DNA from: an uncultured Pseudomonadota bacterium
GTDB lineage: Bacteria > Pseudomonadota > Alphaproteobacteria > RUG11792
Direction: 5' to 3'
NCBI GenBank assembly: GCA_902795615.1
Contig: CADBLQ010000021.1
Span: 61,073-125,072, forward strand
DNA length: 64,000 nucleotides
In this document: one piece after another, positions 1-64,000 of the stretch
Layout: every line of letters starts with the position of its first letter
How positions within the stretch are numbered: the stretch's first letter is position 1
Made by a program: the position numbers and the translations under genes
Notes under the pieces: model-generated
The model's input: only the letters and a program-made list of their open reading frames with translations
Told to the model about the DNA's origin: nothing
Databases searched by the model: none

Positions 1-1
1 G

Positions 2-985
2 CAATTTTTTGGTCGTGATGATTTCAATGTATTAGCTGTTAATTCTTGTACAGCTGCGTTACAGCTCGCATTACAGGGCATAGGGATTAACCCTGGAGAT
101 GAAGTTTTAGTTCCGACACTGACATATGTCGGAACGTTTCAAGCTGTGTCAGCTATTGGTGCTATTCCTATACCATGCGACGTTGATAATGAGTGTTTTA
201 TTGATATAGTGGACGCAGAAAGTCGTATTACATCTAAAACTAAAGCTATTATTCCAGTACTTTATGCTGGTATTGACACAAATATAAAGGCTGTATATAA
301 ATTGGCAGATAAATATAATTTACACGTAATTGAAGATGTTGCCCACAGTTTTGGCTCTGAAAATATAGCTAAACGTAATGGTATATTCTGTTTTAGTTTT
401 GACCCTATTAAAAACATTTCGTGTGGTAGTGGTGGAGCTATAGTAAGTTCCGATAACAATTTTACCAATCATGTAAAAGATTTACGCTTATTAGGTGTAA
501 TTGGTGATACAGAACGTCGTATAAACGGCGAACGTAGTTGGGATTTTGACGTCGTAGAACAGGGATGGCGTTATCACATGGGTAACTTATGTGCAGCTAT
601 AGGTCGAACTCAACTTTCCAGAATTGATTTCATTAAAAATATACGTTGCTCTATTACTTCTAGATACATGGAAGAACTTTCAGGATTAAAACATATTCGC
701 CTACTGCCCATAAACTATGAAACAGCAATACCTCACATATTTCCAGTTCTTGTAGAAGACTATCTAAGAGATGATTTAAAAACGTACTTATTATCTAAAG
801 AGATCGGATGTGGTGTGCAGTACAAACCCAATCATTTATTAACTTATTTCAAAAGAGGATATTCACTTCCAAATGCTGAAAGGCTTTACGAGCAACTTCT
901 TTCTATACCACTACATCCACGGTTAAGTAATGATGACGTAACAAAAATTATTGAGATCATAAAAGATTGGGACTTAAATATTTAA
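2..985 (+). CDS. DegT/DnrJ/EryC1/StrS-family aminotransferase, 5'-truncated by window edge
   Basis: This frame is open from base 2, so the gene begins before the window and about 327 C-terminal residues are seen. The GTG at 146 is only an internal codon, because the frame upstream reads family-like sequence (NSCTAALQLAL, then PTLTYVGT). Family members transfer an amino group to a keto-sugar nucleotide with PLP, usually for surface polysaccharide or antibiotic sugars. The segment IEDVAHSFG supplies the Asp that contacts the PLP ring nitrogen. The Lys of SFDPIKN (bases 410-412) sits where the Schiff-base Lys is found, followed by the Gly-rich SCGSGGA. The particular sugar substrate cannot be told from this piece. 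No partner sugar gene lies downstream; the next gene is convergent. Confidence 0.85.
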   Translation, partial: QFFGRDDFNVLAVNSCTAALQLALQGIGINPGDEVLVPTLTYVGTFQAVSAIGAIPIPCDVDNECFIDIVDAESRITSKTKAIIPVLYAGIDTNIKAVYKLADKYNLHVIEDVAHSFGSENIAKRNGIFCFSFDPIKNISCGSGGAIVSSDNNFTNHVKDLRLLGVIGDTERRINGERSWDFDVVEQGWRYHMGNLCAAIGRTQLSRIDFIKNIRCSITSRYMEELSGLKHIRLLPINYETAIPHIFPVLVEDYLRDDLKTYLLSKEIGCGVQYKPNHLLTYFKRGYSLPNAERLYEQLLSIPLHPRLSNDDVTKIIEIIKDWDLNI

Positions 986-989
986 GTCC
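970..989. terminator. perfect 20-bp palindrome at a convergent gene junction
   Basis: GGACTTAAAT is followed directly by its reverse complement, overlapping the stop codon of the aminotransferase. It lies just before the end of the leftward exported-protein gene at 998. A bidirectional transcription stop is plausible from position, but there is no loop and no U-run, so the role is a guess. Confidence 0.35.
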
Positions 990-997
990 ACAAATCG

Positions 998-1774
998 TTA
1001 TTGAACGTAACAGGCAAGCTTAGCATAATCCTTGGAAGCTTTTATCAAATTGACAGGATCAACTAACGACCATAGCTCGTCTCTAGAAACACGCTTGCCA
1101 CATTTTTTAACTGTGAAAAATAGTAATATAGCGTATATAGGGTGTAACGAGCAAAGTAACAAAGCTTCCAATTCACCTCTGTCAGTTCTTTTATACAGAT
1201 ACTTCCGGACAGTCTCTTCATCTAAAGCCATTATTGGCATACCAGGGTCATTACCTTTTATTTTTCTTAATTCCCACCAATACTGTTCTGTTGGATAGGG
1301 AATAAATTTTAATTGGTTACCACGTTTAGCAGTCAAAAAATCCCAGCACGTATTTGTTATATATTCAACATCCATATATAAACAATCCTTCCACTCAGGG
1401 TTTTTGTTCTTAAATTTCCAATATGTGAGTTTTGAAGGAGTGTGGTACTTAGTCTCGTAATTCAATTTCATATATGCTACGTTTTCAACATAGTCAAAGA
1501 ACGAGTTGTACCCAGCGGTAGTTACTGCATTTAGATACGTATTTGTGTATGTGATACGGTCTTTTTTAGACGTCTTAAATCCCCGATAAGGCGGACTGAA
1601 CTCAATGACTTCTTGTGATTTTGTATCCTTGGAATCTGTAGGAGCAGTTGGCGAAACATATAAATTGAAATAGATAGGTCTTGTGTTCTTCTCATTCTCT
1701 GGTCTGGTACTTGCATTCACATTTGTGAACGAGAATGCCGTACACAACATTAATAAATTTAATAACTTTTTCAT
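998..1774 (-). CDS. small exported protein of unknown function (P1)
   Basis: A protein of 258 residues from the ATG at 1774. A GTG further upstream (1798) would add eight residues before the signal peptide and is less likely. The N-terminus MKKLLNLLMLCTAFSFTNVNA is a clear Sec signal peptide with an Ala-x-Ala-like cleavage site. No known domain is recognised. Three blocks resemble the next gene (2011-2760): T-x2-YLNA(V/L) near residue 78, a Pro-rich to hydrophobic block near 178-222, and S-x-D-(E/D)-LW near 230. The two genes are probably tandem duplicates that have diverged strongly. The product should reach the periplasm or the outside; a host-interaction role is inference only. Confidence 0.7.
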   Translation of the reverse strand: MKKLLNLLMLCTAFSFTNVNASTRPENEKNTRPIYFNLYVSPTAPTDSKDTKSQEVIEFSPPYRGFKTSKKDRITYTNTYLNAVTTAGYNSFFDYVENVAYMKLNYETKYHTPSKLTYWKFKNKNPEWKDCLYMDVEYITNTCWDFLTAKRGNQLKFIPYPTEQYWWELRKIKGNDPGMPIMALDEETVRKYLYKRTDRGELEALLLCSLHPIYAILLFFTVKKCGKRVSRDELWSLVDPVNLIKASKDYAKLACYVQ

Positions 1775-2010
1775 AAGTAAACGTTTTAGGTGAAACACAT
1801 AAATTGTAACTATTTTTCAAAAAAATGACAAATTTTGAAATTCAATCGTACGTTGCTTCTGCAATGAACCCTACAGTCAAACTAACTAATAGATTACTCG
1901 AAAATAGTAAATAACCCAATGTAATTAAAATTAACACTTAACTAATTAACCTTAGAATTCGGTTATAATACTATTTCGTTAATCTTTCCAGTCACCTCTA
2001 TGGTTATATA

Positions 2011-2760
2011 CTACTTCAAATTTTCATTTGGAAGTACAATGTCAGATAATTGGCTAATATCTTTTTCATCCCCTTTTTCTATGAATCCCCATAGATCGTC
2101 TGCAGAAGCTTGTAGTACTTCCTTGGTCTCTGCATTATGTATTTTTTCTGACAACTTTCTTGTTTCTTCAGGCATTGTGTATTTAGAATCTTTTATATTT
2201 TCCGCAGGTGTTGTATTGTTATAATGTGTTATCGTTTTCGTAAATGTATCCTCAAATTTACCGATTGCGTTACCTAATATTAATGTATATTCTAATGGTA
2301 AATATTGTAATTTGTCATATCCAGTTTTTCCTTTTGCATCTACGCCCGTTAAATACGCTTCTACCATCTCTCTTTTTAGGACACAAGGTGCTGGTATTAC
2401 GTTGTCATCGAACTTGAAATCTTCACAGTATCCTTCCCAGAATAGGCGGTTACCAGCAACAACAGGATTGCCTTTTTGCTTTCGCCCCTTAATGTATTCA
2501 TTTAGTTTTGAACAATTTTGATATGCTAAATTATCAAGTGCGTTCAAATACTGTTTTGTCTGTTCTTCACGTTTCGCTTCAGTAATGATACCCTGATCTT
2601 TTGGCTTGTCAACATGAATTTGACGACCGTTGAAATCTTCTATTCCAACATCACTACCAGATTCTTCAAATTGAAGATCGTCTTCATAATTGTCTGTTGC
2701 AAAAACCTTTATATTGGCAATCAGTGCAACTGTTACAAGTGAATTTAACCATTTCGTCAT
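2011..2760 (-). CDS. small exported protein of unknown function (P2)
   Basis: A protein of 249 residues with a strong ribosome site (AGGAAGG) just before the ATG at 2760. The signal peptide MTKWLNSLVTVALIANIKVFA is followed by an acidic stretch (EDDLQFEESGSD). The body has blocks shared with P1: TKQYLNAL near 68-75, a block containing APCV near 122-169, and SADDLW near 215. An APxCV-type block also appears in the exported protein at 44938-45819. Four cysteines lie in the exported part (QNCSK, YCED, APCV), so disulfides are possible. No enzyme motif is recognised. It lies upstream of P1 on the same strand with a gap of about 240 bases, so each may have its own promoter. Confidence 0.72.
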   Translation of the reverse strand: MTKWLNSLVTVALIANIKVFATDNYEDDLQFEESGSDVGIEDFNGRQIHVDKPKDQGIITEAKREEQTKQYLNALDNLAYQNCSKLNEYIKGRKQKGNPVVAGNRLFWEGYCEDFKFDDNVIPAPCVLKREMVEAYLTGVDAKGKTGYDKLQYLPLEYTLILGNAIGKFEDTFTKTITHYNNTTPAENIKDSKYTMPEETRKLSEKIHNAETKEVLQASADDLWGFIEKGDEKDISQLSDIVLPNENLK

Positions 2761-2960
2761 ATGTTATATCCTTCCTAAACTAACACTAGATGGTATTTTA
2801 AATTTAACATTTTATTACTTAATAAATCGTTAACATTTGGAAAAATTAGGTGAAGAAAATTATTTGCATTCCACTATACATAGTTAACACAATTGAAAAA
2901 TAAAATATAAATCAAGTTAGTAATTGTATTGTTTTAGTATGCAATTAAAATTATATATAA

Positions 2961-4211
2961 TTATTCGACAGGATTTCTTTTGTCGAAAAGTTTTCTAACC
3001 AGACCTGAAAATTTTCCAGAAAAAATAACTTTTACAATAGAAGATATTGAATTGTCTCCTAATACTGACAGTCTCTGCGTCTTTGAGGCAAGAGCAATGA
3101 ATAGCGGACTAATAGACAAAGATAGTGCAGTTATGCAAATAATTAATTTCTGCCCATATGAACCAATAATGCCAGATTGTTTTGCTATACTGGCAAGTAC
3201 CAGAGAAAATTCTCCTAACTGAGCTAATACAATACCAATAGTTGTCGCTTTTGCTAACTCTATTGACAACATACGCAACGAAATCGTATTAAATAGTATT
3301 TTCCATACTGTAACAGCGGTAAGTGATAAAAGCACGATGAACCAATGTTGCCATAAAAATTTAAGATCGAACATTAACCCAACGGAGATAAAGAACATCA
3401 TTAGTAGAACATTTTGTATTGGTTTAATATTATTTAATACGTCCTGTCTAGCCTGAGTATTTCCAATAAATAATCCTACTAAGAATGCCCCATATGCTTC
3501 AGATAATCCTGCAAAAGAAACTATTAATGCTATTAAAAAACATAACGCTAATGTTACTACCGGAATTAAATCTGTATTAGGAATTAATTTAGTTGTAGGA
3601 ATAATAATTTTCTCTTTACGTCCCAAATACCAAACTAATACAACTACTAAGGCTATGGCAAATATAACACTTCCATACACAGATATTCCAAGTGGTTGTC
3701 CACATTGTTTTATTATTAGCATCATAGGAACTACTGCAATATCTTGAGCAACTAAAATTCCTATTGAAATATGACCAATGTCAGTACGTGTTTCGCCCAT
3801 ATGTTCTAAAACTTTAACTATTGCTGCCGTTGATGAAAGACATGAGAAAAATGCAGTTAGTAAAGCTACATATAGTGAAATATCTAATATATTTGCCAGT
3901 CCAAATGCAATTGCGGAACTTCCAATTACTTGAATTACGGTAAACATAGTTGGAATTTTCCACATTTTCAAAAACGATTTAATGTTTAACTCAAGACCTA
4001 TAATAAATAAAAGTAATAAAATGCCTAGCTCAGAATAAAAATGTATTGACTCTTGAGATGATATTACTGCAAAACCACTTGGTCCCACTAAAATACCAGT
4101 GAGTATATATCCTATCATCACAGGTTGCTTCAGTCTGCCTAATAATACACCTAGAGTAGCAGCAACTATTGCAACAACAGTAAGATGTGAAAATATATAC
4201 TCATAATCCAT
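2961..4211 (-). CDS. CPA2-family monovalent cation:proton antiporter
   Basis: A 416-residue, very hydrophobic inner-membrane protein with about 12 predicted membrane spans, matching the Na+/H+ exchanger domain of the CPA2 group (KefB/C, RosB-like). Diagnostic segments are GYILTGILVGPSGF near 34-47, GLELN near 77 and SSTAAIVKVLEH near 138-149, where CPA2 proteins have their conserved small-residue helix crossing. The ILVAQDIAVVP segment carries the paired acidic position used for ion binding. KefC-type proteins continue into a TrkA-N nucleotide-binding domain, but this one stops about 30 residues after the last span. It is therefore a transport-only version, without visible NAD- or glutathione-gated control. 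Its likely job is pH or K+/Na+ balance. It stands alone between unrelated genes. Confidence 0.85.
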   Translation of the reverse strand: MDYEYIFSHLTVVAIVAATLGVLLGRLKQPVMIGYILTGILVGPSGFAVISSQESIHFYSELGILLLLFIIGLELNIKSFLKMWKIPTMFTVIQVIGSSAIAFGLANILDISLYVALLTAFFSCLSSTAAIVKVLEHMGETRTDIGHISIGILVAQDIAVVPMMLIIKQCGQPLGISVYGSVIFAIALVVVLVWYLGRKEKIIIPTTKLIPNTDLIPVVTLALCFLIALIVSFAGLSEAYGAFLVGLFIGNTQARQDVLNNIKPIQNVLLMMFFISVGLMFDLKFLWQHWFIVLLSLTAVTVWKILFNTISLRMLSIELAKATTIGIVLAQLGEFSLVLASIAKQSGIIGSYGQKLIICITALSLSISPLFIALASKTQRLSVLGDNSISSIVKVIFSGKFSGLVRKLFDKRNPVE

Positions 4212-4341
4212 TTTATTAACAAACTTAAAAAATGAAACTAAGGGCGTTTATGCTATTGTAGATTGTAACATAGACCTACGAAGTGCATTACTAAAATCGC
4301 TGTGCATGAGTAAAATTAAGTCCAATAACTGTAAAAAAAAT

Positions 4342-5499
4342 TCACCATTTCCAATTATCAGTTAATTTATAAAATTCAAATCGTTCACCTTTATAAGAAA
4401 ATACCTTAATATATACATGTGCATATTCATTAACATGATACTGTAATACAATATATATTGCATATAAAAAGATACATACGTATGCTACGTTAATTAGAAA
4501 TATCCAATCATTACTTGTGTTTTTGATTAACAAATGTAAAATATGTAATCCACCTATTATTGGAACGCTCCATTTTAATGCGTAAGAAAAAGACATTTGT
4601 TGGTTTGTCCGAGGTGTAGTTTTTATGTAAATTCTGGTTTTCTCAGGCACATTATCTAGATTATCTGTCGACTCTGCTAACTTGCTTTTACTAGTGCAAG
4701 AAATTATAAATTGCAACATCCTGCGGACATACCAAGTGTACAACCAAATAACTACAAAAATTATTATTGTATCAACGATAAAGTGCAATTCATATATCAT
4801 GTTATACATATTATCCCACCATTCCTTAATAGAGTTTATAGCGTGTATAAATAAACGATATCTTCCTTGTTCTTTTAGATGAATATGGAAAATAAACCAT
4901 CCAATACATGGAAATATGATAGCTAATCCAATAAATTCCCAAAAAATTGCATCAAAGTACATGTATGGTACTGTCCTTGAATCAATTTTTACCCAAACGC
5001 ACTTTGCTTTTGGAATATATGGTTTTTTGTTAAAACTACATTTCCCAAAAACCTGTTGGCAATGCCAGTATAATGGAAGATATCGCTCTATATTCTTAGA
5101 AGATGTAAAACGCCGTTTTAATATTTCATGTAAAAATATATGTAATACCATATATACTGCAATACTCCCCAATAACAACATGGTATTTACTATAATACTT
5201 GGCTTAAACAAAGGGGTGCATGTGAATAAAAATATTACTGATAGTATTAATTTATAAAAATTTACAAGTGGTAAGTAAATAGTTCCTTTTGGATCAGGTT
5301 TGGGTTTATATCCGGAAACTCCATATTCTCCCATATATAACACCTTAAAAAGTTCTTTTACAAAAAGCCTACGAATTGTTTTACAAAAAAAGCCCAACAA
5401 AAATAGCACTATAATAGAAATATTTTTATTAACACTAAATAATATTAAAATGGGGCTACACCATAAATACACATAACAAAGTAATTCACGAAAACGCAT
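4342..5499 (-). CDS. multi-spanning membrane protein of unknown function
   Basis: A 385-residue protein I do not recognise. It has about seven or eight hydrophobic segments: a pair near residues 8-38, further ones near 85-125 and 190-210, one near 245-265 and a pair near 320-360. Hydrophilic stretches between them are rich in Lys, Tyr and Trp. The segment KPKPDPKGTIYLPL follows the first pair. Aromatic residues are unusually frequent, and it ends in NWKW. There is no signal peptide beyond the first span, no ATPase motif and no transporter signature. The ATG at 5499 opens into a basic start (MRFR) typical of an inner-membrane protein. Neighbours miaA and the antiporter give no functional clue. 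Confidence 0.65.
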   Translation of the reverse strand: MRFRELLCYVYLWCSPILILFSVNKNISIIVLFLLGFFCKTIRRLFVKELFKVLYMGEYGVSGYKPKPDPKGTIYLPLVNFYKLILSVIFLFTCTPLFKPSIIVNTMLLLGSIAVYMVLHIFLHEILKRRFTSSKNIERYLPLYWHCQQVFGKCSFNKKPYIPKAKCVWVKIDSRTVPYMYFDAIFWEFIGLAIIFPCIGWFIFHIHLKEQGRYRLFIHAINSIKEWWDNMYNMIYELHFIVDTIIIFVVIWLYTWYVRRMLQFIISCTSKSKLAESTDNLDNVPEKTRIYIKTTPRTNQQMSFSYALKWSVPIIGGLHILHLLIKNTSNDWIFLINVAYVCIFLYAIYIVLQYHVNEYAHVYIKVFSYKGERFEFYKLTDNWKW

Positions 5500-5642
5500 A
5501 ATTGTCCCTGTATACGCAATATCACTGCATTAGTAGCGTATATATATTATACGCATCGTAAACATGCAGGAGAAATAACACTTTGTATTTATCTTAAGGT
5601 ACAAACAGTCATGTGAAATTTTATTTCGTTGAGAACTCGTGA

Positions 5643-6494
5643 TTAAACCAATTCTGGGCAATGAATATACTTATTAAACCATGTAATTTGGCGTTTTGCA
5701 TAATTTCTAGAATATTGTTTTACTAACGATTGCATTTCATCATATGTCAATTCACCATTAAGATATTTCACTATCTCTTTGACACCAATGGTTTTAAATA
5801 TATGATATTTTTCAATATTTAGCCCACAAAACTTTGACAATAATGCTTTAACTTCGTCTATTGCTCCACTTTCTAGCATTAAATCAAATCTTCTGTTTAT
5901 TTTATTATATAGTTCAGCTCTAGGTGGATTTAGATATACAAATTTCCATTCATCTTCAATAAACTTAATTTTTGGCTGTTGATAAAAATAAGTAATAGGT
6001 TTTCCACTCGCAGTCAATACTTCCCACGCCCTAATTATCTGATGGTGTTGTTCAAAGCGTATATTTAGGTCAGGAGTAGCTTGCGACACTTCATGATACA
6101 TTGCATCGAAATTATTGTTAGCTAATTCAGTTCCTTTATCTCTTACTGCTTGTGGAATATCGGGTAAAGATGATATTCCATTAACTAATATATTTAGATA
6201 CATACCTGTTCCGCCAACTACTATAGGTAGTTGACTATCCTGCTGAGCCTTTTTAATTTCAGTAGTTGCTAATTTTGCCCATTCAAAAGCAGATGTATTT
6301 TCATCGTAATTAAGTATGCCAAACAACTTATGTGGAGCAAGTAATAGTTCTTCATCTGTTGGATAGGCACTTAGTATTTTTAAGTCTCTGTATAGCTGAA
6401 ATCTATCGCAATTGATAATTACTCCATTTAATTTTTGTGCCAGCTGTATTGCTTTAGCTGTTTTTCCTGAAGCTGTTGCTCCAACTATTGCCAT
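5643..6494 (-). CDS. miaA: tRNA dimethylallyltransferase MiaA
   Basis: A 283-residue enzyme that adds a dimethylallyl group to A37 of tRNAs reading UNN codons. The P-loop GATASGKT is at residues 5-12, followed by the Asp of NCDRFQLYR that serves catalysis in the family. GGTGMYL in the middle and the C-terminal RNYAKRQITWF (normally RqYAKRQ.TWfr) complete the signature. The ATG at 6494 begins six bases beyond the stop of the AddB-like gene; the GTG at 6500 overlapping that stop is less likely. The two genes are surely co-transcribed. The protein is slightly short compared with usual 300-residue enzymes but shows no missing block. Confidence 0.95.
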   Translation of the reverse strand: MAIVGATASGKTAKAIQLAQKLNGVIINCDRFQLYRDLKILSAYPTDEELLLAPHKLFGILNYDENTSAFEWAKLATTEIKKAQQDSQLPIVVGGTGMYLNILVNGISSLPDIPQAVRDKGTELANNNFDAMYHEVSQATPDLNIRFEQHHQIIRAWEVLTASGKPITYFYQQPKIKFIEDEWKFVYLNPPRAELYNKINRRFDLMLESGAIDEVKALLSKFCGLNIEKYHIFKTIGVKEIVKYLNGELTYDEMQSLVKQYSRNYAKRQITWFNKYIHCPELV

Positions 6495-6499
6495 TATCA

Positions 6500-8032
6500 C
6501 TACTTAACCCGCTCTAAATGCTTATACGATGCAGACGTTGCATCTAAATCGAAATTTAACTCAAGTACGTTACTTTGCTTAAAGTTATTCCATGCAGAGA
6601 CAATACGTTCTTTATAGTCGTGTACAACTTCTTTGGATGCTTCAATTGTTCGTTTGTTAGTGCCATTATTAGAATGCCAATCGGGAGAGATTATATTAAA
6701 CTGTATGTTATTTTCAGCTGAAAGTGCTTGTAACATTAAGCTAGTTTTTTTACTACATATTATGTCCTTAGCTGATATAGAACTGTTTAACGTAAAATAA
6801 TTTATTTCGGTAATATTTGCATTTTGAACTTGAGGATTATCATTATAAACAATAGTTAACGTTCCTATAGATGCATATCTTAATGGATACTTCCAATGTG
6901 GTATATTTCTAATAAATGACTGTATTTTTTTATAATAAAAATAATCTATTTCTTTTAATCTATCAAGTAATGGCATGGACATATCGGCACAAAGAACTTT
7001 AAAAAATGTATCATATATTTTGCCAATATTATCAGTGTATATCCTTTTAGGCTTTAATTGTAAAATACCTTTTAGGTATAGCAAGTATGGATTATGTAAT
7101 AAGTCTGTAGTCTCGGCTGTATTTATTGTTAGTTCGGTACACTCATTTAAAATTGGTTCATCTTCATAGTGATGAACTTGAGGATATTTGATTTCGATTT
7201 TTTTAATCCTACCAGTTTGTATACGTTGCCACTGTGGTATATCTTTCTCTTTATTAAATATGTATACATTTGGACTTACGCGTAATAACTGTTGCCAATT
7301 TATATACTTCGTAAGACCAATTAATTCACGTTCTCTCCCTGACAACCATAAGTGTCCTAAATTATTTGTCCATTCTATATCAGGATTTATATTAAAGAAA
7401 AATGTGTAATCACAATTATACTTAATATGTGATATATCAATTACAGTAGCGTCTTTATCAAGAAACGTAATTTTGTGAAGTAATTTAACAATTTCACTAT
7501 TTGCCCCGCCACTATGCTGTTGCCGTTTGACGCCCATAGCACATTCAATTAAATTTCTTATTTTATGGTCTGAGACTACAATCTGCACAGAGCTATTTGA
7601 TTTTACCATTGCTAGCATCTTACGTATAGCAACTATAATATTATCTATGACTATATACTCAATTGTATTATTATGTACCCATTCCTGATTATCTTTTGAT
7701 AATAACTGTTTCGAAATAGTAGGTAGCGGTATACACTCTACAAAACGTTTTAATATATTATGTCGTGTTTGAATGTTTTCATTTAACGCCGTTGGTGGGT
7801 TATCTAACAAATTGATTAGTTTGTTATATAATTTAGAATTATTAGAAATAAGTACCAATAACTGATACAGATCATAGGCTTCTAATACTAGTTGTTTTAA
7901 TGGGGAATCTAAATACTCTTTTAGTTCAGTAACTAAGCAATCTATATCAGGCACATTCGTACCACACGAGTTTGCTTCCTCTGTTACAGATGAGGCTATT
8001 GTCATATTATAGCAAATAGTAATTTTGTTCAT
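6500..8032 (-). CDS. AddB-like protein, strongly reduced (C-terminal half of helicase-nuclease subunit)
   Basis: A 510-residue protein with weak but ordered resemblance to the C-terminal half of alphaproteobacterial AddB, the accessory subunit of the AddAB helicase-nuclease for double-strand break repair. VQIVVSDHKIRNLIECAMG (149-167) parallels the AddB segment reading alvtPDraLArrVaaeL. HLWLSGRERELIGL (227-240) parallels PWLSrpMRaalGL, and NPYLLYLKGILQLKP (314-328) parallels dPYalYarhvLrLrp, the entry to the RecB-type nuclease. The nuclease DYKTG motif and the preceding Asp are not visible, and family members are about twice as long. It may be a decayed or structural remnant, although the frame is intact. 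Its stop almost touches the miaA start. Recognition is by pattern only; an unrelated protein remains possible. Confidence 0.5.
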   Translation of the reverse strand: MNKITICYNMTIASSVTEEANSCGTNVPDIDCLVTELKEYLDSPLKQLVLEAYDLYQLLVLISNNSKLYNKLINLLDNPPTALNENIQTRHNILKRFVECIPLPTISKQLLSKDNQEWVHNNTIEYIVIDNIIVAIRKMLAMVKSNSSVQIVVSDHKIRNLIECAMGVKRQQHSGGANSEIVKLLHKITFLDKDATVIDISHIKYNCDYTFFFNINPDIEWTNNLGHLWLSGRERELIGLTKYINWQQLLRVSPNVYIFNKEKDIPQWQRIQTGRIKKIEIKYPQVHHYEDEPILNECTELTINTAETTDLLHNPYLLYLKGILQLKPKRIYTDNIGKIYDTFFKVLCADMSMPLLDRLKEIDYFYYKKIQSFIRNIPHWKYPLRYASIGTLTIVYNDNPQVQNANITEINYFTLNSSISAKDIICSKKTSLMLQALSAENNIQFNIISPDWHSNNGTNKRTIEASKEVVHDYKERIVSAWNNFKQSNVLELNFDLDATSASYKHLERVK

Positions 8033-8137
8033 CTATACCAATAGTAGCAAAGGGTAGTAGTATGCTGTAATTTGGAAAAAATATACTAATTTTCATACAA
8101 TGTATGTAGTTATTTTATAGGAAGTTAAGGAGTGAAC

Positions 8138-10231
8138 ATGTTAGCATGTTCAGGATTAAGCAGTTTAGTTTTAAGCTGTGGTCTCCTGGCGATTATATTC
8201 GCTTTATATAAAATCAAAGGTGTTCTCAGTTTGCCATGTGGCAATGACAGAATGCAGGAAATAGCTAGTGCTATTCAAGTTGGAGCTAAAGCATATCTCA
8301 ATCGCCAATATGGAACAATTGCAGTGGTTGGCGTTGCAATAGTTGCAATTTTGGCATTTTGTTTATCGTTCTATGTCACTCTGGGGTTTGTATTGGGGGC
8401 AGTGCTTTCAGGTGTTGCTGGCTATATAGGAATGAATGTGTCTGTGCGAGCCAATGTTCGCACTACTGAAGCTGCTCGTACCTCTTTATCAAAAGCATTG
8501 GGAGTGGCATTTGATGCTGGCTCAATTACCGGTATGTTGGTCGTAGGGTTAGGGTTACTTGGTGTCGCGTGCTATTACTTCATTTTGCAAAGTGCAAATT
8601 TAGATACTCGCTTAGTTACTGAATCGTTAGTTGCATTTAGTTTTGGAGCATCTTTGATATCGATATTTGCCAGATTGGGTGGAGGTATTTTCACAAAAGG
8701 TGCTGATGTTGGGGCTGACCTGGCAGGTAAAGTGGAATCTACCATTCCTGAAGATGACCCTCGTAATCCTGGAGTAATTGCTGATAATGTTGGTGATAAC
8801 GTTGGAGATTGTGCTGGCATGGCAGCTGACTTATTTGAAACATATGCAGTTACAATTGTTGCATCAATGGTACTTGCAAGTATCTATTTCAGCGATACTA
8901 TCAGATCAACAATGATGATGTATCCATTAGCACTAAGTGCAGTTTGTATCATTGGTTCAATAATTGGCACATATTTTGTTCGTTTGGACTCTTCAAACAA
9001 AATTATGAAAGCCTTGTATAAAGGTCTAATTGCCTCAGGTGCTATTTCAGCAATGTTAATCTATATATTAACTTGTACTATGTTTGATAGTTTAAGTACC
9101 GAACTGAAAGGTCTAGGTAATTCTGTATTTACACCATCTGATTTATTAAAATGTAGTTTTATAGGTATTGCTGTTACTGGGTTATTAGTTTGGATTACTG
9201 AGTACTATACAGCTACTGCGTATCGTCCTGTACGCTCAATAGCAAAAGCATCAGAAACGGGACATGGCACAAATGTCATTCAGGGATTGGCAGTTTCAAT
9301 GGAGGCAACAGCGTTACCGGCATTAGTTATATGTGCAGGAATAATCGGTTCGTACTTGTTTGCAGGATTATTTGGAGTAGCAATGGCAGCAACTACAATG
9401 TTGGCTTTCGCGGGAATAATTGTAGCATTAGATGCATATGGACCTGTTACTGATAATGCTGGCGGTATTGCTGAAATGTCTGAACTACCAGAAGATGTTC
9501 GAGAAATTACAGATGCATTGGATGCTGTAGGCAATACGACAAAAGCGGTAACTAAAGGTTATGCTATCGGTTCTGCAGGTCTAGCAGCGTTAGTGTTATT
9601 TGCAACTTACGTTGAAGACTTAAAACACTATTTTCCAAATCTATCAATAGATTTTAATCTGCAAAGTCCGTACGTCTTAATAGGGTTACTGTTTGGTGGT
9701 ATGCTACCGTATTTATTTAGCTCTTTTGGAATGACAGCAGTTGGAAGAGCAGGTGGGGCTGTAGTGGTTGAAGTCCGCAGACAGTTTCGGGAAATTAAAG
9801 GCATTTTAACTGGCGAAACAAAACCCGATTATAAGACAGCAGTTGATTTACTGACAAAGGCTGCCATTAAAGAAATGATTGTTCCGTCAATACTACCACT
9901 TATTGCTCCAATATTTGTGTACGCTTTGGTATATATGCTTGATGGTCAGGCATCAGCATTTGCAACACTAGGAGCTACGCTTATTGGAACAATTGTTACT
10001 GGAATTTTCGTTGCGTTATCAATGACTTCTGGTGGTGGTGCATGGGATAATGCAAAAAAATATATTGAAGAAGGAAATTTTGGCGGTAAAGGTTCAGATG
10101 CACATAAGGCAGCAGTTACAGGTGATACTGTAGGAGACCCATATAAAGATACAGCTGGACCAGCTATTAATCCGATGATCAAAATTATAAATATAGTCGC
10201 ATTATTACTTCTTGCAAGTCTTGCAGGATAG
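8138..10231 (+). CDS. hppA: membrane-bound proton-translocating pyrophosphatase
   Basis: A 697-residue inner-membrane enzyme that couples PPi hydrolysis to proton export. The substrate motif [11 protein letters not shown] is near residue 190, followed by [19 protein letters not shown], and the second acidic cluster lies near the C-terminus ([19 protein letters not shown]). The potassium-specificity loop reads [15 protein letters not shown] (near 465). The Lys and Thr at the two diagnostic places match the K+-independent subclass, as in Rhodospirillum rubrum. The ATG at 8138 is preferred over the GTG at 8132 because the ribosome site AAGGAG overlaps the GTG. Transcribed alone, it would convert biosynthetic PPi into proton-motive force, useful where respiration is limited. 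Confidence 0.97.
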
Positions 10232-10237
10232 ATTTTT

Positions 10238-10265
10238 AGGAAGCTCCGTATAAATTGAGCTTCCT
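10238..10265. terminator. inverted repeat between convergent hppA and murE
   Basis: AGGAAGCTC and GAGCTTCCT form a perfect 9-bp stem around a 10-base loop, seven bases after the hppA stop and just beyond the murE stop on the other strand. Position suggests a shared terminator, but neither direction has a good U-run after the stem. Confidence 0.5.
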
Positions 10266-10267
10266 CA

Positions 10268-11641
10268 TTATGATAATTCCTCAATTATTTCTCTGATAAC
10301 GCTCTTATCACTGAACGGATGTGCAATAGTACCATAAGTTTGAGTTGTCTCGTGACCTTTTCCTATAATTACAACAATGTCTCCTTGCCGAGAACGTTCT
10401 ATAGCAGACTTTATGGCGTCTTTCCTATCTGCTATCTCTAAGCCTTTTGAACATTTATCTAATATTGCGTGGCGTATACTTGCTGGTTCTTCTGTACGGG
10501 GATTATCGTCTGTAACAATGACGATGTCAGCTAATTCACTAGCAATTCTTCCCATTTCTCCACGTTTATTAATATCTCTATTGCCACCACATCCAAATAC
10601 ACATATTAGCCGACGATTAGTATATTTCCGGAATTCTTGTAATGCATTTTTAAACCCTTCAGTTGTATGTGCATAGTCAACAAATACATATGCGTCATTG
10701 TAAACGGCTACTTGCTCCATACGACCATTCAATACTGTTAGATAAGGTATGGTATCTGCAATTTTGCTAGCATCCAATCCAGTACTATACGCTAAGCTAA
10801 TTGCTACCAAAACATTAGATAATTGAAATTCACCTAAAAGATTTAGGTCTAACGTTTTAAATACCGTTCCATCTAAATCTAAGTCAAATGTAATTTTATC
10901 AACATTGGCATCGATATTATAAGCTCGTATCATGTTTTGAGGATTATATCCAAATGATATAGTATGTGGATGCACAGCTTTTACTTGCTGATACAATGTA
11001 TCATTATCCATTGATATGATGGCAGGCTGACTTTGATGTAACACGTCACTAAATAATCGTAACTTTGCATTGAGATATGCCTCATGTGTTTTGTGATAGT
11101 CTAGGTGGTCAGATGCTAAGTTTGTAAACGCGGCTGCCCTTAATGTAACACTATTTAACCGTTTTTGGTCTAGTGCAATACTAGATGCTTCAAACACTAG
11201 GTGATTAACTGAATTTTCGTATAAATAGTTTAAGATTTGATGCAAGCTCATTGCGTCTGGAGTAGTTAAGTTGGGAACACATGGCAGTCCACTTTTCTCG
11301 CCGTCTATATATAATCCAAGTGTCCCAACATTGGCAGATTTAATACCGCAATGTTTCCAAATTTGGCTAAGAAAATGTGCAACTGAACTTTTACCATTTG
11401 TTCCTGTAATGGCAACAGCGATTTTAGGCTGGAATGGATATGCTACTCGTGCTAAACGGGATGCCATCATAAAAGCATCTTTAACAACAACTATCCGTGT
11501 ATCATAAATTAATGGTTCTTCTGTAAATACAACAGATGCTCCTAACTGCAAAGCTTGCTGTATGTGAGAAATAACATTTGAGCAAGGGACAGCAATAAAA
11601 ACATCTCCATTTTTGACCAAACGAGAATCAGTACAAATCAT
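10268..11641 (-). CDS. murE: UDP-MurNAc-tripeptide synthetase MurE
   Basis: A 457-residue cytoplasmic ligase that adds the third amino acid to the peptidoglycan stem peptide. The ATP-binding motif ITGTNGKSS is near residues 78-86. The C-terminal TDDNPRTEEP carries the DNPR signature that selects meso-diaminopimelate rather than lysine. The DSR near the start is the UMP-contact region. The N-terminus is about 25 residues shorter than usual, but no upstream in-frame start is visible. It is the last gene of the leftward run that begins with rpsM. With murA in the same window and uppS in the run, it shows that peptidoglycan precursors are made. Confidence 0.95.
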   Translation of the reverse strand: MICTDSRLVKNGDVFIAVPCSNVISHIQQALQLGASVVFTEEPLIYDTRIVVVKDAFMMASRLARVAYPFQPKIAVAITGTNGKSSVAHFLSQIWKHCGIKSANVGTLGLYIDGEKSGLPCVPNLTTPDAMSLHQILNYLYENSVNHLVFEASSIALDQKRLNSVTLRAAAFTNLASDHLDYHKTHEAYLNAKLRLFSDVLHQSQPAIISMDNDTLYQQVKAVHPHTISFGYNPQNMIRAYNIDANVDKITFDLDLDGTVFKTLDLNLLGEFQLSNVLVAISLAYSTGLDASKIADTIPYLTVLNGRMEQVAVYNDAYVFVDYAHTTEGFKNALQEFRKYTNRRLICVFGCGGNRDINKRGEMGRIASELADIVIVTDDNPRTEEPASIRHAILDKCSKGLEIADRKDAIKSAIERSRQGDIVVIIGKGHETTQTYGTIAHPFSDKSVIREIIEELS

Positions 11642-11686
11642 AGTTAAAACTTAATGCTTTTTACATATTTTATTGTACGCAATTTA

Positions 11687-12712
11687 TTATGGTTGAATAA
11701 TACCTCCACATAGTACTTGTCCATTGGCGTCATATACGGCACAAACTTGTCCTGGACATATTGCTATCGTATTTGGTTCTAGGAGATTCACTTCAAATGC
11801 ATTACTATCTAGTTTGTTAATTTTGGCATTAAATTTTTTACTTCCAGACCTAATTTTTACGAATAAATTTTCATTTTGCGGAACGTCAGCCAGTATATTT
11901 ACATCTTTGACATAGAATGATGTCCGTATTAAATCCGAATGTTTACCTAATGCAACATTGTTATTTTCACTATCTATGGCTGTTACATACAGTGGGCATG
12001 TATGAGATGATATACCCAAACCTCTACGTTGCCCAATCGTATAGTGAATTATCCCTTTGTGTTTTCCCACTGGCATGTTGTCCAGTATAAAATCTCCGGA
12101 CACATCTTGTGCATCTGAATAGGCGTGTATAACAGCAATGTAATCATTGTTCGGTACAAAACATATATCCTGACTATCTGATTTTGCAAAATTAGGCAAT
12201 CCATAAGATTTCGCCATTTCTCTTGTAAGTGATTTATTTGTAATATCTTGAAGAGGACAACATACATACTTTAAATCATCTTTTGAGGTCAGTGATAAGA
12301 AATAACTTTGGTCTTTCAGTAAGTTCGCACCTTCATAAAGTTGCCCATCGTTAACCTTTGCATAATGCCCTGTTGCTAAAAAATCCGCTCCTTTATCTCG
12401 GGCAAATTGTAATAACTTATGTAGTTTTATTTTCTTATTACAAACAGCACAGGGATTAGGTGTTAACCCCTTTTGATAGGACTTCACAAAATAATCTATA
12501 ACTTCTTTTTTAAATTCTGAGCATAAATCGCAAATGTAATGCGGTATATTAAGATGTTCAGCTATAGTTTTTGCACCAATTAATAAACTATCTTTTGTTT
12601 TGTCGTCAGTAACCATCGTTACGCCGAACACATCATGTCCTGCATGCAATAATTTTGTTGCCGTTACAGCAGAATCCACTCCTCCAGAAATTGCAACTGC
12701 ATAAATCGACAT
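11687..12712 (-). CDS. mnmA: tRNA-specific 2-thiouridylase MnmA
   Basis: A 341-residue enzyme making 2-thiouridine at the wobble base of tRNA-Lys, Glu and Gln. The PP-loop SGGVDSAV lies near residues 8-15. The two catalytic cysteines are in NPCAVCNK (first) and SQDICFVP (second). The ATG at 12712 follows the uppS stop by one base and gives the usual start; an upstream in-frame codon lies inside uppS and is not needed. TIGQRRGLG in the C-terminal half is another family signature. Part of the leftward operon. Confidence 0.95.
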   Translation of the reverse strand: MSIYAVAISGGVDSAVTATKLLHAGHDVFGVTMVTDDKTKDSLLIGAKTIAEHLNIPHYICDLCSEFKKEVIDYFVKSYQKGLTPNPCAVCNKKIKLHKLLQFARDKGADFLATGHYAKVNDGQLYEGANLLKDQSYFLSLTSKDDLKYVCCPLQDITNKSLTREMAKSYGLPNFAKSDSQDICFVPNNDYIAVIHAYSDAQDVSGDFILDNMPVGKHKGIIHYTIGQRRGLGISSHTCPLYVTAIDSENNNVALGKHSDLIRTSFYVKDVNILADVPQNENLFVKIRSGSKKFNAKINKLDSNAFEVNLLEPNTIAICPGQVCAVYDANGQVLCGGIIQP

Positions 12713-12713
12713 A

Positions 12714-13385
12714 TTATTTAGATAAACCAAACGTACGATGACGTAGTTCGAAATCGGCTATAGCTTTATTGAAATCAGCAATTTTAAAATCGGGCCATGA
12801 TACATCAGTAGAATAAAACTCACTATACGATGCCTGCCACAATAAAAAATTACTCAAACGCTTTTTACCGCTCGTTCTTATTATCAAATCAGGATCTGGT
12901 ACGCCTGCCGTATCTAATGCATTTGAAATATTGCCTTCTGTTATTTCAATTTTTCTACTAATCAATTTTTTTACTGCTCTTACTATCTCATCTTTTGCAC
13001 CGTAACTCATTGCTAAATGCATAACAACTCCTTTGTTATTAGCCGTCATATTTTCATACTTAGTTATTATTTCTTGTAGTGCTTGCGGTAGTTTTAGTAT
13101 ATTTCCAATAACTTTTAGTTTGACTTTAGCATCCAAAACTTTTTGTATCCATGGATCAGTTTCCAGAAATTTCAAAGCCAAATTCATAAAATTATCAATC
13201 CAGGATTTTGGTCTGCCCCAGTTTTCAGTAGAAAATGCATAAAACGTAGCGTAAGGTATTTTAAGATTACATATTAATTCTGCTAGGTTTTGCATACCTG
13301 CTAAATAACCATCTAGTACATCTAAATTTCTTTTTTTTGCCCATGTACTATTACCATCCATTATAAATGCTACATGTTTAATCAT
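12714..13385 (-). CDS. uppS: isoprenyl transferase (UppS family) with altered phosphate-binding residues
   Basis: A 223-residue member of the cis-prenyltransferase family, which builds the C55 lipid carrier of peptidoglycan precursors. Conserved parts are IMDGN (metal Asp), FSTENWGRP and DLIIRTSG, then RLSNFLLWQASYSEFY. Odd points compared with the family pattern: GNGRWA is GNSTWA, so the Arg is Thr. The later RAFGHKAG region is VLDGYLAG, so the Arg and His are gone. RTSGE is RTSGK. These residues contact the diphosphates in known enzymes. The Asp, the second-half Arg pair and the final Glu remain. The protein may be active with changed binding or may be weakened. Its start overlaps the stop of the dolP-like gene by four bases (ATGA). 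Confidence 0.88.
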   Translation of the reverse strand: MIKHVAFIMDGNSTWAKKRNLDVLDGYLAGMQNLAELICNLKIPYATFYAFSTENWGRPKSWIDNFMNLALKFLETDPWIQKVLDAKVKLKVIGNILKLPQALQEIITKYENMTANNKGVVMHLAMSYGAKDEIVRAVKKLISRKIEITEGNISNALDTAGVPDPDLIIRTSGKKRLSNFLLWQASYSEFYSTDVSWPDFKIADFNKAIADFELRHRTFGLSK

Positions 13386-13972
13386 GATAAATCTCCAACT
13401 AGGGTAATATACGATACAACTTTCTTAACACCATTTACACTTTTTACAACATCTATAATATTATTTAATTCAGTCTGGTTTCTTGCTGTTCCATTTAAAT
13501 ATACGACATGGTTCATTGTCTTTATTTTTACATTTAGAGATTTGATGTTTTTTGTTGCAGTTAGTTTTGCTCGGCATACGGAAGTAATATAACTATCTTT
13601 TAAGTTTGTACTTAACTTTGATTTACCAACAACTATATTGTTGTCAACTGAAATGACACCAGGTACATTTAATGCTATTGATTCTGCTTCTGATACCATA
13701 TCGTTATTAGGTAAGTTTCCTGTAAGTAATACATAACCATCGTTTGTTACTACTGATACATCCAATGCTGGTTCGCCAAGTTGTTTACGCAATTTAGATT
13801 TAACGCTATTATCAATCTGGGTATCTTTTATTGACCTTTTTATCGATTTATCCCGACCGGCAAGATATCCTCCTGTAGCAACCCCAGTTCCCAATATAGC
13901 AACTGTGGCACAGCCATTCAACAATACAGCCGTTATCCCTATTATCAAAATATTCAACTTAAAATGCTTCAT
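13382..13972 (-). CDS. BON-domain outer-membrane lipoprotein (DolP/OsmY-like)
   Basis: A 196-residue lipoprotein from the ATG at 13972. The signal peptide ends in the lipobox LNGC (Cys near residue 20), followed by a Gly-rich stretch. Two BON domains follow: one near residues 55-115 (DGYVLLTGNL) and one near 122-190 (NHVVYLNGTARN). BON domains bind phospholipid, and E. coli DolP with this layout supports outer-membrane integrity and the BAM complex. The yraN gene directly upstream mirrors the E. coli yraN-yraP neighbourhood, and bamE lies one gene further up. The start lies inside the end of yraN (14-base overlap). Confidence 0.85.
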   Translation of the reverse strand: MKHFKLNILIIGITAVLLNGCATVAILGTGVATGGYLAGRDKSIKRSIKDTQIDNSVKSKLRKQLGEPALDVSVVTNDGYVLLTGNLPNNDMVSEAESIALNVPGVISVDNNIVVGKSKLSTNLKDSYITSVCRAKLTATKNIKSLNVKIKTMNHVVYLNGTARNQTELNNIIDVVKSVNGVKKVVSYITLVGDLS

Positions 13973-14312
13973 CTGAAAAGGCATTTTTTATATGTTCATA
14001 ACCTCCTGTATGGTCTAAACATATCACATCTATTCTATAATTTTCAAATTTTATATTTCGTTCAGAAATAACAAAAAGTAATGCATTATATATTCTGCTA
14101 CGTTGTTTAAGCAGGATACACTCACGGGCTTGCCCTAAAGACCGTCGCATTTTAACTTCTACTGCCACAACAGTATCGTTAATCGTTGCTAGAATATCAA
14201 TTTCCCCATATGGAGTTCGTAATCTTTTTGCCAAAATAACGTACCCCAAGTTTTGTAAAACCCGAGTTGCTATTGCCTCTCCCAGTTTTCCTTTTTCATA
14301 TGATGTTTGCAC
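13959..14312 (-). CDS. yraN: UPF0102 family protein YraN
   Basis: A 117-residue small cytoplasmic protein of the UPF0102 family with a predicted endonuclease-like fold. Seen motifs are KGKLGEAIA near the start, then GEIDILA and VAVEVKMR. The last two supply the Asp, Glu and Lys arrangement of PD-(D/E)XK nucleases. The cellular role of the family is not settled. It overlaps the dolP-like gene and sits in the leftward operon between bamE and that gene. Confidence 0.88.
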   Translation of the reverse strand: MQTSYEKGKLGEAIATRVLQNLGYVILAKRLRTPYGEIDILATINDTVVAVEVKMRRSLGQARECILLKQRSRIYNALLFVISERNIKFENYRIDVICLDHTGGYEHIKNAFSDEAF

Positions 14313-14345
14313 TATGAAATTAAAATAATAAAAGTAATACAGGTA

Positions 14346-14792
14346 TTATTTTTCATACATATTAATGTATTTACCCATACCACCAAATGTCTCTCTAATG
14401 ACACCCTTACTTTTACCTGTTTGAGCCTTTACGCTATCTTTTGTTATGTTTATAGGTTGTTCGTAATCACTCCGTTCGACTGATTTAACGACGTCATTTG
14501 AATCAAACGTGATTACATAAGTAATTGAACGAACTGTCTTAGGATTAAAAACACCAATTTTAGTCATCTGTTTGGAAGAATAATACCAGCAATAATCGCC
14601 ATTATCTCTTAAAACAGATGATCTAAACGTTGGTGTTCCAAGTTTCGCAGTAACACTTACCATATTGTCTTTCCCTACAATAATGTTATCGAATTCTGCC
14701 GTTCCAATATCATAACCTCGGTTTATAATCGTCTTTTCACATCCTGAAAGACAAAATATTGTAACCAGCGCAACTAATGTACTACGAAACAT
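14346..14792 (-). CDS. bamE: BamE/SmpA-like outer membrane lipoprotein
   Basis: A 148-residue lipoprotein with the lipobox CLSGC (Cys at about residue 18). The family fold is suggested by VGKDNMVSVTAKLGTPTF, where BamE proteins have a G-x-t-x2-eV-x2-llGtP turn. DYCWYYSS and YVITFDSNDVV match the later strands (wyYv...l.v.Fd..g.v). BamE assists the beta-barrel assembly machine at the outer membrane. Encoded ten bases after rplQ and followed by yraN, it is the first envelope gene of the leftward run. The tail beyond residue 120 (KAQTGKSKG) is not part of the usual domain. Confidence 0.85.
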   Translation of the reverse strand: MFRSTLVALVTIFCLSGCEKTIINRGYDIGTAEFDNIIVGKDNMVSVTAKLGTPTFRSSVLRDNGDYCWYYSSKQMTKIGVFNPKTVRSITYVITFDSNDVVKSVERSDYEQPINITKDSVKAQTGKSKGVIRETFGGMGKYINMYEK

Positions 14793-14802
14793 TTTTACCC
14801 CT

Positions 14803-15225
14803 TTATTCGACAGAGTTTGCCGTTGAAACGTCTACGTTTTGATCTGAACTTGTTGCTTGATTTAAAGAACTATCAACAAACTCTATTATTGCCATTGGTG
14901 CCACATCACCATACCGAAATCCTGCTTTTAAAATCCTAGTATACCCTCCATTACGATTTTTACAACGTTGAGCAATGTCATCACACAATTTTTTCATTGC
15001 CCTAACATTGTTATGTAGTTTCGATAAAACTATTTTACGAGCGTGCAATGTGTTTGGCTTTGCAACTGTTACTAGTTTTTCAATTATTGGACGTAAATCC
15101 TTTGCCTTAGGCAAGGTTGTTTTTATACGTTCATGTTCAATTAAAGAACAAGCCATCGTTTTAAACATAGAAATTCTATGTGCCGTTGGTCTGTTAAATT
15201 TTCTTTTAGTTATTCCATGTCTCAT
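14803..15225 (-). CDS. rplQ: 50S ribosomal protein L17
   Basis: A 140-residue ribosomal protein. The start [17 protein letters not shown] and the segment [18 protein letters not shown] are characteristic of L17. [13 protein letters not shown] marks the C-terminal core. The last 20 or so residues ([15 protein letters not shown]) are an extra acidic and polar tail. It follows rpoA by three bases in the classical rpsM-rpsK-rpoA-rplQ order. Confidence 0.97.
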
Positions 15226-15228
15226 AAT

Positions 15229-16413
15229 TTAATCCTCAAAATCATCTTTTCCAATACCTGTTTGTGTCGGATAACTTGGCATTCTTTGCCTTTCTTTATC
15301 TAAATAACTAGACTGTGTTCGATACCAACTATCTTTTAAATCACAATCAGCAGATTGTTCATTACCAAATTTGCTTTTAATTTTAGAATTACCGATTTTG
15401 CTATCGCGACGCTTTGCTAATGCACTCATATAATCCTTTGGCCAACCTGGTACAGACATTCCAAATGATAATCCCATGTTTGCAAGAACTGCCTGAATTT
15501 CACTAAGAGATTTACGACCAAAATTCGGAGTGTGTAACATATCCGATGCTGTCCGTTTAACCAAATCTCCTACATAGAAAATACCCTCATTTTTCAGACA
15601 ATTAGCTGACCGAACTGATAATTCAAGTTCTTCAACACTTCTTAATAAATCTGGATTTAATTTATCTTCATCCGTATCCTCTGATAATCCCGGTTGCTCT
15701 AATGCTTTATCGCTTTCATTGACGAAAAGTTCAAAATGATCTCTTAATATAATGCTTGCCTTTGATAACGCTTCTTCAGGTCGCAGAGAGCCGTCTGTTT
15801 TTATAGTTAAAATCAGCTTGTCATAGTCGGTACGTTGCCCAACGCGAGTTTGCTCAACTTTATAGTTGACCAACAGTATTGGACTAAACAAAGCATCAAT
15901 TGATATAGTCCCAATTGACAAGTTCCCATCTTTCTGTGAAACCGCAGGAACGTAACCCTTTCCTCGTTCAATCGTAAGTTCCATATTTAAAGATGAACCT
16001 TCCCCAACAGTACAAATTTTGTGATCCGGGTCTAATATCTTGATGTCAGACGAACCCTCAATATCTTTTGCTAAAACTACTTTTGGTCCTTTGACCATTA
16101 TTTTAGCTTTTTTAGATAGATCACTTTCTAGTAAAACCCGACACGATTTAAGATTTAAAATCAATTCCGTTACGTCTTCTTTTACGCCTTGAATTGTTGA
16201 AAACTCATGCGTAACTCCCTCAATTTTAATAGAAGTAATTGCACTGCCAGAAATAGATGACATTAATACTCTTCTAAATGAGTTTCCTAATGTCATTCCA
16301 AAACCCCGTTCTAAAGGTTCTATAACAAATACACCTTCCCGTAGTAATGGATCAGTGTATTTAACATCGACAGCTCCCGGTTTTATTAATTTACTCCAAG
16401 TCACGTTGGACAC
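15229..16413 (-). CDS. rpoA: RNA polymerase alpha subunit, with long C-terminal tail
   Basis: A 394-residue alpha subunit. The N-terminal dimer domain shows [18 protein letters not shown] near 31-49. The C-terminal DNA-binding domain shows [16 protein letters not shown], keeping the Arg that contacts UP elements, and [16 protein letters not shown] helix-hairpin sequence near 295. Alpha subunits usually end soon after this domain at about 330-340 residues. Here about 65 more residues follow, Lys and Ser rich, with two Tyr-containing segments ([10 protein letters not shown], then MPSYPTQ). The added tail is unusual and of unknown use. It is co-transcribed with rpsK and rplQ. Confidence 0.97.
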
Positions 16414-16417
16414 CTCA

Positions 16418-16813
16418 TTAATTACGACGGGCTTTTGGAGGACGACATCCGTTATGTGGTAACGGGGTTACATCGGTGATTGATGTTACTACCAAGTCCA
16501 GTTTTTGTAAAGCTCTTATTGCTGTTTCACGACCTGCACCAGGGCCTTTTACAACGACTTTAACTTTTTTCACTCCGTGTTCGACTGCACGTTCTGCGGC
16601 TTTTTCAGCTGCTAATTGTGCTGCAAAAGGAGTAGATTTACGAGCCCCTTTTTGCCCGACGTTTCCTCCAGAACTAAATGCTAATGTATTACCTGCTTCA
16701 TCCGTTATCGTAACGATAGTATTATTAAATGTCGCATTAATATGGACAATTGCATTTACAACGTTTTTCTTTTCTTTTTTTTTCATTTTGCTTGCAGTAG
16801 CTACTTGTGTCAT
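16418..16813 (-). CDS. rpsK: 30S ribosomal protein S11
   Basis: A 131-residue ribosomal protein of the small-subunit platform. [16 protein letters not shown] near 22-37, then [20 protein letters not shown] and the end [15 protein letters not shown] are all S11 signatures. The N-terminus has a Lys-rich run (KMKKKEKKN). The gene is four bases upstream of rpoA, in standard order. Confidence 0.98.
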
Positions 16814-16821
16814 ATTTTACC

Positions 16822-17202
16822 CTACTTTCTTGTTGCTATCTTTTTGCCAGCAATTGGAATTGCTTTGCCTTTACGAGTACGAGCATTTGTATGAGTTCTT
16901 TGTCCTCGAACCGGTAAATGCTTTCTGTGCCTCAGTCCACGATAACATCCCAAATCGGTAACCCTTTTTATGTTCATCACGATTTCACGTCGTAGGCTTC
17001 CTTCTACAATGTACTTTGCATCAATAATTTCTCTTATTGCGGTAATTTCTTCCGTAGTAAGGTCAACAACTTTCTTACCATCTGGGATTTTCGCATCTCT
17101 TACTATACACTTAGCAAAATAAGGACCTATTCCAAATATATATCTCAAACCGATCTCCACTCGTTTATTGTTAGGAAGATCGATACCTGCTATACGTGCC
17201 AC
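16822..17202 (-). CDS. rpsM: 30S ribosomal protein S13
   Basis: A 126-residue ribosomal protein of the small-subunit head. It starts [19 protein letters not shown] and contains [17 protein letters not shown] with a basic tail, all characteristic. The ribosome site GAGGAGAA lies just before the ATG. It opens the leftward run of ten genes that reaches murE. The secY-adk pair that often precedes rpsM is absent here and replaced by an exported-protein gene, a local break in the ribosomal cluster. Confidence 0.98.
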
Positions 17203-17297
17203 TATTTATTCTCCTCTATGAAAAATCACGTAGTTATAACTTCTTCGCACCACTGTTTTTTTAGGGCGAACATATACACCACTAATGATACAACAAT

Positions 17298-17322
17298 GCC
17301 CGCTCATCATGCAATGAGCGGG
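17298..17322 (-). terminator. hairpin between the exported-protein gene and rpsM
   Basis: CCCGCTCAT and ATGAGCGGG (17299-17307 and 17314-17322) form a perfect, GC-rich 9-bp stem with a six-base loop. It lies 49 bases after the stop of the leftward exported-protein gene and before rpsM. The leftward U-run is poor; rightward, a T6 follows about 10 bases later. It most likely separates the two transcription units. Confidence 0.6.
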
Positions 17323-17370
17323 ATACGTAGTGTTTTTTAGACTAAATTTTTATTTTTATGTTACATATAG

Positions 17371-20148
17371 TTACCAATTGTCTTTTCGATGAGCATTTCT
17401 AAGAGCATTCATATAACCCGAAGACATTCCGCTTTGGGACGAACTGTCACATTCTGAGTTATTTTGTCCTGAATTATTTAGTCGGTACTGACTCCTGTTC
17501 TGTTCAGCTCGTATACGACTTTCTAATACAGCACGTGGTAGCCCACCATATACTGTACCTGCACCAGTCTGAAATCGCTCGTGGAAATCGAAATAGTCAC
17601 CTGGGAAAATAAAATCTTCCCCATTTCGTCTAGGTGATCTATCCTGCTGATACGATTCATACTCAGGGCGAGGAATACGACCAAAGATTGTTTTACTGTT
17701 ATAGTTATTATTTTCCGAAGAGTTATCTTCCAGTCTCTGAGTTGTCGTAGCGGTATTATTACGATATTCCTCAAGGTTTTGCTTTTTGTTATAAGAAACA
17801 TTTTTAGTACCGTTACTACTTGTGGTATTAGTATCTTTTTCATACGGTTCACACAGCTTTTCATACCTTTGCGCTATGTTTTTCAGTTTATCCAAGCATT
17901 TTCTAGACATTCCCGCATACGTGTCTGAGGCTTCAGTACAAATAGTTTTAAACCTTGCTTTACTAAAACAGCCTTCCACTCTATATAGTTCAATCTCACG
18001 CTCTTTTTTATTCTCAACTCCTTTTTCGCCGGCAAGACCTTCAGCTTTTAGAAAGTCAGTCTTTGTCATAGGAGTCTGATTGCTCAGTTTGCAATATTTC
18101 CGATACATGGAGTACGTATCGTCCAACGCACTTTCAATTTCATCACAATAAGTATAATAATAAGACATACTTCTTATATAAGAGGATATTGTAGCGGTAA
18201 ACACTGGACTGTAATATTTCGTCTTTTCAAAAATAGTCTCGCCATCTTCTTTTCTAACACGACTACCCGTAGTTGTCTCTTCTTTCCAGGTACTATTCAA
18301 ATTTTCTGTGAAATCATATGTTAGTTTATCGAGAAAGCTACAATTAACTTTTGCATATTTAAGTTTGTCGACTACTTTTTTAAGGGTGTTAATTCCCCCT
18401 GTAACGAAATCCGAGCCCTCTGCGTTGTTTTTACTATGAATACACCACTGTTTCACCAATAGAGCAAAAGCATAATTTGGCATCTGACCACCAGATGAAT
18501 CGACCAACACCTGACCTGCAGAGGTAAGCACACCTCTTAGGTCAGAGGAACCGGTCAGCATTAACCATCTACTTATAATTCCCACTACTGTGGGATACGT
18601 TTTATATATTTTATTTAACACTTGCAAAGTGTTTTCCCCTGCTACAGTGTCTTGTATGAAACTCCAAAAGTCAATCGCAGTTGTATTATCATCCGATGGT
18701 CGCCCCTCTTTGTCGAATCCATACAGTGTGCATATAACACGGAATAACCGCCAAATTTCGTAGGAGTACTCCGGGTTATTATCCATCTTTTTATTAACTT
18801 CATCACACAACGCTGTGTTGTTAACTTGAGTACCTTTATTCAATTTACCAAACGATTTGTCCACTTGTTCCAGTATTTTGTTTGTAATATGATCGAATTC
18901 TCTTTTGCACCGACTGGTAATTCCGGATCCGTAATTTAAAAAATAATACATCCAATCTGGTCTCACAATATCTCCCTCATTGGAAAATTTAGCAGGTAAG
19001 TTGTTGTTATTTAGCCATTCTCTGAAGTTTCGCATTATGGCTTGTGCCATTTCCCCCTCATCAAGAAATTCCTTTGGTTCCATATTGTTATCGTATTCTG
19101 GCCTGGAATCCCCGGATTTGTACCGTTTATTTGCATCAGCTAAAAACTTTTCAAACTCTTGAAGATTTTCATTATTTTCTAGTGTTTCAAGGTTACAGCC
19201 GATTACTAACTCTAATTGATCTAAGATATTTTGACCATTGAATACAGTTTCTCGTTTTTTGGTCATTACTGTTGGCTTGGCGTTTCGTTTTTGGGCTGGT
19301 TGTTTATTCGGTTTTTGCCACGGCTGAGTTGTTTTTTCAACTACTGCTGATACAACTGACTTTACAGGTTCGCTATCATTTGTTTTGCCATCTACTAATA
19401 CCCAGAACTGATTTAGATAACACCCGAAATCATGCCGAAAGTAATTTTTATAATCTTTACTGGTAGTAATTGCGATATAATCTCTAATTTTTGCAAGTAT
19501 ATCGGCATCATAATAACCAAACATTTTCAAGTTGCCATCAAGTTTCTTCAACGCCAACTCATATAGTTCAGAAACATCAATCTTTTCTCCGTTTCGCACC
19601 TTTGCTATACTATTGTATATCCCATCACTACACAGAAAACCATTGCATAATGCTAAGACAGTATGCCAAATTTCTGTACTTTCAACTGTTGCATCCATCA
19701 AATTTCTGGTTATTTCTGCACACATACTATCAAGGAAACTGTTATGTTCAATATCACTCGAAGACTGTTCCTTCAATACGATATACTTTAGGTTTTGTAT
19801 AGATTGGTAAAACTTTGAGCTTTTATCTACTAAGGCGTCATATGCCCAGTAGTTACGCAAGTAATTATCGTTGTAAATAAAATTATTGCCTCCATTTGGG
19901 AATAATACATCCTCTGCTTTAGTTCGGATATTTTCCTTAAACTTTTTGTCAATAAAATCAGCAAGATTGGCATTTTTAGACACATTGTTGAACTTGGTTG
20001 TATTACCGCCCAACTTACTTGTTTTGCGGATATTGATTGAACTAGTTTCGTTGTCATAGTTATCAAACGACATGTCCATTGCCTCAGTAACACCTATCAA
20101 TGCGAACAATGATGCAGATAGCAATGTTATCTTTATTGATTTTTCCAT
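17371..20148 (-). CDS. large exported protein, family member A (YWA / HDxxCYLxQF family)
   Basis: A 925-residue protein from the ATG at 20148, placed eight bases after the ribosome site AGGAG. The signal peptide MEKSIKITLLSASLFALIGV ends in TEA. The N-terminal module (about 60-250) carries NIRTKAED, NYWAYDAL, LALCNGFL and HDFGCYLNQFWVL (about 239-251). These elements recur in the same order in the genes at 49989-51716 and 56316-59598. Residues 255-290 are Lys/Gln/Pro rich, like a linker. A block near 143 (C-x-EI-x7-MD-x6-EIW) reappears near residue 455 (C-x-EV-x5-MD-x6-EIW), suggesting an internal duplication. The last 200 residues are Asn, Ser, Tyr and Arg rich and probably flexible. No known enzyme motif is seen. 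An effector or surface role is inference. Confidence 0.75.
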   Translation of the reverse strand: MEKSIKITLLSASLFALIGVTEAMDMSFDNYDNETSSINIRKTSKLGGNTTKFNNVSKNANLADFIDKKFKENIRTKAEDVLFPNGGNNFIYNDNYLRNYWAYDALVDKSSKFYQSIQNLKYIVLKEQSSSDIEHNSFLDSMCAEITRNLMDATVESTEIWHTVLALCNGFLCSDGIYNSIAKVRNGEKIDVSELYELALKKLDGNLKMFGYYDADILAKIRDYIAITTSKDYKNYFRHDFGCYLNQFWVLVDGKTNDSEPVKSVVSAVVEKTTQPWQKPNKQPAQKRNAKPTVMTKKRETVFNGQNILDQLELVIGCNLETLENNENLQEFEKFLADANKRYKSGDSRPEYDNNMEPKEFLDEGEMAQAIMRNFREWLNNNNLPAKFSNEGDIVRPDWMYYFLNYGSGITSRCKREFDHITNKILEQVDKSFGKLNKGTQVNNTALCDEVNKKMDNNPEYSYEIWRLFRVICTLYGFDKEGRPSDDNTTAIDFWSFIQDTVAGENTLQVLNKIYKTYPTVVGIISRWLMLTGSSDLRGVLTSAGQVLVDSSGGQMPNYAFALLVKQWCIHSKNNAEGSDFVTGGINTLKKVVDKLKYAKVNCSFLDKLTYDFTENLNSTWKEETTTGSRVRKEDGETIFEKTKYYSPVFTATISSYIRSMSYYYTYCDEIESALDDTYSMYRKYCKLSNQTPMTKTDFLKAEGLAGEKGVENKKEREIELYRVEGCFSKARFKTICTEASDTYAGMSRKCLDKLKNIAQRYEKLCEPYEKDTNTTSSNGTKNVSYNKKQNLEEYRNNTATTTQRLEDNSSENNNYNSKTIFGRIPRPEYESYQQDRSPRRNGEDFIFPGDYFDFHERFQTGAGTVYGGLPRAVLESRIRAEQNRSQYRLNNSGQNNSECDSSSQSGMSSGYMNALRNAHRKDNW

Positions 20149-20336
20149 TTTAAACACTCCTGTAGCTTACCTATATCATTGTAACCTTATCAAAACGAAC
20201 GTGCAGTATATTTAAACGAAAAAATATTAATTTTTTTCTTTTTGAAATTAATAGAACGGTTTTTGCACAGAAAATTTGCCTAATTCGTATAAATTTCGTT
20301 TAATTAGTGTGTCACTTGACCTTTATAAAAAATCAC

Positions 20337-21599
20337 ATGTTACAAAGTATGAAAATCGAAGGTGGTCATACACTCAATGGAACAGTTACAATTAGTGGAG
20401 CGAAGAACTTAGCCTTACCCGCTATGGTTGCAACGCTACTTACCGACCAGCCAATTATTTTGCATAATGTTCCAGACCTAGCGGACGTTCATTCACTCTT
20501 AGCTTTATTAGAACATTTAGGTTGCTCTTACTCATTTGAGAACCGCACTCTTACTATGTGTACCAAAAATATTGTAACAACTGAAGCTCCATACGATTTT
20601 GTACGTAAAATGCGTGCTTCAATTCTTTGTTTATCTCCGTTAGTGGCACGTTGTGGTTCTGCTGAAGTGTCTCTACCTGGAGGATGTGCTATTGGGTTAC
20701 GAGGAGTTGATCTGCACATACGTACACTTGTCTTGATGGGGGCTGAAGTATCTATAGAAGATGGGTTAATAAAAACTAATGCACCAAATGGTTTAACTGG
20801 CTGTGAAATTGAATTCCCAAAGGTAACTGTTACTGGTACAGAAAACGCTCTTATGGCAGCAGTGTTAGCTAAAGGCACTACATGCTTAATGAACGTTGCT
20901 ATTGAGCCAGAAGTTACAGAATTTGCAAAATTATTAAATCTAATGGGTGCAAAAATAACTGGTATTGGTACATCTACTCTTGAAATAGAGGGCGTAGATA
21001 AACTACATGGGGCAGAATTTGAAATTATTCCTGACAGGATTGAGGCAGGTACTTATGCAATAGCTGCCTCCGCCACACATGGCAGTATATTTTTGAAAAA
21101 TTGTCTTTATGAACATTTACAATACTTTTTTACTGTATTACAACAGACTGGTGCAAACGTTACGAAACAAGCTGATGGTGTATTAGTAAGTAATGGTAAT
21201 GGAATAATACAACCTTATTGTATATATACTGCACCGTATCCCGCGTTTCCAACAGATTTACAAGCTCAGTACACTGTATTAATGTGCTTATGTAATGGCA
21301 CAGCATCGGTAACTGAAAACATTTTTGAAAATAGGTTTATGCATATACAAGAACTAATGCGTATGGGAGCAAGAATATATATTGATGGTAAAACTGCCCG
21401 TATTGTGGGTGTTCCCTCCTTAAAAGGAGCTCCAGTTATGGCAACAGATTTACGTGCCTCCGTTGCATTGATATTAGCAGGATTAGTTGCTGAAGGAACT
21501 ACTACTGTTCATCGGTTGTATCATATAGACCGCGGATACGAAAATATAGATGATAAATTACGTGCCTGTGGTGCAGTGTTAGAAAGGACAAAGCAGTAA
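20337..21599 (+). CDS. murA: UDP-N-acetylglucosamine 1-carboxyvinyltransferase MurA
   Basis: A 420-residue enzyme for the first committed step of peptidoglycan synthesis, moving enolpyruvate from PEP to UDP-GlcNAc. GAKNLALPA near the start provides the Lys-Asn pair. PGGCAIGLR carries the catalytic Cys that fosfomycin modifies. YPAFPTDLQAQ has the active-site Asp, and RIEAGTYAIAA follows. The ATG at 20337 gives MLQSMKIEGG; another ATG four codons on is possible, and no clear ribosome site decides between them. The stop overlaps the ftsY start by one base, so the two are co-expressed. Confidence 0.95.
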   Translation: MLQSMKIEGGHTLNGTVTISGAKNLALPAMVATLLTDQPIILHNVPDLADVHSLLALLEHLGCSYSFENRTLTMCTKNIVTTEAPYDFVRKMRASILCLSPLVARCGSAEVSLPGGCAIGLRGVDLHIRTLVLMGAEVSIEDGLIKTNAPNGLTGCEIEFPKVTVTGTENALMAAVLAKGTTCLMNVAIEPEVTEFAKLLNLMGAKITGIGTSTLEIEGVDKLHGAEFEIIPDRIEAGTYAIAASATHGSIFLKNCLYEHLQYFFTVLQQTGANVTKQADGVLVSNGNGIIQPYCIYTAPYPAFPTDLQAQYTVLMCLCNGTASVTENIFENRFMHIQELMRMGARIYIDGKTARIVGVPSLKGAPVMATDLRASVALILAGLVAEGTTTVHRLYHIDRGYENIDDKLRACGAVLERTKQ

Positions 21600-22432
21600 T
21601 GTCAATATTTGCCCGCTTAAAAAATGCTATATCAGAGATTATTACAGGCAAATCGGCTATCGATATTGAAGAATTTGAAAATTTACTGATTGAAGCAGAC
21701 TTTGGAATAGCATTGGCTTCATCATTGTCAAATAAACTTAGAAAAGGCAATAATATTAAGGAAATTTTAACAGCAGAAATTTTCAGAATATTTGATGGAT
21801 TAATTAAAGATATTAATATATCTGAACATAAGCCACATGTTATAACTCTCTGTGGGGTAAATGGCTCTGGAAAAACTACAACTGTTGCAAAGTTGGTTAA
21901 TAAATTCCATAATCAGCATTTATCTGTAGATGTGGTAGCTTGTGATACATTCAGGGTCGCTGCGGACATACAGCTGGAACGATGGACTAATAAACTAGGT
22001 TGTAAATTATTTAAAGGTATTAATAAAGAACCCGCAAGTGTCGCATATACTGCCTTAAGTAGTACTAAAAGTGATGTGCTGATTATTGATACAGCGGGGA
22101 GATTACCAACTAATTCAAATTTAATGGATGAGTTAGGAAAAATTTACCGTGTTCTCAAAAAAATTGATAATACTGCCCCTCATCTTAATTTAGTTGTAAT
22201 AGATGCAGTTACTGGGCAAAATGCTATTGAACAGGTAAAATCATTTAATGCCGTTGCCAAAGTTGATGGGGTGATTTTAGCTAAGTTTGACACGGGAGCA
22301 AAAGGCGGTACAATAGTTCGCATTGCGAATGAATTGCGGATACCTATATATGGAGTAGGCACGGGAGAAAAAGCGGAAGACTTTGAACGTTTCAGTATCG
22401 AAAAGTTCATCGCGAAGTTAATTGAGGAGTAA
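21599..22432 (+). CDS. ftsY: signal recognition particle receptor FtsY (short form)
   Basis: A 277-residue SRP GTPase. The short N domain (DIEEFENLLIEADFGI) leads to the P-loop GVNGSGKTTTVAKL at 86-99, then DTFRVAAD, DTAGRLPT and KFDTGAKGG, which read as FtsY rather than Ffh. Ffh would continue into an M domain, and this protein ends after the G domain. The acidic A domain of many FtsY proteins is absent, as in several alphaproteobacteria and reduced genomes. It brings ribosomes making membrane proteins to SecYEG. The next gene follows after two bases with a GAGGAG ribosome site. Confidence 0.93.
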   Translation: MSIFARLKNAISEIITGKSAIDIEEFENLLIEADFGIALASSLSNKLRKGNNIKEILTAEIFRIFDGLIKDINISEHKPHVITLCGVNGSGKTTTVAKLVNKFHNQHLSVDVVACDTFRVAADIQLERWTNKLGCKLFKGINKEPASVAYTALSSTKSDVLIIDTAGRLPTNSNLMDELGKIYRVLKKIDNTAPHLNLVVIDAVTGQNAIEQVKSFNAVAKVDGVILAKFDTGAKGGTIVRIANELRIPIYGVGTGEKAEDFERFSIEKFIAKLIEE

Positions 22433-22434
22433 AA

Positions 22435-23643
22435 ATGAATAAATTATATACATACGGAGTAGCAATTATTGCTGGTATAGTTTCAGGATATTTTAATATT
22501 CCAATTGTGGCAGATATAGCAAAGTTTATTTCTGAAATATTTATTAGAATTTTTAAATGTATCAGTATGCCAGTTGTTTCATTATCTGTAATTGTAGCTT
22601 TAGCATGTTACGGAGAAGGTGAGAACACTTCTCGTATATGGAAAAAAGCGTTACAGTATACAACGCTAACAACGTTGGTCGCTGCCAGTGTCGCAGCAGT
22701 GCTATATTATGTTATCAATCCGCCAAGTGTACCACATCTTAGTCAGGCATCCTCTGATGTGCCAGTGTCAGCAACAGGATACGCACAATATTTCTTAGAA
22801 ATAATTCCCGAAAGTATCAGTAAAGCATTTATTGAACATAAAGTCTTAAGCGTACTATTGATTAGCGTTATTTTCGGACTATCAATTAGATATATAACAG
22901 AAAATAAAATAAAAAATGTTTTAACTGCTTGTATACAAGGACTTCACAGTATTTTCTTTTCAATAACTAAATTTATAGTAAAAATTTTACCTATAGGTAT
23001 GTTTGGTTTTATTAGTGTAAGTATTCGAGAAATGCAACATGGTATGGACTTACAAGGCATGGGTAAATATTTTGTTGTAATAATTTGTGCAAACTTAGTG
23101 CAGGGATTAATAGTGTTGCCTGCTTGGCTTGCGTTAAAGGGAATAAATCCTCTTAAAGCATTTAAAGGCATGGCTCCTGCTTTGTCAGTAGCATTTTTTG
23201 CTAAATCATCGTCAGGGGCATTGCCTGTCACTATACAATCAGCAGAGGAAAATTTAGGTATTAAACAAAATGTTAGTCGATTTGTATTTCCGCTTTGTAC
23301 AACGATTAATATGAATGGATGTGCAGCTTTTATCTTCACTACTGTTATTTACGTAATGCAGAATTACGGAATAAATATCGACTTAATAACAACACTAACA
23401 TGGATCGTAATAGCATCACTTGCCGCTATTGGTAATGCAGGAGTTCCCATGGGATGCTTTTTCTTAAGTGCTAGTTTATTATCTTCTATGAATATACCAA
23501 TGCCACTATTAGGAATTATTTTACCTATATATAGTGTAATTGATATGCTCGAAACAGCACTGAATGTATGGTCCGACAGTTGCGTTACACTTGTAATTAA
23601 CAAAAATATTAATTTGACGAAGCCCTCTTCAGCCGATCATTAA
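22435..23643 (+). CDS. DAACS-family (dicarboxylate/amino acid:cation) symporter with changed binding residues
   Basis: A 402-residue inner-membrane carrier of the glutamate/dicarboxylate symporter fold. HP1 is seen as KSSSGALPVTIQSAE. TM7 reads NMNGCAAF, where the family has NMDGTA, so a sodium-site Asp is Asn. TM8 reads DMLETALNVWSD, where GltPh has DxxRTxxNVxGD. The Asp, Thr, Asn and final Asp are kept but the Arg that holds an acidic side chain is Glu. The substrate is therefore probably not aspartate, glutamate or succinate; a neutral or basic amino acid is more likely (inference). It is the third gene of murA-ftsY-symporter. Its last 35 bases overlap the end of the convergent tsaC gene. 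Confidence 0.88.
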   Translation: MNKLYTYGVAIIAGIVSGYFNIPIVADIAKFISEIFIRIFKCISMPVVSLSVIVALACYGEGENTSRIWKKALQYTTLTTLVAASVAAVLYYVINPPSVPHLSQASSDVPVSATGYAQYFLEIIPESISKAFIEHKVLSVLLISVIFGLSIRYITENKIKNVLTACIQGLHSIFFSITKFIVKILPIGMFGFISVSIREMQHGMDLQGMGKYFVVIICANLVQGLIVLPAWLALKGINPLKAFKGMAPALSVAFFAKSSSGALPVTIQSAEENLGIKQNVSRFVFPLCTTINMNGCAAFIFTTVIYVMQNYGINIDLITTLTWIVIASLAAIGNAGVPMGCFFLSASLLSSMNIPMPLLGIILPIYSVIDMLETALNVWSDSCVTLVINKNINLTKPSSADH

Positions 23644-24538
23644 TTGCTATGCCTATGCCTGTGTTCGGTATAGGCATTATTGCTATTCCTTTAAATTTCC
23701 CAGTATTATCTGCTTTATACAAGAAATCAAACAGATTTTTTGCGACCTCTTCCAAATCGCCTTTGGGACTTAAATTTAAAAAATACGGTTTATCCGTACT
23801 TCCAAATGCTATAAATGCTTCGTTTTGATATGGTTCAATAACATTAATACGAAGAGGTAAGTATGGAGAATAGTGTTTTAGCATCATGCCAGGAGCAATT
23901 ACTTTCTCAGTTTTATTCGGTACTGTGATTTTCATTTTCAACACATTTTCTATTTCTGATTGTGTTACTGCTCCATGACGTAATAATACATATGGCATTT
24001 GCGACATATTTAGAATAGTACTTTCGAGACCTACATTACATACACCGCCATCCAGAATTAACTGAACCTTACTACCTAAATCTGCACGTACCATATCAGC
24101 ACTTGTAGGACTTAGATGATTAGAAGTATTAGCACTTGGAGCTGCCAATGGATTACCGAATGCTGATATTAATTTTAATGCTACAGGATGGGAAGGACAA
24201 CGTAATGCTATTGTATCAAGTCCGGCAGTTACATGTTTTGATATTCCACATTTTGGTTTCATAGGTAAAACTACAGTTAAAGGACGTTTTATGTCAAGCC
24301 AAAAATATTGTGTAAGTCTGAGAGCATCATCGTTGAAGTACGCTAATTTTTTTGCCATTTCTACAGAGCTTACATGTGCAATTAGCGGATTGAATGATGG
24401 TCTTCCTTTAATTTCGTAAATTTTTTTAACTGCTATATCACTTTTTGCATCTCCAAATAATCCATAAACAGTGTCCGTAGGTGCTACTACTGGTTCTTTC
24501 GATTTTAATAATTTTACTGCCAATTCTAAATCGTTCAT
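23609..24538 (-). CDS. tsaC: L-threonylcarbamoyladenylate synthase, Sua5/TsaC type
   Basis: A 309-residue enzyme making threonylcarbamoyl-AMP for the t6A37 modification of ANN-reading tRNAs. The YrdC domain shows APTDTVYGLFGDA near 19-31, EIKGRPSFNPLIAHV near 42-56 and APSANTSNHLSPT in the nucleotide site. A linker PGMMLKHYSPYLP leads to the C-terminal Sua5 domain, so this is the longer Sua5 form. The gene is convergent with the symporter and shares its last 35 coding bases with it, leaving no room for a terminator between them. Confidence 0.94.
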   Translation of the reverse strand: MNDLELAVKLLKSKEPVVAPTDTVYGLFGDAKSDIAVKKIYEIKGRPSFNPLIAHVSSVEMAKKLAYFNDDALRLTQYFWLDIKRPLTVVLPMKPKCGISKHVTAGLDTIALRCPSHPVALKLISAFGNPLAAPSANTSNHLSPTSADMVRADLGSKVQLILDGGVCNVGLESTILNMSQMPYVLLRHGAVTQSEIENVLKMKITVPNKTEKVIAPGMMLKHYSPYLPLRINVIEPYQNEAFIAFGSTDKPYFLNLSPKGDLEEVAKNLFDFLYKADNTGKFKGIAIMPIPNTGIGIAINDRLKRASSN

Positions 24539-24659
24539 TTTAATGCCTAAATATTCCCATTCACAAGCATAGTAGCACTACATATAATTGGCATTGACAC
24601 AATTCTAAAATAGTTAGTACACTCATTTATGTATATAGGGGCAAGGTTACTAAATCATT

Positions 24660-26090
24660 ATGAGCAATAAGTTTATGGCAAAACTGTCGATGATGAGATT
24701 ATCAAATGCAAAATCAGTTGAACAGATTGATATAGAAAATGTAGTGCAACCTGATGTTGCGGTTACCAATGGTTTAGTTATTAAAAATATATTGCCATAC
24801 GGCTTGCTAGTATTAGCTATTGGTATTTCAGTGGTGCGGTATCTGAATAGTACTCCCCCTGTTATTGAAAAAATAGAAGAAATTACAGATGAAAAGGCTA
24901 GCAATTCACAAGAAGAATTGTTGGATAGTGAAAACGATGAAATATCAGACGAACTCGAAGACACTGAAGAAAGTGAAGATGATGTTGAATCTGCCCCTGA
25001 ATGCTCGGAAAATTTAATAACTCTTGGACAAGGCGATACATTAGCTAATGTGTTAGAACAAGCAGGAATAAATAAAACTGATATTCAAAATGTTTCCACC
25101 GCTATTTCCAGGATTTTCCCTTTGCGTAAAATGAAACCAGGTCAAGAGATTTTAATTAAAACTGATGATAATGATAAAACTTCACTGAAGTCCCTCGAAA
25201 TTAAACCAACTGAAAAGTATAAAATCATTGCTGAAAAGTCTGGTAAGCGTTTCATTTCAAAAAAAGTAATAATTCCATTAAAGCGTTCGGTTAAAAGCAT
25301 TTCTGGGATAATATTACCCAAATCCCCGAAATCCTCATTGCAACAATGCGGGATTAAAAGTAAAATCGCAAATGACGCATTAAACGCGTTAGGGCAAGTT
25401 ACCAGTATTCATCACGCTAAATCCAAAGTTAATTTTGATTTAGTCTATGAACAATACTATACCGATGAAGGTAAGATACTAGATGCGAATTTACTGGCAG
25501 TAGTAGCGTCAGTTGACGGAAAATTAAAGAAAGTTTATAAATTTTCGGTTGATGGAACAATGCAATATCTTGATGCTAATGGCACTGTTTTAGGTTCACA
25601 AAAGGGTAAAAAAATGTTTATTCAGCCAATAGTGTATAAAAAGATTACTTCCAAATTCGGATATCGCGTACATCCCATAAGTGGACGAGGTAAAATGCAT
25701 ACAGGTGTTGATCTAGCAGCAAGTATTGGAACACCAGTTCGTGCTAGTGCATCTGGCTATGTAGCAATGGCTGGTAATTACAATAAGTATGGCAAATATA
25801 TTAAGATAAAGCACTCAGGGTGTTATAGTACGGCATATGCCCATCTCAGTCGTATTGCAGTACATAGTGGTCAATATGTGAAACAGGGTCAAGTAATTGG
25901 ATATAGTGGGATGAGTGGCTATACAACAGGAGCTCACTTGCACTATGAAGTAATGCAAAATAATAAATTTATAAATCCACTATCGTTTGTTCCCAAACCG
26001 TTACAGAGACTGACAGGAAAACAGTTGGTGAAGTTTAATGCTTTTAAAAGATCTATAAAATTAAAAACTCCGATTGGAACAAAAGTTTGA
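24660..26090 (+). CDS. M23-family murein endopeptidase, membrane-anchored (MepM-like)
   Basis: A 476-residue protein with one membrane span near residues 42-60 and a very acidic Glu/Ser/Asp stretch near 75-118. A LysM- or OapA-like region starting ENLITLGQGDTLANVL follows. The C-terminal LytM/M23 peptidase domain shows GYRVHPISGRGKMHTGVDLA and GAHLHYEV, giving the HxxxD and HxH zinc ligands, so it should be catalytically active. It would cut peptide cross-links in peptidoglycan to allow wall growth. It precedes yajC-secDF on the same strand with about 110 bases between. It is one of several genes implying that this bacterium keeps a murein layer. Confidence 0.92.
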   Translation: MSNKFMAKLSMMRLSNAKSVEQIDIENVVQPDVAVTNGLVIKNILPYGLLVLAIGISVVRYLNSTPPVIEKIEEITDEKASNSQEELLDSENDEISDELEDTEESEDDVESAPECSENLITLGQGDTLANVLEQAGINKTDIQNVSTAISRIFPLRKMKPGQEILIKTDDNDKTSLKSLEIKPTEKYKIIAEKSGKRFISKKVIIPLKRSVKSISGIILPKSPKSSLQQCGIKSKIANDALNALGQVTSIHHAKSKVNFDLVYEQYYTDEGKILDANLLAVVASVDGKLKKVYKFSVDGTMQYLDANGTVLGSQKGKKMFIQPIVYKKITSKFGYRVHPISGRGKMHTGVDLAASIGTPVRASASGYVAMAGNYNKYGKYIKIKHSGCYSTAYAHLSRIAVHSGQYVKQGQVIGYSGMSGYTTGAHLHYEVMQNNKFINPLSFVPKPLQRLTGKQLVKFNAFKRSIKLKTPIGTKV

Positions 26091-26199
26091 ACTGACAACA
26101 GAGACTAAGCCCTACTAGTTTGTCGCGGTATCAGCTGACATGCTATCCTTGTTGTTGTTATAGTGTGTATTTTAAACATAATAAGTATTAGGAGATTTT

Positions 26200-26535
26200 A
26201 TGTTTAGTTGTGCGTACGCGGATGTTTCTCAACAGACGAAACCAAGCCTTTTGGGATTTTTACCCATGTTGGCATTCATGGTATTGCTGTATTTTATACT
26301 AATTCGCCCTCAGCAAAAAAAACAAAAGGCTCATCAAGCAATGATTTCGGCATTAAAACCTGGAGATAAGGTAATGACAGGTGGCGGACTACTGGGAAAA
26401 ATAGTAAGAGTTATAAATGATAACGAAGTTTTAGTTGAAGTATCTGATAACGTGCAATGTAAGTTCATAAAATCTGCAATAGTTGCAGTTTTGAAGGATG
26501 AGAATAAAAATACAATTGTTGCCAACAAATCGTAA
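26200..26535 (+). CDS. yajC: Sec translocon accessory protein YajC
   Basis: A 111-residue inner-membrane protein with one span near residues 20-38 ending in YFILIRPQQKKQKAHQ, the standard YajC signature. LKPGDKVMTGGGLLGKI follows, as in the family. A ribosome site AGGAG lies seven bases before the ATG. It joins SecD and SecF, encoded directly downstream, at the SecYEG channel. Confidence 0.96.
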   Translation: MFSCAYADVSQQTKPSLLGFLPMLAFMVLLYFILIRPQQKKQKAHQAMISALKPGDKVMTGGGLLGKIVRVINDNEVLVEVSDNVQCKFIKSAIVAVLKDENKNTIVANKS

Positions 26536-26547
26536 AATGGGGACTAA

Positions 26548-28149
26548 ATGATTATTTTATCTAAAACTAGGGTATGGTTGACGTTTATTATTTGCCTATT
26601 CGCTATTATTTTTGCTATTCCATCATTTGTTAATCAAAAGTCATTTGAAAAACTGCCGTCATGGTTACAACATTCGGTTAGTTTGGGATTGGAACTACGA
26701 GGTGGTTCGCACATACAGCTAGAAGTTGGCATTGATGAAGTTACAAAGGAATTTCAAGAAGGAGTTATTGATGCTACTCGCAAGGAGTTACGGAAGAAAA
26801 ATATCCAGTATAGCCGAATGGCTGTCCAGCATACTCCTGCTGGTTCTCAAATTTTGATAGTTCTAAAAGAAACATCAAATGCAAATGATGTAAAGAAAAT
26901 ATTAAACAAAGTTGAAAAAGAACTTGAAGTAACAATAAATAACAATGAAATTGTTGCTGTTATATCTAAAAAATTCCTCGATAAGTATGAGAAAAAAATC
27001 GTTAATGAAAGTATCGAGGTTATTCGACACAGAATTGATGAAACTGGAACTAGAGAACCAACAATTTTACGTCAAGGAAAAAATCGTATAGTTGTTCAAT
27101 TACCAGGTGTTGAAGATCCTGCAGAAGTAAAGCGTTTAATTGGAAAAACGGCTATTTTGACATTTCACGCTGTAGATGAGGAATTAGAAAACGTTATTGC
27201 TAATGAAGGTGAGAAACCCGAACTGCAATCTAAGCCCGGTGTTGTGTACATGCCGGAGTCTAAAGGTGAAGGAAAAGTTAATTGGGTTCCAATTAAAAAG
27301 CAAATTTCTATGACTGGCAAGCACCTTGTTGATGCACAAATGAATGTAGACCCACAGTCCGGTGGTGCTTGCATCTCTCTAAAATTTGATTCGGGTGAAG
27401 GCACAAAAAAATTGGCAGAACTATCCACAAGATATTTACATAAGCAGTTTGCAATAGTTTTAGATGATAGAGTACTAATGGCTCCTGTATTCCAGGCTAT
27501 ATTAAATCAGGGAAATGCCCAAGTAACAGGGCATTTTACAATGAAAGAAGCTCAAGAGATAGCATTATTGCTTAGAGCTGGTTCACTACCAGCTCCATTA
27601 ACCGTAGTTGAAGAACGCAATGTAGGTCCAAGTCTGGGAGCAGATTCTATATCTGCAGGTGCTACTGCTACGATTATGGCTTTTGTCTTGGTGGCGTTAT
27701 TTATGATTTTGTCGTATGGCACATTCGGTTCATTTGCATGTGTTTCATTAGTAATGAATATTATGATTTTGTTTGCATGTTTAACATTAATAGGGGCAAC
27801 TCTAACACTCCCCGGTATAGCAGGGATTGCATTAACTATAGGAACAGCAGTGGATGCAAATGTGTTAATTTATGAACGAATGCGAGAAGAAATGCGATTA
27901 GGTATAAAACCAGCAGTAGCAATCTCTCAAGGTTATAAAATGGCAATAGGTACTATTTTGGATTCGAATTGTACAACGCTGATTGGTGCATTATTTCTGT
28001 ATGAATTCGGCTCTGGTCCAATTAGAGGATTTTCTGTTACGCTATTTTACGGGACGGTAATTTCTCTGTTTACAACGTTCTTTCTGACGAAATCATTAGT
28101 TGCTATTTGGTTACGCAAGCATCAAAACGATGCTGAAATTATTATATAG
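26548..28149 (+). CDS. secD: protein translocase subunit SecD
   Basis: A 533-residue inner-membrane subunit that uses proton-motive force to pull exported proteins outward. It has one N-terminal span and the P1 base region (GLELRGGSHIQLEVG, later RIDETGTREPTI and VVQLPGVEDP). A cluster of five membrane spans follows from about residue 370, containing the RND signatures ALLLRAGSLPAPL and GTAVDANVLIYERMREE. The Asp of that segment is the proton-relay position. It lies 12 bases after yajC and 8 before secF. Confidence 0.97.
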   Translation: MIILSKTRVWLTFIICLFAIIFAIPSFVNQKSFEKLPSWLQHSVSLGLELRGGSHIQLEVGIDEVTKEFQEGVIDATRKELRKKNIQYSRMAVQHTPAGSQILIVLKETSNANDVKKILNKVEKELEVTINNNEIVAVISKKFLDKYEKKIVNESIEVIRHRIDETGTREPTILRQGKNRIVVQLPGVEDPAEVKRLIGKTAILTFHAVDEELENVIANEGEKPELQSKPGVVYMPESKGEGKVNWVPIKKQISMTGKHLVDAQMNVDPQSGGACISLKFDSGEGTKKLAELSTRYLHKQFAIVLDDRVLMAPVFQAILNQGNAQVTGHFTMKEAQEIALLLRAGSLPAPLTVVEERNVGPSLGADSISAGATATIMAFVLVALFMILSYGTFGSFACVSLVMNIMILFACLTLIGATLTLPGIAGIALTIGTAVDANVLIYERMREEMRLGIKPAVAISQGYKMAIGTILDSNCTTLIGALFLYEFGSGPIRGFSVTLFYGTVISLFTTFFLTKSLVAIWLRKHQNDAEIII

Positions 28150-28157
28150 GAGACAGT

Positions 28158-29084
28158 ATGTTTAGGTTAAAATTAGTTCCTGTTGGAACAAATATAAATT
28201 TTATCAAATATAGTAAGTATTTTATAACAACTGCAATTACACTAATTGTCCTATGTATTTCATTTATATCTTTTAAAGGACTGAATTACGGTATTGATTT
28301 CAAGGGAGGATATATATTTGAAGTAACGATGCCTAAAACGCCTGATATTGCTCAAATGAGAAAGGATTTAGGTAATTTAGAATTAGGCTCCGTTTCTATA
28401 CAGCAGTTTGGCGGAGAGAAAGATCTATTAATAAAATTAGAAAAATCAGAAGAGGGGGGTGGTCAAGCCATTGCCATTCAAAAAGTTAAGGATAGTTTGG
28501 GGAAAAATATAATTTATAAACGAGTTGAAACAGTTGGACCAAAAGTAGGTGAGGAATTAGTTGGTAACGCTATAAAAGCTGTGGTTTTCGCCTTATTAGC
28601 TATGTTGTTATACATAATAGTTCGGTTTGAGTGGCAATTTGGTTTATGTGCAATTACGGCACTTTTTCATGATTGTATAGTAATATTCGGAATGTTTTCT
28701 ATATTTCCATGGGAATTTAGTGAAACTTCAATTACTGCTATTCTACTCACAGCCAGTTATTCTATAAATGATATAGTTGTTATATTCGATCGTATTAGAG
28801 AGAACTTGAAAAAGTATCGTACGTTGAGCATACCAGAAATTATCAATAAGAGCTTGAACGAAACTCTTTCACGTACTGTTTTGACAGCTACAACCACATT
28901 ATTATCGATGGTGGCATTATACCTATTCGGTGGTAAGGTTATTGCTTCTTTAGCTTTGCCGATGATGGTAGGTATCATTGTTGGGACAATAACCTCCACA
29001 TGCATCGCTGCACCACTATTGACTTTTTTAAATCTCAAACCTCGGGAAAATAAAAAGATAGATACAAGCGTACCTCAAATATGA
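28158..29084 (+). CDS. secF: protein translocase subunit SecF
   Basis: A 308-residue inner-membrane partner of SecD with six spans. GIDFKGGYIFEV lies after the first span, VGPKVGEELV precedes the second, and ASYSINDIVVIFDRIREN marks the RND core with its Asp. A ribosome site AGGAGA precedes the ATG. It ends the yajC-secD-secF operon, whose products support export of the many signal-peptide proteins in this window. Confidence 0.97.
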   Translation: MFRLKLVPVGTNINFIKYSKYFITTAITLIVLCISFISFKGLNYGIDFKGGYIFEVTMPKTPDIAQMRKDLGNLELGSVSIQQFGGEKDLLIKLEKSEEGGGQAIAIQKVKDSLGKNIIYKRVETVGPKVGEELVGNAIKAVVFALLAMLLYIIVRFEWQFGLCAITALFHDCIVIFGMFSIFPWEFSETSITAILLTASYSINDIVVIFDRIRENLKKYRTLSIPEIINKSLNETLSRTVLTATTTLLSMVALYLFGGKVIASLALPMMVGIIVGTITSTCIAAPLLTFLNLKPRENKKIDTSVPQI

Positions 29085-29116
29085 AAAAAGTTAGGGAAGT
29101 ATATCTCCTCCCTAAC
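29084..29116 (-). terminator. rho-independent terminator of the MFS gene
   Basis: GTTAGGGA and TCCCTAAC (29090-29097 and 29109-29116) form an 8-bp stem. Read leftward, the stem is followed directly by six U residues. This is a textbook terminator for the leftward MFS gene ending at 29124. It sits at the convergent junction with secF. Confidence 0.8.
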
Positions 29117-29123
29117 CTGTTAC

Positions 29124-30368
29124 TTATACCGATTTTTTTTCTTTTACAAAAAACATACCAATAACTGAAATAATAATAAAGACTATTGCACACAGAAACG
29201 CACTACGATACATTACAACATCGTACATAGGCGAACCATCGGGGTTGACTTTTCCATTCCTAAGAAAATCTAACAAATAACCTAGTAATGGTTGAAATAT
29301 AACACCACCACCCATTACGAACATATTGGTATAACCAGTTGATGTGCCAGCAAAATTACTCGGTACGTATTTATAAGTCATGTCAAAAGCTAATGTTCCA
29401 GCTCCTGCAAATATACTGCAGAGACCAAATAGGGCTATTCCAGTCCAAAAACCTATTGTATCACTGTATACGGCTGTTAGGAAAGATAGTATCAATCCTA
29501 TTGAAAACAAAATTATAGTTTTTTTATTGCTATTCAGCTTTTCGGCAACCTTGGCAGCCAAAATACTTCCTATACCACATCCTATAAAAATTACAGCAGA
29601 ACAAATGGACGCCAATGAATTTGATACACCAAATCGTATTTGCATAAAAGGAGTTCCCCATAATTCAGCAACTGCAACTACCGGTAAGTTAGCCATACAT
29701 CCAAACAAACCAATTAACCAGCAACTAGGATTAGTTACTAATAATTTCAACCCCTCAAGTGTTCTACCTTTTTCATTAGTTTGTTTTACTGTCTGCTTAG
29801 GCAGGAATATGAACGTTAATACACTGATTGCAATACCAATGATTGCCATAACACATGTCAATTGACGCCATCCAAAGGCACTTACTAGTCCCGCAGTTGC
29901 CGAACTACCTAAAACTCCACCAATTCCTCCGACAAACATTGTAAATCCCATAAAGAGAGCATATTTATTGGTAGGTAACATTTCAGATATAATTTTTCCA
30001 CAGGCTAAATACGCTGTAGCAGATGAGAACCCTATTAAAAGTCTTGCTACAACCAGATGCCATGAAGCTGTAGCTACACCAAACAATAGTACTCCTAATG
30101 AACAAATTACGCAAGTTGTGAAAATTACTAATCTGCAACCTAGTTTATCAATTATTATTCCCCACGGAATTTGCATTATTCCGTATGAAATGTACAGTGT
30201 TGAAATGATAGTGCCGACCTGTGAAGCATTTAGCGAAAAATCTTGCATCAAGTTATCAACTAATACACATGGCTCTACTCTAGAAAAATATGAGAATAAA
30301 TAAAACACCCAACTGATAATTATTGCCAAAAACGAAACCTTAGCGGTAGCTACTGCATTCTTATCCAT
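29124..30368 (-). CDS. major facilitator superfamily transporter
   Basis: A 414-residue carrier from the ATG at 30368, chosen because GAGGAAG stands eight bases before it; an earlier in-frame start would add 25 residues without one. About 12 membrane spans are visible. The loop between spans 2 and 3 reads GIIIDKLGCRLVI, the MFS G-x3-D-x2-G-x-R signature. GLSSATAYL-like and GGIGGVLGSSA segments match spans 4 and 5 of proton-linked carriers. The substrate cannot be told. Reduced intracellular alphaproteobacteria often carry many such carriers to draw host metabolites. It is transcribed alone and ends at a strong terminator. Confidence 0.9.
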   Translation of the reverse strand: MDKNAVATAKVSFLAIIISWVFYLFSYFSRVEPCVLVDNLMQDFSLNASQVGTIISTLYISYGIMQIPWGIIIDKLGCRLVIFTTCVICSLGVLLFGVATASWHLVVARLLIGFSSATAYLACGKIISEMLPTNKYALFMGFTMFVGGIGGVLGSSATAGLVSAFGWRQLTCVMAIIGIAISVLTFIFLPKQTVKQTNEKGRTLEGLKLLVTNPSCWLIGLFGCMANLPVVAVAELWGTPFMQIRFGVSNSLASICSAVIFIGCGIGSILAAKVAEKLNSNKKTIILFSIGLILSFLTAVYSDTIGFWTGIALFGLCSIFAGAGTLAFDMTYKYVPSNFAGTSTGYTNMFVMGGGVIFQPLLGYLLDFLRNGKVNPDGSPMYDVVMYRSAFLCAIVFIIISVIGMFFVKEKKSV

Positions 30369-30579
30369 TTGACTTCCTCTAATATCTAATATATATCCCA
30401 TAATTACAGGATACTTTATATCATAAATAGGGGTCAAAATCATTGCACATTTTTAGGTAATACAATTGATGTTCATGGGGTATAAACTAAAAATAGTTTT
30501 GGTTTCATTGTTTCCAACAATGACACAAGGTACTAAACATTCTTATAATAAATTAAAATAATCAGACTTGGAGAAATAA

Positions 30580-32388
30580 ATGATTGCTAGTGCATTAGTT
30601 TCAGGTTGTTTGCTTGCACTTGTTGCCCTTGTTGGTGTAGGTGGCATTGGTGGTTCAGGTACAACAGGTTTTACACCATCAAATAGCTCATCATATTATC
30701 TCCCGCCAAGCTATACTCCACAAAAGGAATATCCTAGCTATGATTCTCAACGCTACGAAACTCAACAGAAGTTATTAGATCAATTAGAACAATATGGTAA
30801 TGAGTTTTCGTTGCTACTAAAAAATTTTAAACTCAATGGAGATCATGATCCTGGAACAAATGCTGGGATAAACCTTTCAACCACTAATATTACACGGCAA
30901 GATTGGAATGAGTTCTGTACATTGAAAGATACAAACGAAGAATTTAACATTTATGCTGGACAATTGTTATATTCTCAATCTGAAAACTATTTTAATCTAT
31001 TAAAAAAAGAACTTGAACGTCAATCCCACAATTTGATTAACCGTAAGCAAATAAAAAGTGAAGCATTTTCTGAAACAATATATCAAACAGCTCTGATTGC
31101 CGGTGAACTGAAACTATTACCACAATATAGGGTAATTCTGGGAAAAATTTACTCACAACAAGAAATATTAAGTGAAGTTGCACCTGACGATGCCTTTAGG
31201 ATTAAGAAATTAGTTCAGGACTCCATAAATAATGGCACTTTATTGAAAAATGACCTTTCCGGTGTTGGTAAATTTGATAAAATACTCATAACAATGATAC
31301 AAAATACCATTAAGGGCAGTTTAGCTTTTTGGAAGTGGAAGCAACAACGTAAGTATGATAGTAAAGGAATAACTTTACCCATAATGCTAGACAATGGAGA
31401 TAATAGATGTTGGTTGCAAACGGGTTTTTATATGCTATATTCCTTAACGGCAACTGATAATTTAGATGAACTAGGAAATTGGGAAAAGTTTTTAAAATAC
31501 CTCCAGCAACGACAAGATGACAAATTGAACGATAGGGTAAACACTGTTCGGGGAACATATCCCAATCTGTCGTTCCTTTTGGATAACGCAATTTTGGGAC
31601 TTGAGTATAATAAAGAACCATGGCAATTAAGAATAAGCTTAGTAGATGTATTAAGGGATTTTTGCCATAATCGCTACGATTATAACCTGTATAATAACAA
31701 AGAGGCTGTTCAAGAAAAATTAAATTATCTGTGTTCAACAAAGAGTAATAAAGGCAATAGCATCGGAATGTCAATAAAAATATTAAGAAAAATATTCCCC
31801 GAGTTAGACAATAAAAAATTCAAAACACGGGAAGGGATATATGAGAGGGAGTTTGACAGAGTTTTACAGTTTTGCAATCCTAACCCCAAACCTGGGGAGC
31901 CGAGTTATTGCCTTGCTCCTATAGCAGTTAGACATTTCATTCCAGGTTTAAATAATGAAAATGATGGCATTGGAAAAGACCCCGTAGGTGTTAATTGTCC
32001 AAATCAATATGGTGAATACAATCTTAAGATGTCGCTGGACGGTAAACTACAAATTTATGAATTAAGAGGTATTGCTGTCAGTGAACACTTCCCGGAATTT
32101 AAAAAAGTGCCAACTAACGCAACTTTTAATGGAGGTACTCAATATACCGTATTGCCTCCGTGTCATCTCAGAAGCGTTATAAAACTAGATGCAAGTCCTA
32201 ATTGGTATTATTGTGATTCAAACGGCATATACTTCGGGGCAGAAAGCCTACAGGCGTTATTTAAAGACCAAAGATCGATCATGAATTATGAGTGTTATAA
32301 AAATAAATCCCCACTACCTGCAAACCACGCTGATTTGTTAATGTATCACCTAATAGATAATAAGTTGTGGACAGAACAGTCAGCGTAG
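30580..32388 (+). CDS. possible exported papain-fold protease, ubiquitin-specific-protease-like (P5)
   Basis: A 602-residue protein with a good ribosome site (GGAGAA) before the ATG. Residues 1-30 are hydrophobic and Gly-rich, with a Ser-Gly-Cys at 8-10, but lack a positive start, so it may be an unusual signal peptide or membrane anchor. Residues 30-55 are Ser, Tyr and Pro rich. [17 protein letters not shown] (273-289) resembles the Cys box of peptidase family C19 (GNTCYMNSxLQxL), with Asn-x-Cys-aromatic kept. [11 protein letters not shown] (493-503) and CHLRSVIK, then [12 protein letters not shown] (528-552), resemble the C19 His box and its trailing WYxFDD. Candidate catalytic residues are C277, H529 and D546. 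The function is a hypothesis. Its end overlaps convergent tdk by nine bases. Confidence 0.5.
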
Positions 32389-32955
32389 TTTACCAATTTT
32401 ATAGTGCTTACGGCATAGTGAGGTATACTTGTCATTTCCTCCTATGTCTATTTGCTTCCCGGAACGAATAACAACTCCATTAATTACTTTTGCATTCATA
32501 GTAGCTTTGCGACCGCAAAAACACACAGTTTTCACTTCAACCAGTTCATCTGCCCAAAGTAATAGGTACATACTGCCTTCAAATGGTTCACCTAAAAAAT
32601 CAGTCCTAAGACCATATGTTAATACAGGAATATTAAAATCGTCGACAATACCACATAACTGCTTAACCTGCTGTTTTGATAAAAACTGTGCTTCATCAAT
32701 TAGCACACAGTGCAATGTTAATTTTTCGAGTGCTGATTTAATATCGTCGTAAATATTTGTATATTCATCAAACGTATTAGCGTTTTCTGAAATACCAATT
32801 CTCGATGCGATTTTGGCTTTGCCATACCTGTTATCGTGAACAGAGGTATAAAGTAATGTATTCATACCTCGTTCTTTATAATTAAAATTACTTTGTAATA
32901 ATTTTGTCGTCTTTCCGGCATTCATTGTAGAATAGTAAAAATATAATTTAGCCAT
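32380..32955 (-). CDS. tdk: thymidine kinase, type II
   Basis: A 191-residue enzyme phosphorylating thymidine. The P-loop [11 protein letters not shown] is at residues 9-19, and LIDEAQFLS carries the catalytic Glu. The C-terminal lasso region has a zinc site of which VCFCGRKA and a final C-x2-H are visible. It allows salvage of thymidine, fitting a host-dependent life. No gene for de novo dTMP synthesis is visible in the window. It is convergent with, and overlaps, the preceding gene. Confidence 0.95.
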
Positions 32956-33063
32956 AATACTTACTATTTATCAAACACGTTTGCTGAGTATGCTAGATTT
33001 TAACATTGATGTGCAGAATGCAGTAAGTTGTGCTAATTTCCATAGCACAACTGGAAACAAATT

Positions 33064-34233
33064 TTAGTGAGATATGTGGTTTGTGCCGTAGCCGACGGCT
33101 TCACGTTTTTCAGCATCAGTAAGGAATGTTGCGGTATTAATTTTTCTCCATTCGGCTTCACGTCGTGTAACCAGTGCAGGAATTGAATCCATATCGTATG
33201 TCAATGTGAGGTCTGTTTTATACATTTGCTTGAACCAAACTGAAAATTCATTTGCAATTATGTTAAGTAACGGCAGTACTGTTTCTTCCCAGAAATTGTA
33301 TCGTGCTTCTTTGTAATTAGCGAATGTTGCAGAACTCATATTACTTATAAGTATTGGCGGAACACCAAATGCTAAAGCAATTTCTTTAGATGCCTGTTCT
33401 TTGCCATCAATAAAATCCAAATCTTTTGGTGATAATCCCATTTCTTTCCATTCAAAGTCTCCCTCAAGTAGCATTACCTTGCCAGCATTTCTACCTCCTT
33501 CGTATAATGCTCGTAAATCACGTTTTAATTCCTGACGTAACTGTGGTTCAAGTTCATGTTTATATATTAACGCTCCTGATGGACGACCGCCATTTTGCAA
33601 AAACGATATGTTTTGTTGAGCAATAGCATTATGCTGTTGTATGGATTTTAATGCCACTTCAATAGGACTTGTGCCATACCAGTCATCAAGTGGATTAAAC
33701 AATTTTATATGTAATATATCGGACTCGCCAGTGTCAGCATCAACAGGAAAAAATCTAACATGGTTACTAACGGTATACTCGTAACCTGCGGGGACGGCAT
33801 ATCGTCCGGGAATTATGTTAACTCTATCAGGACGCAATAAATGCAATTCATTAGGTAAGTCATTCATACCTCTAGTTGCCATAACATAACAATTACCAGA
33901 TATTAGGAGTTGAGATATCGCATCTTCCATAAATGCAGTTTTCGATTGGTGGGTATTTGGTCGTTCAATTAGTGACAGAATGGAATGTTTATAAACTATG
34001 CTATCTACACCATCTTTAACTTCCCTCAGTAACCAATTCACTGAACCTATAGCTCTAGCAATTAAGTTTACGCATCTGAATACTACAACATTTTGTTTAT
34101 ATCCGTTATTAGATAGATTATAATAATCAATATTCATGTTGGACTTGACAGGCTTATATGAAATTATTGAACTATTATCATACAATGAACCATGGTTATT
34201 AGATGCAAACCTACTAAAAATATTTTTAAACAT
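33064..34233 (-). CDS. HK97-family phage portal protein, isolated (gene-transfer-agent-like)
   Basis: A 389-residue portal protein with a near-perfect ribosome site (AAAGGAGG) before the ATG. Portal signatures are VVFRCVNLIARAIGSVNW near 50-67, PNELHLLRPDRVNIIPG, NPLDDWYGTSPIEVAL, then ISFLQNGGRPSGAL and GVPPILI near 290. Portals form the ring through which DNA enters and leaves a phage head. No capsid, terminase, protease or tail gene stands beside it. In alphaproteobacteria, gene-transfer-agent genes are sometimes dispersed like this, so a remnant or domesticated agent is more likely than a prophage. The intact frame and strong ribosome site argue for continued expression. Confidence 0.9.
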   Translation of the reverse strand: MFKNIFSRFASNNHGSLYDNSSIISYKPVKSNMNIDYYNLSNNGYKQNVVVFRCVNLIARAIGSVNWLLREVKDGVDSIVYKHSILSLIERPNTHQSKTAFMEDAISQLLISGNCYVMATRGMNDLPNELHLLRPDRVNIIPGRYAVPAGYEYTVSNHVRFFPVDADTGESDILHIKLFNPLDDWYGTSPIEVALKSIQQHNAIAQQNISFLQNGGRPSGALIYKHELEPQLRQELKRDLRALYEGGRNAGKVMLLEGDFEWKEMGLSPKDLDFIDGKEQASKEIALAFGVPPILISNMSSATFANYKEARYNFWEETVLPLLNIIANEFSVWFKQMYKTDLTLTYDMDSIPALVTRREAEWRKINTATFLTDAEKREAVGYGTNHISH

Positions 34234-34557
34234 AGAACCTCCTTTAAAAAATACGAATTATGGATATCAGATGCCGGCATTAAGTGTCATGCATCTACTT
34301 TCAGTTTGTGATGCTAAAAAACAAGTGTAAAAAATTTGCCCATTTTAAGTTTTTCTGCCCATACTACGAAAAATAAAGTTCCTACATCGTATAATATGGA
34401 CACAAGGTAGTTGAGTTAATTTAACGGAATATCACTTTTAACTCTTCATTAATTGCAAATCGATATTTTTAAATAGATGCTACGAGAAAAAGTTTGTTTG
34501 TTTTGGATAGCACATAATATGATAGACTAGTAGTTGAAATTAAGGAGAAAAATCTAT
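34234..34557. other. intergenic region between divergent portal gene and atp operon
   Basis: This AT-rich stretch of about 320 bases has no supported gene. It holds the portal ribosome site at its left edge and the candidate atp promoter at its right. No tRNA or conserved RNA was recognised. Confidence 0.6.
34494..34523 (+). promoter_or_regulatory. candidate sigma-70-type promoter of the atp operon
   Basis: TTGTTT (34494-34499) and TATGAT (34518-34523) are separated by 18 bases, about 35 bases before the atpH start. Each differs from consensus by one or two bases. AT-rich DNA produces such matches easily, so this rests mainly on position. Confidence 0.4.
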
Positions 34558-35103
34558 ATGGCGAAGGCTGTTTTATTTTCATCAATTCCAGGACGTTACG
34601 TTAAAGCCTTATTTGAAGTCGGGAAAAAACAAAATATTTTAAATGAACTATTAGGCGACTTTGAAAAATTTAGAGACTTTTATTGTAATAACAAACGTTT
34701 ATTCCCTAAGTATGGAAAAAGAATAACAGCTATATGTGATGTTATTGGTAAAGAATTGGATTTAAAATCATGTTTTATTTCCTTTTTAAAACTATTGACA
34801 GAAAATCATCGCTTAGATCTTTTCTCAAATATTGCATTGAACTTTCGTAAAACAGTGATGCAATTTCAAGGCAAACAAGACGTTAGAATTTTATCTGTTG
34901 CCAATCCAACAGCTGTTCAAAAAGACAAAATTGCTAACGTTGTTAGTAGTTTTTTTAATACATCGGTTAACATCAAGTATATTACGGATACCTCTCTTCT
35001 ATCTGGGTTTGTAATTGAAACAAATGGTTTAAGAATTGATGGCTCAGGTAAGGGGATATTAAAGCAACTAGAAAAATATTACAATTCGTTGGAGATAGTA
35101 TGA
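34558..35103 (+). CDS. atpH: F1F0 ATP synthase delta subunit
   Basis: A 181-residue stalk protein joining F1 to the F0 b subunit. The ATG at 34558 lies eight bases after AAGGAG; an upstream in-frame start would overlap that site. The N-terminus [19 protein letters not shown] sequence (here [14 protein letters not shown]) is characteristic. The C-terminal [20 protein letters not shown] corresponds to gGfvi..g...iDgSvr..L. The stop overlaps the atpA start in ATGA, so translation is coupled. Confidence 0.93.
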
Positions 35104-36656
35104 ATGATAAAGCATTAGAAATATCAAAAATACTTGAGGAAAGAATAGCGGGGTTTGCACCTCAAATTGATATAGCAGAAACAGGCTATGTTTTAACAGT
35201 AGGTGATGGCATAGCAAGAGTATATGGATTAGATAACGCAAAGTCAGGTGAATGGGTTGATATAGTATCTTCACATACTGGAAATACCGTAAAAGGTATA
35301 GTAACCAATCTTGAACCTGACAATGTTGGGGTTATTCTCGTTGGTGACGAGTCGAATGTAAGTGAAAACGATATAGTAAAAAGAACAAACAATATCGTAA
35401 ATGTTAATGTCGGAATGGGCTTATTGGGAAGAGTGGTGAATGCCTTGGGAGTTCCAATTGATAGTCCTCGTCCCATTTCAGGGGACACGGTTTTGTACAA
35501 TATGGAAAATCCAGCACCTGGCATACGTGACCGTAAGACGATTAATGAACCACTTTTTACGGGAATAAGGATTATTGATTCGTTATTTCCTATAGGACGT
35601 GGACAAAGGGAATTAATTATTGGTGATCGTCAAACTGGCAAAAGTGCAATAGCTATAGACACTATAATTAACCAAAAACAATATAATGATAACTTTGCTC
35701 CGAAGGATAAAGTTTATTGTATATACGTTGCCATAGGTCAAAAACGTTCAACTGTTGCCCGATTGGTTAAAGTTTTAGAAGAACATGGGGCATTAGAATA
35801 CACAATTGTTGTTGCAGCTACTGCATCAGACACAGCTACTATGCAATATATAGCACCTTATACGGCATGTGCTATGGGAGAGTATTTTAGAAATAATGGT
35901 ATGCACGCATTAATTGTATATGACGACCTATCAAAGCATGCTGTAGCGTATAGACAGATTTCACTTTTGCTAAGAAGACCACCGGGTCGTGAAGCGTATC
36001 CAGGAGATATTTTTTATTTGCATTCGAGATTATTGGAACGAGCAGGTAAATTATCTGATGAAAAGGGTGGCGGATCATTGACTGCATTACCAATTGTTGA
36101 AACGCAGGCTGGAGATGTGTCCGCTTATATACCTACAAATGTTATATCAATCACTGATGGTCAGTTGTTTTTAGAAAATGATTTATTTTATAAAGGAATT
36201 CGACCTGCAATAAATATTGGAATATCTGTTAGTCGTGTTGGTTCGGCCGCTCAAACAAAGGCAATGAAATCCGTGTCAGGAAATATTAAAATCCAAATGG
36301 CTCAATATAATGAACTAGCATCGTTTGCTCAGTTCGGAAGTGATATAGATACATCGACAAAAGAAATATTGGATAATGGAGAGAAATTACTAGAAATTTT
36401 GAAACAAAAACAGTACACTCCATTCAAAAATGCAGAGCATGTAATTGTATTGTATGTAGCTATGCATGGGTATTTAAAGAATATACCAGTTAATAAAGTT
36501 AAAGAATTTGAAAGCGAGTTGTTAACCACTGTAAACAGGACTACTGATTTAATTAAGCAGATTGGCGACACTAGGGCGTTAACGGAGGATATTGAAAATA
36601 ACTTAATTAAATTCCTTGATGAATTCGTCAAGAATTATGTTTCGGTATTAAAATAA
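35100..36656 (+). CDS. atpA: F1F0 ATP synthase alpha subunit
   Basis: A 518-residue F1 subunit with the non-catalytic nucleotide site. The P-loop GDRQTGKSA is near 175-183. [15 protein letters not shown] precedes it, and [24 protein letters not shown] is the strongly conserved central segment. [14 protein letters not shown] completes it. It starts inside the atpH stop and its own stop overlaps the atpG start by one base. The sequence shows no missing part, so the complex is likely functional. Confidence 0.98.
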
Positions 36657-37504
36657 TGGAAAATATTCAAAATATCCGTTCTCGGATCGGAACAGTTAAA
36701 AATATTCATAAAGCTGCAACTGCAATGAAGTTAATTTCAACGATTAAGTTGTCGAAGATGAAAGGTCTTCCTACTAAAAATATTAAAGACAAAATCGATA
36801 TCTTAGCTGAAACGTTATCAATTATCCTGGGTGAAGCGAAGTATGCTAATGAAATTGATAATTCGCACTGGATATTACGAAAAAAAGGAAAAGATTTGTT
36901 AATAGTCTTATCCACAGATCAGGGTTTTTGTGGAACATTTAAGCAGTCAATTTTAAATGAGGCAGAAAAATTTGTATCAGGACATCCACAAATTTATCTT
37001 GAAATATTTGGAAAGAAAACTGGTAATTTAGTTCCTAAAGTTGCGAATAGTATTGAACGTGCTATTATATCGCGATATGAAATTAAAGAATTTGCGATAG
37101 TCTTACAGAAGATGATTTTATCTTATATAACAAAATATGATGTTTCAAATGTATATGTTATAAGTGGAGAATATATTAACGTTATGACACAATTACCACG
37201 TTGTAGAAAACTGTTTCCATTAAAAGTAAAAGATGCTACTACATTTAATAAAACAGAGTTTAATATTCCAAAAATGAAATTATTTGACTTTGTGTTCGGA
37301 AAATATTTGTACTCGTTATGCTACAATATAGTGTATGAACATTTACTGTCGGAATTATCTATACGCGTATTTTCAATGGATAAAACAGTTCGAAATGCAG
37401 ACGATATTACGAGGGATTTAACACTGTTATATAACAGAACGAGGCAAGCTAAAATTACACAAGAACTTACTGAAATAGTTGCAAGTGTAGATTGTATTCA
37501 ATAG
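36656..37504 (+). CDS. atpG: F1F0 ATP synthase gamma subunit
   Basis: A 282-residue central shaft of F1. The N-terminal helix shows IRSRIGTVKNIHKAATAMKL, and STDQGFCGTF is the next conserved patch. The C-terminal helix ends YNRTRQAKITQELTEIVA, the standard finish. Its start codon overlaps the atpA stop, and atpD follows after nine bases. With atpC missing downstream, gamma may be the only rotor-stalk subunit encoded here. Confidence 0.96.
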   Translation: MENIQNIRSRIGTVKNIHKAATAMKLISTIKLSKMKGLPTKNIKDKIDILAETLSIILGEAKYANEIDNSHWILRKKGKDLLIVLSTDQGFCGTFKQSILNEAEKFVSGHPQIYLEIFGKKTGNLVPKVANSIERAIISRYEIKEFAIVLQKMILSYITKYDVSNVYVISGEYINVMTQLPRCRKLFPLKVKDATTFNKTEFNIPKMKLFDFVFGKYLYSLCYNIVYEHLLSELSIRVFSMDKTVRNADDITRDLTLLYNRTRQAKITQELTEIVASVDCIQ

Positions 37505-38995
<1,491 letters not shown>

Positions 38996-39044
38996 ATTTA
39001 TTATATTATAAGTGTAATGAACCCTATAATAACTGAAGTTCAAC

Positions 39045-41297
39045 ATGAAAATAGTAGTGCCACCAATATTTTCAGTTGCCTGGAAGTTATTGCTATTAAT
39101 TTTTACTCTATTAATTGGTATAGGAGTTTATTTATATAATTATCCACTTGCTATTAATATTCAAGTACTTCCATATGGTTCATTTAGGGTTAGGTATAAA
39201 TTATTTGATAAGCAGTGTTTTATTGATAATATTATAATTAATAATGTTCGTATTTATATACAACCAATTGCCATTCCGTTAATAAAAACAAAAATTCCTA
39301 GAGTTTATATTGGGGTAGATAAAGGATATATCATAATTCGTAATTTAAACCCATTTGCAATAAAAAATAATCCGATTGGAATAGAGGTAAAAAACGTGTG
39401 TTTACAACACTTTTTTCCCAATAAAATACCAAAAATTTTATCAGCTCGAAATTTATCAAATGGAACTCTGCTAGAAAAAAACTTAGCAACGGCAAATTTA
39501 TCAGATATAAGAATCACAACAGATGCAACTTTGACCTTGTTAGATAATAAGCAATTTGGATTAGATGTGCATAGCTTATCTATAGTCAATACGCCAATTG
39601 GTGATATTAACGCCAAAATGACATATTGTATGGATGACTTACACCTAAAATTAGAGTTTCCAAAGTATCAGCACACTTTAAGTTGCAATGGTAAATTAGA
39701 TATTCACAAGCCATTTAAATGGGACTTAACTGTTGTAGGCGTAGATATTGCAAAAGTAAAAAATTTAAAAATTAAAGATACCGTTTATAACGGAAATGTC
39801 CAATACAGTATTAACTGGACACATGGATATAGTAATGAGAAATTACAATGTAAAATCGTTTCTGAAAACACACTTATTAATAATTCTTTTTGCAAAGCTG
39901 TAAATCTGGGTAAAGTTTGTTTAACTACATCATATATAAATAATAGAGTTAATTCTATACTGGAACTATTTAATTTTAAGCACACAATTAATTGCAATGG
40001 TATTATACGAAATAATAATTTTGATTTAAATATAGTTCCCAAAAATCCAATTAATATTAAACAATTTAACATTATAAATAATCTGGTTGCCAATGGAACA
40101 TTGAAATACACACTACATTTAAAACGCATTAACAATAGAAATACAGCTAATGGGGACATTAATTTATCAAATGGGAATATACAAAGTAAAGGAAATAAGC
40201 TATTAAATAACATTGGAATAAATATTAAGTTAAATAACGATTTATTAATTTTAAAAAAATGTGAAGCTACTTTAGAGAATTTTATAAAGTGCAAAGTTCA
40301 AGCAAGTGGAAAATTAAATATTAATGATTTAAATATGGATATACGTATTCGAATTCCAAATGGGACACTACATAATGTCCCTATAATAAAGTCTGTCTTA
40401 GAAGCTGACATAATTACAAAAGGACATATTAAATCGCCTGATATAAATGGTGTAGTAACGCTAATTAATTCTTCAATTGATGCGACTTCAATAATAAGTA
40501 GTTCTATGAACTCAACAGATATAGTATCCTCATTTATGAATAAAAATAAACCTAAGTCGCCAAAGTTAAATGAATGCGTTTTACCAATAAATGCAAATAT
40601 CAAAATAAATATTAACCCGAAAATAATAGTTAGTGGAGCAGGATTAAAAAGTTCATGGAAAGGAGGTGGACATTTTATTGCAATAAAGAAGCAACCAATC
40701 AAATGGGACTTAAAATTTAATATAATTGACGGACAATATGAAATTGTCAACAAAAAAGCAAAACTATCTTCTGGAGAAGTGCTATTTAATTCACAATTGC
40801 CTAATTACTATAAAATAACGATTATAGGACAAAAAAAAATAGATATTAAGGAAATAGTAGGAGTTAAATTTATTCAGTACAATGATAATACTACTATGGA
40901 TTTTTTCTCTACTACAATGCGTAGTAAACAGGATATTTTATCACTATTTTTATTTGAAAAAGAAAATTCGGAACTTTCAACCTCTGAGGCTTATTCGTTA
41001 GGAATGCTAGCTCAAAACTTGGCAACTGGGAACGATAACATGTTTAGTAAGTTAAATAAAATGTTAAAGATCGATACATTCAGTATTAAGCATAATACAG
41101 ATGGTTCAGATAATTATAATACAGTTGTAGTCGGGAAGAAAATTGGTAAATGGCATTTGAATTTTGAGCAGGGTAGGAATTTAGATGAGGCACAGTTATC
41201 AATAGACCGCAAGGTTAAAAAACGAACCAAAATAGACCTTAGCCTATCTAAAAAAACTGGTCTAGAAGGTGGCTTAATGTGGAGTAAACGATATTAG
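39045..41297 (+). CDS. TamB/DUF490-like envelope bridge protein, short form
   Basis: A 750-residue protein with one N-terminal membrane span (about 7-25) and a long beta-rich, Asn/Ile/Lys-rich body with AsmA-like repeats. The last 170 residues fit the TamB C-terminal domain: LKSSWKGGGHFIAIKKQP, GEVLFNSQLPNYYKITIIG, SKQDILSLFLFEKENSEL, VVVGKKIGKWHLNFEQG. TamB-type proteins span the periplasm and carry phospholipid or help outer-membrane proteins fold. Family members usually exceed 1200 residues, so this is a shortened bridge. The gene starts 49 bases after atpD and could be read through from it. No TamA/Omp85 partner is in the window. Confidence 0.8.
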   Translation: MKIVVPPIFSVAWKLLLLIFTLLIGIGVYLYNYPLAINIQVLPYGSFRVRYKLFDKQCFIDNIIINNVRIYIQPIAIPLIKTKIPRVYIGVDKGYIIIRNLNPFAIKNNPIGIEVKNVCLQHFFPNKIPKILSARNLSNGTLLEKNLATANLSDIRITTDATLTLLDNKQFGLDVHSLSIVNTPIGDINAKMTYCMDDLHLKLEFPKYQHTLSCNGKLDIHKPFKWDLTVVGVDIAKVKNLKIKDTVYNGNVQYSINWTHGYSNEKLQCKIVSENTLINNSFCKAVNLGKVCLTTSYINNRVNSILELFNFKHTINCNGIIRNNNFDLNIVPKNPINIKQFNIINNLVANGTLKYTLHLKRINNRNTANGDINLSNGNIQSKGNKLLNNIGINIKLNNDLLILKKCEATLENFIKCKVQASGKLNINDLNMDIRIRIPNGTLHNVPIIKSVLEADIITKGHIKSPDINGVVTLINSSIDATSIISSSMNSTDIVSSFMNKNKPKSPKLNECVLPINANIKININPKIIVSGAGLKSSWKGGGHFIAIKKQPIKWDLKFNIIDGQYEIVNKKAKLSSGEVLFNSQLPNYYKITIIGQKKIDIKEIVGVKFIQYNDNTTMDFFSTTMRSKQDILSLFLFEKENSELSTSEAYSLGMLAQNLATGNDNMFSKLNKMLKIDTFSIKHNTDGSDNYNTVVVGKKIGKWHLNFEQGRNLDEAQLSIDRKVKKRTKIDLSLSKKTGLEGGLMWSKRY

Positions 41298-41447
41298 GAC
41301 ATCTATACTGGGGAAAACATGACAGAAATTCAAAAAAAACACTAATAAATCAATTTCATAGTTGGTACACCCAGAAAAAGACTGCAACTTTAGCACCTAC
41401 CTAAAACATTAAGGCAAAAGTGATGAACAACGAAGAATAATAAAATA

Positions 41448-41523
41448 TGGCTCCTTGGGACGGACTCGAACCGCCGACCCAGTGGTTAACAGCCACTTGC
41501 TCTACCAACTGAGCTACCAAGGA
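41448..41523 (-). tRNA. tRNA-Asn (GTT)
   Basis: Read leftward, the acceptor TCCTTGG pairs with CCAAGGA, the D arm is AGCTCAGTTGGTAGAGC, the anticodon loop CTGTTAA has anticodon GTT, and the T arm contains GGTTCGAGTCC. The CCA end is encoded (41448-41450). It is a single gene with no neighbour on its strand. Confidence 0.97.
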
Positions 41524-41988
41524 TCACCACACATTATTTTTAACATACACTTCGGAAAATTTGCAATAGGTCTTCAAAAAGATTTTTTTAATATCAAATT
41601 CCTTGTCATGCAGACATCTAAATTGATTGAAGTGCATGTAACATTTAACGCTCAGTCAAACTCCTAAAATATCCTTATTCTTTAATAGCTCTCAATGATT
41701 AAACATCTTGATGTGAACCGAATTTAAATTGGTCATTAAGCACTTACACACGCTTACTAATCAAAAGAAGATGGGCTAGTATCTTCAGTGTCTTTTTATA
41801 TCTTTTGTTGTCGCAACAATTGCTTTTTCGAACCACTTAAACAGGTAATCCATGTTCTCAATTCATTCTTTTTTACCATTAAAGCAACGGTTTTCCACTC
41901 CTTTTCATTAAGGTAAAGAAAATGAGTTTACATTTACGTCTAACGTACATGCATGTAGCCAAGTCGTTTTATGGTATATTAGGTATAA
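41524..41988. other. intergenic region between tRNA-Asn and tRNA-Leu
   Basis: These 465 bases show no gene I can support. Two weak hairpins stand out. GAAGAT/ATCTTC near 41767-41786 is followed by a T-rich stretch. TTGTTG-TCG-CAACAA near 41807-41821 is followed by a T-run. They might end a short unrecognised RNA. I could not match the region to SRP RNA, 6S RNA, tmRNA or RNase P RNA. Confidence 0.5.
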
Positions 41989-42072
41989 GCCCGAGTGGCG
42001 AAATGGCAGACGCACACGTTTCAGGTGCGTGTGGAGCAATCCGTGGAGGTTCAAGTCCTCTCTCGGGCACCA
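41989..42072 (+). tRNA. tRNA-Leu (CAG)
   Basis: The acceptor GCCCGAG pairs with CTCGGGC. The D arm begins TGGCGAAATGGCAGACGC, the anticodon loop TTCAGGT gives anticodon CAG, and a long variable arm (GGAGCAATCC) is typical of leucine tRNAs. The T arm contains GGTTCAAGTCC, and CCA is encoded (42070-42072). Confidence 0.96.
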
Positions 42073-42286
42073 TAGGTGATATTACAAATAAATATTTGAT
42101 AACAAAATTTTACCTGTTCGGATTAAAGCTGATTATTTGAGAAAGGAAGTATCTTTGGGCTTTAGTAAGCATCACACAAAGTGTGGTAATTTAACAGTTT
42201 TTTCTAAAAATAGTATAAATATTAATCAAAAATTAACTTATCACTCCATACACTCAAAGCATGAGTTAGGCTCATAGCGAGGTTTT

Positions 42287-42502
42287 ATGAAATTTCTATC
42301 CTGGGCACTTGGAACTTTAGCAATTGCTTTTTCATTGTACACGTATAGTTCAGCTGAGCAACAAAAAGAAAAAGAACCAACATATCTTGAAAACATTTAC
42401 TTTGGGTTATACAATGGCACATCACAAGGAAAAATTAAAAATTTAGCCGAGTATATTCTGAATAATCATGGTGTTCATGCTGATATAAACGTATCTTTAT
42501 AA
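42287..42502 (+). CDS. very small exported protein (P7)
   Basis: A 71-residue protein with a ribosome site (GAGG) before the ATG. The first 23 residues (MKFLSWALGTLAIAFSLYTY then SSA) form a convincing signal peptide, leaving a mature peptide of about 48 residues that starts EQQKEKEP. No family is recognised and there are no cysteines. It is followed by two back-to-back hairpins (42508-42606) that fit a terminator. The signal peptide and ribosome site support a real gene despite its length. Confidence 0.55.
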   Translation: MKFLSWALGTLAIAFSLYTYSSAEQQKEKEPTYLENIYFGLYNGTSQGKIKNLAEYILNNHGVHADINVSL

Positions 42503-42507
42503 AGGTA

Positions 42508-42606
42508 GCACATAAAATTAAATCTATAAACATTTTTGTATAGGAATATTTATCTGGGTTTTATGTGCAAAATATCAATGTGCTGTAAAACGTACATTGA
42601 TATTTT
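42508..42606 (+). terminator. two back-to-back hairpins after P7
   Basis: The first element is closed by GCACATAAAA (42508-42517) and TTTTATGTGC (42559-42568) around a 41-base loop. The second starts at the next base: AAAATATCAATGT (42569-42581) and ACATTGATATTTT (42594-42606) form a perfect 13-bp stem with a 12-base loop. The second looks like a terminator, flanked by A-runs and T-runs. The first makes the region resemble a structured 3' end or small RNA. Confidence 0.6.
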
Positions 42607-42945
42607 ATCTATTTATATCGATATATAACTCATGAAACTCAACATATATAAAATATTAACAAAACGCTATATGTTTTTTTTGACAGTTTGATTTTAAAAT
42701 CGAAGTATCAAAACTAATATTTTTTTTACAAGGATTAATTATCACTGTAACAGTTAATTTTTTTATTATAAGCGTTATAAAGCAACAAACTGGACAAATA
42801 TACAAAATTATCTCTAAATACAATTTTCTTACAACTATTTAATATAGATGAACTAGTTATTAATAATACCCACATTAGAATTTTTGATTAAATAGGAGCA
42901 GTTTTTTTTATGTGGCTTAATTTCATTACAGTACGTTTTAACTAG
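42607..42945. other. AT-rich intergenic region before the rnj terminator
   Basis: About 340 bases with several T8 and A-rich tracts and no supported gene. An 11-codon open frame (ATG at about 42910, after AGGAG and a T8) could be a leader peptide, but its spacing is poor and I do not call it. Confidence 0.5.
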
Positions 42946-42975
42946 AGTCATCAGTTTTTTAAGAAACTGATGACT
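42946..42975 (-). terminator. hairpin after the RNase J gene
   Basis: AGTCATCAGTTT and AAACTGATGACT form a perfect 12-bp stem with a six-base loop, 18 bases after the stop of the leftward rnj gene. The U-run is weak, but stem strength and place suit a terminator. Confidence 0.65.
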
Positions 42976-42992
42976 TTATAGAACAGGGGCTA

Positions 42993-44708
42993 TTATACCT
43001 GATGGGCATGAATACTGATAATAGGTTTTTTATCGCATAACTTTGTAATTAATAATTTAATGTCATCTTGAATACCTTTACGTAAACTACCATCAACGAC
43101 TGAACTCTTATGATCGGATTTTGCTAACTGGTTTGCAATAATAGATGCAATACTTCTCCTTATTGTGCTAAGTAAATTCGGCGTTAAGAAAATGCCACGG
43201 ACTAAAATATCAATATTTCCTAATAGTTTATTGTATTTATCAACAACAAAACTTACTCCTATATGTCCTTGCGTAGACATAAATGTACGTTCAGTAAGAC
43301 AATTACTATTAATTGGTATGACATATTTTCCATCTAGCACATTATATACGACGTTTCTATGGGCTGTCTTCTTAAGTACACCGTCCCCCTTATGAATAGA
43401 AATCGTATCTCCAGAAACAGCAATTATTGAGTTTTTAATTCCACATTCTTCAGCAAATGCTTTATGGGCATATAACATAATTGGGTCACCATGCAGTGGT
43501 AATAAAGCCTTTGGTTTTAACCATTTGTATATTTGTCGCAATGCTTTTTGGTTGGGATGTCCTGACACATGAATTTCAGGCTCAGTCTCTGCAGTAACGA
43601 GATCTACTCCTAGCTGAATTAGTGAGTTTTGCATTTCCCTAATACAAATTTCGTTACCAGGTATTACTTTCGATGAGAAAAATACTACATCCTGTTTTCC
43701 CAACTTAATAAACCTATTTTCCCCTCTGGCAAGTCGGTACATAGCAGATTTTGCTTCTCCTTGCGAACCAGTACAAATCATTAAAACTTGTTCTGGTGGC
43801 ATACTTGCAACTTGTTCATCAGGCACAATATTGTCAATATAACGCCTAAATTCCTTTGTGTAATAGCTTGTTTCTGTAACTGCTTCAAGCATTCGGTATA
43901 TAGAGCGACCAATAATAACAACTTTACGGTGATTTTTTTGTGCTAATTCACATATTGCTTCAATACGAGCAACATTGGAAGCAAAACATGTAATAGTAAT
44001 TCTCTTATCTTTGTATTGTGGTATAAGCCTTTCTAAAGTATTTTTTACATCCGCTTCCGACCCTACATCCTCTCGTACTAGCACATTTGTACTATCGCAT
44101 AGTAAACAATCAATACCTTCATTACCAATTTCTGTCAAACGTTCACTGTCGATTTTATCTCCTAATAAGGGTGTTTCGTCAATTTTCCAGTCTCCTGTAT
44201 GAAATAATGAGCCACCTGGGGTTTGAATATATAGACCACATGCACCAATAATTGAGTGTGCAACCGATATAAACTCAACTTTAAATTCATCTACCAAAAT
44301 TGGCGACCGAGGAAAAACTGAAATAATTCTAGACGTTTCAGGATCAAATTTTCTAGATTTAAGTTTTTGTTTTAAAACTTCAGCTGAAAATTCAGTAAGA
44401 TAGACAGGACAATTAAAACGCGACCAAAAATAATGAACTGCACCAATATGGTCTTCGTGGGCATGTGTGATAAATATGCCTTTAAGTTTATTTTTTAAGT
44501 TGAGCGGAAAAGATATGTCAGGAGTAATTACTTCAATACCCAGTTTGTCATGAAACGCAATTCCTAAATCGACCATTATCCAACTGTCTTTATATCCTAT
44601 CAGCGTGCAGTTAGCTCCTATCTGTTCTAGTCCACCTAGTGGCATTACTAAAATATGGTCATCTCCTGAGTAATTACTTTTTTCAAGATGACTATTGTTA
44701 TTTAACAT
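42993..44708 (-). CDS. rnj: ribonuclease J
   Basis: A 571-residue metallo-beta-lactamase/beta-CASP ribonuclease with 5' exonuclease and endonuclease activity on RNA. The zinc motif THAHEDHIGAV is at 81-91 (H82, H84, D86, H87), and the second His lies in HTGDWKIDETP. ITCFASNVARIEAI opens the beta-CASP part, and SGHPNQKALRQIYKWLKPKA plus LLPLHGDP complete the site. A C-terminal domain follows. A ribosome site AAGGAG precedes the ATG. RNase J is common in alphaproteobacteria, where it matures 23S rRNA and decays mRNA. It is transcribed alone. Confidence 0.96.
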   Translation of the reverse strand: MLNNNSHLEKSNYSGDDHILVMPLGGLEQIGANCTLIGYKDSWIMVDLGIAFHDKLGIEVITPDISFPLNLKNKLKGIFITHAHEDHIGAVHYFWSRFNCPVYLTEFSAEVLKQKLKSRKFDPETSRIISVFPRSPILVDEFKVEFISVAHSIIGACGLYIQTPGGSLFHTGDWKIDETPLLGDKIDSERLTEIGNEGIDCLLCDSTNVLVREDVGSEADVKNTLERLIPQYKDKRITITCFASNVARIEAICELAQKNHRKVVIIGRSIYRMLEAVTETSYYTKEFRRYIDNIVPDEQVASMPPEQVLMICTGSQGEAKSAMYRLARGENRFIKLGKQDVVFFSSKVIPGNEICIREMQNSLIQLGVDLVTAETEPEIHVSGHPNQKALRQIYKWLKPKALLPLHGDPIMLYAHKAFAEECGIKNSIIAVSGDTISIHKGDGVLKKTAHRNVVYNVLDGKYVIPINSNCLTERTFMSTQGHIGVSFVVDKYNKLLGNIDILVRGIFLTPNLLSTIRRSIASIIANQLAKSDHKSSVVDGSLRKGIQDDIKLLITKLCDKKPIISIHAHQV

Positions 44709-44937
44709 TTTTAAAAGCTCCTTATAATGAAATTTATAATGTTAATGTTTCGTATGTGTCATAATTAATGACACCATACAAACATCTATGAGTAGATTTT
44801 AACAGACTTATACGAAAAACCTGATAGCTCTAAAATTCCGTACATTGCATCCAAGTTTATAGCGAAGCTTCAGTTAATCGTTTTTTTACTTTTTTATTCA
44901 AAAATAAAAATAGATATGTAATTTATGATGGAGAAGT

Positions 44938-45819
44938 ATGTTAAAAAAAACATTACTTATTATGCCTCTTATTAATGTTTCTTATTTAGTTGCAAATAAT
45001 GCCAGTATTGCTAGTAATGCAGGTGGTATCCTTACATCGTCATCTGATAACGAAATTAACCTGTCGTTGCACGATGATTCAAATGGACTTAATCAAACTA
45101 ATGATGAAATTTCAGCTGAATCTGAAAATAAAGACATAAAGTCGACCAATAAAGAATTATCTGCAAATCTCAATATAAATAACATTATAGTGCAGGAAAA
45201 TAACGTGGATAATGGTGGAAAGTTATTGATACAAAAAATTACAACAGAAGAACCTAAGGAGAACGAAGATATACCAGATGACGAGATTACAGAGGATTTA
45301 ACAAAAAACCTTAATATCAATGAAATTTTACGGCAAAAATCTAGTACTGAAAATACACGGAGCAAACAAATCAAAATAAGAACTCAATCTTTTGTAAAAA
45401 ATGCATTAAAAACTGAATTTAGTAAAAAAAAAGCAAAATTGGCTAAGGAACGACGAACTGTAGAACGATTAAATGCTTTATCAGTCGGAGAAAAAGAACA
45501 AAAAATGCGTGCTACACATGAACAATTTTCCCAATCCTGTCAAGACTTCATTCACAAGTCATTTACAACAGGAATAGTTGATTTGAAAGATAAATCGTTT
45601 TTTAAAACAAGAACTGCTCCTCTATGTGTGTTTTTTGGCTTTGATTTAGCACAAATTTTTAGAAATGAAATTACTTTTAATACTGCACTAGAGTATTACA
45701 AAGATTTACCAAATTTTACTAATGTACTTGTTGATATGAATGCAGTGCATCGAAAGCTCACTAGTGATACGGAAAAGCGTAAAAAAATTATGATAAAAAA
45801 GGGATTTTTAAAACCATAA
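44938..45819 (+). CDS. exported protein of unknown function (P3)
   Basis: A 293-residue protein with ribosome site GGAGAAGT before the ATG. The signal peptide covers about residues 1-19 (MLKKTLLIMPLINVSYLVA). Residues 20-140 are low-complexity, Asn/Ser/Asp/Glu rich and probably disordered. They carry two copies of NLNIN(N/E)I, near 77 and 124. The C-terminal half is basic and folded-looking: RLNALSVGEKEQKM near 177, SCQDFI near 200, and TAPLCVFFGF to NAVHRK near 226-273. The last block resembles part of P2, with APxCV and a downstream D-LP motif. No function is known. It stands 40 bases before pyrH on the same strand. Confidence 0.7.
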   Translation: MLKKTLLIMPLINVSYLVANNASIASNAGGILTSSSDNEINLSLHDDSNGLNQTNDEISAESENKDIKSTNKELSANLNINNIIVQENNVDNGGKLLIQKITTEEPKENEDIPDDEITEDLTKNLNINEILRQKSSTENTRSKQIKIRTQSFVKNALKTEFSKKKAKLAKERRTVERLNALSVGEKEQKMRATHEQFSQSCQDFIHKSFTTGIVDLKDKSFFKTRTAPLCVFFGFDLAQIFRNEITFNTALEYYKDLPNFTNVLVDMNAVHRKLTSDTEKRKKIMIKKGFLKP

Positions 45820-45859
45820 TTACACCTATTTTTACGTCATTTGACATAGAGGTGATTTG

Positions 45860-46609
45860 ATGGCAGAATTAAGGCACAGGCGTAAATTTGAACTTTTCGA
45901 TATGCAGTTCAAGCGAGTTCTAATTAAAATATCTGGCGAATTATTTTCTTTAAATGGCAGTAATAATGAACCAATCAACCAAATTTGTACTAATATTCTT
46001 AACGTTATCTCTTCAGGAATTGATGTTTCCATAGTCGTAGGTGGAGGGAATATAATTCGAGGGAGTAGATTCCAAAATAATAATTCCATTCGACGTGAAA
46101 CAGCCGATAGTATAGGTATGCTTGCAACCGTTATGAATGGAATTATTTTGCGGGACAATTTGCTTAATCGTGGAGTAGATTGTGCTATTGTCTCGGCACT
46201 TGATTTACCATTTAATATTAGAAAACTCAATTCATTTGTAATTGAAGAACTGATTTCACAGCACAGAACTATAATAATAGTTGGCGGGCTTGGTGTACCG
46301 TATTTTTCTACCGATACTGTGTCTGTTGTGGGGGCTACGCTATCATGTTGTGATGCTATTTTGAAAGCATCAAATACAGATGGTATTTATGATAAGGACC
46401 CACATAAGCATGCTGATGCAGTGTTTTTAGAAAAAATAACATACGAATTTGCAATACAGCATAATTTACAAGTTATGGATGAAACGGCATTTTTGTTAGC
46501 TAGAAATTTAAATAAGCCGATATACGTGTTTTCATCTACTGAACCAAACTGCTTTATACGAGCAATTAATAATGAAATTAAATGTTCCATAGTTTCAGCT
46601 AAGCTGTAG
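45860..46609 (+). CDS. pyrH: uridylate kinase
   Basis: A 249-residue UMP kinase of the amino-acid-kinase fold. KRVLIKISGELF gives the phosphate-binding Lys and Gly, followed by VVGGGNIIRGS and RRETADSIGMLATVMNG. DGIYDKDPHKHADAVF is the loop near the acceptor site. The ATG at 45860 is chosen for its upstream GAGGTGAT. A later ATG at 45902 would give the more usual short start but lacks a ribosome site, so about 14 extra N-terminal residues are likely. The product feeds UTP and CTP synthesis. Confidence 0.95.
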   Translation: MAELRHRRKFELFDMQFKRVLIKISGELFSLNGSNNEPINQICTNILNVISSGIDVSIVVGGGNIIRGSRFQNNNSIRRETADSIGMLATVMNGIILRDNLLNRGVDCAIVSALDLPFNIRKLNSFVIEELISQHRTIIIVGGLGVPYFSTDTVSVVGATLSCCDAILKASNTDGIYDKDPHKHADAVFLEKITYEFAIQHNLQVMDETAFLLARNLNKPIYVFSSTEPNCFIRAINNEIKCSIVSAKL

Positions 46610-46733
46610 ACCAAAATTTAAAAGATAGATTTGGTAGAAATTTAAAAATAACTCTTATCAATGTTTTTGTACTACAAAAATGTTTTTGCTATACTCCAGT
46701 TGTTAAGGATTTTTTTAAACTTTGAGAGGTAAA

Positions 46734-47231
46734 ATGAAGATTTTGAAAATTCTCCTCGAATGCAGTGCCCTGATCGGTTTTATAAGGTTAGACGTAGTGA
46801 GTAGCATGAGTGCTTTACCACCTACTCAATCTTTCAGTGAAACTAAATCGTCTGTGACTGAAGATCCACTAGCTAAGCAGAAGGAAATAATTGACGATTT
46901 AATTCCAAAGCTGCTGAATGACCCAAGCGAAAAACCACGAACTTACAATGAAAATAATGTTCGTAATCTGTTTTCTGTACTTTTGGAAAATCAAAATGCA
47001 AGCCTATGCTCATACGTAGAAGACGAGTTTGTTTGCTATTACATCAACGATAAATTTGCATTAGAGTGCGGTCTGATAACTACTGTACAGGAGACTCAAT
47101 ATGCGAAGTTTTGTCCTTTCCTTGTATCGTCGTCTCATTTTATGGAAAAATTTGCATATTACTTCCGTACCACAAAAACAAGACTATTGTCTTTGCAACA
47201 ATTGGATTCGGAACGCAAAAATAGTGATTAA
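46734..47231 (+). CDS. small exported Cys-containing protein (P4)
   Basis: A 165-residue protein from the ATG at 46734, placed six bases after AGAGG. The N-terminus MKILKILLECSALIGFIRLD continues to an SSMSA site and fits a signal peptide, though it is broken by Arg-Leu-Asp in the middle. The mature part begins with Pro/Ser/Thr-rich sequence, then has cysteines in SLCSY, FVCYY, LECGL and KFCPF. A Phe/Tyr-rich C-terminal region ends in Lys/Asp. No family is recognised. A faint likeness of its last third to P2 is noted but not relied on. A terminator-like hairpin follows at 47262. Confidence 0.6.
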   Translation: MKILKILLECSALIGFIRLDVVSSMSALPPTQSFSETKSSVTEDPLAKQKEIIDDLIPKLLNDPSEKPRTYNENNVRNLFSVLLENQNASLCSYVEDEFVCYYINDKFALECGLITTVQETQYAKFCPFLVSSSHFMEKFAYYFRTTKTRLLSLQQLDSERKNSD

Positions 47232-47261
47232 CAAACACCAAATATCTTTCAAGTTTGATAT

Positions 47262-47297
47262 AGAAACAAATTTTCATATTGTTTCTGTACTTTTTTG
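47262..47297 (+). terminator. terminator after P4
   Basis: AGAAACAA (47262-47269) and TTGTTTCT (47279-47286) form an 8-bp stem with a nine-base loop, followed within five bases by a T6 run. It lies 30 bases after the P4 stop, at a convergent junction. Confidence 0.65.
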
Positions 47298-47361
47298 TTC
47301 AGGTTTCTACAAATAATTTTTTTGCCTCTATTTTTTAACTCTGTTTTTAATCATTGCCATC

Positions 47362-49479
47362 TCATACCCAATCATCATCGTCATTTTGAGAATTATTAAT
47401 GGATTCATTTTCGTAATCAGATGTTACTTTCATATCGAACTTACTGGCGTCATCCTCTTCATAATCACCCACCGCCAAGTGCAAATTTAAAACCCGAATA
47501 ATTTCACAATGATTACCACTAGAAAGCCCAAGTACATATCCTTTATCTACGGCATGATCGTATATGATTACAATATCTTCGATCCATTCGGTAAAACCTA
47601 TTCCGAATGTTTCACCAGACCATTCTATGTTTTGATCAAAAATGTAAGTCATTGCGTCCTTTTTACTAGAATATTTTTTATCTTTCATCAAGAGTTCTAC
47701 TTTGAATCTTTCTACATTGGTGGCACCTTCGGGGCAAAATTTTTTATAAATGTTATTCATTGCCGTTTCCAATATTTTCCATGGAACTATGTTATTGTTT
47801 TTGGCAATACCAACATATTCAATTCCATCCTCTCCGAACGATTTTTCGTAGGATTTTTTATCCACATCTATGTCTTTATGACCTCCGTTGCAAATACTTT
47901 GGCTAATTATATCAATTACGTAACATATAGTTTCCAAACCCGAATCTATTTGTGGTATTGGCTCCTTTAATGTTTGTCCCCCACTTTCTGTTTCATTTGA
48001 AGAAAGTTTGTTATTTTTATTTTCAAAATATTCGTCAATTATTTTACGAAGAACTTCATCCCGCCAAGAAGTATGTTTATAAGAATTTATGATACCTGAC
48101 TGTGGCTCCTTTAGTTCAAATAAACATTTTTCTGCAATCGGATTTATGCTATCTTTTTTGTCTTTTTTATCCTTGTATGCAGGTCTCAAAGCTATAGTTA
48201 TTAAGTGTCTTATCAAATTTTCAGTACAACTACCAGAGAGTGCACCGAACTTGCCGTTTTTCTGCAATTTTTCGTACGTCTTATACTTAGGGGAGAAACT
48301 ATACGGTACTGGACGACAATCATATTCTCTTGAATATATTCCTTCTTTTCCTTTGTTTACTAATAAATCTTTAATTTGATTGTTTTCTTTACCAGTAGTA
48401 ATGTAGGTTGCTATGTTGATTGAATTAATAATATTTTTAAGGTCTGACTCTACGTCGCAAATACACAAAAGGTATATAATTCTTGCTAGCTTGTCTGTAA
48501 TGGATCCTAAGTTTACAAAATCGTTTAAACCTGAGTTAATATCCTTGTTATATATGAATTTAATTAAATTTTCTGTTATTTTTAACAACTCCGACAATTT
48601 TTTGTTCTTACTTATATGTTGTAGCTTTGCTTTCTTTTTAACACCTATTTTTTCTAAATTATTTTTTAGAACCGTTACTAATTTTTCTTTATCATCTTTC
48701 GGTTCATTATTGTCATCTTTCTCTTTTAATTCATTGTATAGATCTTTTATTTCATTGTATAGATCTTTTACCACTTCTGTTTCTTCCTTACCCTTTTCTA
48801 TCGCCTGTTGTGCAGATTTTACCGATTTTATGAACTTATATAATTTTGAATACTTTTCAAATAAAGTAGCTGCAAATGATTGCTTTGACGACAAACTGGC
48901 TCCAAGGGAACACATTTTGTCGCCAATACTTACACTAAACCCTATTGACGTATCAAAAAATTTTTTGTCGTGGTCTAGTGTTTCTTTCGGATCAATATCC
49001 TTAAAAGAATTGTTAATAGTGTCTGGAACAAGACCACTACTTTGCCAATCCACCATTCGGTATTGTCCTTCATCTGTGTAAATCATATCCAATATAGCTT
49101 TTTCTTTTTCCGTTGGTTTATCATCTTCTTTTTCTTTAACATTTTTATTTTTAACATTTTCCTTTTTGTTTGTATTTATTTCGTTATCTACTTTAATTTC
49201 ATTTATCATTTCATCGTCATATTCTTTAACTGTTTTGGATTCTTCTTCGTACTCATTTTTATTTATTATTTCATCTTTTTTGGTATTTTCCTTCTTTAGC
49301 TCGAGAGCCTTGTTTTGTGCGTCTTTATCTTTTCTTTCTTTATCCTCGATGCCGATTGCTTCTAGTAGTTTTGGTAGATAAGCTTTTGCAACTGCATACG
49401 GAACTCGACTTTCAACACTATTAATACTGATGCTAGTTATTGCCACCACTGATAGCAACCATTTATTTTGTATACGCAT
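47362..49479 (-). CDS. large exported protein with charged coiled-coil region (P6)
   Basis: A 705-residue protein with ribosome site GAGGG before the ATG. The signal peptide is MRIQNKWLLSVVAITSISIN, ending VES. Residues 45-125 are a Lys/Glu/Asp/Asn-rich, probably helical and disordered region. Residues 205-300 form another charged helical region with a tandem DLYNE(I/L)K repeat. The C-terminal 400 residues look folded. GALSGSCTENLIRHLITIAL near 410 has a Cys followed by an Arg-His pair, and GFTEWIEDIVIIYDHAVDKG plus GNHCEII come near 640-680. I do not recognise the fold. The Cys and His could serve catalysis or metal binding, which is speculative. The tail is strongly acidic. Confidence 0.7.
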   Translation of the reverse strand: MRIQNKWLLSVVAITSISINSVESRVPYAVAKAYLPKLLEAIGIEDKERKDKDAQNKALELKKENTKKDEIINKNEYEEESKTVKEYDDEMINEIKVDNEINTNKKENVKNKNVKEKEDDKPTEKEKAILDMIYTDEGQYRMVDWQSSGLVPDTINNSFKDIDPKETLDHDKKFFDTSIGFSVSIGDKMCSLGASLSSKQSFAATLFEKYSKLYKFIKSVKSAQQAIEKGKEETEVVKDLYNEIKDLYNELKEKDDNNEPKDDKEKLVTVLKNNLEKIGVKKKAKLQHISKNKKLSELLKITENLIKFIYNKDINSGLNDFVNLGSITDKLARIIYLLCICDVESDLKNIINSINIATYITTGKENNQIKDLLVNKGKEGIYSREYDCRPVPYSFSPKYKTYEKLQKNGKFGALSGSCTENLIRHLITIALRPAYKDKKDKKDSINPIAEKCLFELKEPQSGIINSYKHTSWRDEVLRKIIDEYFENKNNKLSSNETESGGQTLKEPIPQIDSGLETICYVIDIISQSICNGGHKDIDVDKKSYEKSFGEDGIEYVGIAKNNNIVPWKILETAMNNIYKKFCPEGATNVERFKVELLMKDKKYSSKKDAMTYIFDQNIEWSGETFGIGFTEWIEDIVIIYDHAVDKGYVLGLSSGNHCEIIRVLNLHLAVGDYEEDDASKFDMKVTSDYENESINNSQNDDDDWV
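48730..48770. repeat. two-copy 21-base in-frame repeat inside P6
   Basis: A 20-base unit beginning TTCATTGTATAG and ending ATCTTTTA occurs at 48730-48749 and again at 48751-48770, period 21 bases. It encodes the doubled heptad DLYNE(I/L)K, so it lengthens a helix without shifting frame. Confidence 0.9.
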
Positions 49480-49621
49480 TTGACCCTCAATTGTGTAATT
49501 ATATCTACACTAAGGTTACCGATATATCATTAAATTTACGTTAATCCCTTACAACTAACATATTGAAGTAGCAGAGAACAAGCGTAGATATAGTTCATCG
49601 TAAACGGCCCGCTATATATGA

Positions 49622-49870
49622 TTATTGTTCTAACGCTCGTCTGTAGATTTCCAATAATTCCTCTTCTTCTGCAACTTGTTCTTTCTTCTTTTTGCGTAAG
49701 CGTATGAGTTGCTTTAACACATTAACATCCAAACCTTCGGATTTAGCTTCTTTAAATACTTCACTGATTTCTTGGGATAATTGTGCTTTCTGTTCTTCTA
49801 AATTTTCAACACGAGCCACAATTTGCTTAATTAGTCCCGCAGATACCAGTGTTCCTTCTTCAAAACTCAT
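49622..49870 (-). CDS. gapR: GapR/DUF2312 nucleoid-associated protein
   Basis: An 82-residue DNA-binding protein found almost only in alphaproteobacteria. It has a long coiled-coil (IVARVENLEEQKAQLSQEI) followed by DVNVLKQLIRLRKKKKE, the basic DNA-contact segment. In Caulobacter, GapR clamps overtwisted DNA ahead of forks and polymerases. A GAGG site precedes the ATG. This gene is one of the better taxonomic markers in the window. Confidence 0.93.
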   Translation of the reverse strand: MSFEEGTLVSAGLIKQIVARVENLEEQKAQLSQEISEVFKEAKSEGLDVNVLKQLIRLRKKKKEQVAEEEELLEIYRRALEQ

Positions 49871-49988
49871 TATTGCCTCACGTTAGTTTTTCTACTGCCA
49901 TTGTAATACAGATGCTTTACGCATAACAACGTTATGTTTCCTAATTATATTGTTCTGTGTTAAAATACGATATAGATATTGTAAGAAT

Positions 49989-51716
49989 ATGAAAATTATG
50001 AATAAATTAATACCTCTGTTAAAACCCTTAATTATATTGCCTATAACTATAACTATATTAAATCAAAATTGTGTATATTGCGAGATCAAAAATGCTAAAA
50101 CCTGGATAGAAAGAATAAGCTTCGTTGATTTAACAACTGGAATAGGAAAAACAATTAGTAATGCTATAGATAATAATATTCGTGCTAAAGCAGAGACACT
50201 TGGTGAAAAAGGTAAGGATTATTGGGCATGGAGAGCGATTAATAAAGAATTAATTGCTAAGAAAGACTTTGTAGCTCTTAAATGGAGGTCTTCTATTGAA
50301 TATTTGAAAAAGATGGTTGTAAGTGTATTTTATCGTTCGGAAAAGTTTGCTTATCTTAATGATTTTTATGGGGATACATTACAGCACATATCAGGTGTAA
50401 TCAACAATTGCTACTTAAAAAAAATTGATTGGTACAACGATTTCAACACCAAACAAAAAATATTTGGACTATTAAATGGTGTATTTGTCCTATTATTGTT
50501 AGACGAGAATGTACGTTGTGTTAGTAATAACAACGTTTATAAATATAGTTCAGTTACTAAAATGTTCGATAAAGAACATCCGCAATATAAAAATGGCATT
50601 TTTGGCAAAATTCGTTCTGTGATGCAAAACATTAAAATAAAATCAGACAGTAGAAGAACAAGAACATTATTTGAAGAAATATTACTTCAATTTAATAATG
50701 ATGAAAAAAAGTTCAAAGACTACTTTACACATGATGTACGATGCTACTTAGAACAGTTTAATGTTGTTGCTCGAAGAGACATAACAAGTGATAATACTAA
50801 CGTTACCTGCGATTCGGTGATTGAACAATATGTCCGAACTTGTTACTTGAAAGAAAAATGGATGCAAAAGGTAGCTAATGATAACTTTACACATAAATAT
50901 CCTCAACTTTTGTTATTGCATAAGCCTGCATCAAACCATAAAGTCCTTTCTAACTGGCTTAATGACGAGTGCCAACATGAAGTGTATAAGGTTTGCAATG
51001 AAGGAATTGATATTTGGCTAAGCCAAAAGATTCCAAATCTCGAAAACATTATTAATCGATATAACGAGTGTATCAAGCATAGTTGGCACTCCGAATTTAA
51101 ACATTATGTAAAAATAGATTATGACGACTATGATTTCTTGATGTTTATAAGTGAACTGACAAAGTATGATACTAAAAATGATGCACAATATGAAATTTTT
51201 AGTGAACGTGCTTGTGGTTTTTTAGCAGGTTGTTTATTGCAGGGAATACATACTTGGGAGACAGACACACAAATGGTTTTACACACGCCCTTACTTGGTT
51301 GTGATAATGTTAGGCATTTAAGACCAATCGACATTCTGAGACTTACCACCCATTCTTATTCTTATCTACAAAGTTGTGTGATGAACAAAATGCACCAGAA
51401 TAAACGTTATAGCAATTTGCAGAATAATGTTCTATCGAAATGTAATTTAATAATTAATGATACGTTTGAGTATATAGTATTTAAAAAGCTTACAAACGTA
51501 AATGTGGATAGTGTTATCAAATTGATTAGGTTTCTGATCAACAAGAAAATTGACGATATAATATATGATTTAGACGAACATGGCTTCGGGCCACATGGTC
51601 GCGAGTTGAAAATCTATTCTTGGCAATCAATATTAGAATCTTTAATTGATAAAAGTTGTGGCTTGGAAGAAAAAGATTTTTCAAAAATAGTTGAAAGAGT
51701 TATAAAGTTAAAATAA
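49989..51716 (+). CDS. exported protein, family member B (YWA / HDxxCYLxQF family)
   Basis: A 575-residue protein from the ATG at 49989; another ATG three codons later is possible, and neither has a strong ribosome site. Residues 1-31 form a signal peptide-like stretch ending CVYC before EIKNAK. The N-terminal module matches the genes at 17371-20148 and 56316-59598: TGIGKTISNAIDNNIRAKAE, then DYWAWRAI near 77, IFGLLNGVFVLLLL near 157 and FTHDVRCYLEQFNVV near 247. The C-terminal 300 residues are not obviously shared and hold several Cys and His residues (AGCLLQGIHTW, DEHGFGPHGREL). Function is unknown. It overlaps the convergent DUF167 gene by nine bases, so its 3' end has no space for a terminator. 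Confidence 0.75.
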   Translation: MKIMNKLIPLLKPLIILPITITILNQNCVYCEIKNAKTWIERISFVDLTTGIGKTISNAIDNNIRAKAETLGEKGKDYWAWRAINKELIAKKDFVALKWRSSIEYLKKMVVSVFYRSEKFAYLNDFYGDTLQHISGVINNCYLKKIDWYNDFNTKQKIFGLLNGVFVLLLLDENVRCVSNNNVYKYSSVTKMFDKEHPQYKNGIFGKIRSVMQNIKIKSDSRRTRTLFEEILLQFNNDEKKFKDYFTHDVRCYLEQFNVVARRDITSDNTNVTCDSVIEQYVRTCYLKEKWMQKVANDNFTHKYPQLLLLHKPASNHKVLSNWLNDECQHEVYKVCNEGIDIWLSQKIPNLENIINRYNECIKHSWHSEFKHYVKIDYDDYDFLMFISELTKYDTKNDAQYEIFSERACGFLAGCLLQGIHTWETDTQMVLHTPLLGCDNVRHLRPIDILRLTTHSYSYLQSCVMNKMHQNKRYSNLQNNVLSKCNLIINDTFEYIVFKKLTNVNVDSVIKLIRFLINKKIDDIIYDLDEHGFGPHGRELKIYSWQSILESLIDKSCGLEEKDFSKIVERVIKLK

Positions 51717-52055
51717 TGTTTTCGGCAAGTTATCAAGTTCACTTTTCAAAATTTTTTGAATTTTGTTGGGTATATCATTAATACTAAATTTACGTAGACA
51801 AAGCTTTTTTTGTCTAGATTTACTACCAGAAATTATATCTATATGGGATTTTGGTGTATCGAATATATCTGAAATGAATTTTATTAGATCTATATTTGCT
51901 TGATTTTCAATAGGTTTTCCATGTACTGCAATTTTGATACTAATATTATTAGCATTTTCATATCTTACACCATTAATACTGTTTTTACTTGAACCAGGTG
52001 TTAAATATATACAGAATATTAAATCGTCTGAGTGTTTAGTAAAAATTCTATGCAT
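51708..52055 (-). CDS. DUF167/YggU-family protein
   Basis: A 115-residue small protein of the YggU family. IYLTPGSSKNSINGV matches the family start (v.l.P.a.r..i.g). HGKPIENQANIDLIKFIS matches the central G-x-A-N-x2-l segment, and ISGSKSRQKKL the last strand. Its molecular role is not known. It overlaps the end of cckA by eight bases and so is probably co-expressed with the kinase gene. Confidence 0.85.
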   Translation of the reverse strand: MHRIFTKHSDDLIFCIYLTPGSSKNSINGVRYENANNISIKIAVHGKPIENQANIDLIKFISDIFDTPKSHIDIISGSKSRQKKLCLRKFSINDIPNKIQKILKSELDNLPKTLF

Positions 52056-54384
52056 TACTTAATACCTGTTTAACCTTATTGACTAAATCCCGTAATGTAA
52101 ATGGTTTTTGCATAAAATGAATACCTAGATTTTTATCTAGATCATTTCTAAATGTATCTTCTGTATAGCCTGAGATAAAGATTGTTTTAAATCCTTTTTT
52201 CATTTCTCGTAATTTTTTATTTAGTGTTGGTCCATCAATTTTCGGCATAATCACATCTGTAATTAGTAGAGCAAATTCATGTTCCTCTACCACTTTTAGT
52301 GCTTCTGTACCATTTGATGCTTCTACAACTGTGTAACCTTTGTCTCGTAATGCTCGAGCTACAAAATGCCGTACTGCCTCCTCATCTTCAACCAATAAAA
52401 TTGTTTCAGTACCGCTCAAATCTTTAAATTTCTGAATATGTTCAGGTTGTACTACTGTACTATCGCCTTTATATCTTGGGATATAAATTTGGAAGTTAGT
52501 GCCTTTTCCAACTACTGAATCAACAATTATATGTCCTCCTGTTTGTTTAACAATACCATATACAGTAGCAAGGCCTAGTCCTGTCCCAGTTCCAGTACCT
52601 TTTTTAACATCTGAAATTTTCCTAGTAAAAAATGGTTCAAATATGTGACGTATTGTTTCCTGATCCATACCACATCCTGTATCAATAACTTCAAGTAAGA
52701 CATAATCACCAGCAGTAGCAATATCATCAAAGCATTTAAAGTCTCTATCTGTGTAATAGTTTCGCGTTTGAATAGTCAATGAACCTTTTCCATTCATGGC
52801 ATCACGTGCATTAACTGACAAATTCATTACAACTTGTTCAAATTGACTATTATCAATCTTTACTGCCCAAATGCCAGTACCATGATTTAATCTAAAATCT
52901 ATATTTGGTCCAATCAATCGTTTTATTAATGGAGATATATCAACTAACATATCCGTAATTGACACAACTTTCGGTGTTAATGTTTGCTGACGAGAAAATG
53001 CTAACAACTGTCTTACTAGATTAGCAGCTCTTGATGCATTCTGTTTTATTTGTACTACGTCATCATATGAGGGGTCATCAGAGGTATAACGACGCAATAA
53101 CAAATCGCAAAATCCAATCATTGCAGTTAACAGATTATTAAAATCATGAGCAATACCACTCGCTAACTGACCTACTGCTTGAATTTTCTGTGATTGCATA
53201 AACTGTTGATCAATTACCTGTTGGCTTGGAAGTTCTATAAATTGTAATAACAATTGTCTCGTTGCGGTAAGTCTAGAATAATATATTTGTACTCGCTTAT
53301 CAACAGTATTACTACAATTGAACGGTATATCCATAAGTGGGTTTTGTAATGTCAAAAATTTATTAAGAGATTTCGTTTTATCATATGACTTAAAGTATTC
53401 TGTTATGTTTTTACGCAATTCGATCGATTTGTTATTATTTACAAATTTTGTAAAAGCAGAATTTTTAGATTTTATATTGCCATCGCTATCTACAATCACT
53501 GAAGGAATTGCGGAAGACGCAAATACATCAGTAGTAGTAGAGAAATCTTTGTGAGTTTCAGTTGTAACTTCAGACGTTTTTAAAACAAGTAGTGGTTGCA
53601 TTGATGAAAAGGACATCAATGGTGGTTTTATTAAAAATACGGGAACATCTCCAAAATTACTCGATTTTAAATTAACCTTTAACGGCTCGTTGTATATCTT
53701 ACTCATTTCAAAACTATCAATATAATCTGTAATTTGTGTTCCTATTACTTTATCTTTGCCTGTACGTAAATAACTAGAAAATGTTATATTACAACCTAAA
53801 ATTTTCCCCTGTTTATCTATATAAAAAATCCCAATTGGAAGATTATCAATAAAATTTTCAAGTTTTTTATAACTTCTCATTATTTCTTCTGTTTGAGAAT
53901 AATATTGTGTAATTTCAGATAAGACAACTACTGTAATTGGATTACCAGTAAACGACCGTTTGGCGTCAAGCGAATGGACTGTTGCTATGACACGTTTAAG
54001 TTCTCGACCTCGACCACTTAGTAAAACTTGACAGTTACTATTCGTATCAATGGCTTTTAATAATGCCTTAAGTTCTAAATTTACTGCTAATTCGGAATGC
54101 AGTTTTTCGATAAAATCATCTTGCGTTTTGTATATCAAAGGGTGAGTCGAAAAAATCACATCACAGTCTTCGTTAAATGCAATGACTATATTATTCTTTG
54201 CAATAGCAACCGAAACTGCACGTACTATATCTAGGTAATAATTAATTGCTTTATATTTCTTGCGATAAAAAACACAAAATATTAATACAGTTATTAAACC
54301 TGTTATTGAACATAAACTCAGTATGGCAAGTGTATCTACTGACAGGAAATTCTTGAATTCCATGTACAGTTCTGCAAGAGCCAT
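52048..54384 (-). CDS. cckA: CckA-like hybrid sensor histidine kinase
   Basis: A 778-residue inner-membrane kinase. One hydrophobic span lies near residues 17-38. Two PAS-like domains follow (around 170-260 and 285-340; IGIFYIDKQGKILGCN marks the first). The HisKA domain shows QLASGIAHDFNNLLTAMIG with phospho-acceptor H413. The ATPase has NLSVNARDAM and DTGCGM, then GLGLATVYG. A receiver domain carries LLVEDEEAVR and phospho-acceptor D710 in ITDVIMPKIDG. This layout matches CckA, which phosphorylates CtrA through ChpT to control the alphaproteobacterial cell cycle. ChpT and CtrA are not in the window. The start at 54384 lacks a clear ribosome site. Confidence 0.9.
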   Translation of the reverse strand: MALAELYMEFKNFLSVDTLAILSLCSITGLITVLIFCVFYRKKYKAINYYLDIVRAVSVAIAKNNIVIAFNEDCDVIFSTHPLIYKTQDDFIEKLHSELAVNLELKALLKAIDTNSNCQVLLSGRGRELKRVIATVHSLDAKRSFTGNPITVVVLSEITQYYSQTEEIMRSYKKLENFIDNLPIGIFYIDKQGKILGCNITFSSYLRTGKDKVIGTQITDYIDSFEMSKIYNEPLKVNLKSSNFGDVPVFLIKPPLMSFSSMQPLLVLKTSEVTTETHKDFSTTTDVFASSAIPSVIVDSDGNIKSKNSAFTKFVNNNKSIELRKNITEYFKSYDKTKSLNKFLTLQNPLMDIPFNCSNTVDKRVQIYYSRLTATRQLLLQFIELPSQQVIDQQFMQSQKIQAVGQLASGIAHDFNNLLTAMIGFCDLLLRRYTSDDPSYDDVVQIKQNASRAANLVRQLLAFSRQQTLTPKVVSITDMLVDISPLIKRLIGPNIDFRLNHGTGIWAVKIDNSQFEQVVMNLSVNARDAMNGKGSLTIQTRNYYTDRDFKCFDDIATAGDYVLLEVIDTGCGMDQETIRHIFEPFFTRKISDVKKGTGTGTGLGLATVYGIVKQTGGHIIVDSVVGKGTNFQIYIPRYKGDSTVVQPEHIQKFKDLSGTETILLVEDEEAVRHFVARALRDKGYTVVEASNGTEALKVVEEHEFALLITDVIMPKIDGPTLNKKLREMKKGFKTIFISGYTEDTFRNDLDKNLGIHFMQKPFTLRDLVNKVKQVLSNA

Positions 54385-54586
54385 AATTAATTGTAAACGA
54401 AATATTTACTTCTAATAATAATGATACCCCATTTATCAAAAATATTTGTTAACTTACGGAATTAGCAATTTAAACAGCTTATAGCGTTGAGAATATACGA
54501 AGTTAGTGACAAAAAATTGCTTTTTATGCTCACGAAGACAAAGTACCCCAAAATTTTATAGAAACTTTAAAAAGTATGAAAGGAAA

Positions 54587-54606
54587 TGCCCTGTAAGCAG
54601 GGCATC
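54587..54606 (-). terminator. rho-independent terminator after rpmA
   Basis: ATGCCCTG and CAGGGCAT form an 8-bp GC-rich stem with a four-base loop, nine bases after the rpmA stop. Leftward, a U-rich stretch (TTCCTTTC) follows. Confidence 0.75.
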
Positions 54607-54615
54607 AAAAATTGA

Positions 54616-54873
54616 CTACGCTATGGGTCTAACTCCTACGTAAGTTCTAGCACCTGAACGAGTTTTGAAATACACATTCCCATCAACTAAGGAAAAAATC
54701 GTGTGGTCTTTGCCCAATCCGACATTTTCATCCAATCTATATTTTGTACCACGTTGTCTGACTAAAATAGAACCAGCAAGTACGTATTGGCCTGCACCAC
54801 ACTTTAAACCTAAACGACGACCTGCTGAATCTCGACCATTTCGAGAACTACCTGCACCTTTTTTTGTAGACAT
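54616..54873 (-). CDS. rpmA: 50S ribosomal protein L27
   Basis: An 85-residue ribosomal protein near the peptidyl-transferase centre. [20 protein letters not shown] is the standard start, then [11 protein letters not shown] and [13 protein letters not shown] strong AAAGGAG precedes the ATG. It sits in the usual rplU-rpmA pair and is closed by a terminator. Confidence 0.98.
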
Positions 54874-54886
54874 ATTTTATTCTCCT

Positions 54887-55201
54887 TTATTTATTAGAAA
54901 TATCAATAACCTTTACCAATGTCATTGGCTGACGATGCCCTTTTTTACGACGGTAATTATGACGACGATGTTTTTTGAAAATAATCACTTTATCATTACG
55001 CATCTGACGTATAACTTGTAATTTAACAGATGCTCCATTAACGATAGGATTACCAATCTTAACATCTTTATCATTGGAACACATCAAAACATCTGAAATT
55101 TCAAAAGTAGCATCAGGTGCTAGGTCAACTTTATTTATCTTTATTACATCGCCTGGTTTTACACTATATTGTAATCCACCTGTCTTTATCACCGCAAACA
55201 T
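54887..55201 (-). CDS. rplU: 50S ribosomal protein L21
   Basis: A 104-residue ribosomal protein. FAVIKTGGLQYSVKPGDVI at the start and KKHRRHNYRRKKGHRQPMT near the end are signature segments. It lies 13 bases before rpmA on the same strand, the common pairing. Confidence 0.98.
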   Translation of the reverse strand: MFAVIKTGGLQYSVKPGDVIKINKVDLAPDATFEISDVLMCSNDKDVKIGNPIVNGASVKLQVIRQMRNDKVIIFKKHRRHNYRRKKGHRQPMTLVKVIDISNK

Positions 55202-55260
55202 ATTTTAAAAAGCTATCTATACAAAAACTACGCTCAGTGTAACATGCTGACAAAAAGAGT

Positions 55261-56220
55261 TCAACTGAACACAGTTTTTAGTACATCGTATAGATCTGTA
55301 TCCGTTTTAACAGAATTATTAGACATGAGAGACCGAAACTTTGTAGCATTTGGTCGTCCCTTACAGTAGTACATAACGACTTTTTTTGCTAACGTAAAAG
55401 CTACATGTTTATCATAGAAATTCAGTACCGATGCTACATGCTCTTTTGCAACGTTAAGTTTCTCATTGTCACTTAACTGCTTAACTATTTTACCATTTAG
55501 GGCATTATCGATATCTCTAAGTAACCATGGTTTTCCTAATGCTCCACGACCAATCATTACGCCATCAGCCCCACTATCTATTAATGCTTGTTTTGCTTTT
55601 TCAGTGTCCGCTATATCGCCATTTACAATTAGGGGAATGTTAATTATGTTCCGTACTGTATGTACAGCTTTCCAATTAGCAACACCACTATACAATTGAG
55701 AACGGGTTCGTGCATGAACTGTAACCATTTTAATTCCTTCATTCTCTGCAATGTGAGCTATTGTTGGAGCGTTTAGGTGGTTATCATCCCAGCCAAGGCG
55801 AATTTTTAAAGTTACTGGAAGAGGTGTTGCATTAACCACGGCATGTATAATCTGCTGTGCCAATTTTTCATCTTTCATAAGAGCTGAACCCGCATCGGTT
55901 TTAACTATTTTTTTTACAGGACAGCCCATATTAATATCTAATATTTTTGCTCCTAAATCGTAACTTAACTTAGCTGCTTCTGCCATTACATGTGGAACAG
56001 CCCCAACTAATTGAACAGCTGTATATGCATCACTGTTTGCATCCATTATTTTATGTGTACGAGCGACATTTCTAATGACTGCCTGACTAGCAACCATTTC
56101 GCTATACATTAAAAAATTTCCAAATTTCCGTACCACTTGCCTAAAAGGTAAATCAGTAACCCCCGCCATTGGTGCTAATAACACGTTAGATTGTAACTCT
56201 ATATTGCCAAGTTTAATCAT
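55261..56220 (-). CDS. dusB: tRNA-dihydrouridine synthase (DusB family)
   Basis: A 319-residue FMN enzyme reducing uridine to dihydrouridine in tRNA D-loops. LLAPMAGVTDLPFR near 14-27 is the flavin-binding start. DINMGCPVKKIVK carries the catalytic Cys, VTLKIRLGWD follows, and IVNGDI, then DGVMIGRGALGKPW, form the phosphate grip of the barrel. The short C-terminal RNA-binding part is present. In the alphaproteobacterial DusB/NifR3 group it often sits near regulatory kinases; here cckA is four genes on, without clear linkage. Confidence 0.94.
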   Translation of the reverse strand: MIKLGNIELQSNVLLAPMAGVTDLPFRQVVRKFGNFLMYSEMVASQAVIRNVARTHKIMDANSDAYTAVQLVGAVPHVMAEAAKLSYDLGAKILDINMGCPVKKIVKTDAGSALMKDEKLAQQIIHAVVNATPLPVTLKIRLGWDDNHLNAPTIAHIAENEGIKMVTVHARTRSQLYSGVANWKAVHTVRNIINIPLIVNGDIADTEKAKQALIDSGADGVMIGRGALGKPWLLRDIDNALNGKIVKQLSDNEKLNVAKEHVASVLNFYDKHVAFTLAKKVVMYYCKGRPNATKFRSLMSNNSVKTDTDLYDVLKTVFS

Positions 56221-56264
56221 ACAGTTTTATTAATACATTTCATACTATAATCGTATATGAAATA

Positions 56265-56297
56265 ACGTACTACTGTAAAAGTTTCTCAGCAGTACGT
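56265..56297 (-). terminator. hairpin after the broken family-C gene
   Basis: ACGTACTACTG (56265-56275) and CAGCAGTACGT (56287-56297) form an 11-bp stem with one G-U pair and an 11-base loop, 19 bases beyond the last stop of the leftward pseudogene. Its survival suggests the gene decayed recently. Confidence 0.6.
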
Positions 56298-56315
56298 ACG
56301 TTTGTAATACGATAA

Positions 56316-59300
56316 TTAAACTATTACTGATTCTAAATAGTGCAAGATGTCAAGTACAGATTTTATTTCTTTATCATGTTGTTGCAGTATCTTAAATATT
56401 ATATTATCCGCTTTTTTCCTATTGCCATCGGTTTCGGCTAATACCCTACCAGCAGTATAAAACAGAATGTCTATATGATAGTACTGTAACTCTTTCTTGA
56501 AGGTTCGAAGGTAGTTATGTAATTTACAACATAGGTCAATCAAATTAGTTGTTTCTTTTGTATTAGAACGGTTACACGATAAGTCTCCCGAATCAAATAA
56601 GTGTTTAATATTACCGATAATGTTTTTAAAAACTGCATTAATATCTTTTATGTTTATATCCTTAAAATAAGAGGCTAATGGAAATTGTTCTATAAAAAGA
56701 TATAGATGCCAATATACCTCTGTTGGTAAATTATATTCATTCCTGAGCTTCTCCAGTTCTTCAAATAAGGAATTAGTTATTTTTTTAGTGAGTTCCCAAA
56801 CGTTCACATCTTTTGGGTTGTATAAGAATCTTGTATAGCAACGAGCATTTGGTGCATACGACACCGTTACCGCTAGTTTTAGTAATTCCTTAAACTTTTC
56901 TGTATCATGGTTTAAGTCTTTAATCATACTCGGAGATATACCCAATTCTTCTGAGTTATTTAAAAATTTGTATGTTTCTAAAAACTCACGCATTTTTTTT
57001 GCAGTATAATAAATTATTGTTGTTATATCTTCATTTTTAAGTATTTTCGTCGTTTTAAAAGAGGGCTTTTCTATACAACAATGGCTAATAATCTCCCAAT
57101 ACTTAATAAAATCTTCAAATGACATTTTATTTGCACATTTTTTGATATGATCCCACAATATTTTTTTTGTTCGTCGGAAAAACTCTTTTCTATCGTTTCC
57201 TTTGTTATAAACTGCAGATTTGCGGGTATTTTACAATACTCTGAGGTTGTTTCTTCTACAAAGTTTTGAACAGAATTAATAACGTAATTGTAATAGAGTG
57301 TCTCTTCATATGCGTTGTCATTATCATCATCACAAAACAACCTTTTAACAGCATCACGTGGTTTTCTTACACCGTATTCACAGCCCTCGACATATATGTT
57401 ATTAATAGCCTTTACCGCAAGTTCGAAATCATTCGCAGTTTCGTCCAATAAACGCTTGCTATAATCAACGACGGCCTCGTTATCTAATAACGGCTTTTTT
57501 TTAAACTTTCTTTTGAAAGCTCAACTGAAAGCTTAACGAAATTCCTCATCCATTCAGCAGTTCGCAAATTTAGAGCGTCGTACGAGAATCGGTCTTTGTT
57601 AGGGAGGACACACTGTTTTATAATTTCTTTTATATTGTCAAGGTTACAGTTTCTCTCCATTATAAAAAATTGTGCCAATGACAATATTGTATTTAGTTTA
57701 ATTTCTGTACGTTCATTTACATAATGAGCCTTTGTTTTTTTGTCAGCATTACTAAACTGATTGATAGCAACGCGTAATTCTTCAAGTTTCTTAGCTATTT
57801 CTGGTTTCAGTTTCATTTGAGAGGACTCGTTTTCCAAAAAGACTTATTCATTATTCTTACGGGTACCTCTTGGCTGTTTTCACACGACATATTTTCTGAT
57901 TTTTCTTCAGGCTCATCTTTATAGAACCAATCCTTCACAGTATTTTGATTTTTGTACAAAAATGTAGATGCCAGCTTCAGTTCAATAACTTTATTTGTCC
58001 ATTCTTTTTCTACGTTATCTTCAGAAGAATCAATATCAATGGAATCTTCTTGCTCTACTTCAAGTGATTTTTCAGACTCTTCTTCGCCTTTTGCACTATT
58101 CGCTTCCTTATTTAAAAAACGCTTACCAAAATCAGTATTAATGTCAATAATTCTATTGAGTCTGTCAGTTAACTTGATAATATTATCAATAACCCATTCC
58201 GGTCTATCATCAGCCGATATCCTATTGTAGTCTTCTACTAAACCAGACGCTCTTAGTAAAATGTAATCTATTGCAAACTTTTTTGGAGATACATTCAACT
58301 GTACAAGTGTTGTAAACGTTTTCGTAAATTCGTTATATTCATTGGTTGTGTCATACTTGTTAATTTTGGAACTAAAACTCAGCAGATACATGTCTTTAAA
58401 AATTTCTGTAAATTCTGTTGCATCTAGACTCGCCCCATTTAGGAAATGATAAGCTTCTCCAAAATAGTCTGCTACCTATTTTAATATCGGGTAATCACTT
58501 TTAATTTTAATTTCGTTTGTAGTATTAATTTTGAGGTTAACATTACTCTTATTATTCTTAATATTCTTATCTTCTATCTTAAAGCGAGCCGTTGGCTCGA
58601 TCTTGAACATCTTATCAATTGTGGATGCATTTTCATCGATACTTTAGTTATTAACACTTCGGCTATAGTTACTGTTTTTTCTTTGTTGTTGTTGCTTATT
58701 GCCGTCTTGATTATTTATTCTTTGTTGAGAACTAATCTCTTCTTCATAGTGTTCTCTTCTTATCTCTGTTGCTACTTTGTCAAACACAGACTCAAGCACA
58801 GTTTGTCCGTGTATCTGGTACCGACAAATAACAAAGAATTGAGTTAAGTAGCAATCCCAATCGTGTTTGATGTATTGTTTCAACTTTTCTTCATCACCAC
58901 CAAAATATCTTTCACAAAGCGTTCTATACCAACTATCTTGTTTGCTTTCGTAAAACACTTCTGTAAATAATGCACCCACTTTATCCATTGTCATTTTGTC
59001 CTTCGGTTTTGAACCACCATATTTCTCATTAAATCTGTATAACGTTCTAAAGGCTGTTAGTCCATTTATTAACCCGAAAATCCTCTTTCCACTTTCACTC
59101 TCTAACCATTCTCCTCCACTTTCTGCCGTCCCTTCCTTATTTTCCTCATGATTGATGCTTGTTTCATCAGCTTTCTGAAGTTCACTTATCTTCCTATTAA
59201 ATCCTTCAATTACACTTTTACGATACCCTTTATGTCCTGCCCTTTCCCAAACAGGAGTAAACAATTTCTTTAAATTATCTATACTGTCACTATACTTTTC

Positions 59301-59598
59301 TGACCTAGCCCAGTACTTACCATTAATCAATGCTTTTTCATATTTTTTAGTGTTACTCTCTACCGTTTTTGCAACAACACCAATGTTTTCATTAAAGGCA
59401 TCATTTACTATCCTTCCTAAACCTTCTTCTAAGTCAGTTGAAGCAATATTAATGGTCTCTTTCATAGCCTTAGAGCTATCTTCATTAATCGTATTGTCTT
59501 GACCTTTGTTAAGATGTATAAGCAAAGTTGGTTGCAGTAACAGCAAGCGTTACCAGCGTCATTAGAGACAATTTTAATAAAAATCCTGAATGCTTCAT
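56316..59598 (-). pseudogene. broken gene for an exported protein, family member C
   Basis: The ATG at 59598 has a strong ribosome site (AGGAGAA) and encodes a signal peptide starting MKHSGFLLKLSLMTLVTLAV, but the frame hits a stop at 59511-59509. Skipping one base there reaches a frame reading NKGQDNTINED and then the family module: FNENIGVVAK, GKYWARSEKY, IFGLINGLTAF and IKHDWDCYLTQFFV. That frame then meets TAA (58646-58644) and TAG (58478-58476), yet stays open afterwards to about 57840. Three more shifts follow, at a T5 run (complement of 57836-57840) and two A8 runs (57495-57502 and 57161-57168 on this strand). Each needs one extra base to continue. Restored, the gene would encode about 1,090 residues. 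The later open pieces start only at TTG codons within the old frame, so they are fragments, not genes. Confidence 0.8.
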
Positions 59599-59997
59599 AA
59601 CAAGTTCTCCTAAACTAAAAGTTATACAAGTTGTCAGAGATACATAGATGGAATAAACATCTATGATAATACCCATAACCACTTCTAGTTTTAGTATGAT
59701 AGTTTTTTAACAGAGAGTCAAGTATATGTTATATATATAATATGATTGTTGATATATTATACTTTTATAGTGCCATGTTTTACTTTCAAAATCAAGGGGC
59801 TGAATAGAAAAATAAGACTAACAATGTATGGATAAATTTCAAACGATTAGTATTAAAATGATGTTTTAGTGATGCTTATAAAAAGGTTGATTTTCCAATG
59901 AGGAAGAAACAATCACAAATCAAAATAAAAAACAATCCCTTTACCATTCTATTCATACGTGCTACCATGAAGCAGTTGAGTTCTTCTAGGATAATTT
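59599..59997. other. intergenic region between divergent pseudogene and lysK
   Basis: About 400 bases of very AT-rich DNA with short TA runs near 59730-59760. No open frame with a ribosome site, tRNA or conserved RNA is seen. Promoters for both flanking genes must lie here, but I cannot single them out. Confidence 0.6.
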
Positions 59998-61677
59998 GTG
60001 GTTTCTAATTCATTATGTAGTTATTCGAATGCAAAATCATGGGCATTTGAAGAAGCAAAAAAAATTGTTAGTAGATTGGCAAAAATTAAAAAAGACAAAG
60101 TTGTTCTCGAAACGGGATATGGTCCTTCTGGATTACCTCATATAGGAACGTTTGGTGAAGTGTTTAGAACGACGATGGTAATGAACGCATTTAATCGATT
60201 ATCAGATATTCCAGCAACGTTATACGTGTTCTCAGACGACATGGATGGATTTAGAAAGGTTCCAACAAATGTGCCAAAGCAAGAAATGCTAAGCAAGTAT
60301 ATAGATTATCCGCTAACATCAGTACCAGACCCATTTGATAAGTATGGAAGTTTTGCAGAGCATAATAATGCGATGTTAGTCCGCTTTCTTGACTCATTTA
60401 ATTTCAAATATGAGTTTAAAAGTTCCACACAATTATATAAATCTGGTGTTTTTAACAACTGCATCAAAAAAATTTTGGAAAATTTCGACGAAATTATGAG
60501 TATTATGTTGCCCTCATTGCGAGAAGAACGGCAACAAAGTTATAGTCCCATTCTTCCTATTAGTCCTGTTACGCATAAAGTTTTACAAGTTCACATAGAT
60601 GAAATAAATTTGGATAATTATTCAATTGTTTACGTAAATCCAGAAACAGGAACGCAGGAAGAAGTTTCAGTTTTAGATGGAAACTGTAAATTACAATGGA
60701 AAGCCGATTGGGGAATGCGGTGGGTAGCACTAGGTGTTGATTATGAAATGAACGGTAAGGACTTAATTGACAGCTATAAACTTTCTTCGAAGATATGTCG
60801 CGTAATAGGTGGAACACCTCCTGAAAACTTAACGTATGAACTATTTTTAGATGAGGAAGCTAAAAAAATTTCTAAATCTAAAGGTAACGGTCTATCAATT
60901 GATGAATGGTTAAAATATGCTCCTAAGGAAAGCTTAGCGTATTATATGTTTCAAGCACCAAAGCGTGCTAAACGCTTATATTTTGACGTAATTCCGGGCG
61001 CTATGGACGAGTATATAGATGCATTGCAGAAGTATCATGATAATCCGTCTGTTGATAATCCTGTATTTCACATACATGATGGTAATCCACCGTATTACGA
61101 AGGTGTATTAAAGTTTTCATTACTACTGAATTTAGTACAGGCATGCAACACTGCGGATGTAAGTATATTAATGCAATTTATAAATAAGTATTTAGTAAAT
61201 CCACCTATTGTAACGTGTGAATTCATGGCACAATTGGCTAATTATGCAATTGAATATTATAAAGATTTTATAGCTAATTCAAGAATTCCTACAAAACCTA
61301 CAGAACAACAAGTTATAGTTTTGGAAAAGTTGAAAACAGAATTGCAAAAGCTAGCTGAAGGCACGGGAGCAGAAGCAATCCAAAACGTAGTTTTCGAAGT
61401 TGGAAAACAGTATCATCCTGGAGATGCAAAGGCATGGTTTAAAACTCTATATAACGTACTGTTTGGGGCAGACAGTGGGCCCAAAATGGGTTCTTTTATA
61501 TCTTTGTACGGCATCGAAAATACAATTAGTTTGATTAATGAGAGAATTTTATTTAATCCAGTTGCCAGTAACAAAAATATTCGTTATTTATCTGAAGGAA
61601 TGACTGAATATAAAGATGAAACAAGTAATACTGCCAAACAAGGTTTAGCAAGTATAAATAATTCAGAAGTGAGATAG
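59998..61677 (+). CDS. lysK: lysyl-tRNA synthetase, class I (archaeal type)
   Basis: A 559-residue enzyme charging tRNA-Lys. GYGPSGLPHIGTFGEV near 41-56 has the class I HIGH-like motif, and KKISKSKGNGLSI near 288-300 is the KMSKS-like loop. The C-terminal alpha-helical anticodon-binding part follows. Most bacteria use the unrelated class II enzyme; class I is known in archaea and in alphaproteobacteria including Rickettsiales, which fits the window. The start is a GTG at 59998, six bases after AGGA, with no ATG nearby in frame. The last 30 residues (SNTAKQGLASINNSE) look like a loose tail. nrdD follows after 26 bases. Confidence 0.96.
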   Translation: MVSNSLCSYSNAKSWAFEEAKKIVSRLAKIKKDKVVLETGYGPSGLPHIGTFGEVFRTTMVMNAFNRLSDIPATLYVFSDDMDGFRKVPTNVPKQEMLSKYIDYPLTSVPDPFDKYGSFAEHNNAMLVRFLDSFNFKYEFKSSTQLYKSGVFNNCIKKILENFDEIMSIMLPSLREERQQSYSPILPISPVTHKVLQVHIDEINLDNYSIVYVNPETGTQEEVSVLDGNCKLQWKADWGMRWVALGVDYEMNGKDLIDSYKLSSKICRVIGGTPPENLTYELFLDEEAKKISKSKGNGLSIDEWLKYAPKESLAYYMFQAPKRAKRLYFDVIPGAMDEYIDALQKYHDNPSVDNPVFHIHDGNPPYYEGVLKFSLLLNLVQACNTADVSILMQFINKYLVNPPIVTCEFMAQLANYAIEYYKDFIANSRIPTKPTEQQVIVLEKLKTELQKLAEGTGAEAIQNVVFEVGKQYHPGDAKAWFKTLYNVLFGADSGPKMGSFISLYGIENTISLINERILFNPVASNKNIRYLSEGMTEYKDETSNTAKQGLASINNSEVR

Positions 61678-61703
61678 CAATTATTATTTAGGAGAAAATT
61701 TTT

Positions 61704-63713
61704 ATGGTTAACCAAGTTATTCAGTATGTCGTAAAGCGTGATGGCATGTTTGAACAATTTAATGAGGAAAAGATTGTTGAGGCAATATATAAAGCCGTTC
61801 AGGAATCAGGAGAATTTGGGTACTCTGAAACGAAGTTTTTGGCAAAGAACGTAGTTGCCATTATTAATAAGCGTTATGTAGATACTAACCCTCGCATTGA
61901 AGAAATACAAGATATAGTTGAACAGGTTTTAATAAAACACAACCATATAGCTACTGCAAAGACATATATGGTGTATAGAAGGCAACATGCAGTTAAACGT
62001 GCAAAAAAATATTCCACTATTAATGTTGCTGAAACAGTGGATGAATATTTAGATAAATTAGATTGGAGAGTAAAGGCAAATGCCAATTTGGATTACTCTT
62101 TTGGTGGTTTACTTCTTAATCTTTCCGGTAAAGTTATCGCTAAGTATTGGTTGAACAGCATATATCCTCCGGAAATCGCAGAAGCTCACATTGATGGGTT
62201 TATGCATATACATGATTTAGACGTACTTGGTGGGTATTGTGCTGGTTGGTCTTTGCGAGTATTAATACAGGAAGGCTTTAATGGAGGGATTGGCAAAGCT
62301 GAAGCAAATCCCCCAAAACATTTGGCTACTGCGTTTTCACAAATGACTAATTTTTTAGGCTCATTACAAAACGAATGGGCAGGAGCACAGTCATTTAGCT
62401 CATTTGATACATATATGGCTCCATTTATCAGAATGGAGAACTTAAGTTACCAAACAGTAAAACAATGTATGCAGTCGTACATCTTTAATATGAATGTGCC
62501 AAGTCGATGGGGAACTCAAACGCCATTTACTAACGTGACATTTGACTGGACGTGTCCCGATGATCTAAAGAATACACATCCAATTATTGCCGGTGAAGAA
62601 CAACCATTTACGTATGGAGAACTGCAAAAAGAAATGAATATGATTAATCGAGCGTTCATAGAGACTATGTGTGCCGGAGATGCAAAAGGAAGAATATTTA
62701 CGTTTCCGCTACCTACATACAATATAACAAAAGATTTCGATTGGGACGGTGAAAATGTTGATCTATTATTTGAGATGACAGCAAAATATGGTGCTCCTTA
62801 TTTTCAAAATTTTATTAATTCTGATTTAAGTCCTAATATGATCAGATCTATGTGCTGTCGATTACAATTGGATTTACGTGAATTATTAAAGCGAGGAAAT
62901 AGTTTATTTGGTTCGGCAGAGCAGACAGGTTCTGTTGGCATAGTAACTATAAATTGTGCTAGATTGGGATATCTGCATAAAGGCAATGAACAGGGTTTGT
63001 ATAAACATCTTAACGATTTAATGGAGTTAGCAAAGGAAAGTTTGGAAATAAAACGCGAAGTTATTAAAAAATTTTTGGATCAAGGGTTGTATCCATATAC
63101 CAAGCGTTATTTGGGAACTTATAGAAATCATTTTTCTACTATAGGAATAAATGGTGTGCATGAGATGATACTTAACTTCACAGGAGGTAAGGACAATATT
63201 ACTACAAAGACAGGCAAAGCATTTGCTTTGAAGTTTTTAGATTTCATGCGAGCTAAATTAATAGATTTCCAATTACAAACTGGGCATATGTATAATCTCG
63301 AGGCGACACCTGCTGAAGGTTGTATGTACAGGTTTGCAAAAGAAGATGCAAAACGATATTCAGATATTATTCAATCTGGCAAAAAAGGTGCTCCGTACTA
63401 TACAAATTCAACGCAACTACCAGTAGGATACACTGACGATCTATTTGAAGCATTAGATCACCAAGAGGAATTACAACGTAAATATACTGGAGGCACGGTA
63501 GTTCACTTGTATATGGGGGAACGTATATCGGATGCACAAGCATGTAAAAAACTAGTTCGTACAGTTTTAATAAAATATAAAATACCTTATATTACAATAA
63601 CGCCGACATTTTCTATATGCCCAAAACATGGTTATTTAACAGGCGAACATAAATACTGTCCGAAATGCGATATAGAAATTCAAAAGAGAAAGTATAAATC
63701 TAATTCGCTATAA
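61704..63713 (+). CDS. nrdD: anaerobic (class III) ribonucleoside-triphosphate reductase lacking the glycyl-radical end
   Basis: A 669-residue protein with ribosome site AGGAGA before the ATG. It has an N-terminal ATP-cone (about 5-95, VVKRDGMFEQFNEEKIVEAI) and the NrdD barrel: GGYCAGWSLRVL (Cys 179), NMNVPSRWGTQTPFTN, TFPLPTYNITKDF, then MCCRLQLDLRELLKRG and LFGSAEQTGSVG. The C-terminal zinc region CPKHGY to CPKC (639-655) is present, with His in place of one Cys. The chain ends 14 residues later. Family members continue into an RVxGY loop bearing the glycyl radical, which I find neither in this frame nor just downstream. The enzyme is thus either inactive or completed by another protein. 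The activase gene nrdG is not in view. Confidence 0.9.
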   Translation: MVNQVIQYVVKRDGMFEQFNEEKIVEAIYKAVQESGEFGYSETKFLAKNVVAIINKRYVDTNPRIEEIQDIVEQVLIKHNHIATAKTYMVYRRQHAVKRAKKYSTINVAETVDEYLDKLDWRVKANANLDYSFGGLLLNLSGKVIAKYWLNSIYPPEIAEAHIDGFMHIHDLDVLGGYCAGWSLRVLIQEGFNGGIGKAEANPPKHLATAFSQMTNFLGSLQNEWAGAQSFSSFDTYMAPFIRMENLSYQTVKQCMQSYIFNMNVPSRWGTQTPFTNVTFDWTCPDDLKNTHPIIAGEEQPFTYGELQKEMNMINRAFIETMCAGDAKGRIFTFPLPTYNITKDFDWDGENVDLLFEMTAKYGAPYFQNFINSDLSPNMIRSMCCRLQLDLRELLKRGNSLFGSAEQTGSVGIVTINCARLGYLHKGNEQGLYKHLNDLMELAKESLEIKREVIKKFLDQGLYPYTKRYLGTYRNHFSTIGINGVHEMILNFTGGKDNITTKTGKAFALKFLDFMRAKLIDFQLQTGHMYNLEATPAEGCMYRFAKEDAKRYSDIIQSGKKGAPYYTNSTQLPVGYTDDLFEALDHQEELQRKYTGGTVVHLYMGERISDAQACKKLVRTVLIKYKIPYITITPTFSICPKHGYLTGEHKYCPKCDIEIQKRKYKSNSL

Positions 63714-63780
63714 AATTATAACTAACTTGTATATTTGTGTAACATTGTAATTAAAATTTACGAAAAATGCGATAAGCATA

Positions 63781-63821
63781 TGGAGGTCTTGTTGTGCTAT
63801 AGCAGGACAGTAATTCCTCCA
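63781..63821 (+). terminator. long hairpin after nrdD
   Basis: TGGAG/CTCCA (63781-63785 with 63817-63821) and GTCTTG/CAGGAC (63786-63791 with 63803-63808) form a two-part stem, followed by a T6 run about 14 bases later. It is a plausible end of the lysK-nrdD unit. Confidence 0.5.
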
Positions 63822-63910
63822 CTTCGTCGTTAACTTTTTTATTCAAATTTTTCTAATATTCAAGCCCCTCCCCCCATCGCTTTTCAACACAAAACATGGT
63901 GTAATTAAAA

Positions 63911-63931
63911 TACAAAGTACAAAGTACAAAG
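63911..63931. repeat. three-copy heptamer TACAAAG
   Basis: TACAAAG occurs three times in a row near the right edge of the window. It is short and probably the result of replication slippage in non-coding DNA. Confidence 0.9.
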
Positions 63932-64000
63932 ACTATCATTCTAATTTAGTAATTAAAAAATCTATATTCACTACTTAATTAATATACTATTAATATAGTC

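What the first reader, a model, noticed from the sequence alone, without database searches (positions are those of the whole stretch)
17371..59598. Exported protein family defined by YWA, xxLxNG and HDxxCYLxQF motifs (members A, B, C)
Genes at 17371-20148, 49989-51716 and the broken gene at 56316-59598 lie far apart and differ greatly in length. All have signal peptides and the same ordered N-terminal elements: N-I-x6 basic start, YWA, a hydrophobic (G/A)L(L/I/C)NG block and (F/I)xHDxxCYLxQFxV. The invariant His-Asp-x2-Cys in an exported module could be a binding or catalytic site. The C-terminal parts are unrelated to each other, as expected if a shared targeting or anchoring module carries different cargo.
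Basis: partly seen in the sequence, partly recalled or inferred. Interest (0 to 1): 0.85.

Follow-up and report, generated by a model that had tools for sequence, protein, structure and literature searches.

The report
Symbiont effectors sharing one N-terminal module
Three genes in a tiny-genome bacterium belong to a family of about fifteen genes whose proteins share one N-terminal module, mostly behind a predicted export signal, joined to very different back ends; four of the fifteen, and one relative in a sister species, carry domains of the eukaryotic ubiquitin-removing type, and the proteins are likely sent out to manipulate a eukaryotic host cell.

Summary
A (17371-20148), B (49989-51716) and C (56316-59598, broken) share a ~260-residue N-terminal module, predicted all-helical; HDxxCYxxQF occurs three times in six frames against 0.00016 expected. 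No convincing Pfam, NCBIfam, PHROG or PDB match. Fifteen module ORFs lie in this 759-kb genome (about 5%), 12-17 profile matches in each of two sister genomes, none reliable in 32 other genomes of the bacterial family or 24 of other families. Of 406 module pairs 246 are significant, only 14 of those also in cargo. Five members carry 1-3 eukaryote-type ubiquitin-specific protease (USP) domains; five copies, in three of them, show both catalytic boxes by pattern. The bacterial family has ATP/ADP-translocase-family proteins (31 of 34 genomes) and TolC-type proteins (33 of 34) but no VirB4 (0 of 34). Best reading: an exported effector arsenal of an intracellular energy parasite, one delivery or targeting module with interchangeable cargo. 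In both sister genomes identical DNA, at the module end or in a presumed linker, leads into two different cargos. Export route, module role and host are inferred.

The parts
19324..20145 (-). Gene A (17371-20148): signal-peptide-like start plus N-terminal module
   Evidence: profile match; export-signal heuristic
19405..19434 (-). A: HDFGCYLNQF motif
17371..19323 (-). A: linker and C-terminal cargo (about 650 aa), no believable Pfam match and no PDB sequence match
49989..50093 (+). Gene B: signal-peptide-like start
   Evidence: low pLDDT residues 7-34
50094..50879 (+). B: N-terminal module, predicted nearly all helical, residues ~36-297
   Evidence: AlphaFold2 models
50730..50759 (+). B: HDVRCYLEQF motif
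50901..51713 (+). B: predicted helical cargo domain, residues 305-575, moderate confidence, no fold match
59512..59598 (-). Gene C: signal-peptide-like stretch, in another frame than the module
58755..59546 (-). C: N-terminal module (open stretch 58644-59546)
58836..58865 (-). C: HDWDCYLTQF motif
56316..58643 (-). C: degraded cargo region, open stretches in several frames with stops between them

Best explanation
A, B and C are members of a genus-specific family of proteins, most with an export-signal-like start, that join one shared ~260-residue N-terminal module, predicted to be helical, to interchangeable cargo, including eukaryote-type ubiquitin-specific protease domains, and they likely act as effectors inside a eukaryotic host cell. 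Shown: the module, its 15 copies here and its copies in two sister genomes; cargo that differs while the module is kept; USP domains behind the module in five members, five copies in three of them with both catalytic boxes; an enrichment of signal-peptide-like starts; ATP/ADP-translocase-family and TolC-type proteins but no VirB4 in the bacterial family. Inferred: the proteins cross the inner membrane by Sec and then leave by a TolC-like or other non-type-IV route; the module is the common passport (secretion or host-targeting part) and not an enzyme; the USP cargo removes host ubiquitin, for example from the bacterial surface or from host proteins that would mark it for destruction; the other cargos hit other host targets; new effectors arise when recombination at the end of the module or in the linker joins it to new cargo, and old ones decay, as C has.
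For: Family and module. Module kept, cargo not: 29 modules, 406 pairs, 246 significant (E<1e-3), of which 14 are also significant in cargo. Export: 22 of 27 frames pass a signal-peptide-like test at their first Met against 29 of 113 other ORFs of at least 250 aa in the window and fetched stretches. USP: PF00443 E 4e-38 to 2e-87 in five module proteins (L039, L040, L042, L046 in this genome, L055 in G001); L040 vs human USP2 E 4e-29, Cys and His boxes aligned; both boxes by pattern in 2 copies of L039, 1 of L040, 2 of L042. USP is rare in the class sample: 3 of 289 genomes, two of them this genus, 0 of 14 controls. Host-dependence: PF03219 in 31 of 34 family genomes, 26 of them at E<1e-100 (1e-189 here), 0 of 14 controls. 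Route: VirB4 0 of 34, OEP/TolC 33 of 34. Recombination or recent copying: in G001 one 99-bp sequence ends contig C8 (module) and begins C2 and C6 (two cargos), a second 99-bp sequence begins two other cargos; in G002 an identical 87 bp begins two contigs with different USP cargos.
Against: No secretion, localisation or activity has been measured. Most cargos, including those of A, B and C, match nothing known. One further weak USP match in this genome (784-aa ORF, E 9e-6) has no significant module. The two G002 USP ORFs begin at contig starts, so their module is not seen and calling the shared 87 bp a linker is inferred. The module copy at the G001 C8 end is itself in two frames, so it is not a working source of two cargos as assembled. 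The three g7 USPs looked at lack the module and seven from g3/g6/g15 carry a different N-terminal part, so the module is not needed for an exported-looking USP. TolC also serves drug efflux, so its presence is weak evidence for the route. Five of the 31 PF03219 matches are weak (E 1e-15 to 1e-32) and the Pfam family also holds other nucleotide carriers (recalled). The signal-peptide test is a simple heuristic. L046, L055 and one copy of L042 do not show both USP boxes by the pattern used.
Confidence: 0.7

Rival explanations
1. The proteins stay on the bacterium: the module is a periplasmic or outer-membrane anchor and the back ends are surface adhesins or scavenging enzymes that work outside, not inside, a host cell.
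For: Signal-peptide-like starts without VirB4 (type III and VI systems were not searched); Asn/Gln-rich linkers would suit surface display.
Against: USP domains have no obvious substrate outside the eukaryotic cytosol, and five members carry them. Anchor signals were not tested.
Confidence: 0.17
2. The module is not a delivery part but a binding domain for one host structure (for example a vacuole or nuclear component); it brings all cargos to the same place after export by the signal peptide alone.
For: Three g7 USPs look exported without any such module, so the signal peptide may be enough for export; the module is predicted as a compact helical fold.
Against: No known binding fold matched, which is weak evidence.
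Confidence: 0.3
3. The module is an enzyme with an HDxxC active site.
For: His, Asp and Cys are conserved in most members.
Against: His is Asn in at least two members and Cys is Ile in one, all with open frames, whereas Asp and Tyr are invariant in 32 rows; no enzyme family matched consistently.
Confidence: 0.04
4. They are polymorphic toxins used against other bacteria: constant front, variable toxic tip.
For: The architecture, constant N-terminus and variable C-terminus, is that of polymorphic toxins (PMC3482391, start of abstract seen in a search listing).
Against: The only cargo identified acts on ubiquitin, which bacteria of this kind lack (recalled). No toxin domain came up in Pfam; PADLOC was not searched and immunity genes were not looked for.
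Confidence: 0.05

Closest known systems
Eukaryote-type USP proteins of Amoebophilus asiaticus (PMC8831229, passages read)
   Same: Intracellular symbiont with a putative ATP/ADP translocase that encodes predicted ubiquitin-specific proteases and many other eukaryotic-like proteins.
   Different: By that paper A. asiaticus has two predicted USPs, many ANK/TPR/LRR proteins and a T6SS; here USPs sit behind a shared N-terminal module, up to three in one protein, in a 0.76-Mb genome, and no ANK or TPR match over the cut-off was seen in the members scanned.
Rickettsia RARP-1, the Sec-TolC effector (PMC8023194, passages read)
   Same: Alphaproteobacterial effector with an N-terminal Sec signal leaving by TolC rather than by a type IV system; TolC-type proteins are present here.
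   Different: RARP-1 has ankyrin repeats; TolC dependence is untested here. Whether RARP-1 has a part like this module was not compared.
Polymorphic toxin systems (PMC3482391, search listing only)
   Same: Constant N-terminus, tips exchanged by recombination.
   Different: The cargo identified here is eukaryote-directed; no immunity partner was sought.
Order Rs-D84 / Candidatus Enterousia, reduced-genome Alphaproteobacteria of farm-animal guts (PMC12306168, whole main text read)
   Same: Membership is my inference, not tested.
   Different: The paper's main text mentions neither USPs, a module family nor an ATP/ADP translocase; its supplements were not seen.

Membership tests
Ubiquitin-specific protease (Pfam PF00443), cargo of five module proteins | Profile match above the curated cut-off | tested here: met
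   131.8-293.5 bits against 23.9 in 5 of 5
Ubiquitin-specific protease (Pfam PF00443), cargo of five module proteins | Catalytic Cys box and His box | tested here: met
   in three of five proteins: both boxes in 2 copies of L039, 1 of L040 (also aligned with USP2) and 2 of L042; by pattern only a Cys box in L046, only a His box in L055 and in the third copy of L042
Ubiquitin-specific protease (Pfam PF00443), cargo of five module proteins | Deubiquitinase activity | not testable with these tools
   needs an enzyme assay
Ubiquitin-specific protease (PF00443), for A, B and C themselves | Profile match | tested here: not met
   no UCH match in A, B or the pieces of C
Any described family for the N-terminal module | Significant match in Pfam, NCBIfam or PHROGs by several members | tested here: not met
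   each match up to E 0.01 is to 1 of 27 members, best E 0.0016
Any solved fold for the N-terminal module | Structural match | tested here: inconclusive
Type IV secretion effectors | VirB4 ATPase in the genome | tested here: not met
   0 of 34 family genomes, 1 of 14 controls positive
Sec-TolC effectors (RARP-1 type) | Sec-type N-terminal signal | tested here: met
   22 of 27 vs 29 of 113 other ORFs, by a heuristic only
Sec-TolC effectors (RARP-1 type) | TolC homologue | tested here: met
   OEP family in 33 of 34 genomes
Sec-TolC effectors (RARP-1 type) | TolC-dependent release | not testable with these tools
   needs a secretion assay
Sec-TolC effectors (RARP-1 type) | Ankyrin-repeat domain | tested here: not met
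   no ankyrin match in the members scanned
Polymorphic toxins | Immunity gene beside the toxin tip | not tested
   -

The most novel reading that the evidence does not exclude
A family of gut symbionts runs on cargo-swapping effector machines: at least four genera have each amplified a version of one ancestral exported N-terminal module (up to about 45 matches in a genome) and keep joining it, by recombination at the module end, to new cargo such as captured eukaryotic deubiquitinases, so that cells of one population carry alternative cargos behind the same front end.
Probability: 0.3. Interest if true: 0.88.

Novelty: new variant of a known kind. Interest (0 to 1): 0.7.

Why it matters
It gives a little-characterised group of reduced-genome bacteria a concrete way of dealing with a eukaryotic cell: an ATP/ADP-translocase-family carrier to draw energy and a genus-specific arsenal that includes eukaryote-type deubiquitinase domains. 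It turns the open question of what these bacteria live in and how they survive there into testable predictions, and it names an undescribed protein module that may be a delivery tag independent of a VirB-type secretion system.

Tried and rejected
Catalytic HDxxC: rejected as main reading because H and C vary in members with open frames. Known domain: no consistent match in Pfam, NCBIfam, PHROGs, PDB sequences or Foldseek PDB/BFVD; a missing fold match does not show that the fold is new. Homologues in 5.8 billion proteins: only two B orthologues besides B, in three searches; the searches did not return the sister-genome members, so this says little about absence.

Homology of the type-1 module (this genus) and the type-2 module (genera g3, g6, g15): not significant at first (prob 0.65%, E 0.087; P 0.012, prob 3.6%). 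On well-filled columns block-shuffled controls reached the score in 0 of 200 with signal-peptide columns and 2 of 300 without (P 0.0013), but neither profile finds a member of the other set below E 0.1. Left as suggestive. A possible bridging protein in this genome (L131, 784 aa, weak USP match) is not significant for either module.

Signal peptides: a first test over many start codons did not discriminate (24 of 28 members vs 19 of 34 window ORFs). I replaced it by a first-Met test with a lower hydrophobicity threshold (1.6 instead of 1.8), left out L065 (its start is cut off by the contig end) and widened the controls to all loci then in hand; type-2 frames pass in 22 of 35. The controls are mechanical ORFs, some of them not genes.

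A USP tree puts g1 and g7 USPs together and g3/g6/g12 apart, with weak inner support and no eukaryotic sequences, so the origin of the USPs was not settled. Literature: in the listings of nine searches (4 to 20 titles shown each) I saw no paper on this module family or on USPs in this lineage; most subscription papers and all preprints are not held.
Full report
WHAT WAS CHECKED. The three genes carry the motifs as described. A: open frame 17374-20166 minus, ATG at 20148. B: open from 49950 to 51716 plus, ATG at 49989. C: module in the open stretch 58644-59546 minus, with a signal-peptide-like stretch (from 59598) in a different frame and a downstream region whose open stretches lie in several frames with stops between them, so C is a broken copy. 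B alone finds C at E 3e-6 and a fourth gene on another contig at E 1e-30. In six frames of the window HD..CY..QF occurs three times, once in each gene, against 0.00016 expected from residue composition.

THE FAMILY. The window is part of contig C21 of a 759-kb, 94% complete genome of 25 contigs. A profile of six N-terminal modules gave 16 matches here, 15 in G001 and 12 in G002, the two other genomes of the genus in the search; of 32 genomes of other genera in the bacterial family one gave a marginal match (E 0.02), of 24 from other families none at E<=0.1. A 27-row profile gave 15, 17 and 14 matches in the same three genomes and two marginal ones (E 0.008, 0.009) among 32 other family genomes. 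Matches are not genes: some are pieces of one broken gene, and one in G001 and three in G002 are weak (E 0.002-0.01). From the stretches fetched, 36 open frames of at least 200 aa bear the motif, 15 of them in this genome (C counted by its module stretch), summing to 13,125 codons from stop to stop, about 5% of the assembly. Among 5.8 billion proteins three searches returned only B and two orthologues of B; since members of the sister genomes were not returned, that is no measure of spread.

THE MODULE. AlphaFold2 on B's module with 27 sequences gives an all-helical domain but for two short strands, pLDDT 78.8, pTM 0.76, best from about residue 40 to 260; the full-length model adds a hairpin and helix to residue 297 and a separate helical cargo domain at 305-575 with moderate confidence (pLDDT 71.6, pTM 0.73). 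No convincing fold match was found, nor any consistent family match in Pfam, NCBIfam or PHROGs. In the 32-row alignment only the D and Y of HDxxCY are invariant, with H and C at 90% or more; at least two members have N for H and one has I for C. This speaks for a structural motif and against a catalytic one. Of 27 members with a usable start, 22 pass a simple signal-peptide test at their first Met, against 29 of 113 other ORFs of at least 250 aa.

THE CARGO. Behind the module the frames differ in length (35 residues in C's open stretch to 1446; some are cut by contig ends) and mostly in sequence. Of 406 pairs among 29 modules, 246 are significant at E<1e-3; only 14 of those are also significant in cargo, 19 cargo pairs in all. 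Of the best-scoring pairs with cargo matches, three join G001 with G002 and may be orthologues, and others share the one cargo that could be named: a ubiquitin-specific protease domain, PF00443, in one to three copies in L039 (1366 aa), L040 (879 aa), L042 (1720 aa) and L046 (1282 aa) of this genome and L055 (1444 aa) of G001, E 4e-38 to 2e-87. L040 aligns with human USP2 over the catalytic domain, E 4e-29, with Cys box GATCFRN on GNTCFMN and His box NAHF on GGHY. By pattern both boxes are seen in two copies of L039, one of L040 and two of L042; L046 shows only a Cys box, L055 and the third copy of L042 only a His box. The stretch between module and USP is 41% Asn+Gln in L039 and L040, 12-25% in the others, against 9.5% in window ORFs. 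A, B, C and the other members scanned have no believable Pfam match.

THE BACTERIUM. USP domains occur over the cut-off in 16 of 35 genomes of the bacterial family (17 of 59 in the whole call) and 0 of 14 controls, but in only 3 of 289 genomes drawn across the class, two of them of this genus. PF03219, the ATP/ADP translocase family (name recalled; the call prints TLC), is found in 31 of 34 family genomes, 26 of them at E<1e-100 (1e-189 here) and five weakly, and in 0 of 14 controls. VirB4 is found in 0 of 34, OEP/TolC in 33 of 34. Type III and VI systems were not searched. The window has an H+-pyrophosphatase and an anaerobic ribonucleotide reductase. With a nucleotide translocase and deubiquitinase domains the likeliest partner is a eukaryotic cell, for example a rumen ciliate or fungus (inferred).

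HOW IT MAY WORK. Signal peptide and module lead the protein out; without VirB4 a Sec plus TolC path like that of Rickettsia RARP-1 (PMC8023194, passages) is the simplest candidate, untested. The module would then be the constant passport and the cargo the working part. Deubiquitination would protect the bacterium or rewire the host.

HOW NEW MEMBERS ARISE. In G001 a 99-bp sequence across the HDWDCYLTQFGVINDI codons ends contig C8 (module side) and begins C2 and C6, which continue into different cargos; it occurs nowhere else at full identity in the three genomes. The C8 module copy is itself split over two frames. A second 99-bp sequence begins C10 and, reversed, ends C4, again with two cargos. 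In G002 the first 87 bp of C29 and C15 are identical and lead into two different USP proteins; no contig carrying the module in front of them was found. Such exact shared ends are what an assembler leaves at a fork. They show that identical DNA at the end of the module, or in a presumed linker, is followed by different cargo; they do not tell separate loci from alternative arrangements in a population, and part of a node's contigs may be missing from the bin. Elsewhere in the family the motif's codons differ, so the motif is conserved as protein rather than as a DNA site. Broken copies (C; G001 C1 near 69.6-70.4 kb and the C8 end) show decay.

A PARALLEL CASE. Seven USPs of genera g3, g6 and g15 carry another exported-looking N-terminal part (type 2), itself amplified: 45 matches in G048, 37 in G004, 25 in G021 and in G007, 21 in G045, 15 in G016, 3 in G042, 1 marginal in G013; 8 of 35 family genomes in all. 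The three g7 USPs looked at have neither part. Types 1 and 2 align colinearly (W, SSI, N, D..Y); with signal-peptide columns removed the profile P value is 0.0013 and 2 of 300 block shuffles score as high, yet neither profile detects the other's members below E 0.1. A common origin is suggested, not shown.

VERDICT.

Noticed in passing
G000:C16:5563-7041 and 31 of 34 family genomes: ATP/ADP-translocase-family protein (PF03219), not mentioned in the main text of the paper on order Rs-D84; points to energy parasitism on a eukaryote.
   Followed up: partly
genera g3, g6, g15 (L098-L127): A second amplified exported-looking N-terminal module, with USP cargo in 3 of 23 members scanned and a calcineurin-like phosphoesterase in one; a number of matches lie at contig ends.
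   Followed up: partly
window 33064-34233: A phage portal protein (PF04860, E 5e-78) in a reduced genome; possible gene-transfer-agent or prophage remnant, neighbours not examined.
   Followed up: no
window 47362-49479 and 44938-45819: Two more exported-looking proteins (705 and 293 aa) without the module and without any Pfam match at E 0.001.
   Followed up: no
L067, L065 (G002): NKGSTFNKVNN-like repeats lie before the hydrophobic stretch at the start of two G002 members.
   Followed up: no
L131:700-3051 (G000:C19): 784-aa exported-looking protein with a weak USP match and an HDMHSY motif, possibly a very diverged member bridging the two module types; not significant.
   Followed up: partly
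window 8132-10231, 61704-63713: H+-pyrophosphatase and anaerobic ribonucleotide reductase, as expected for an anaerobic gut lineage.
   Followed up: no
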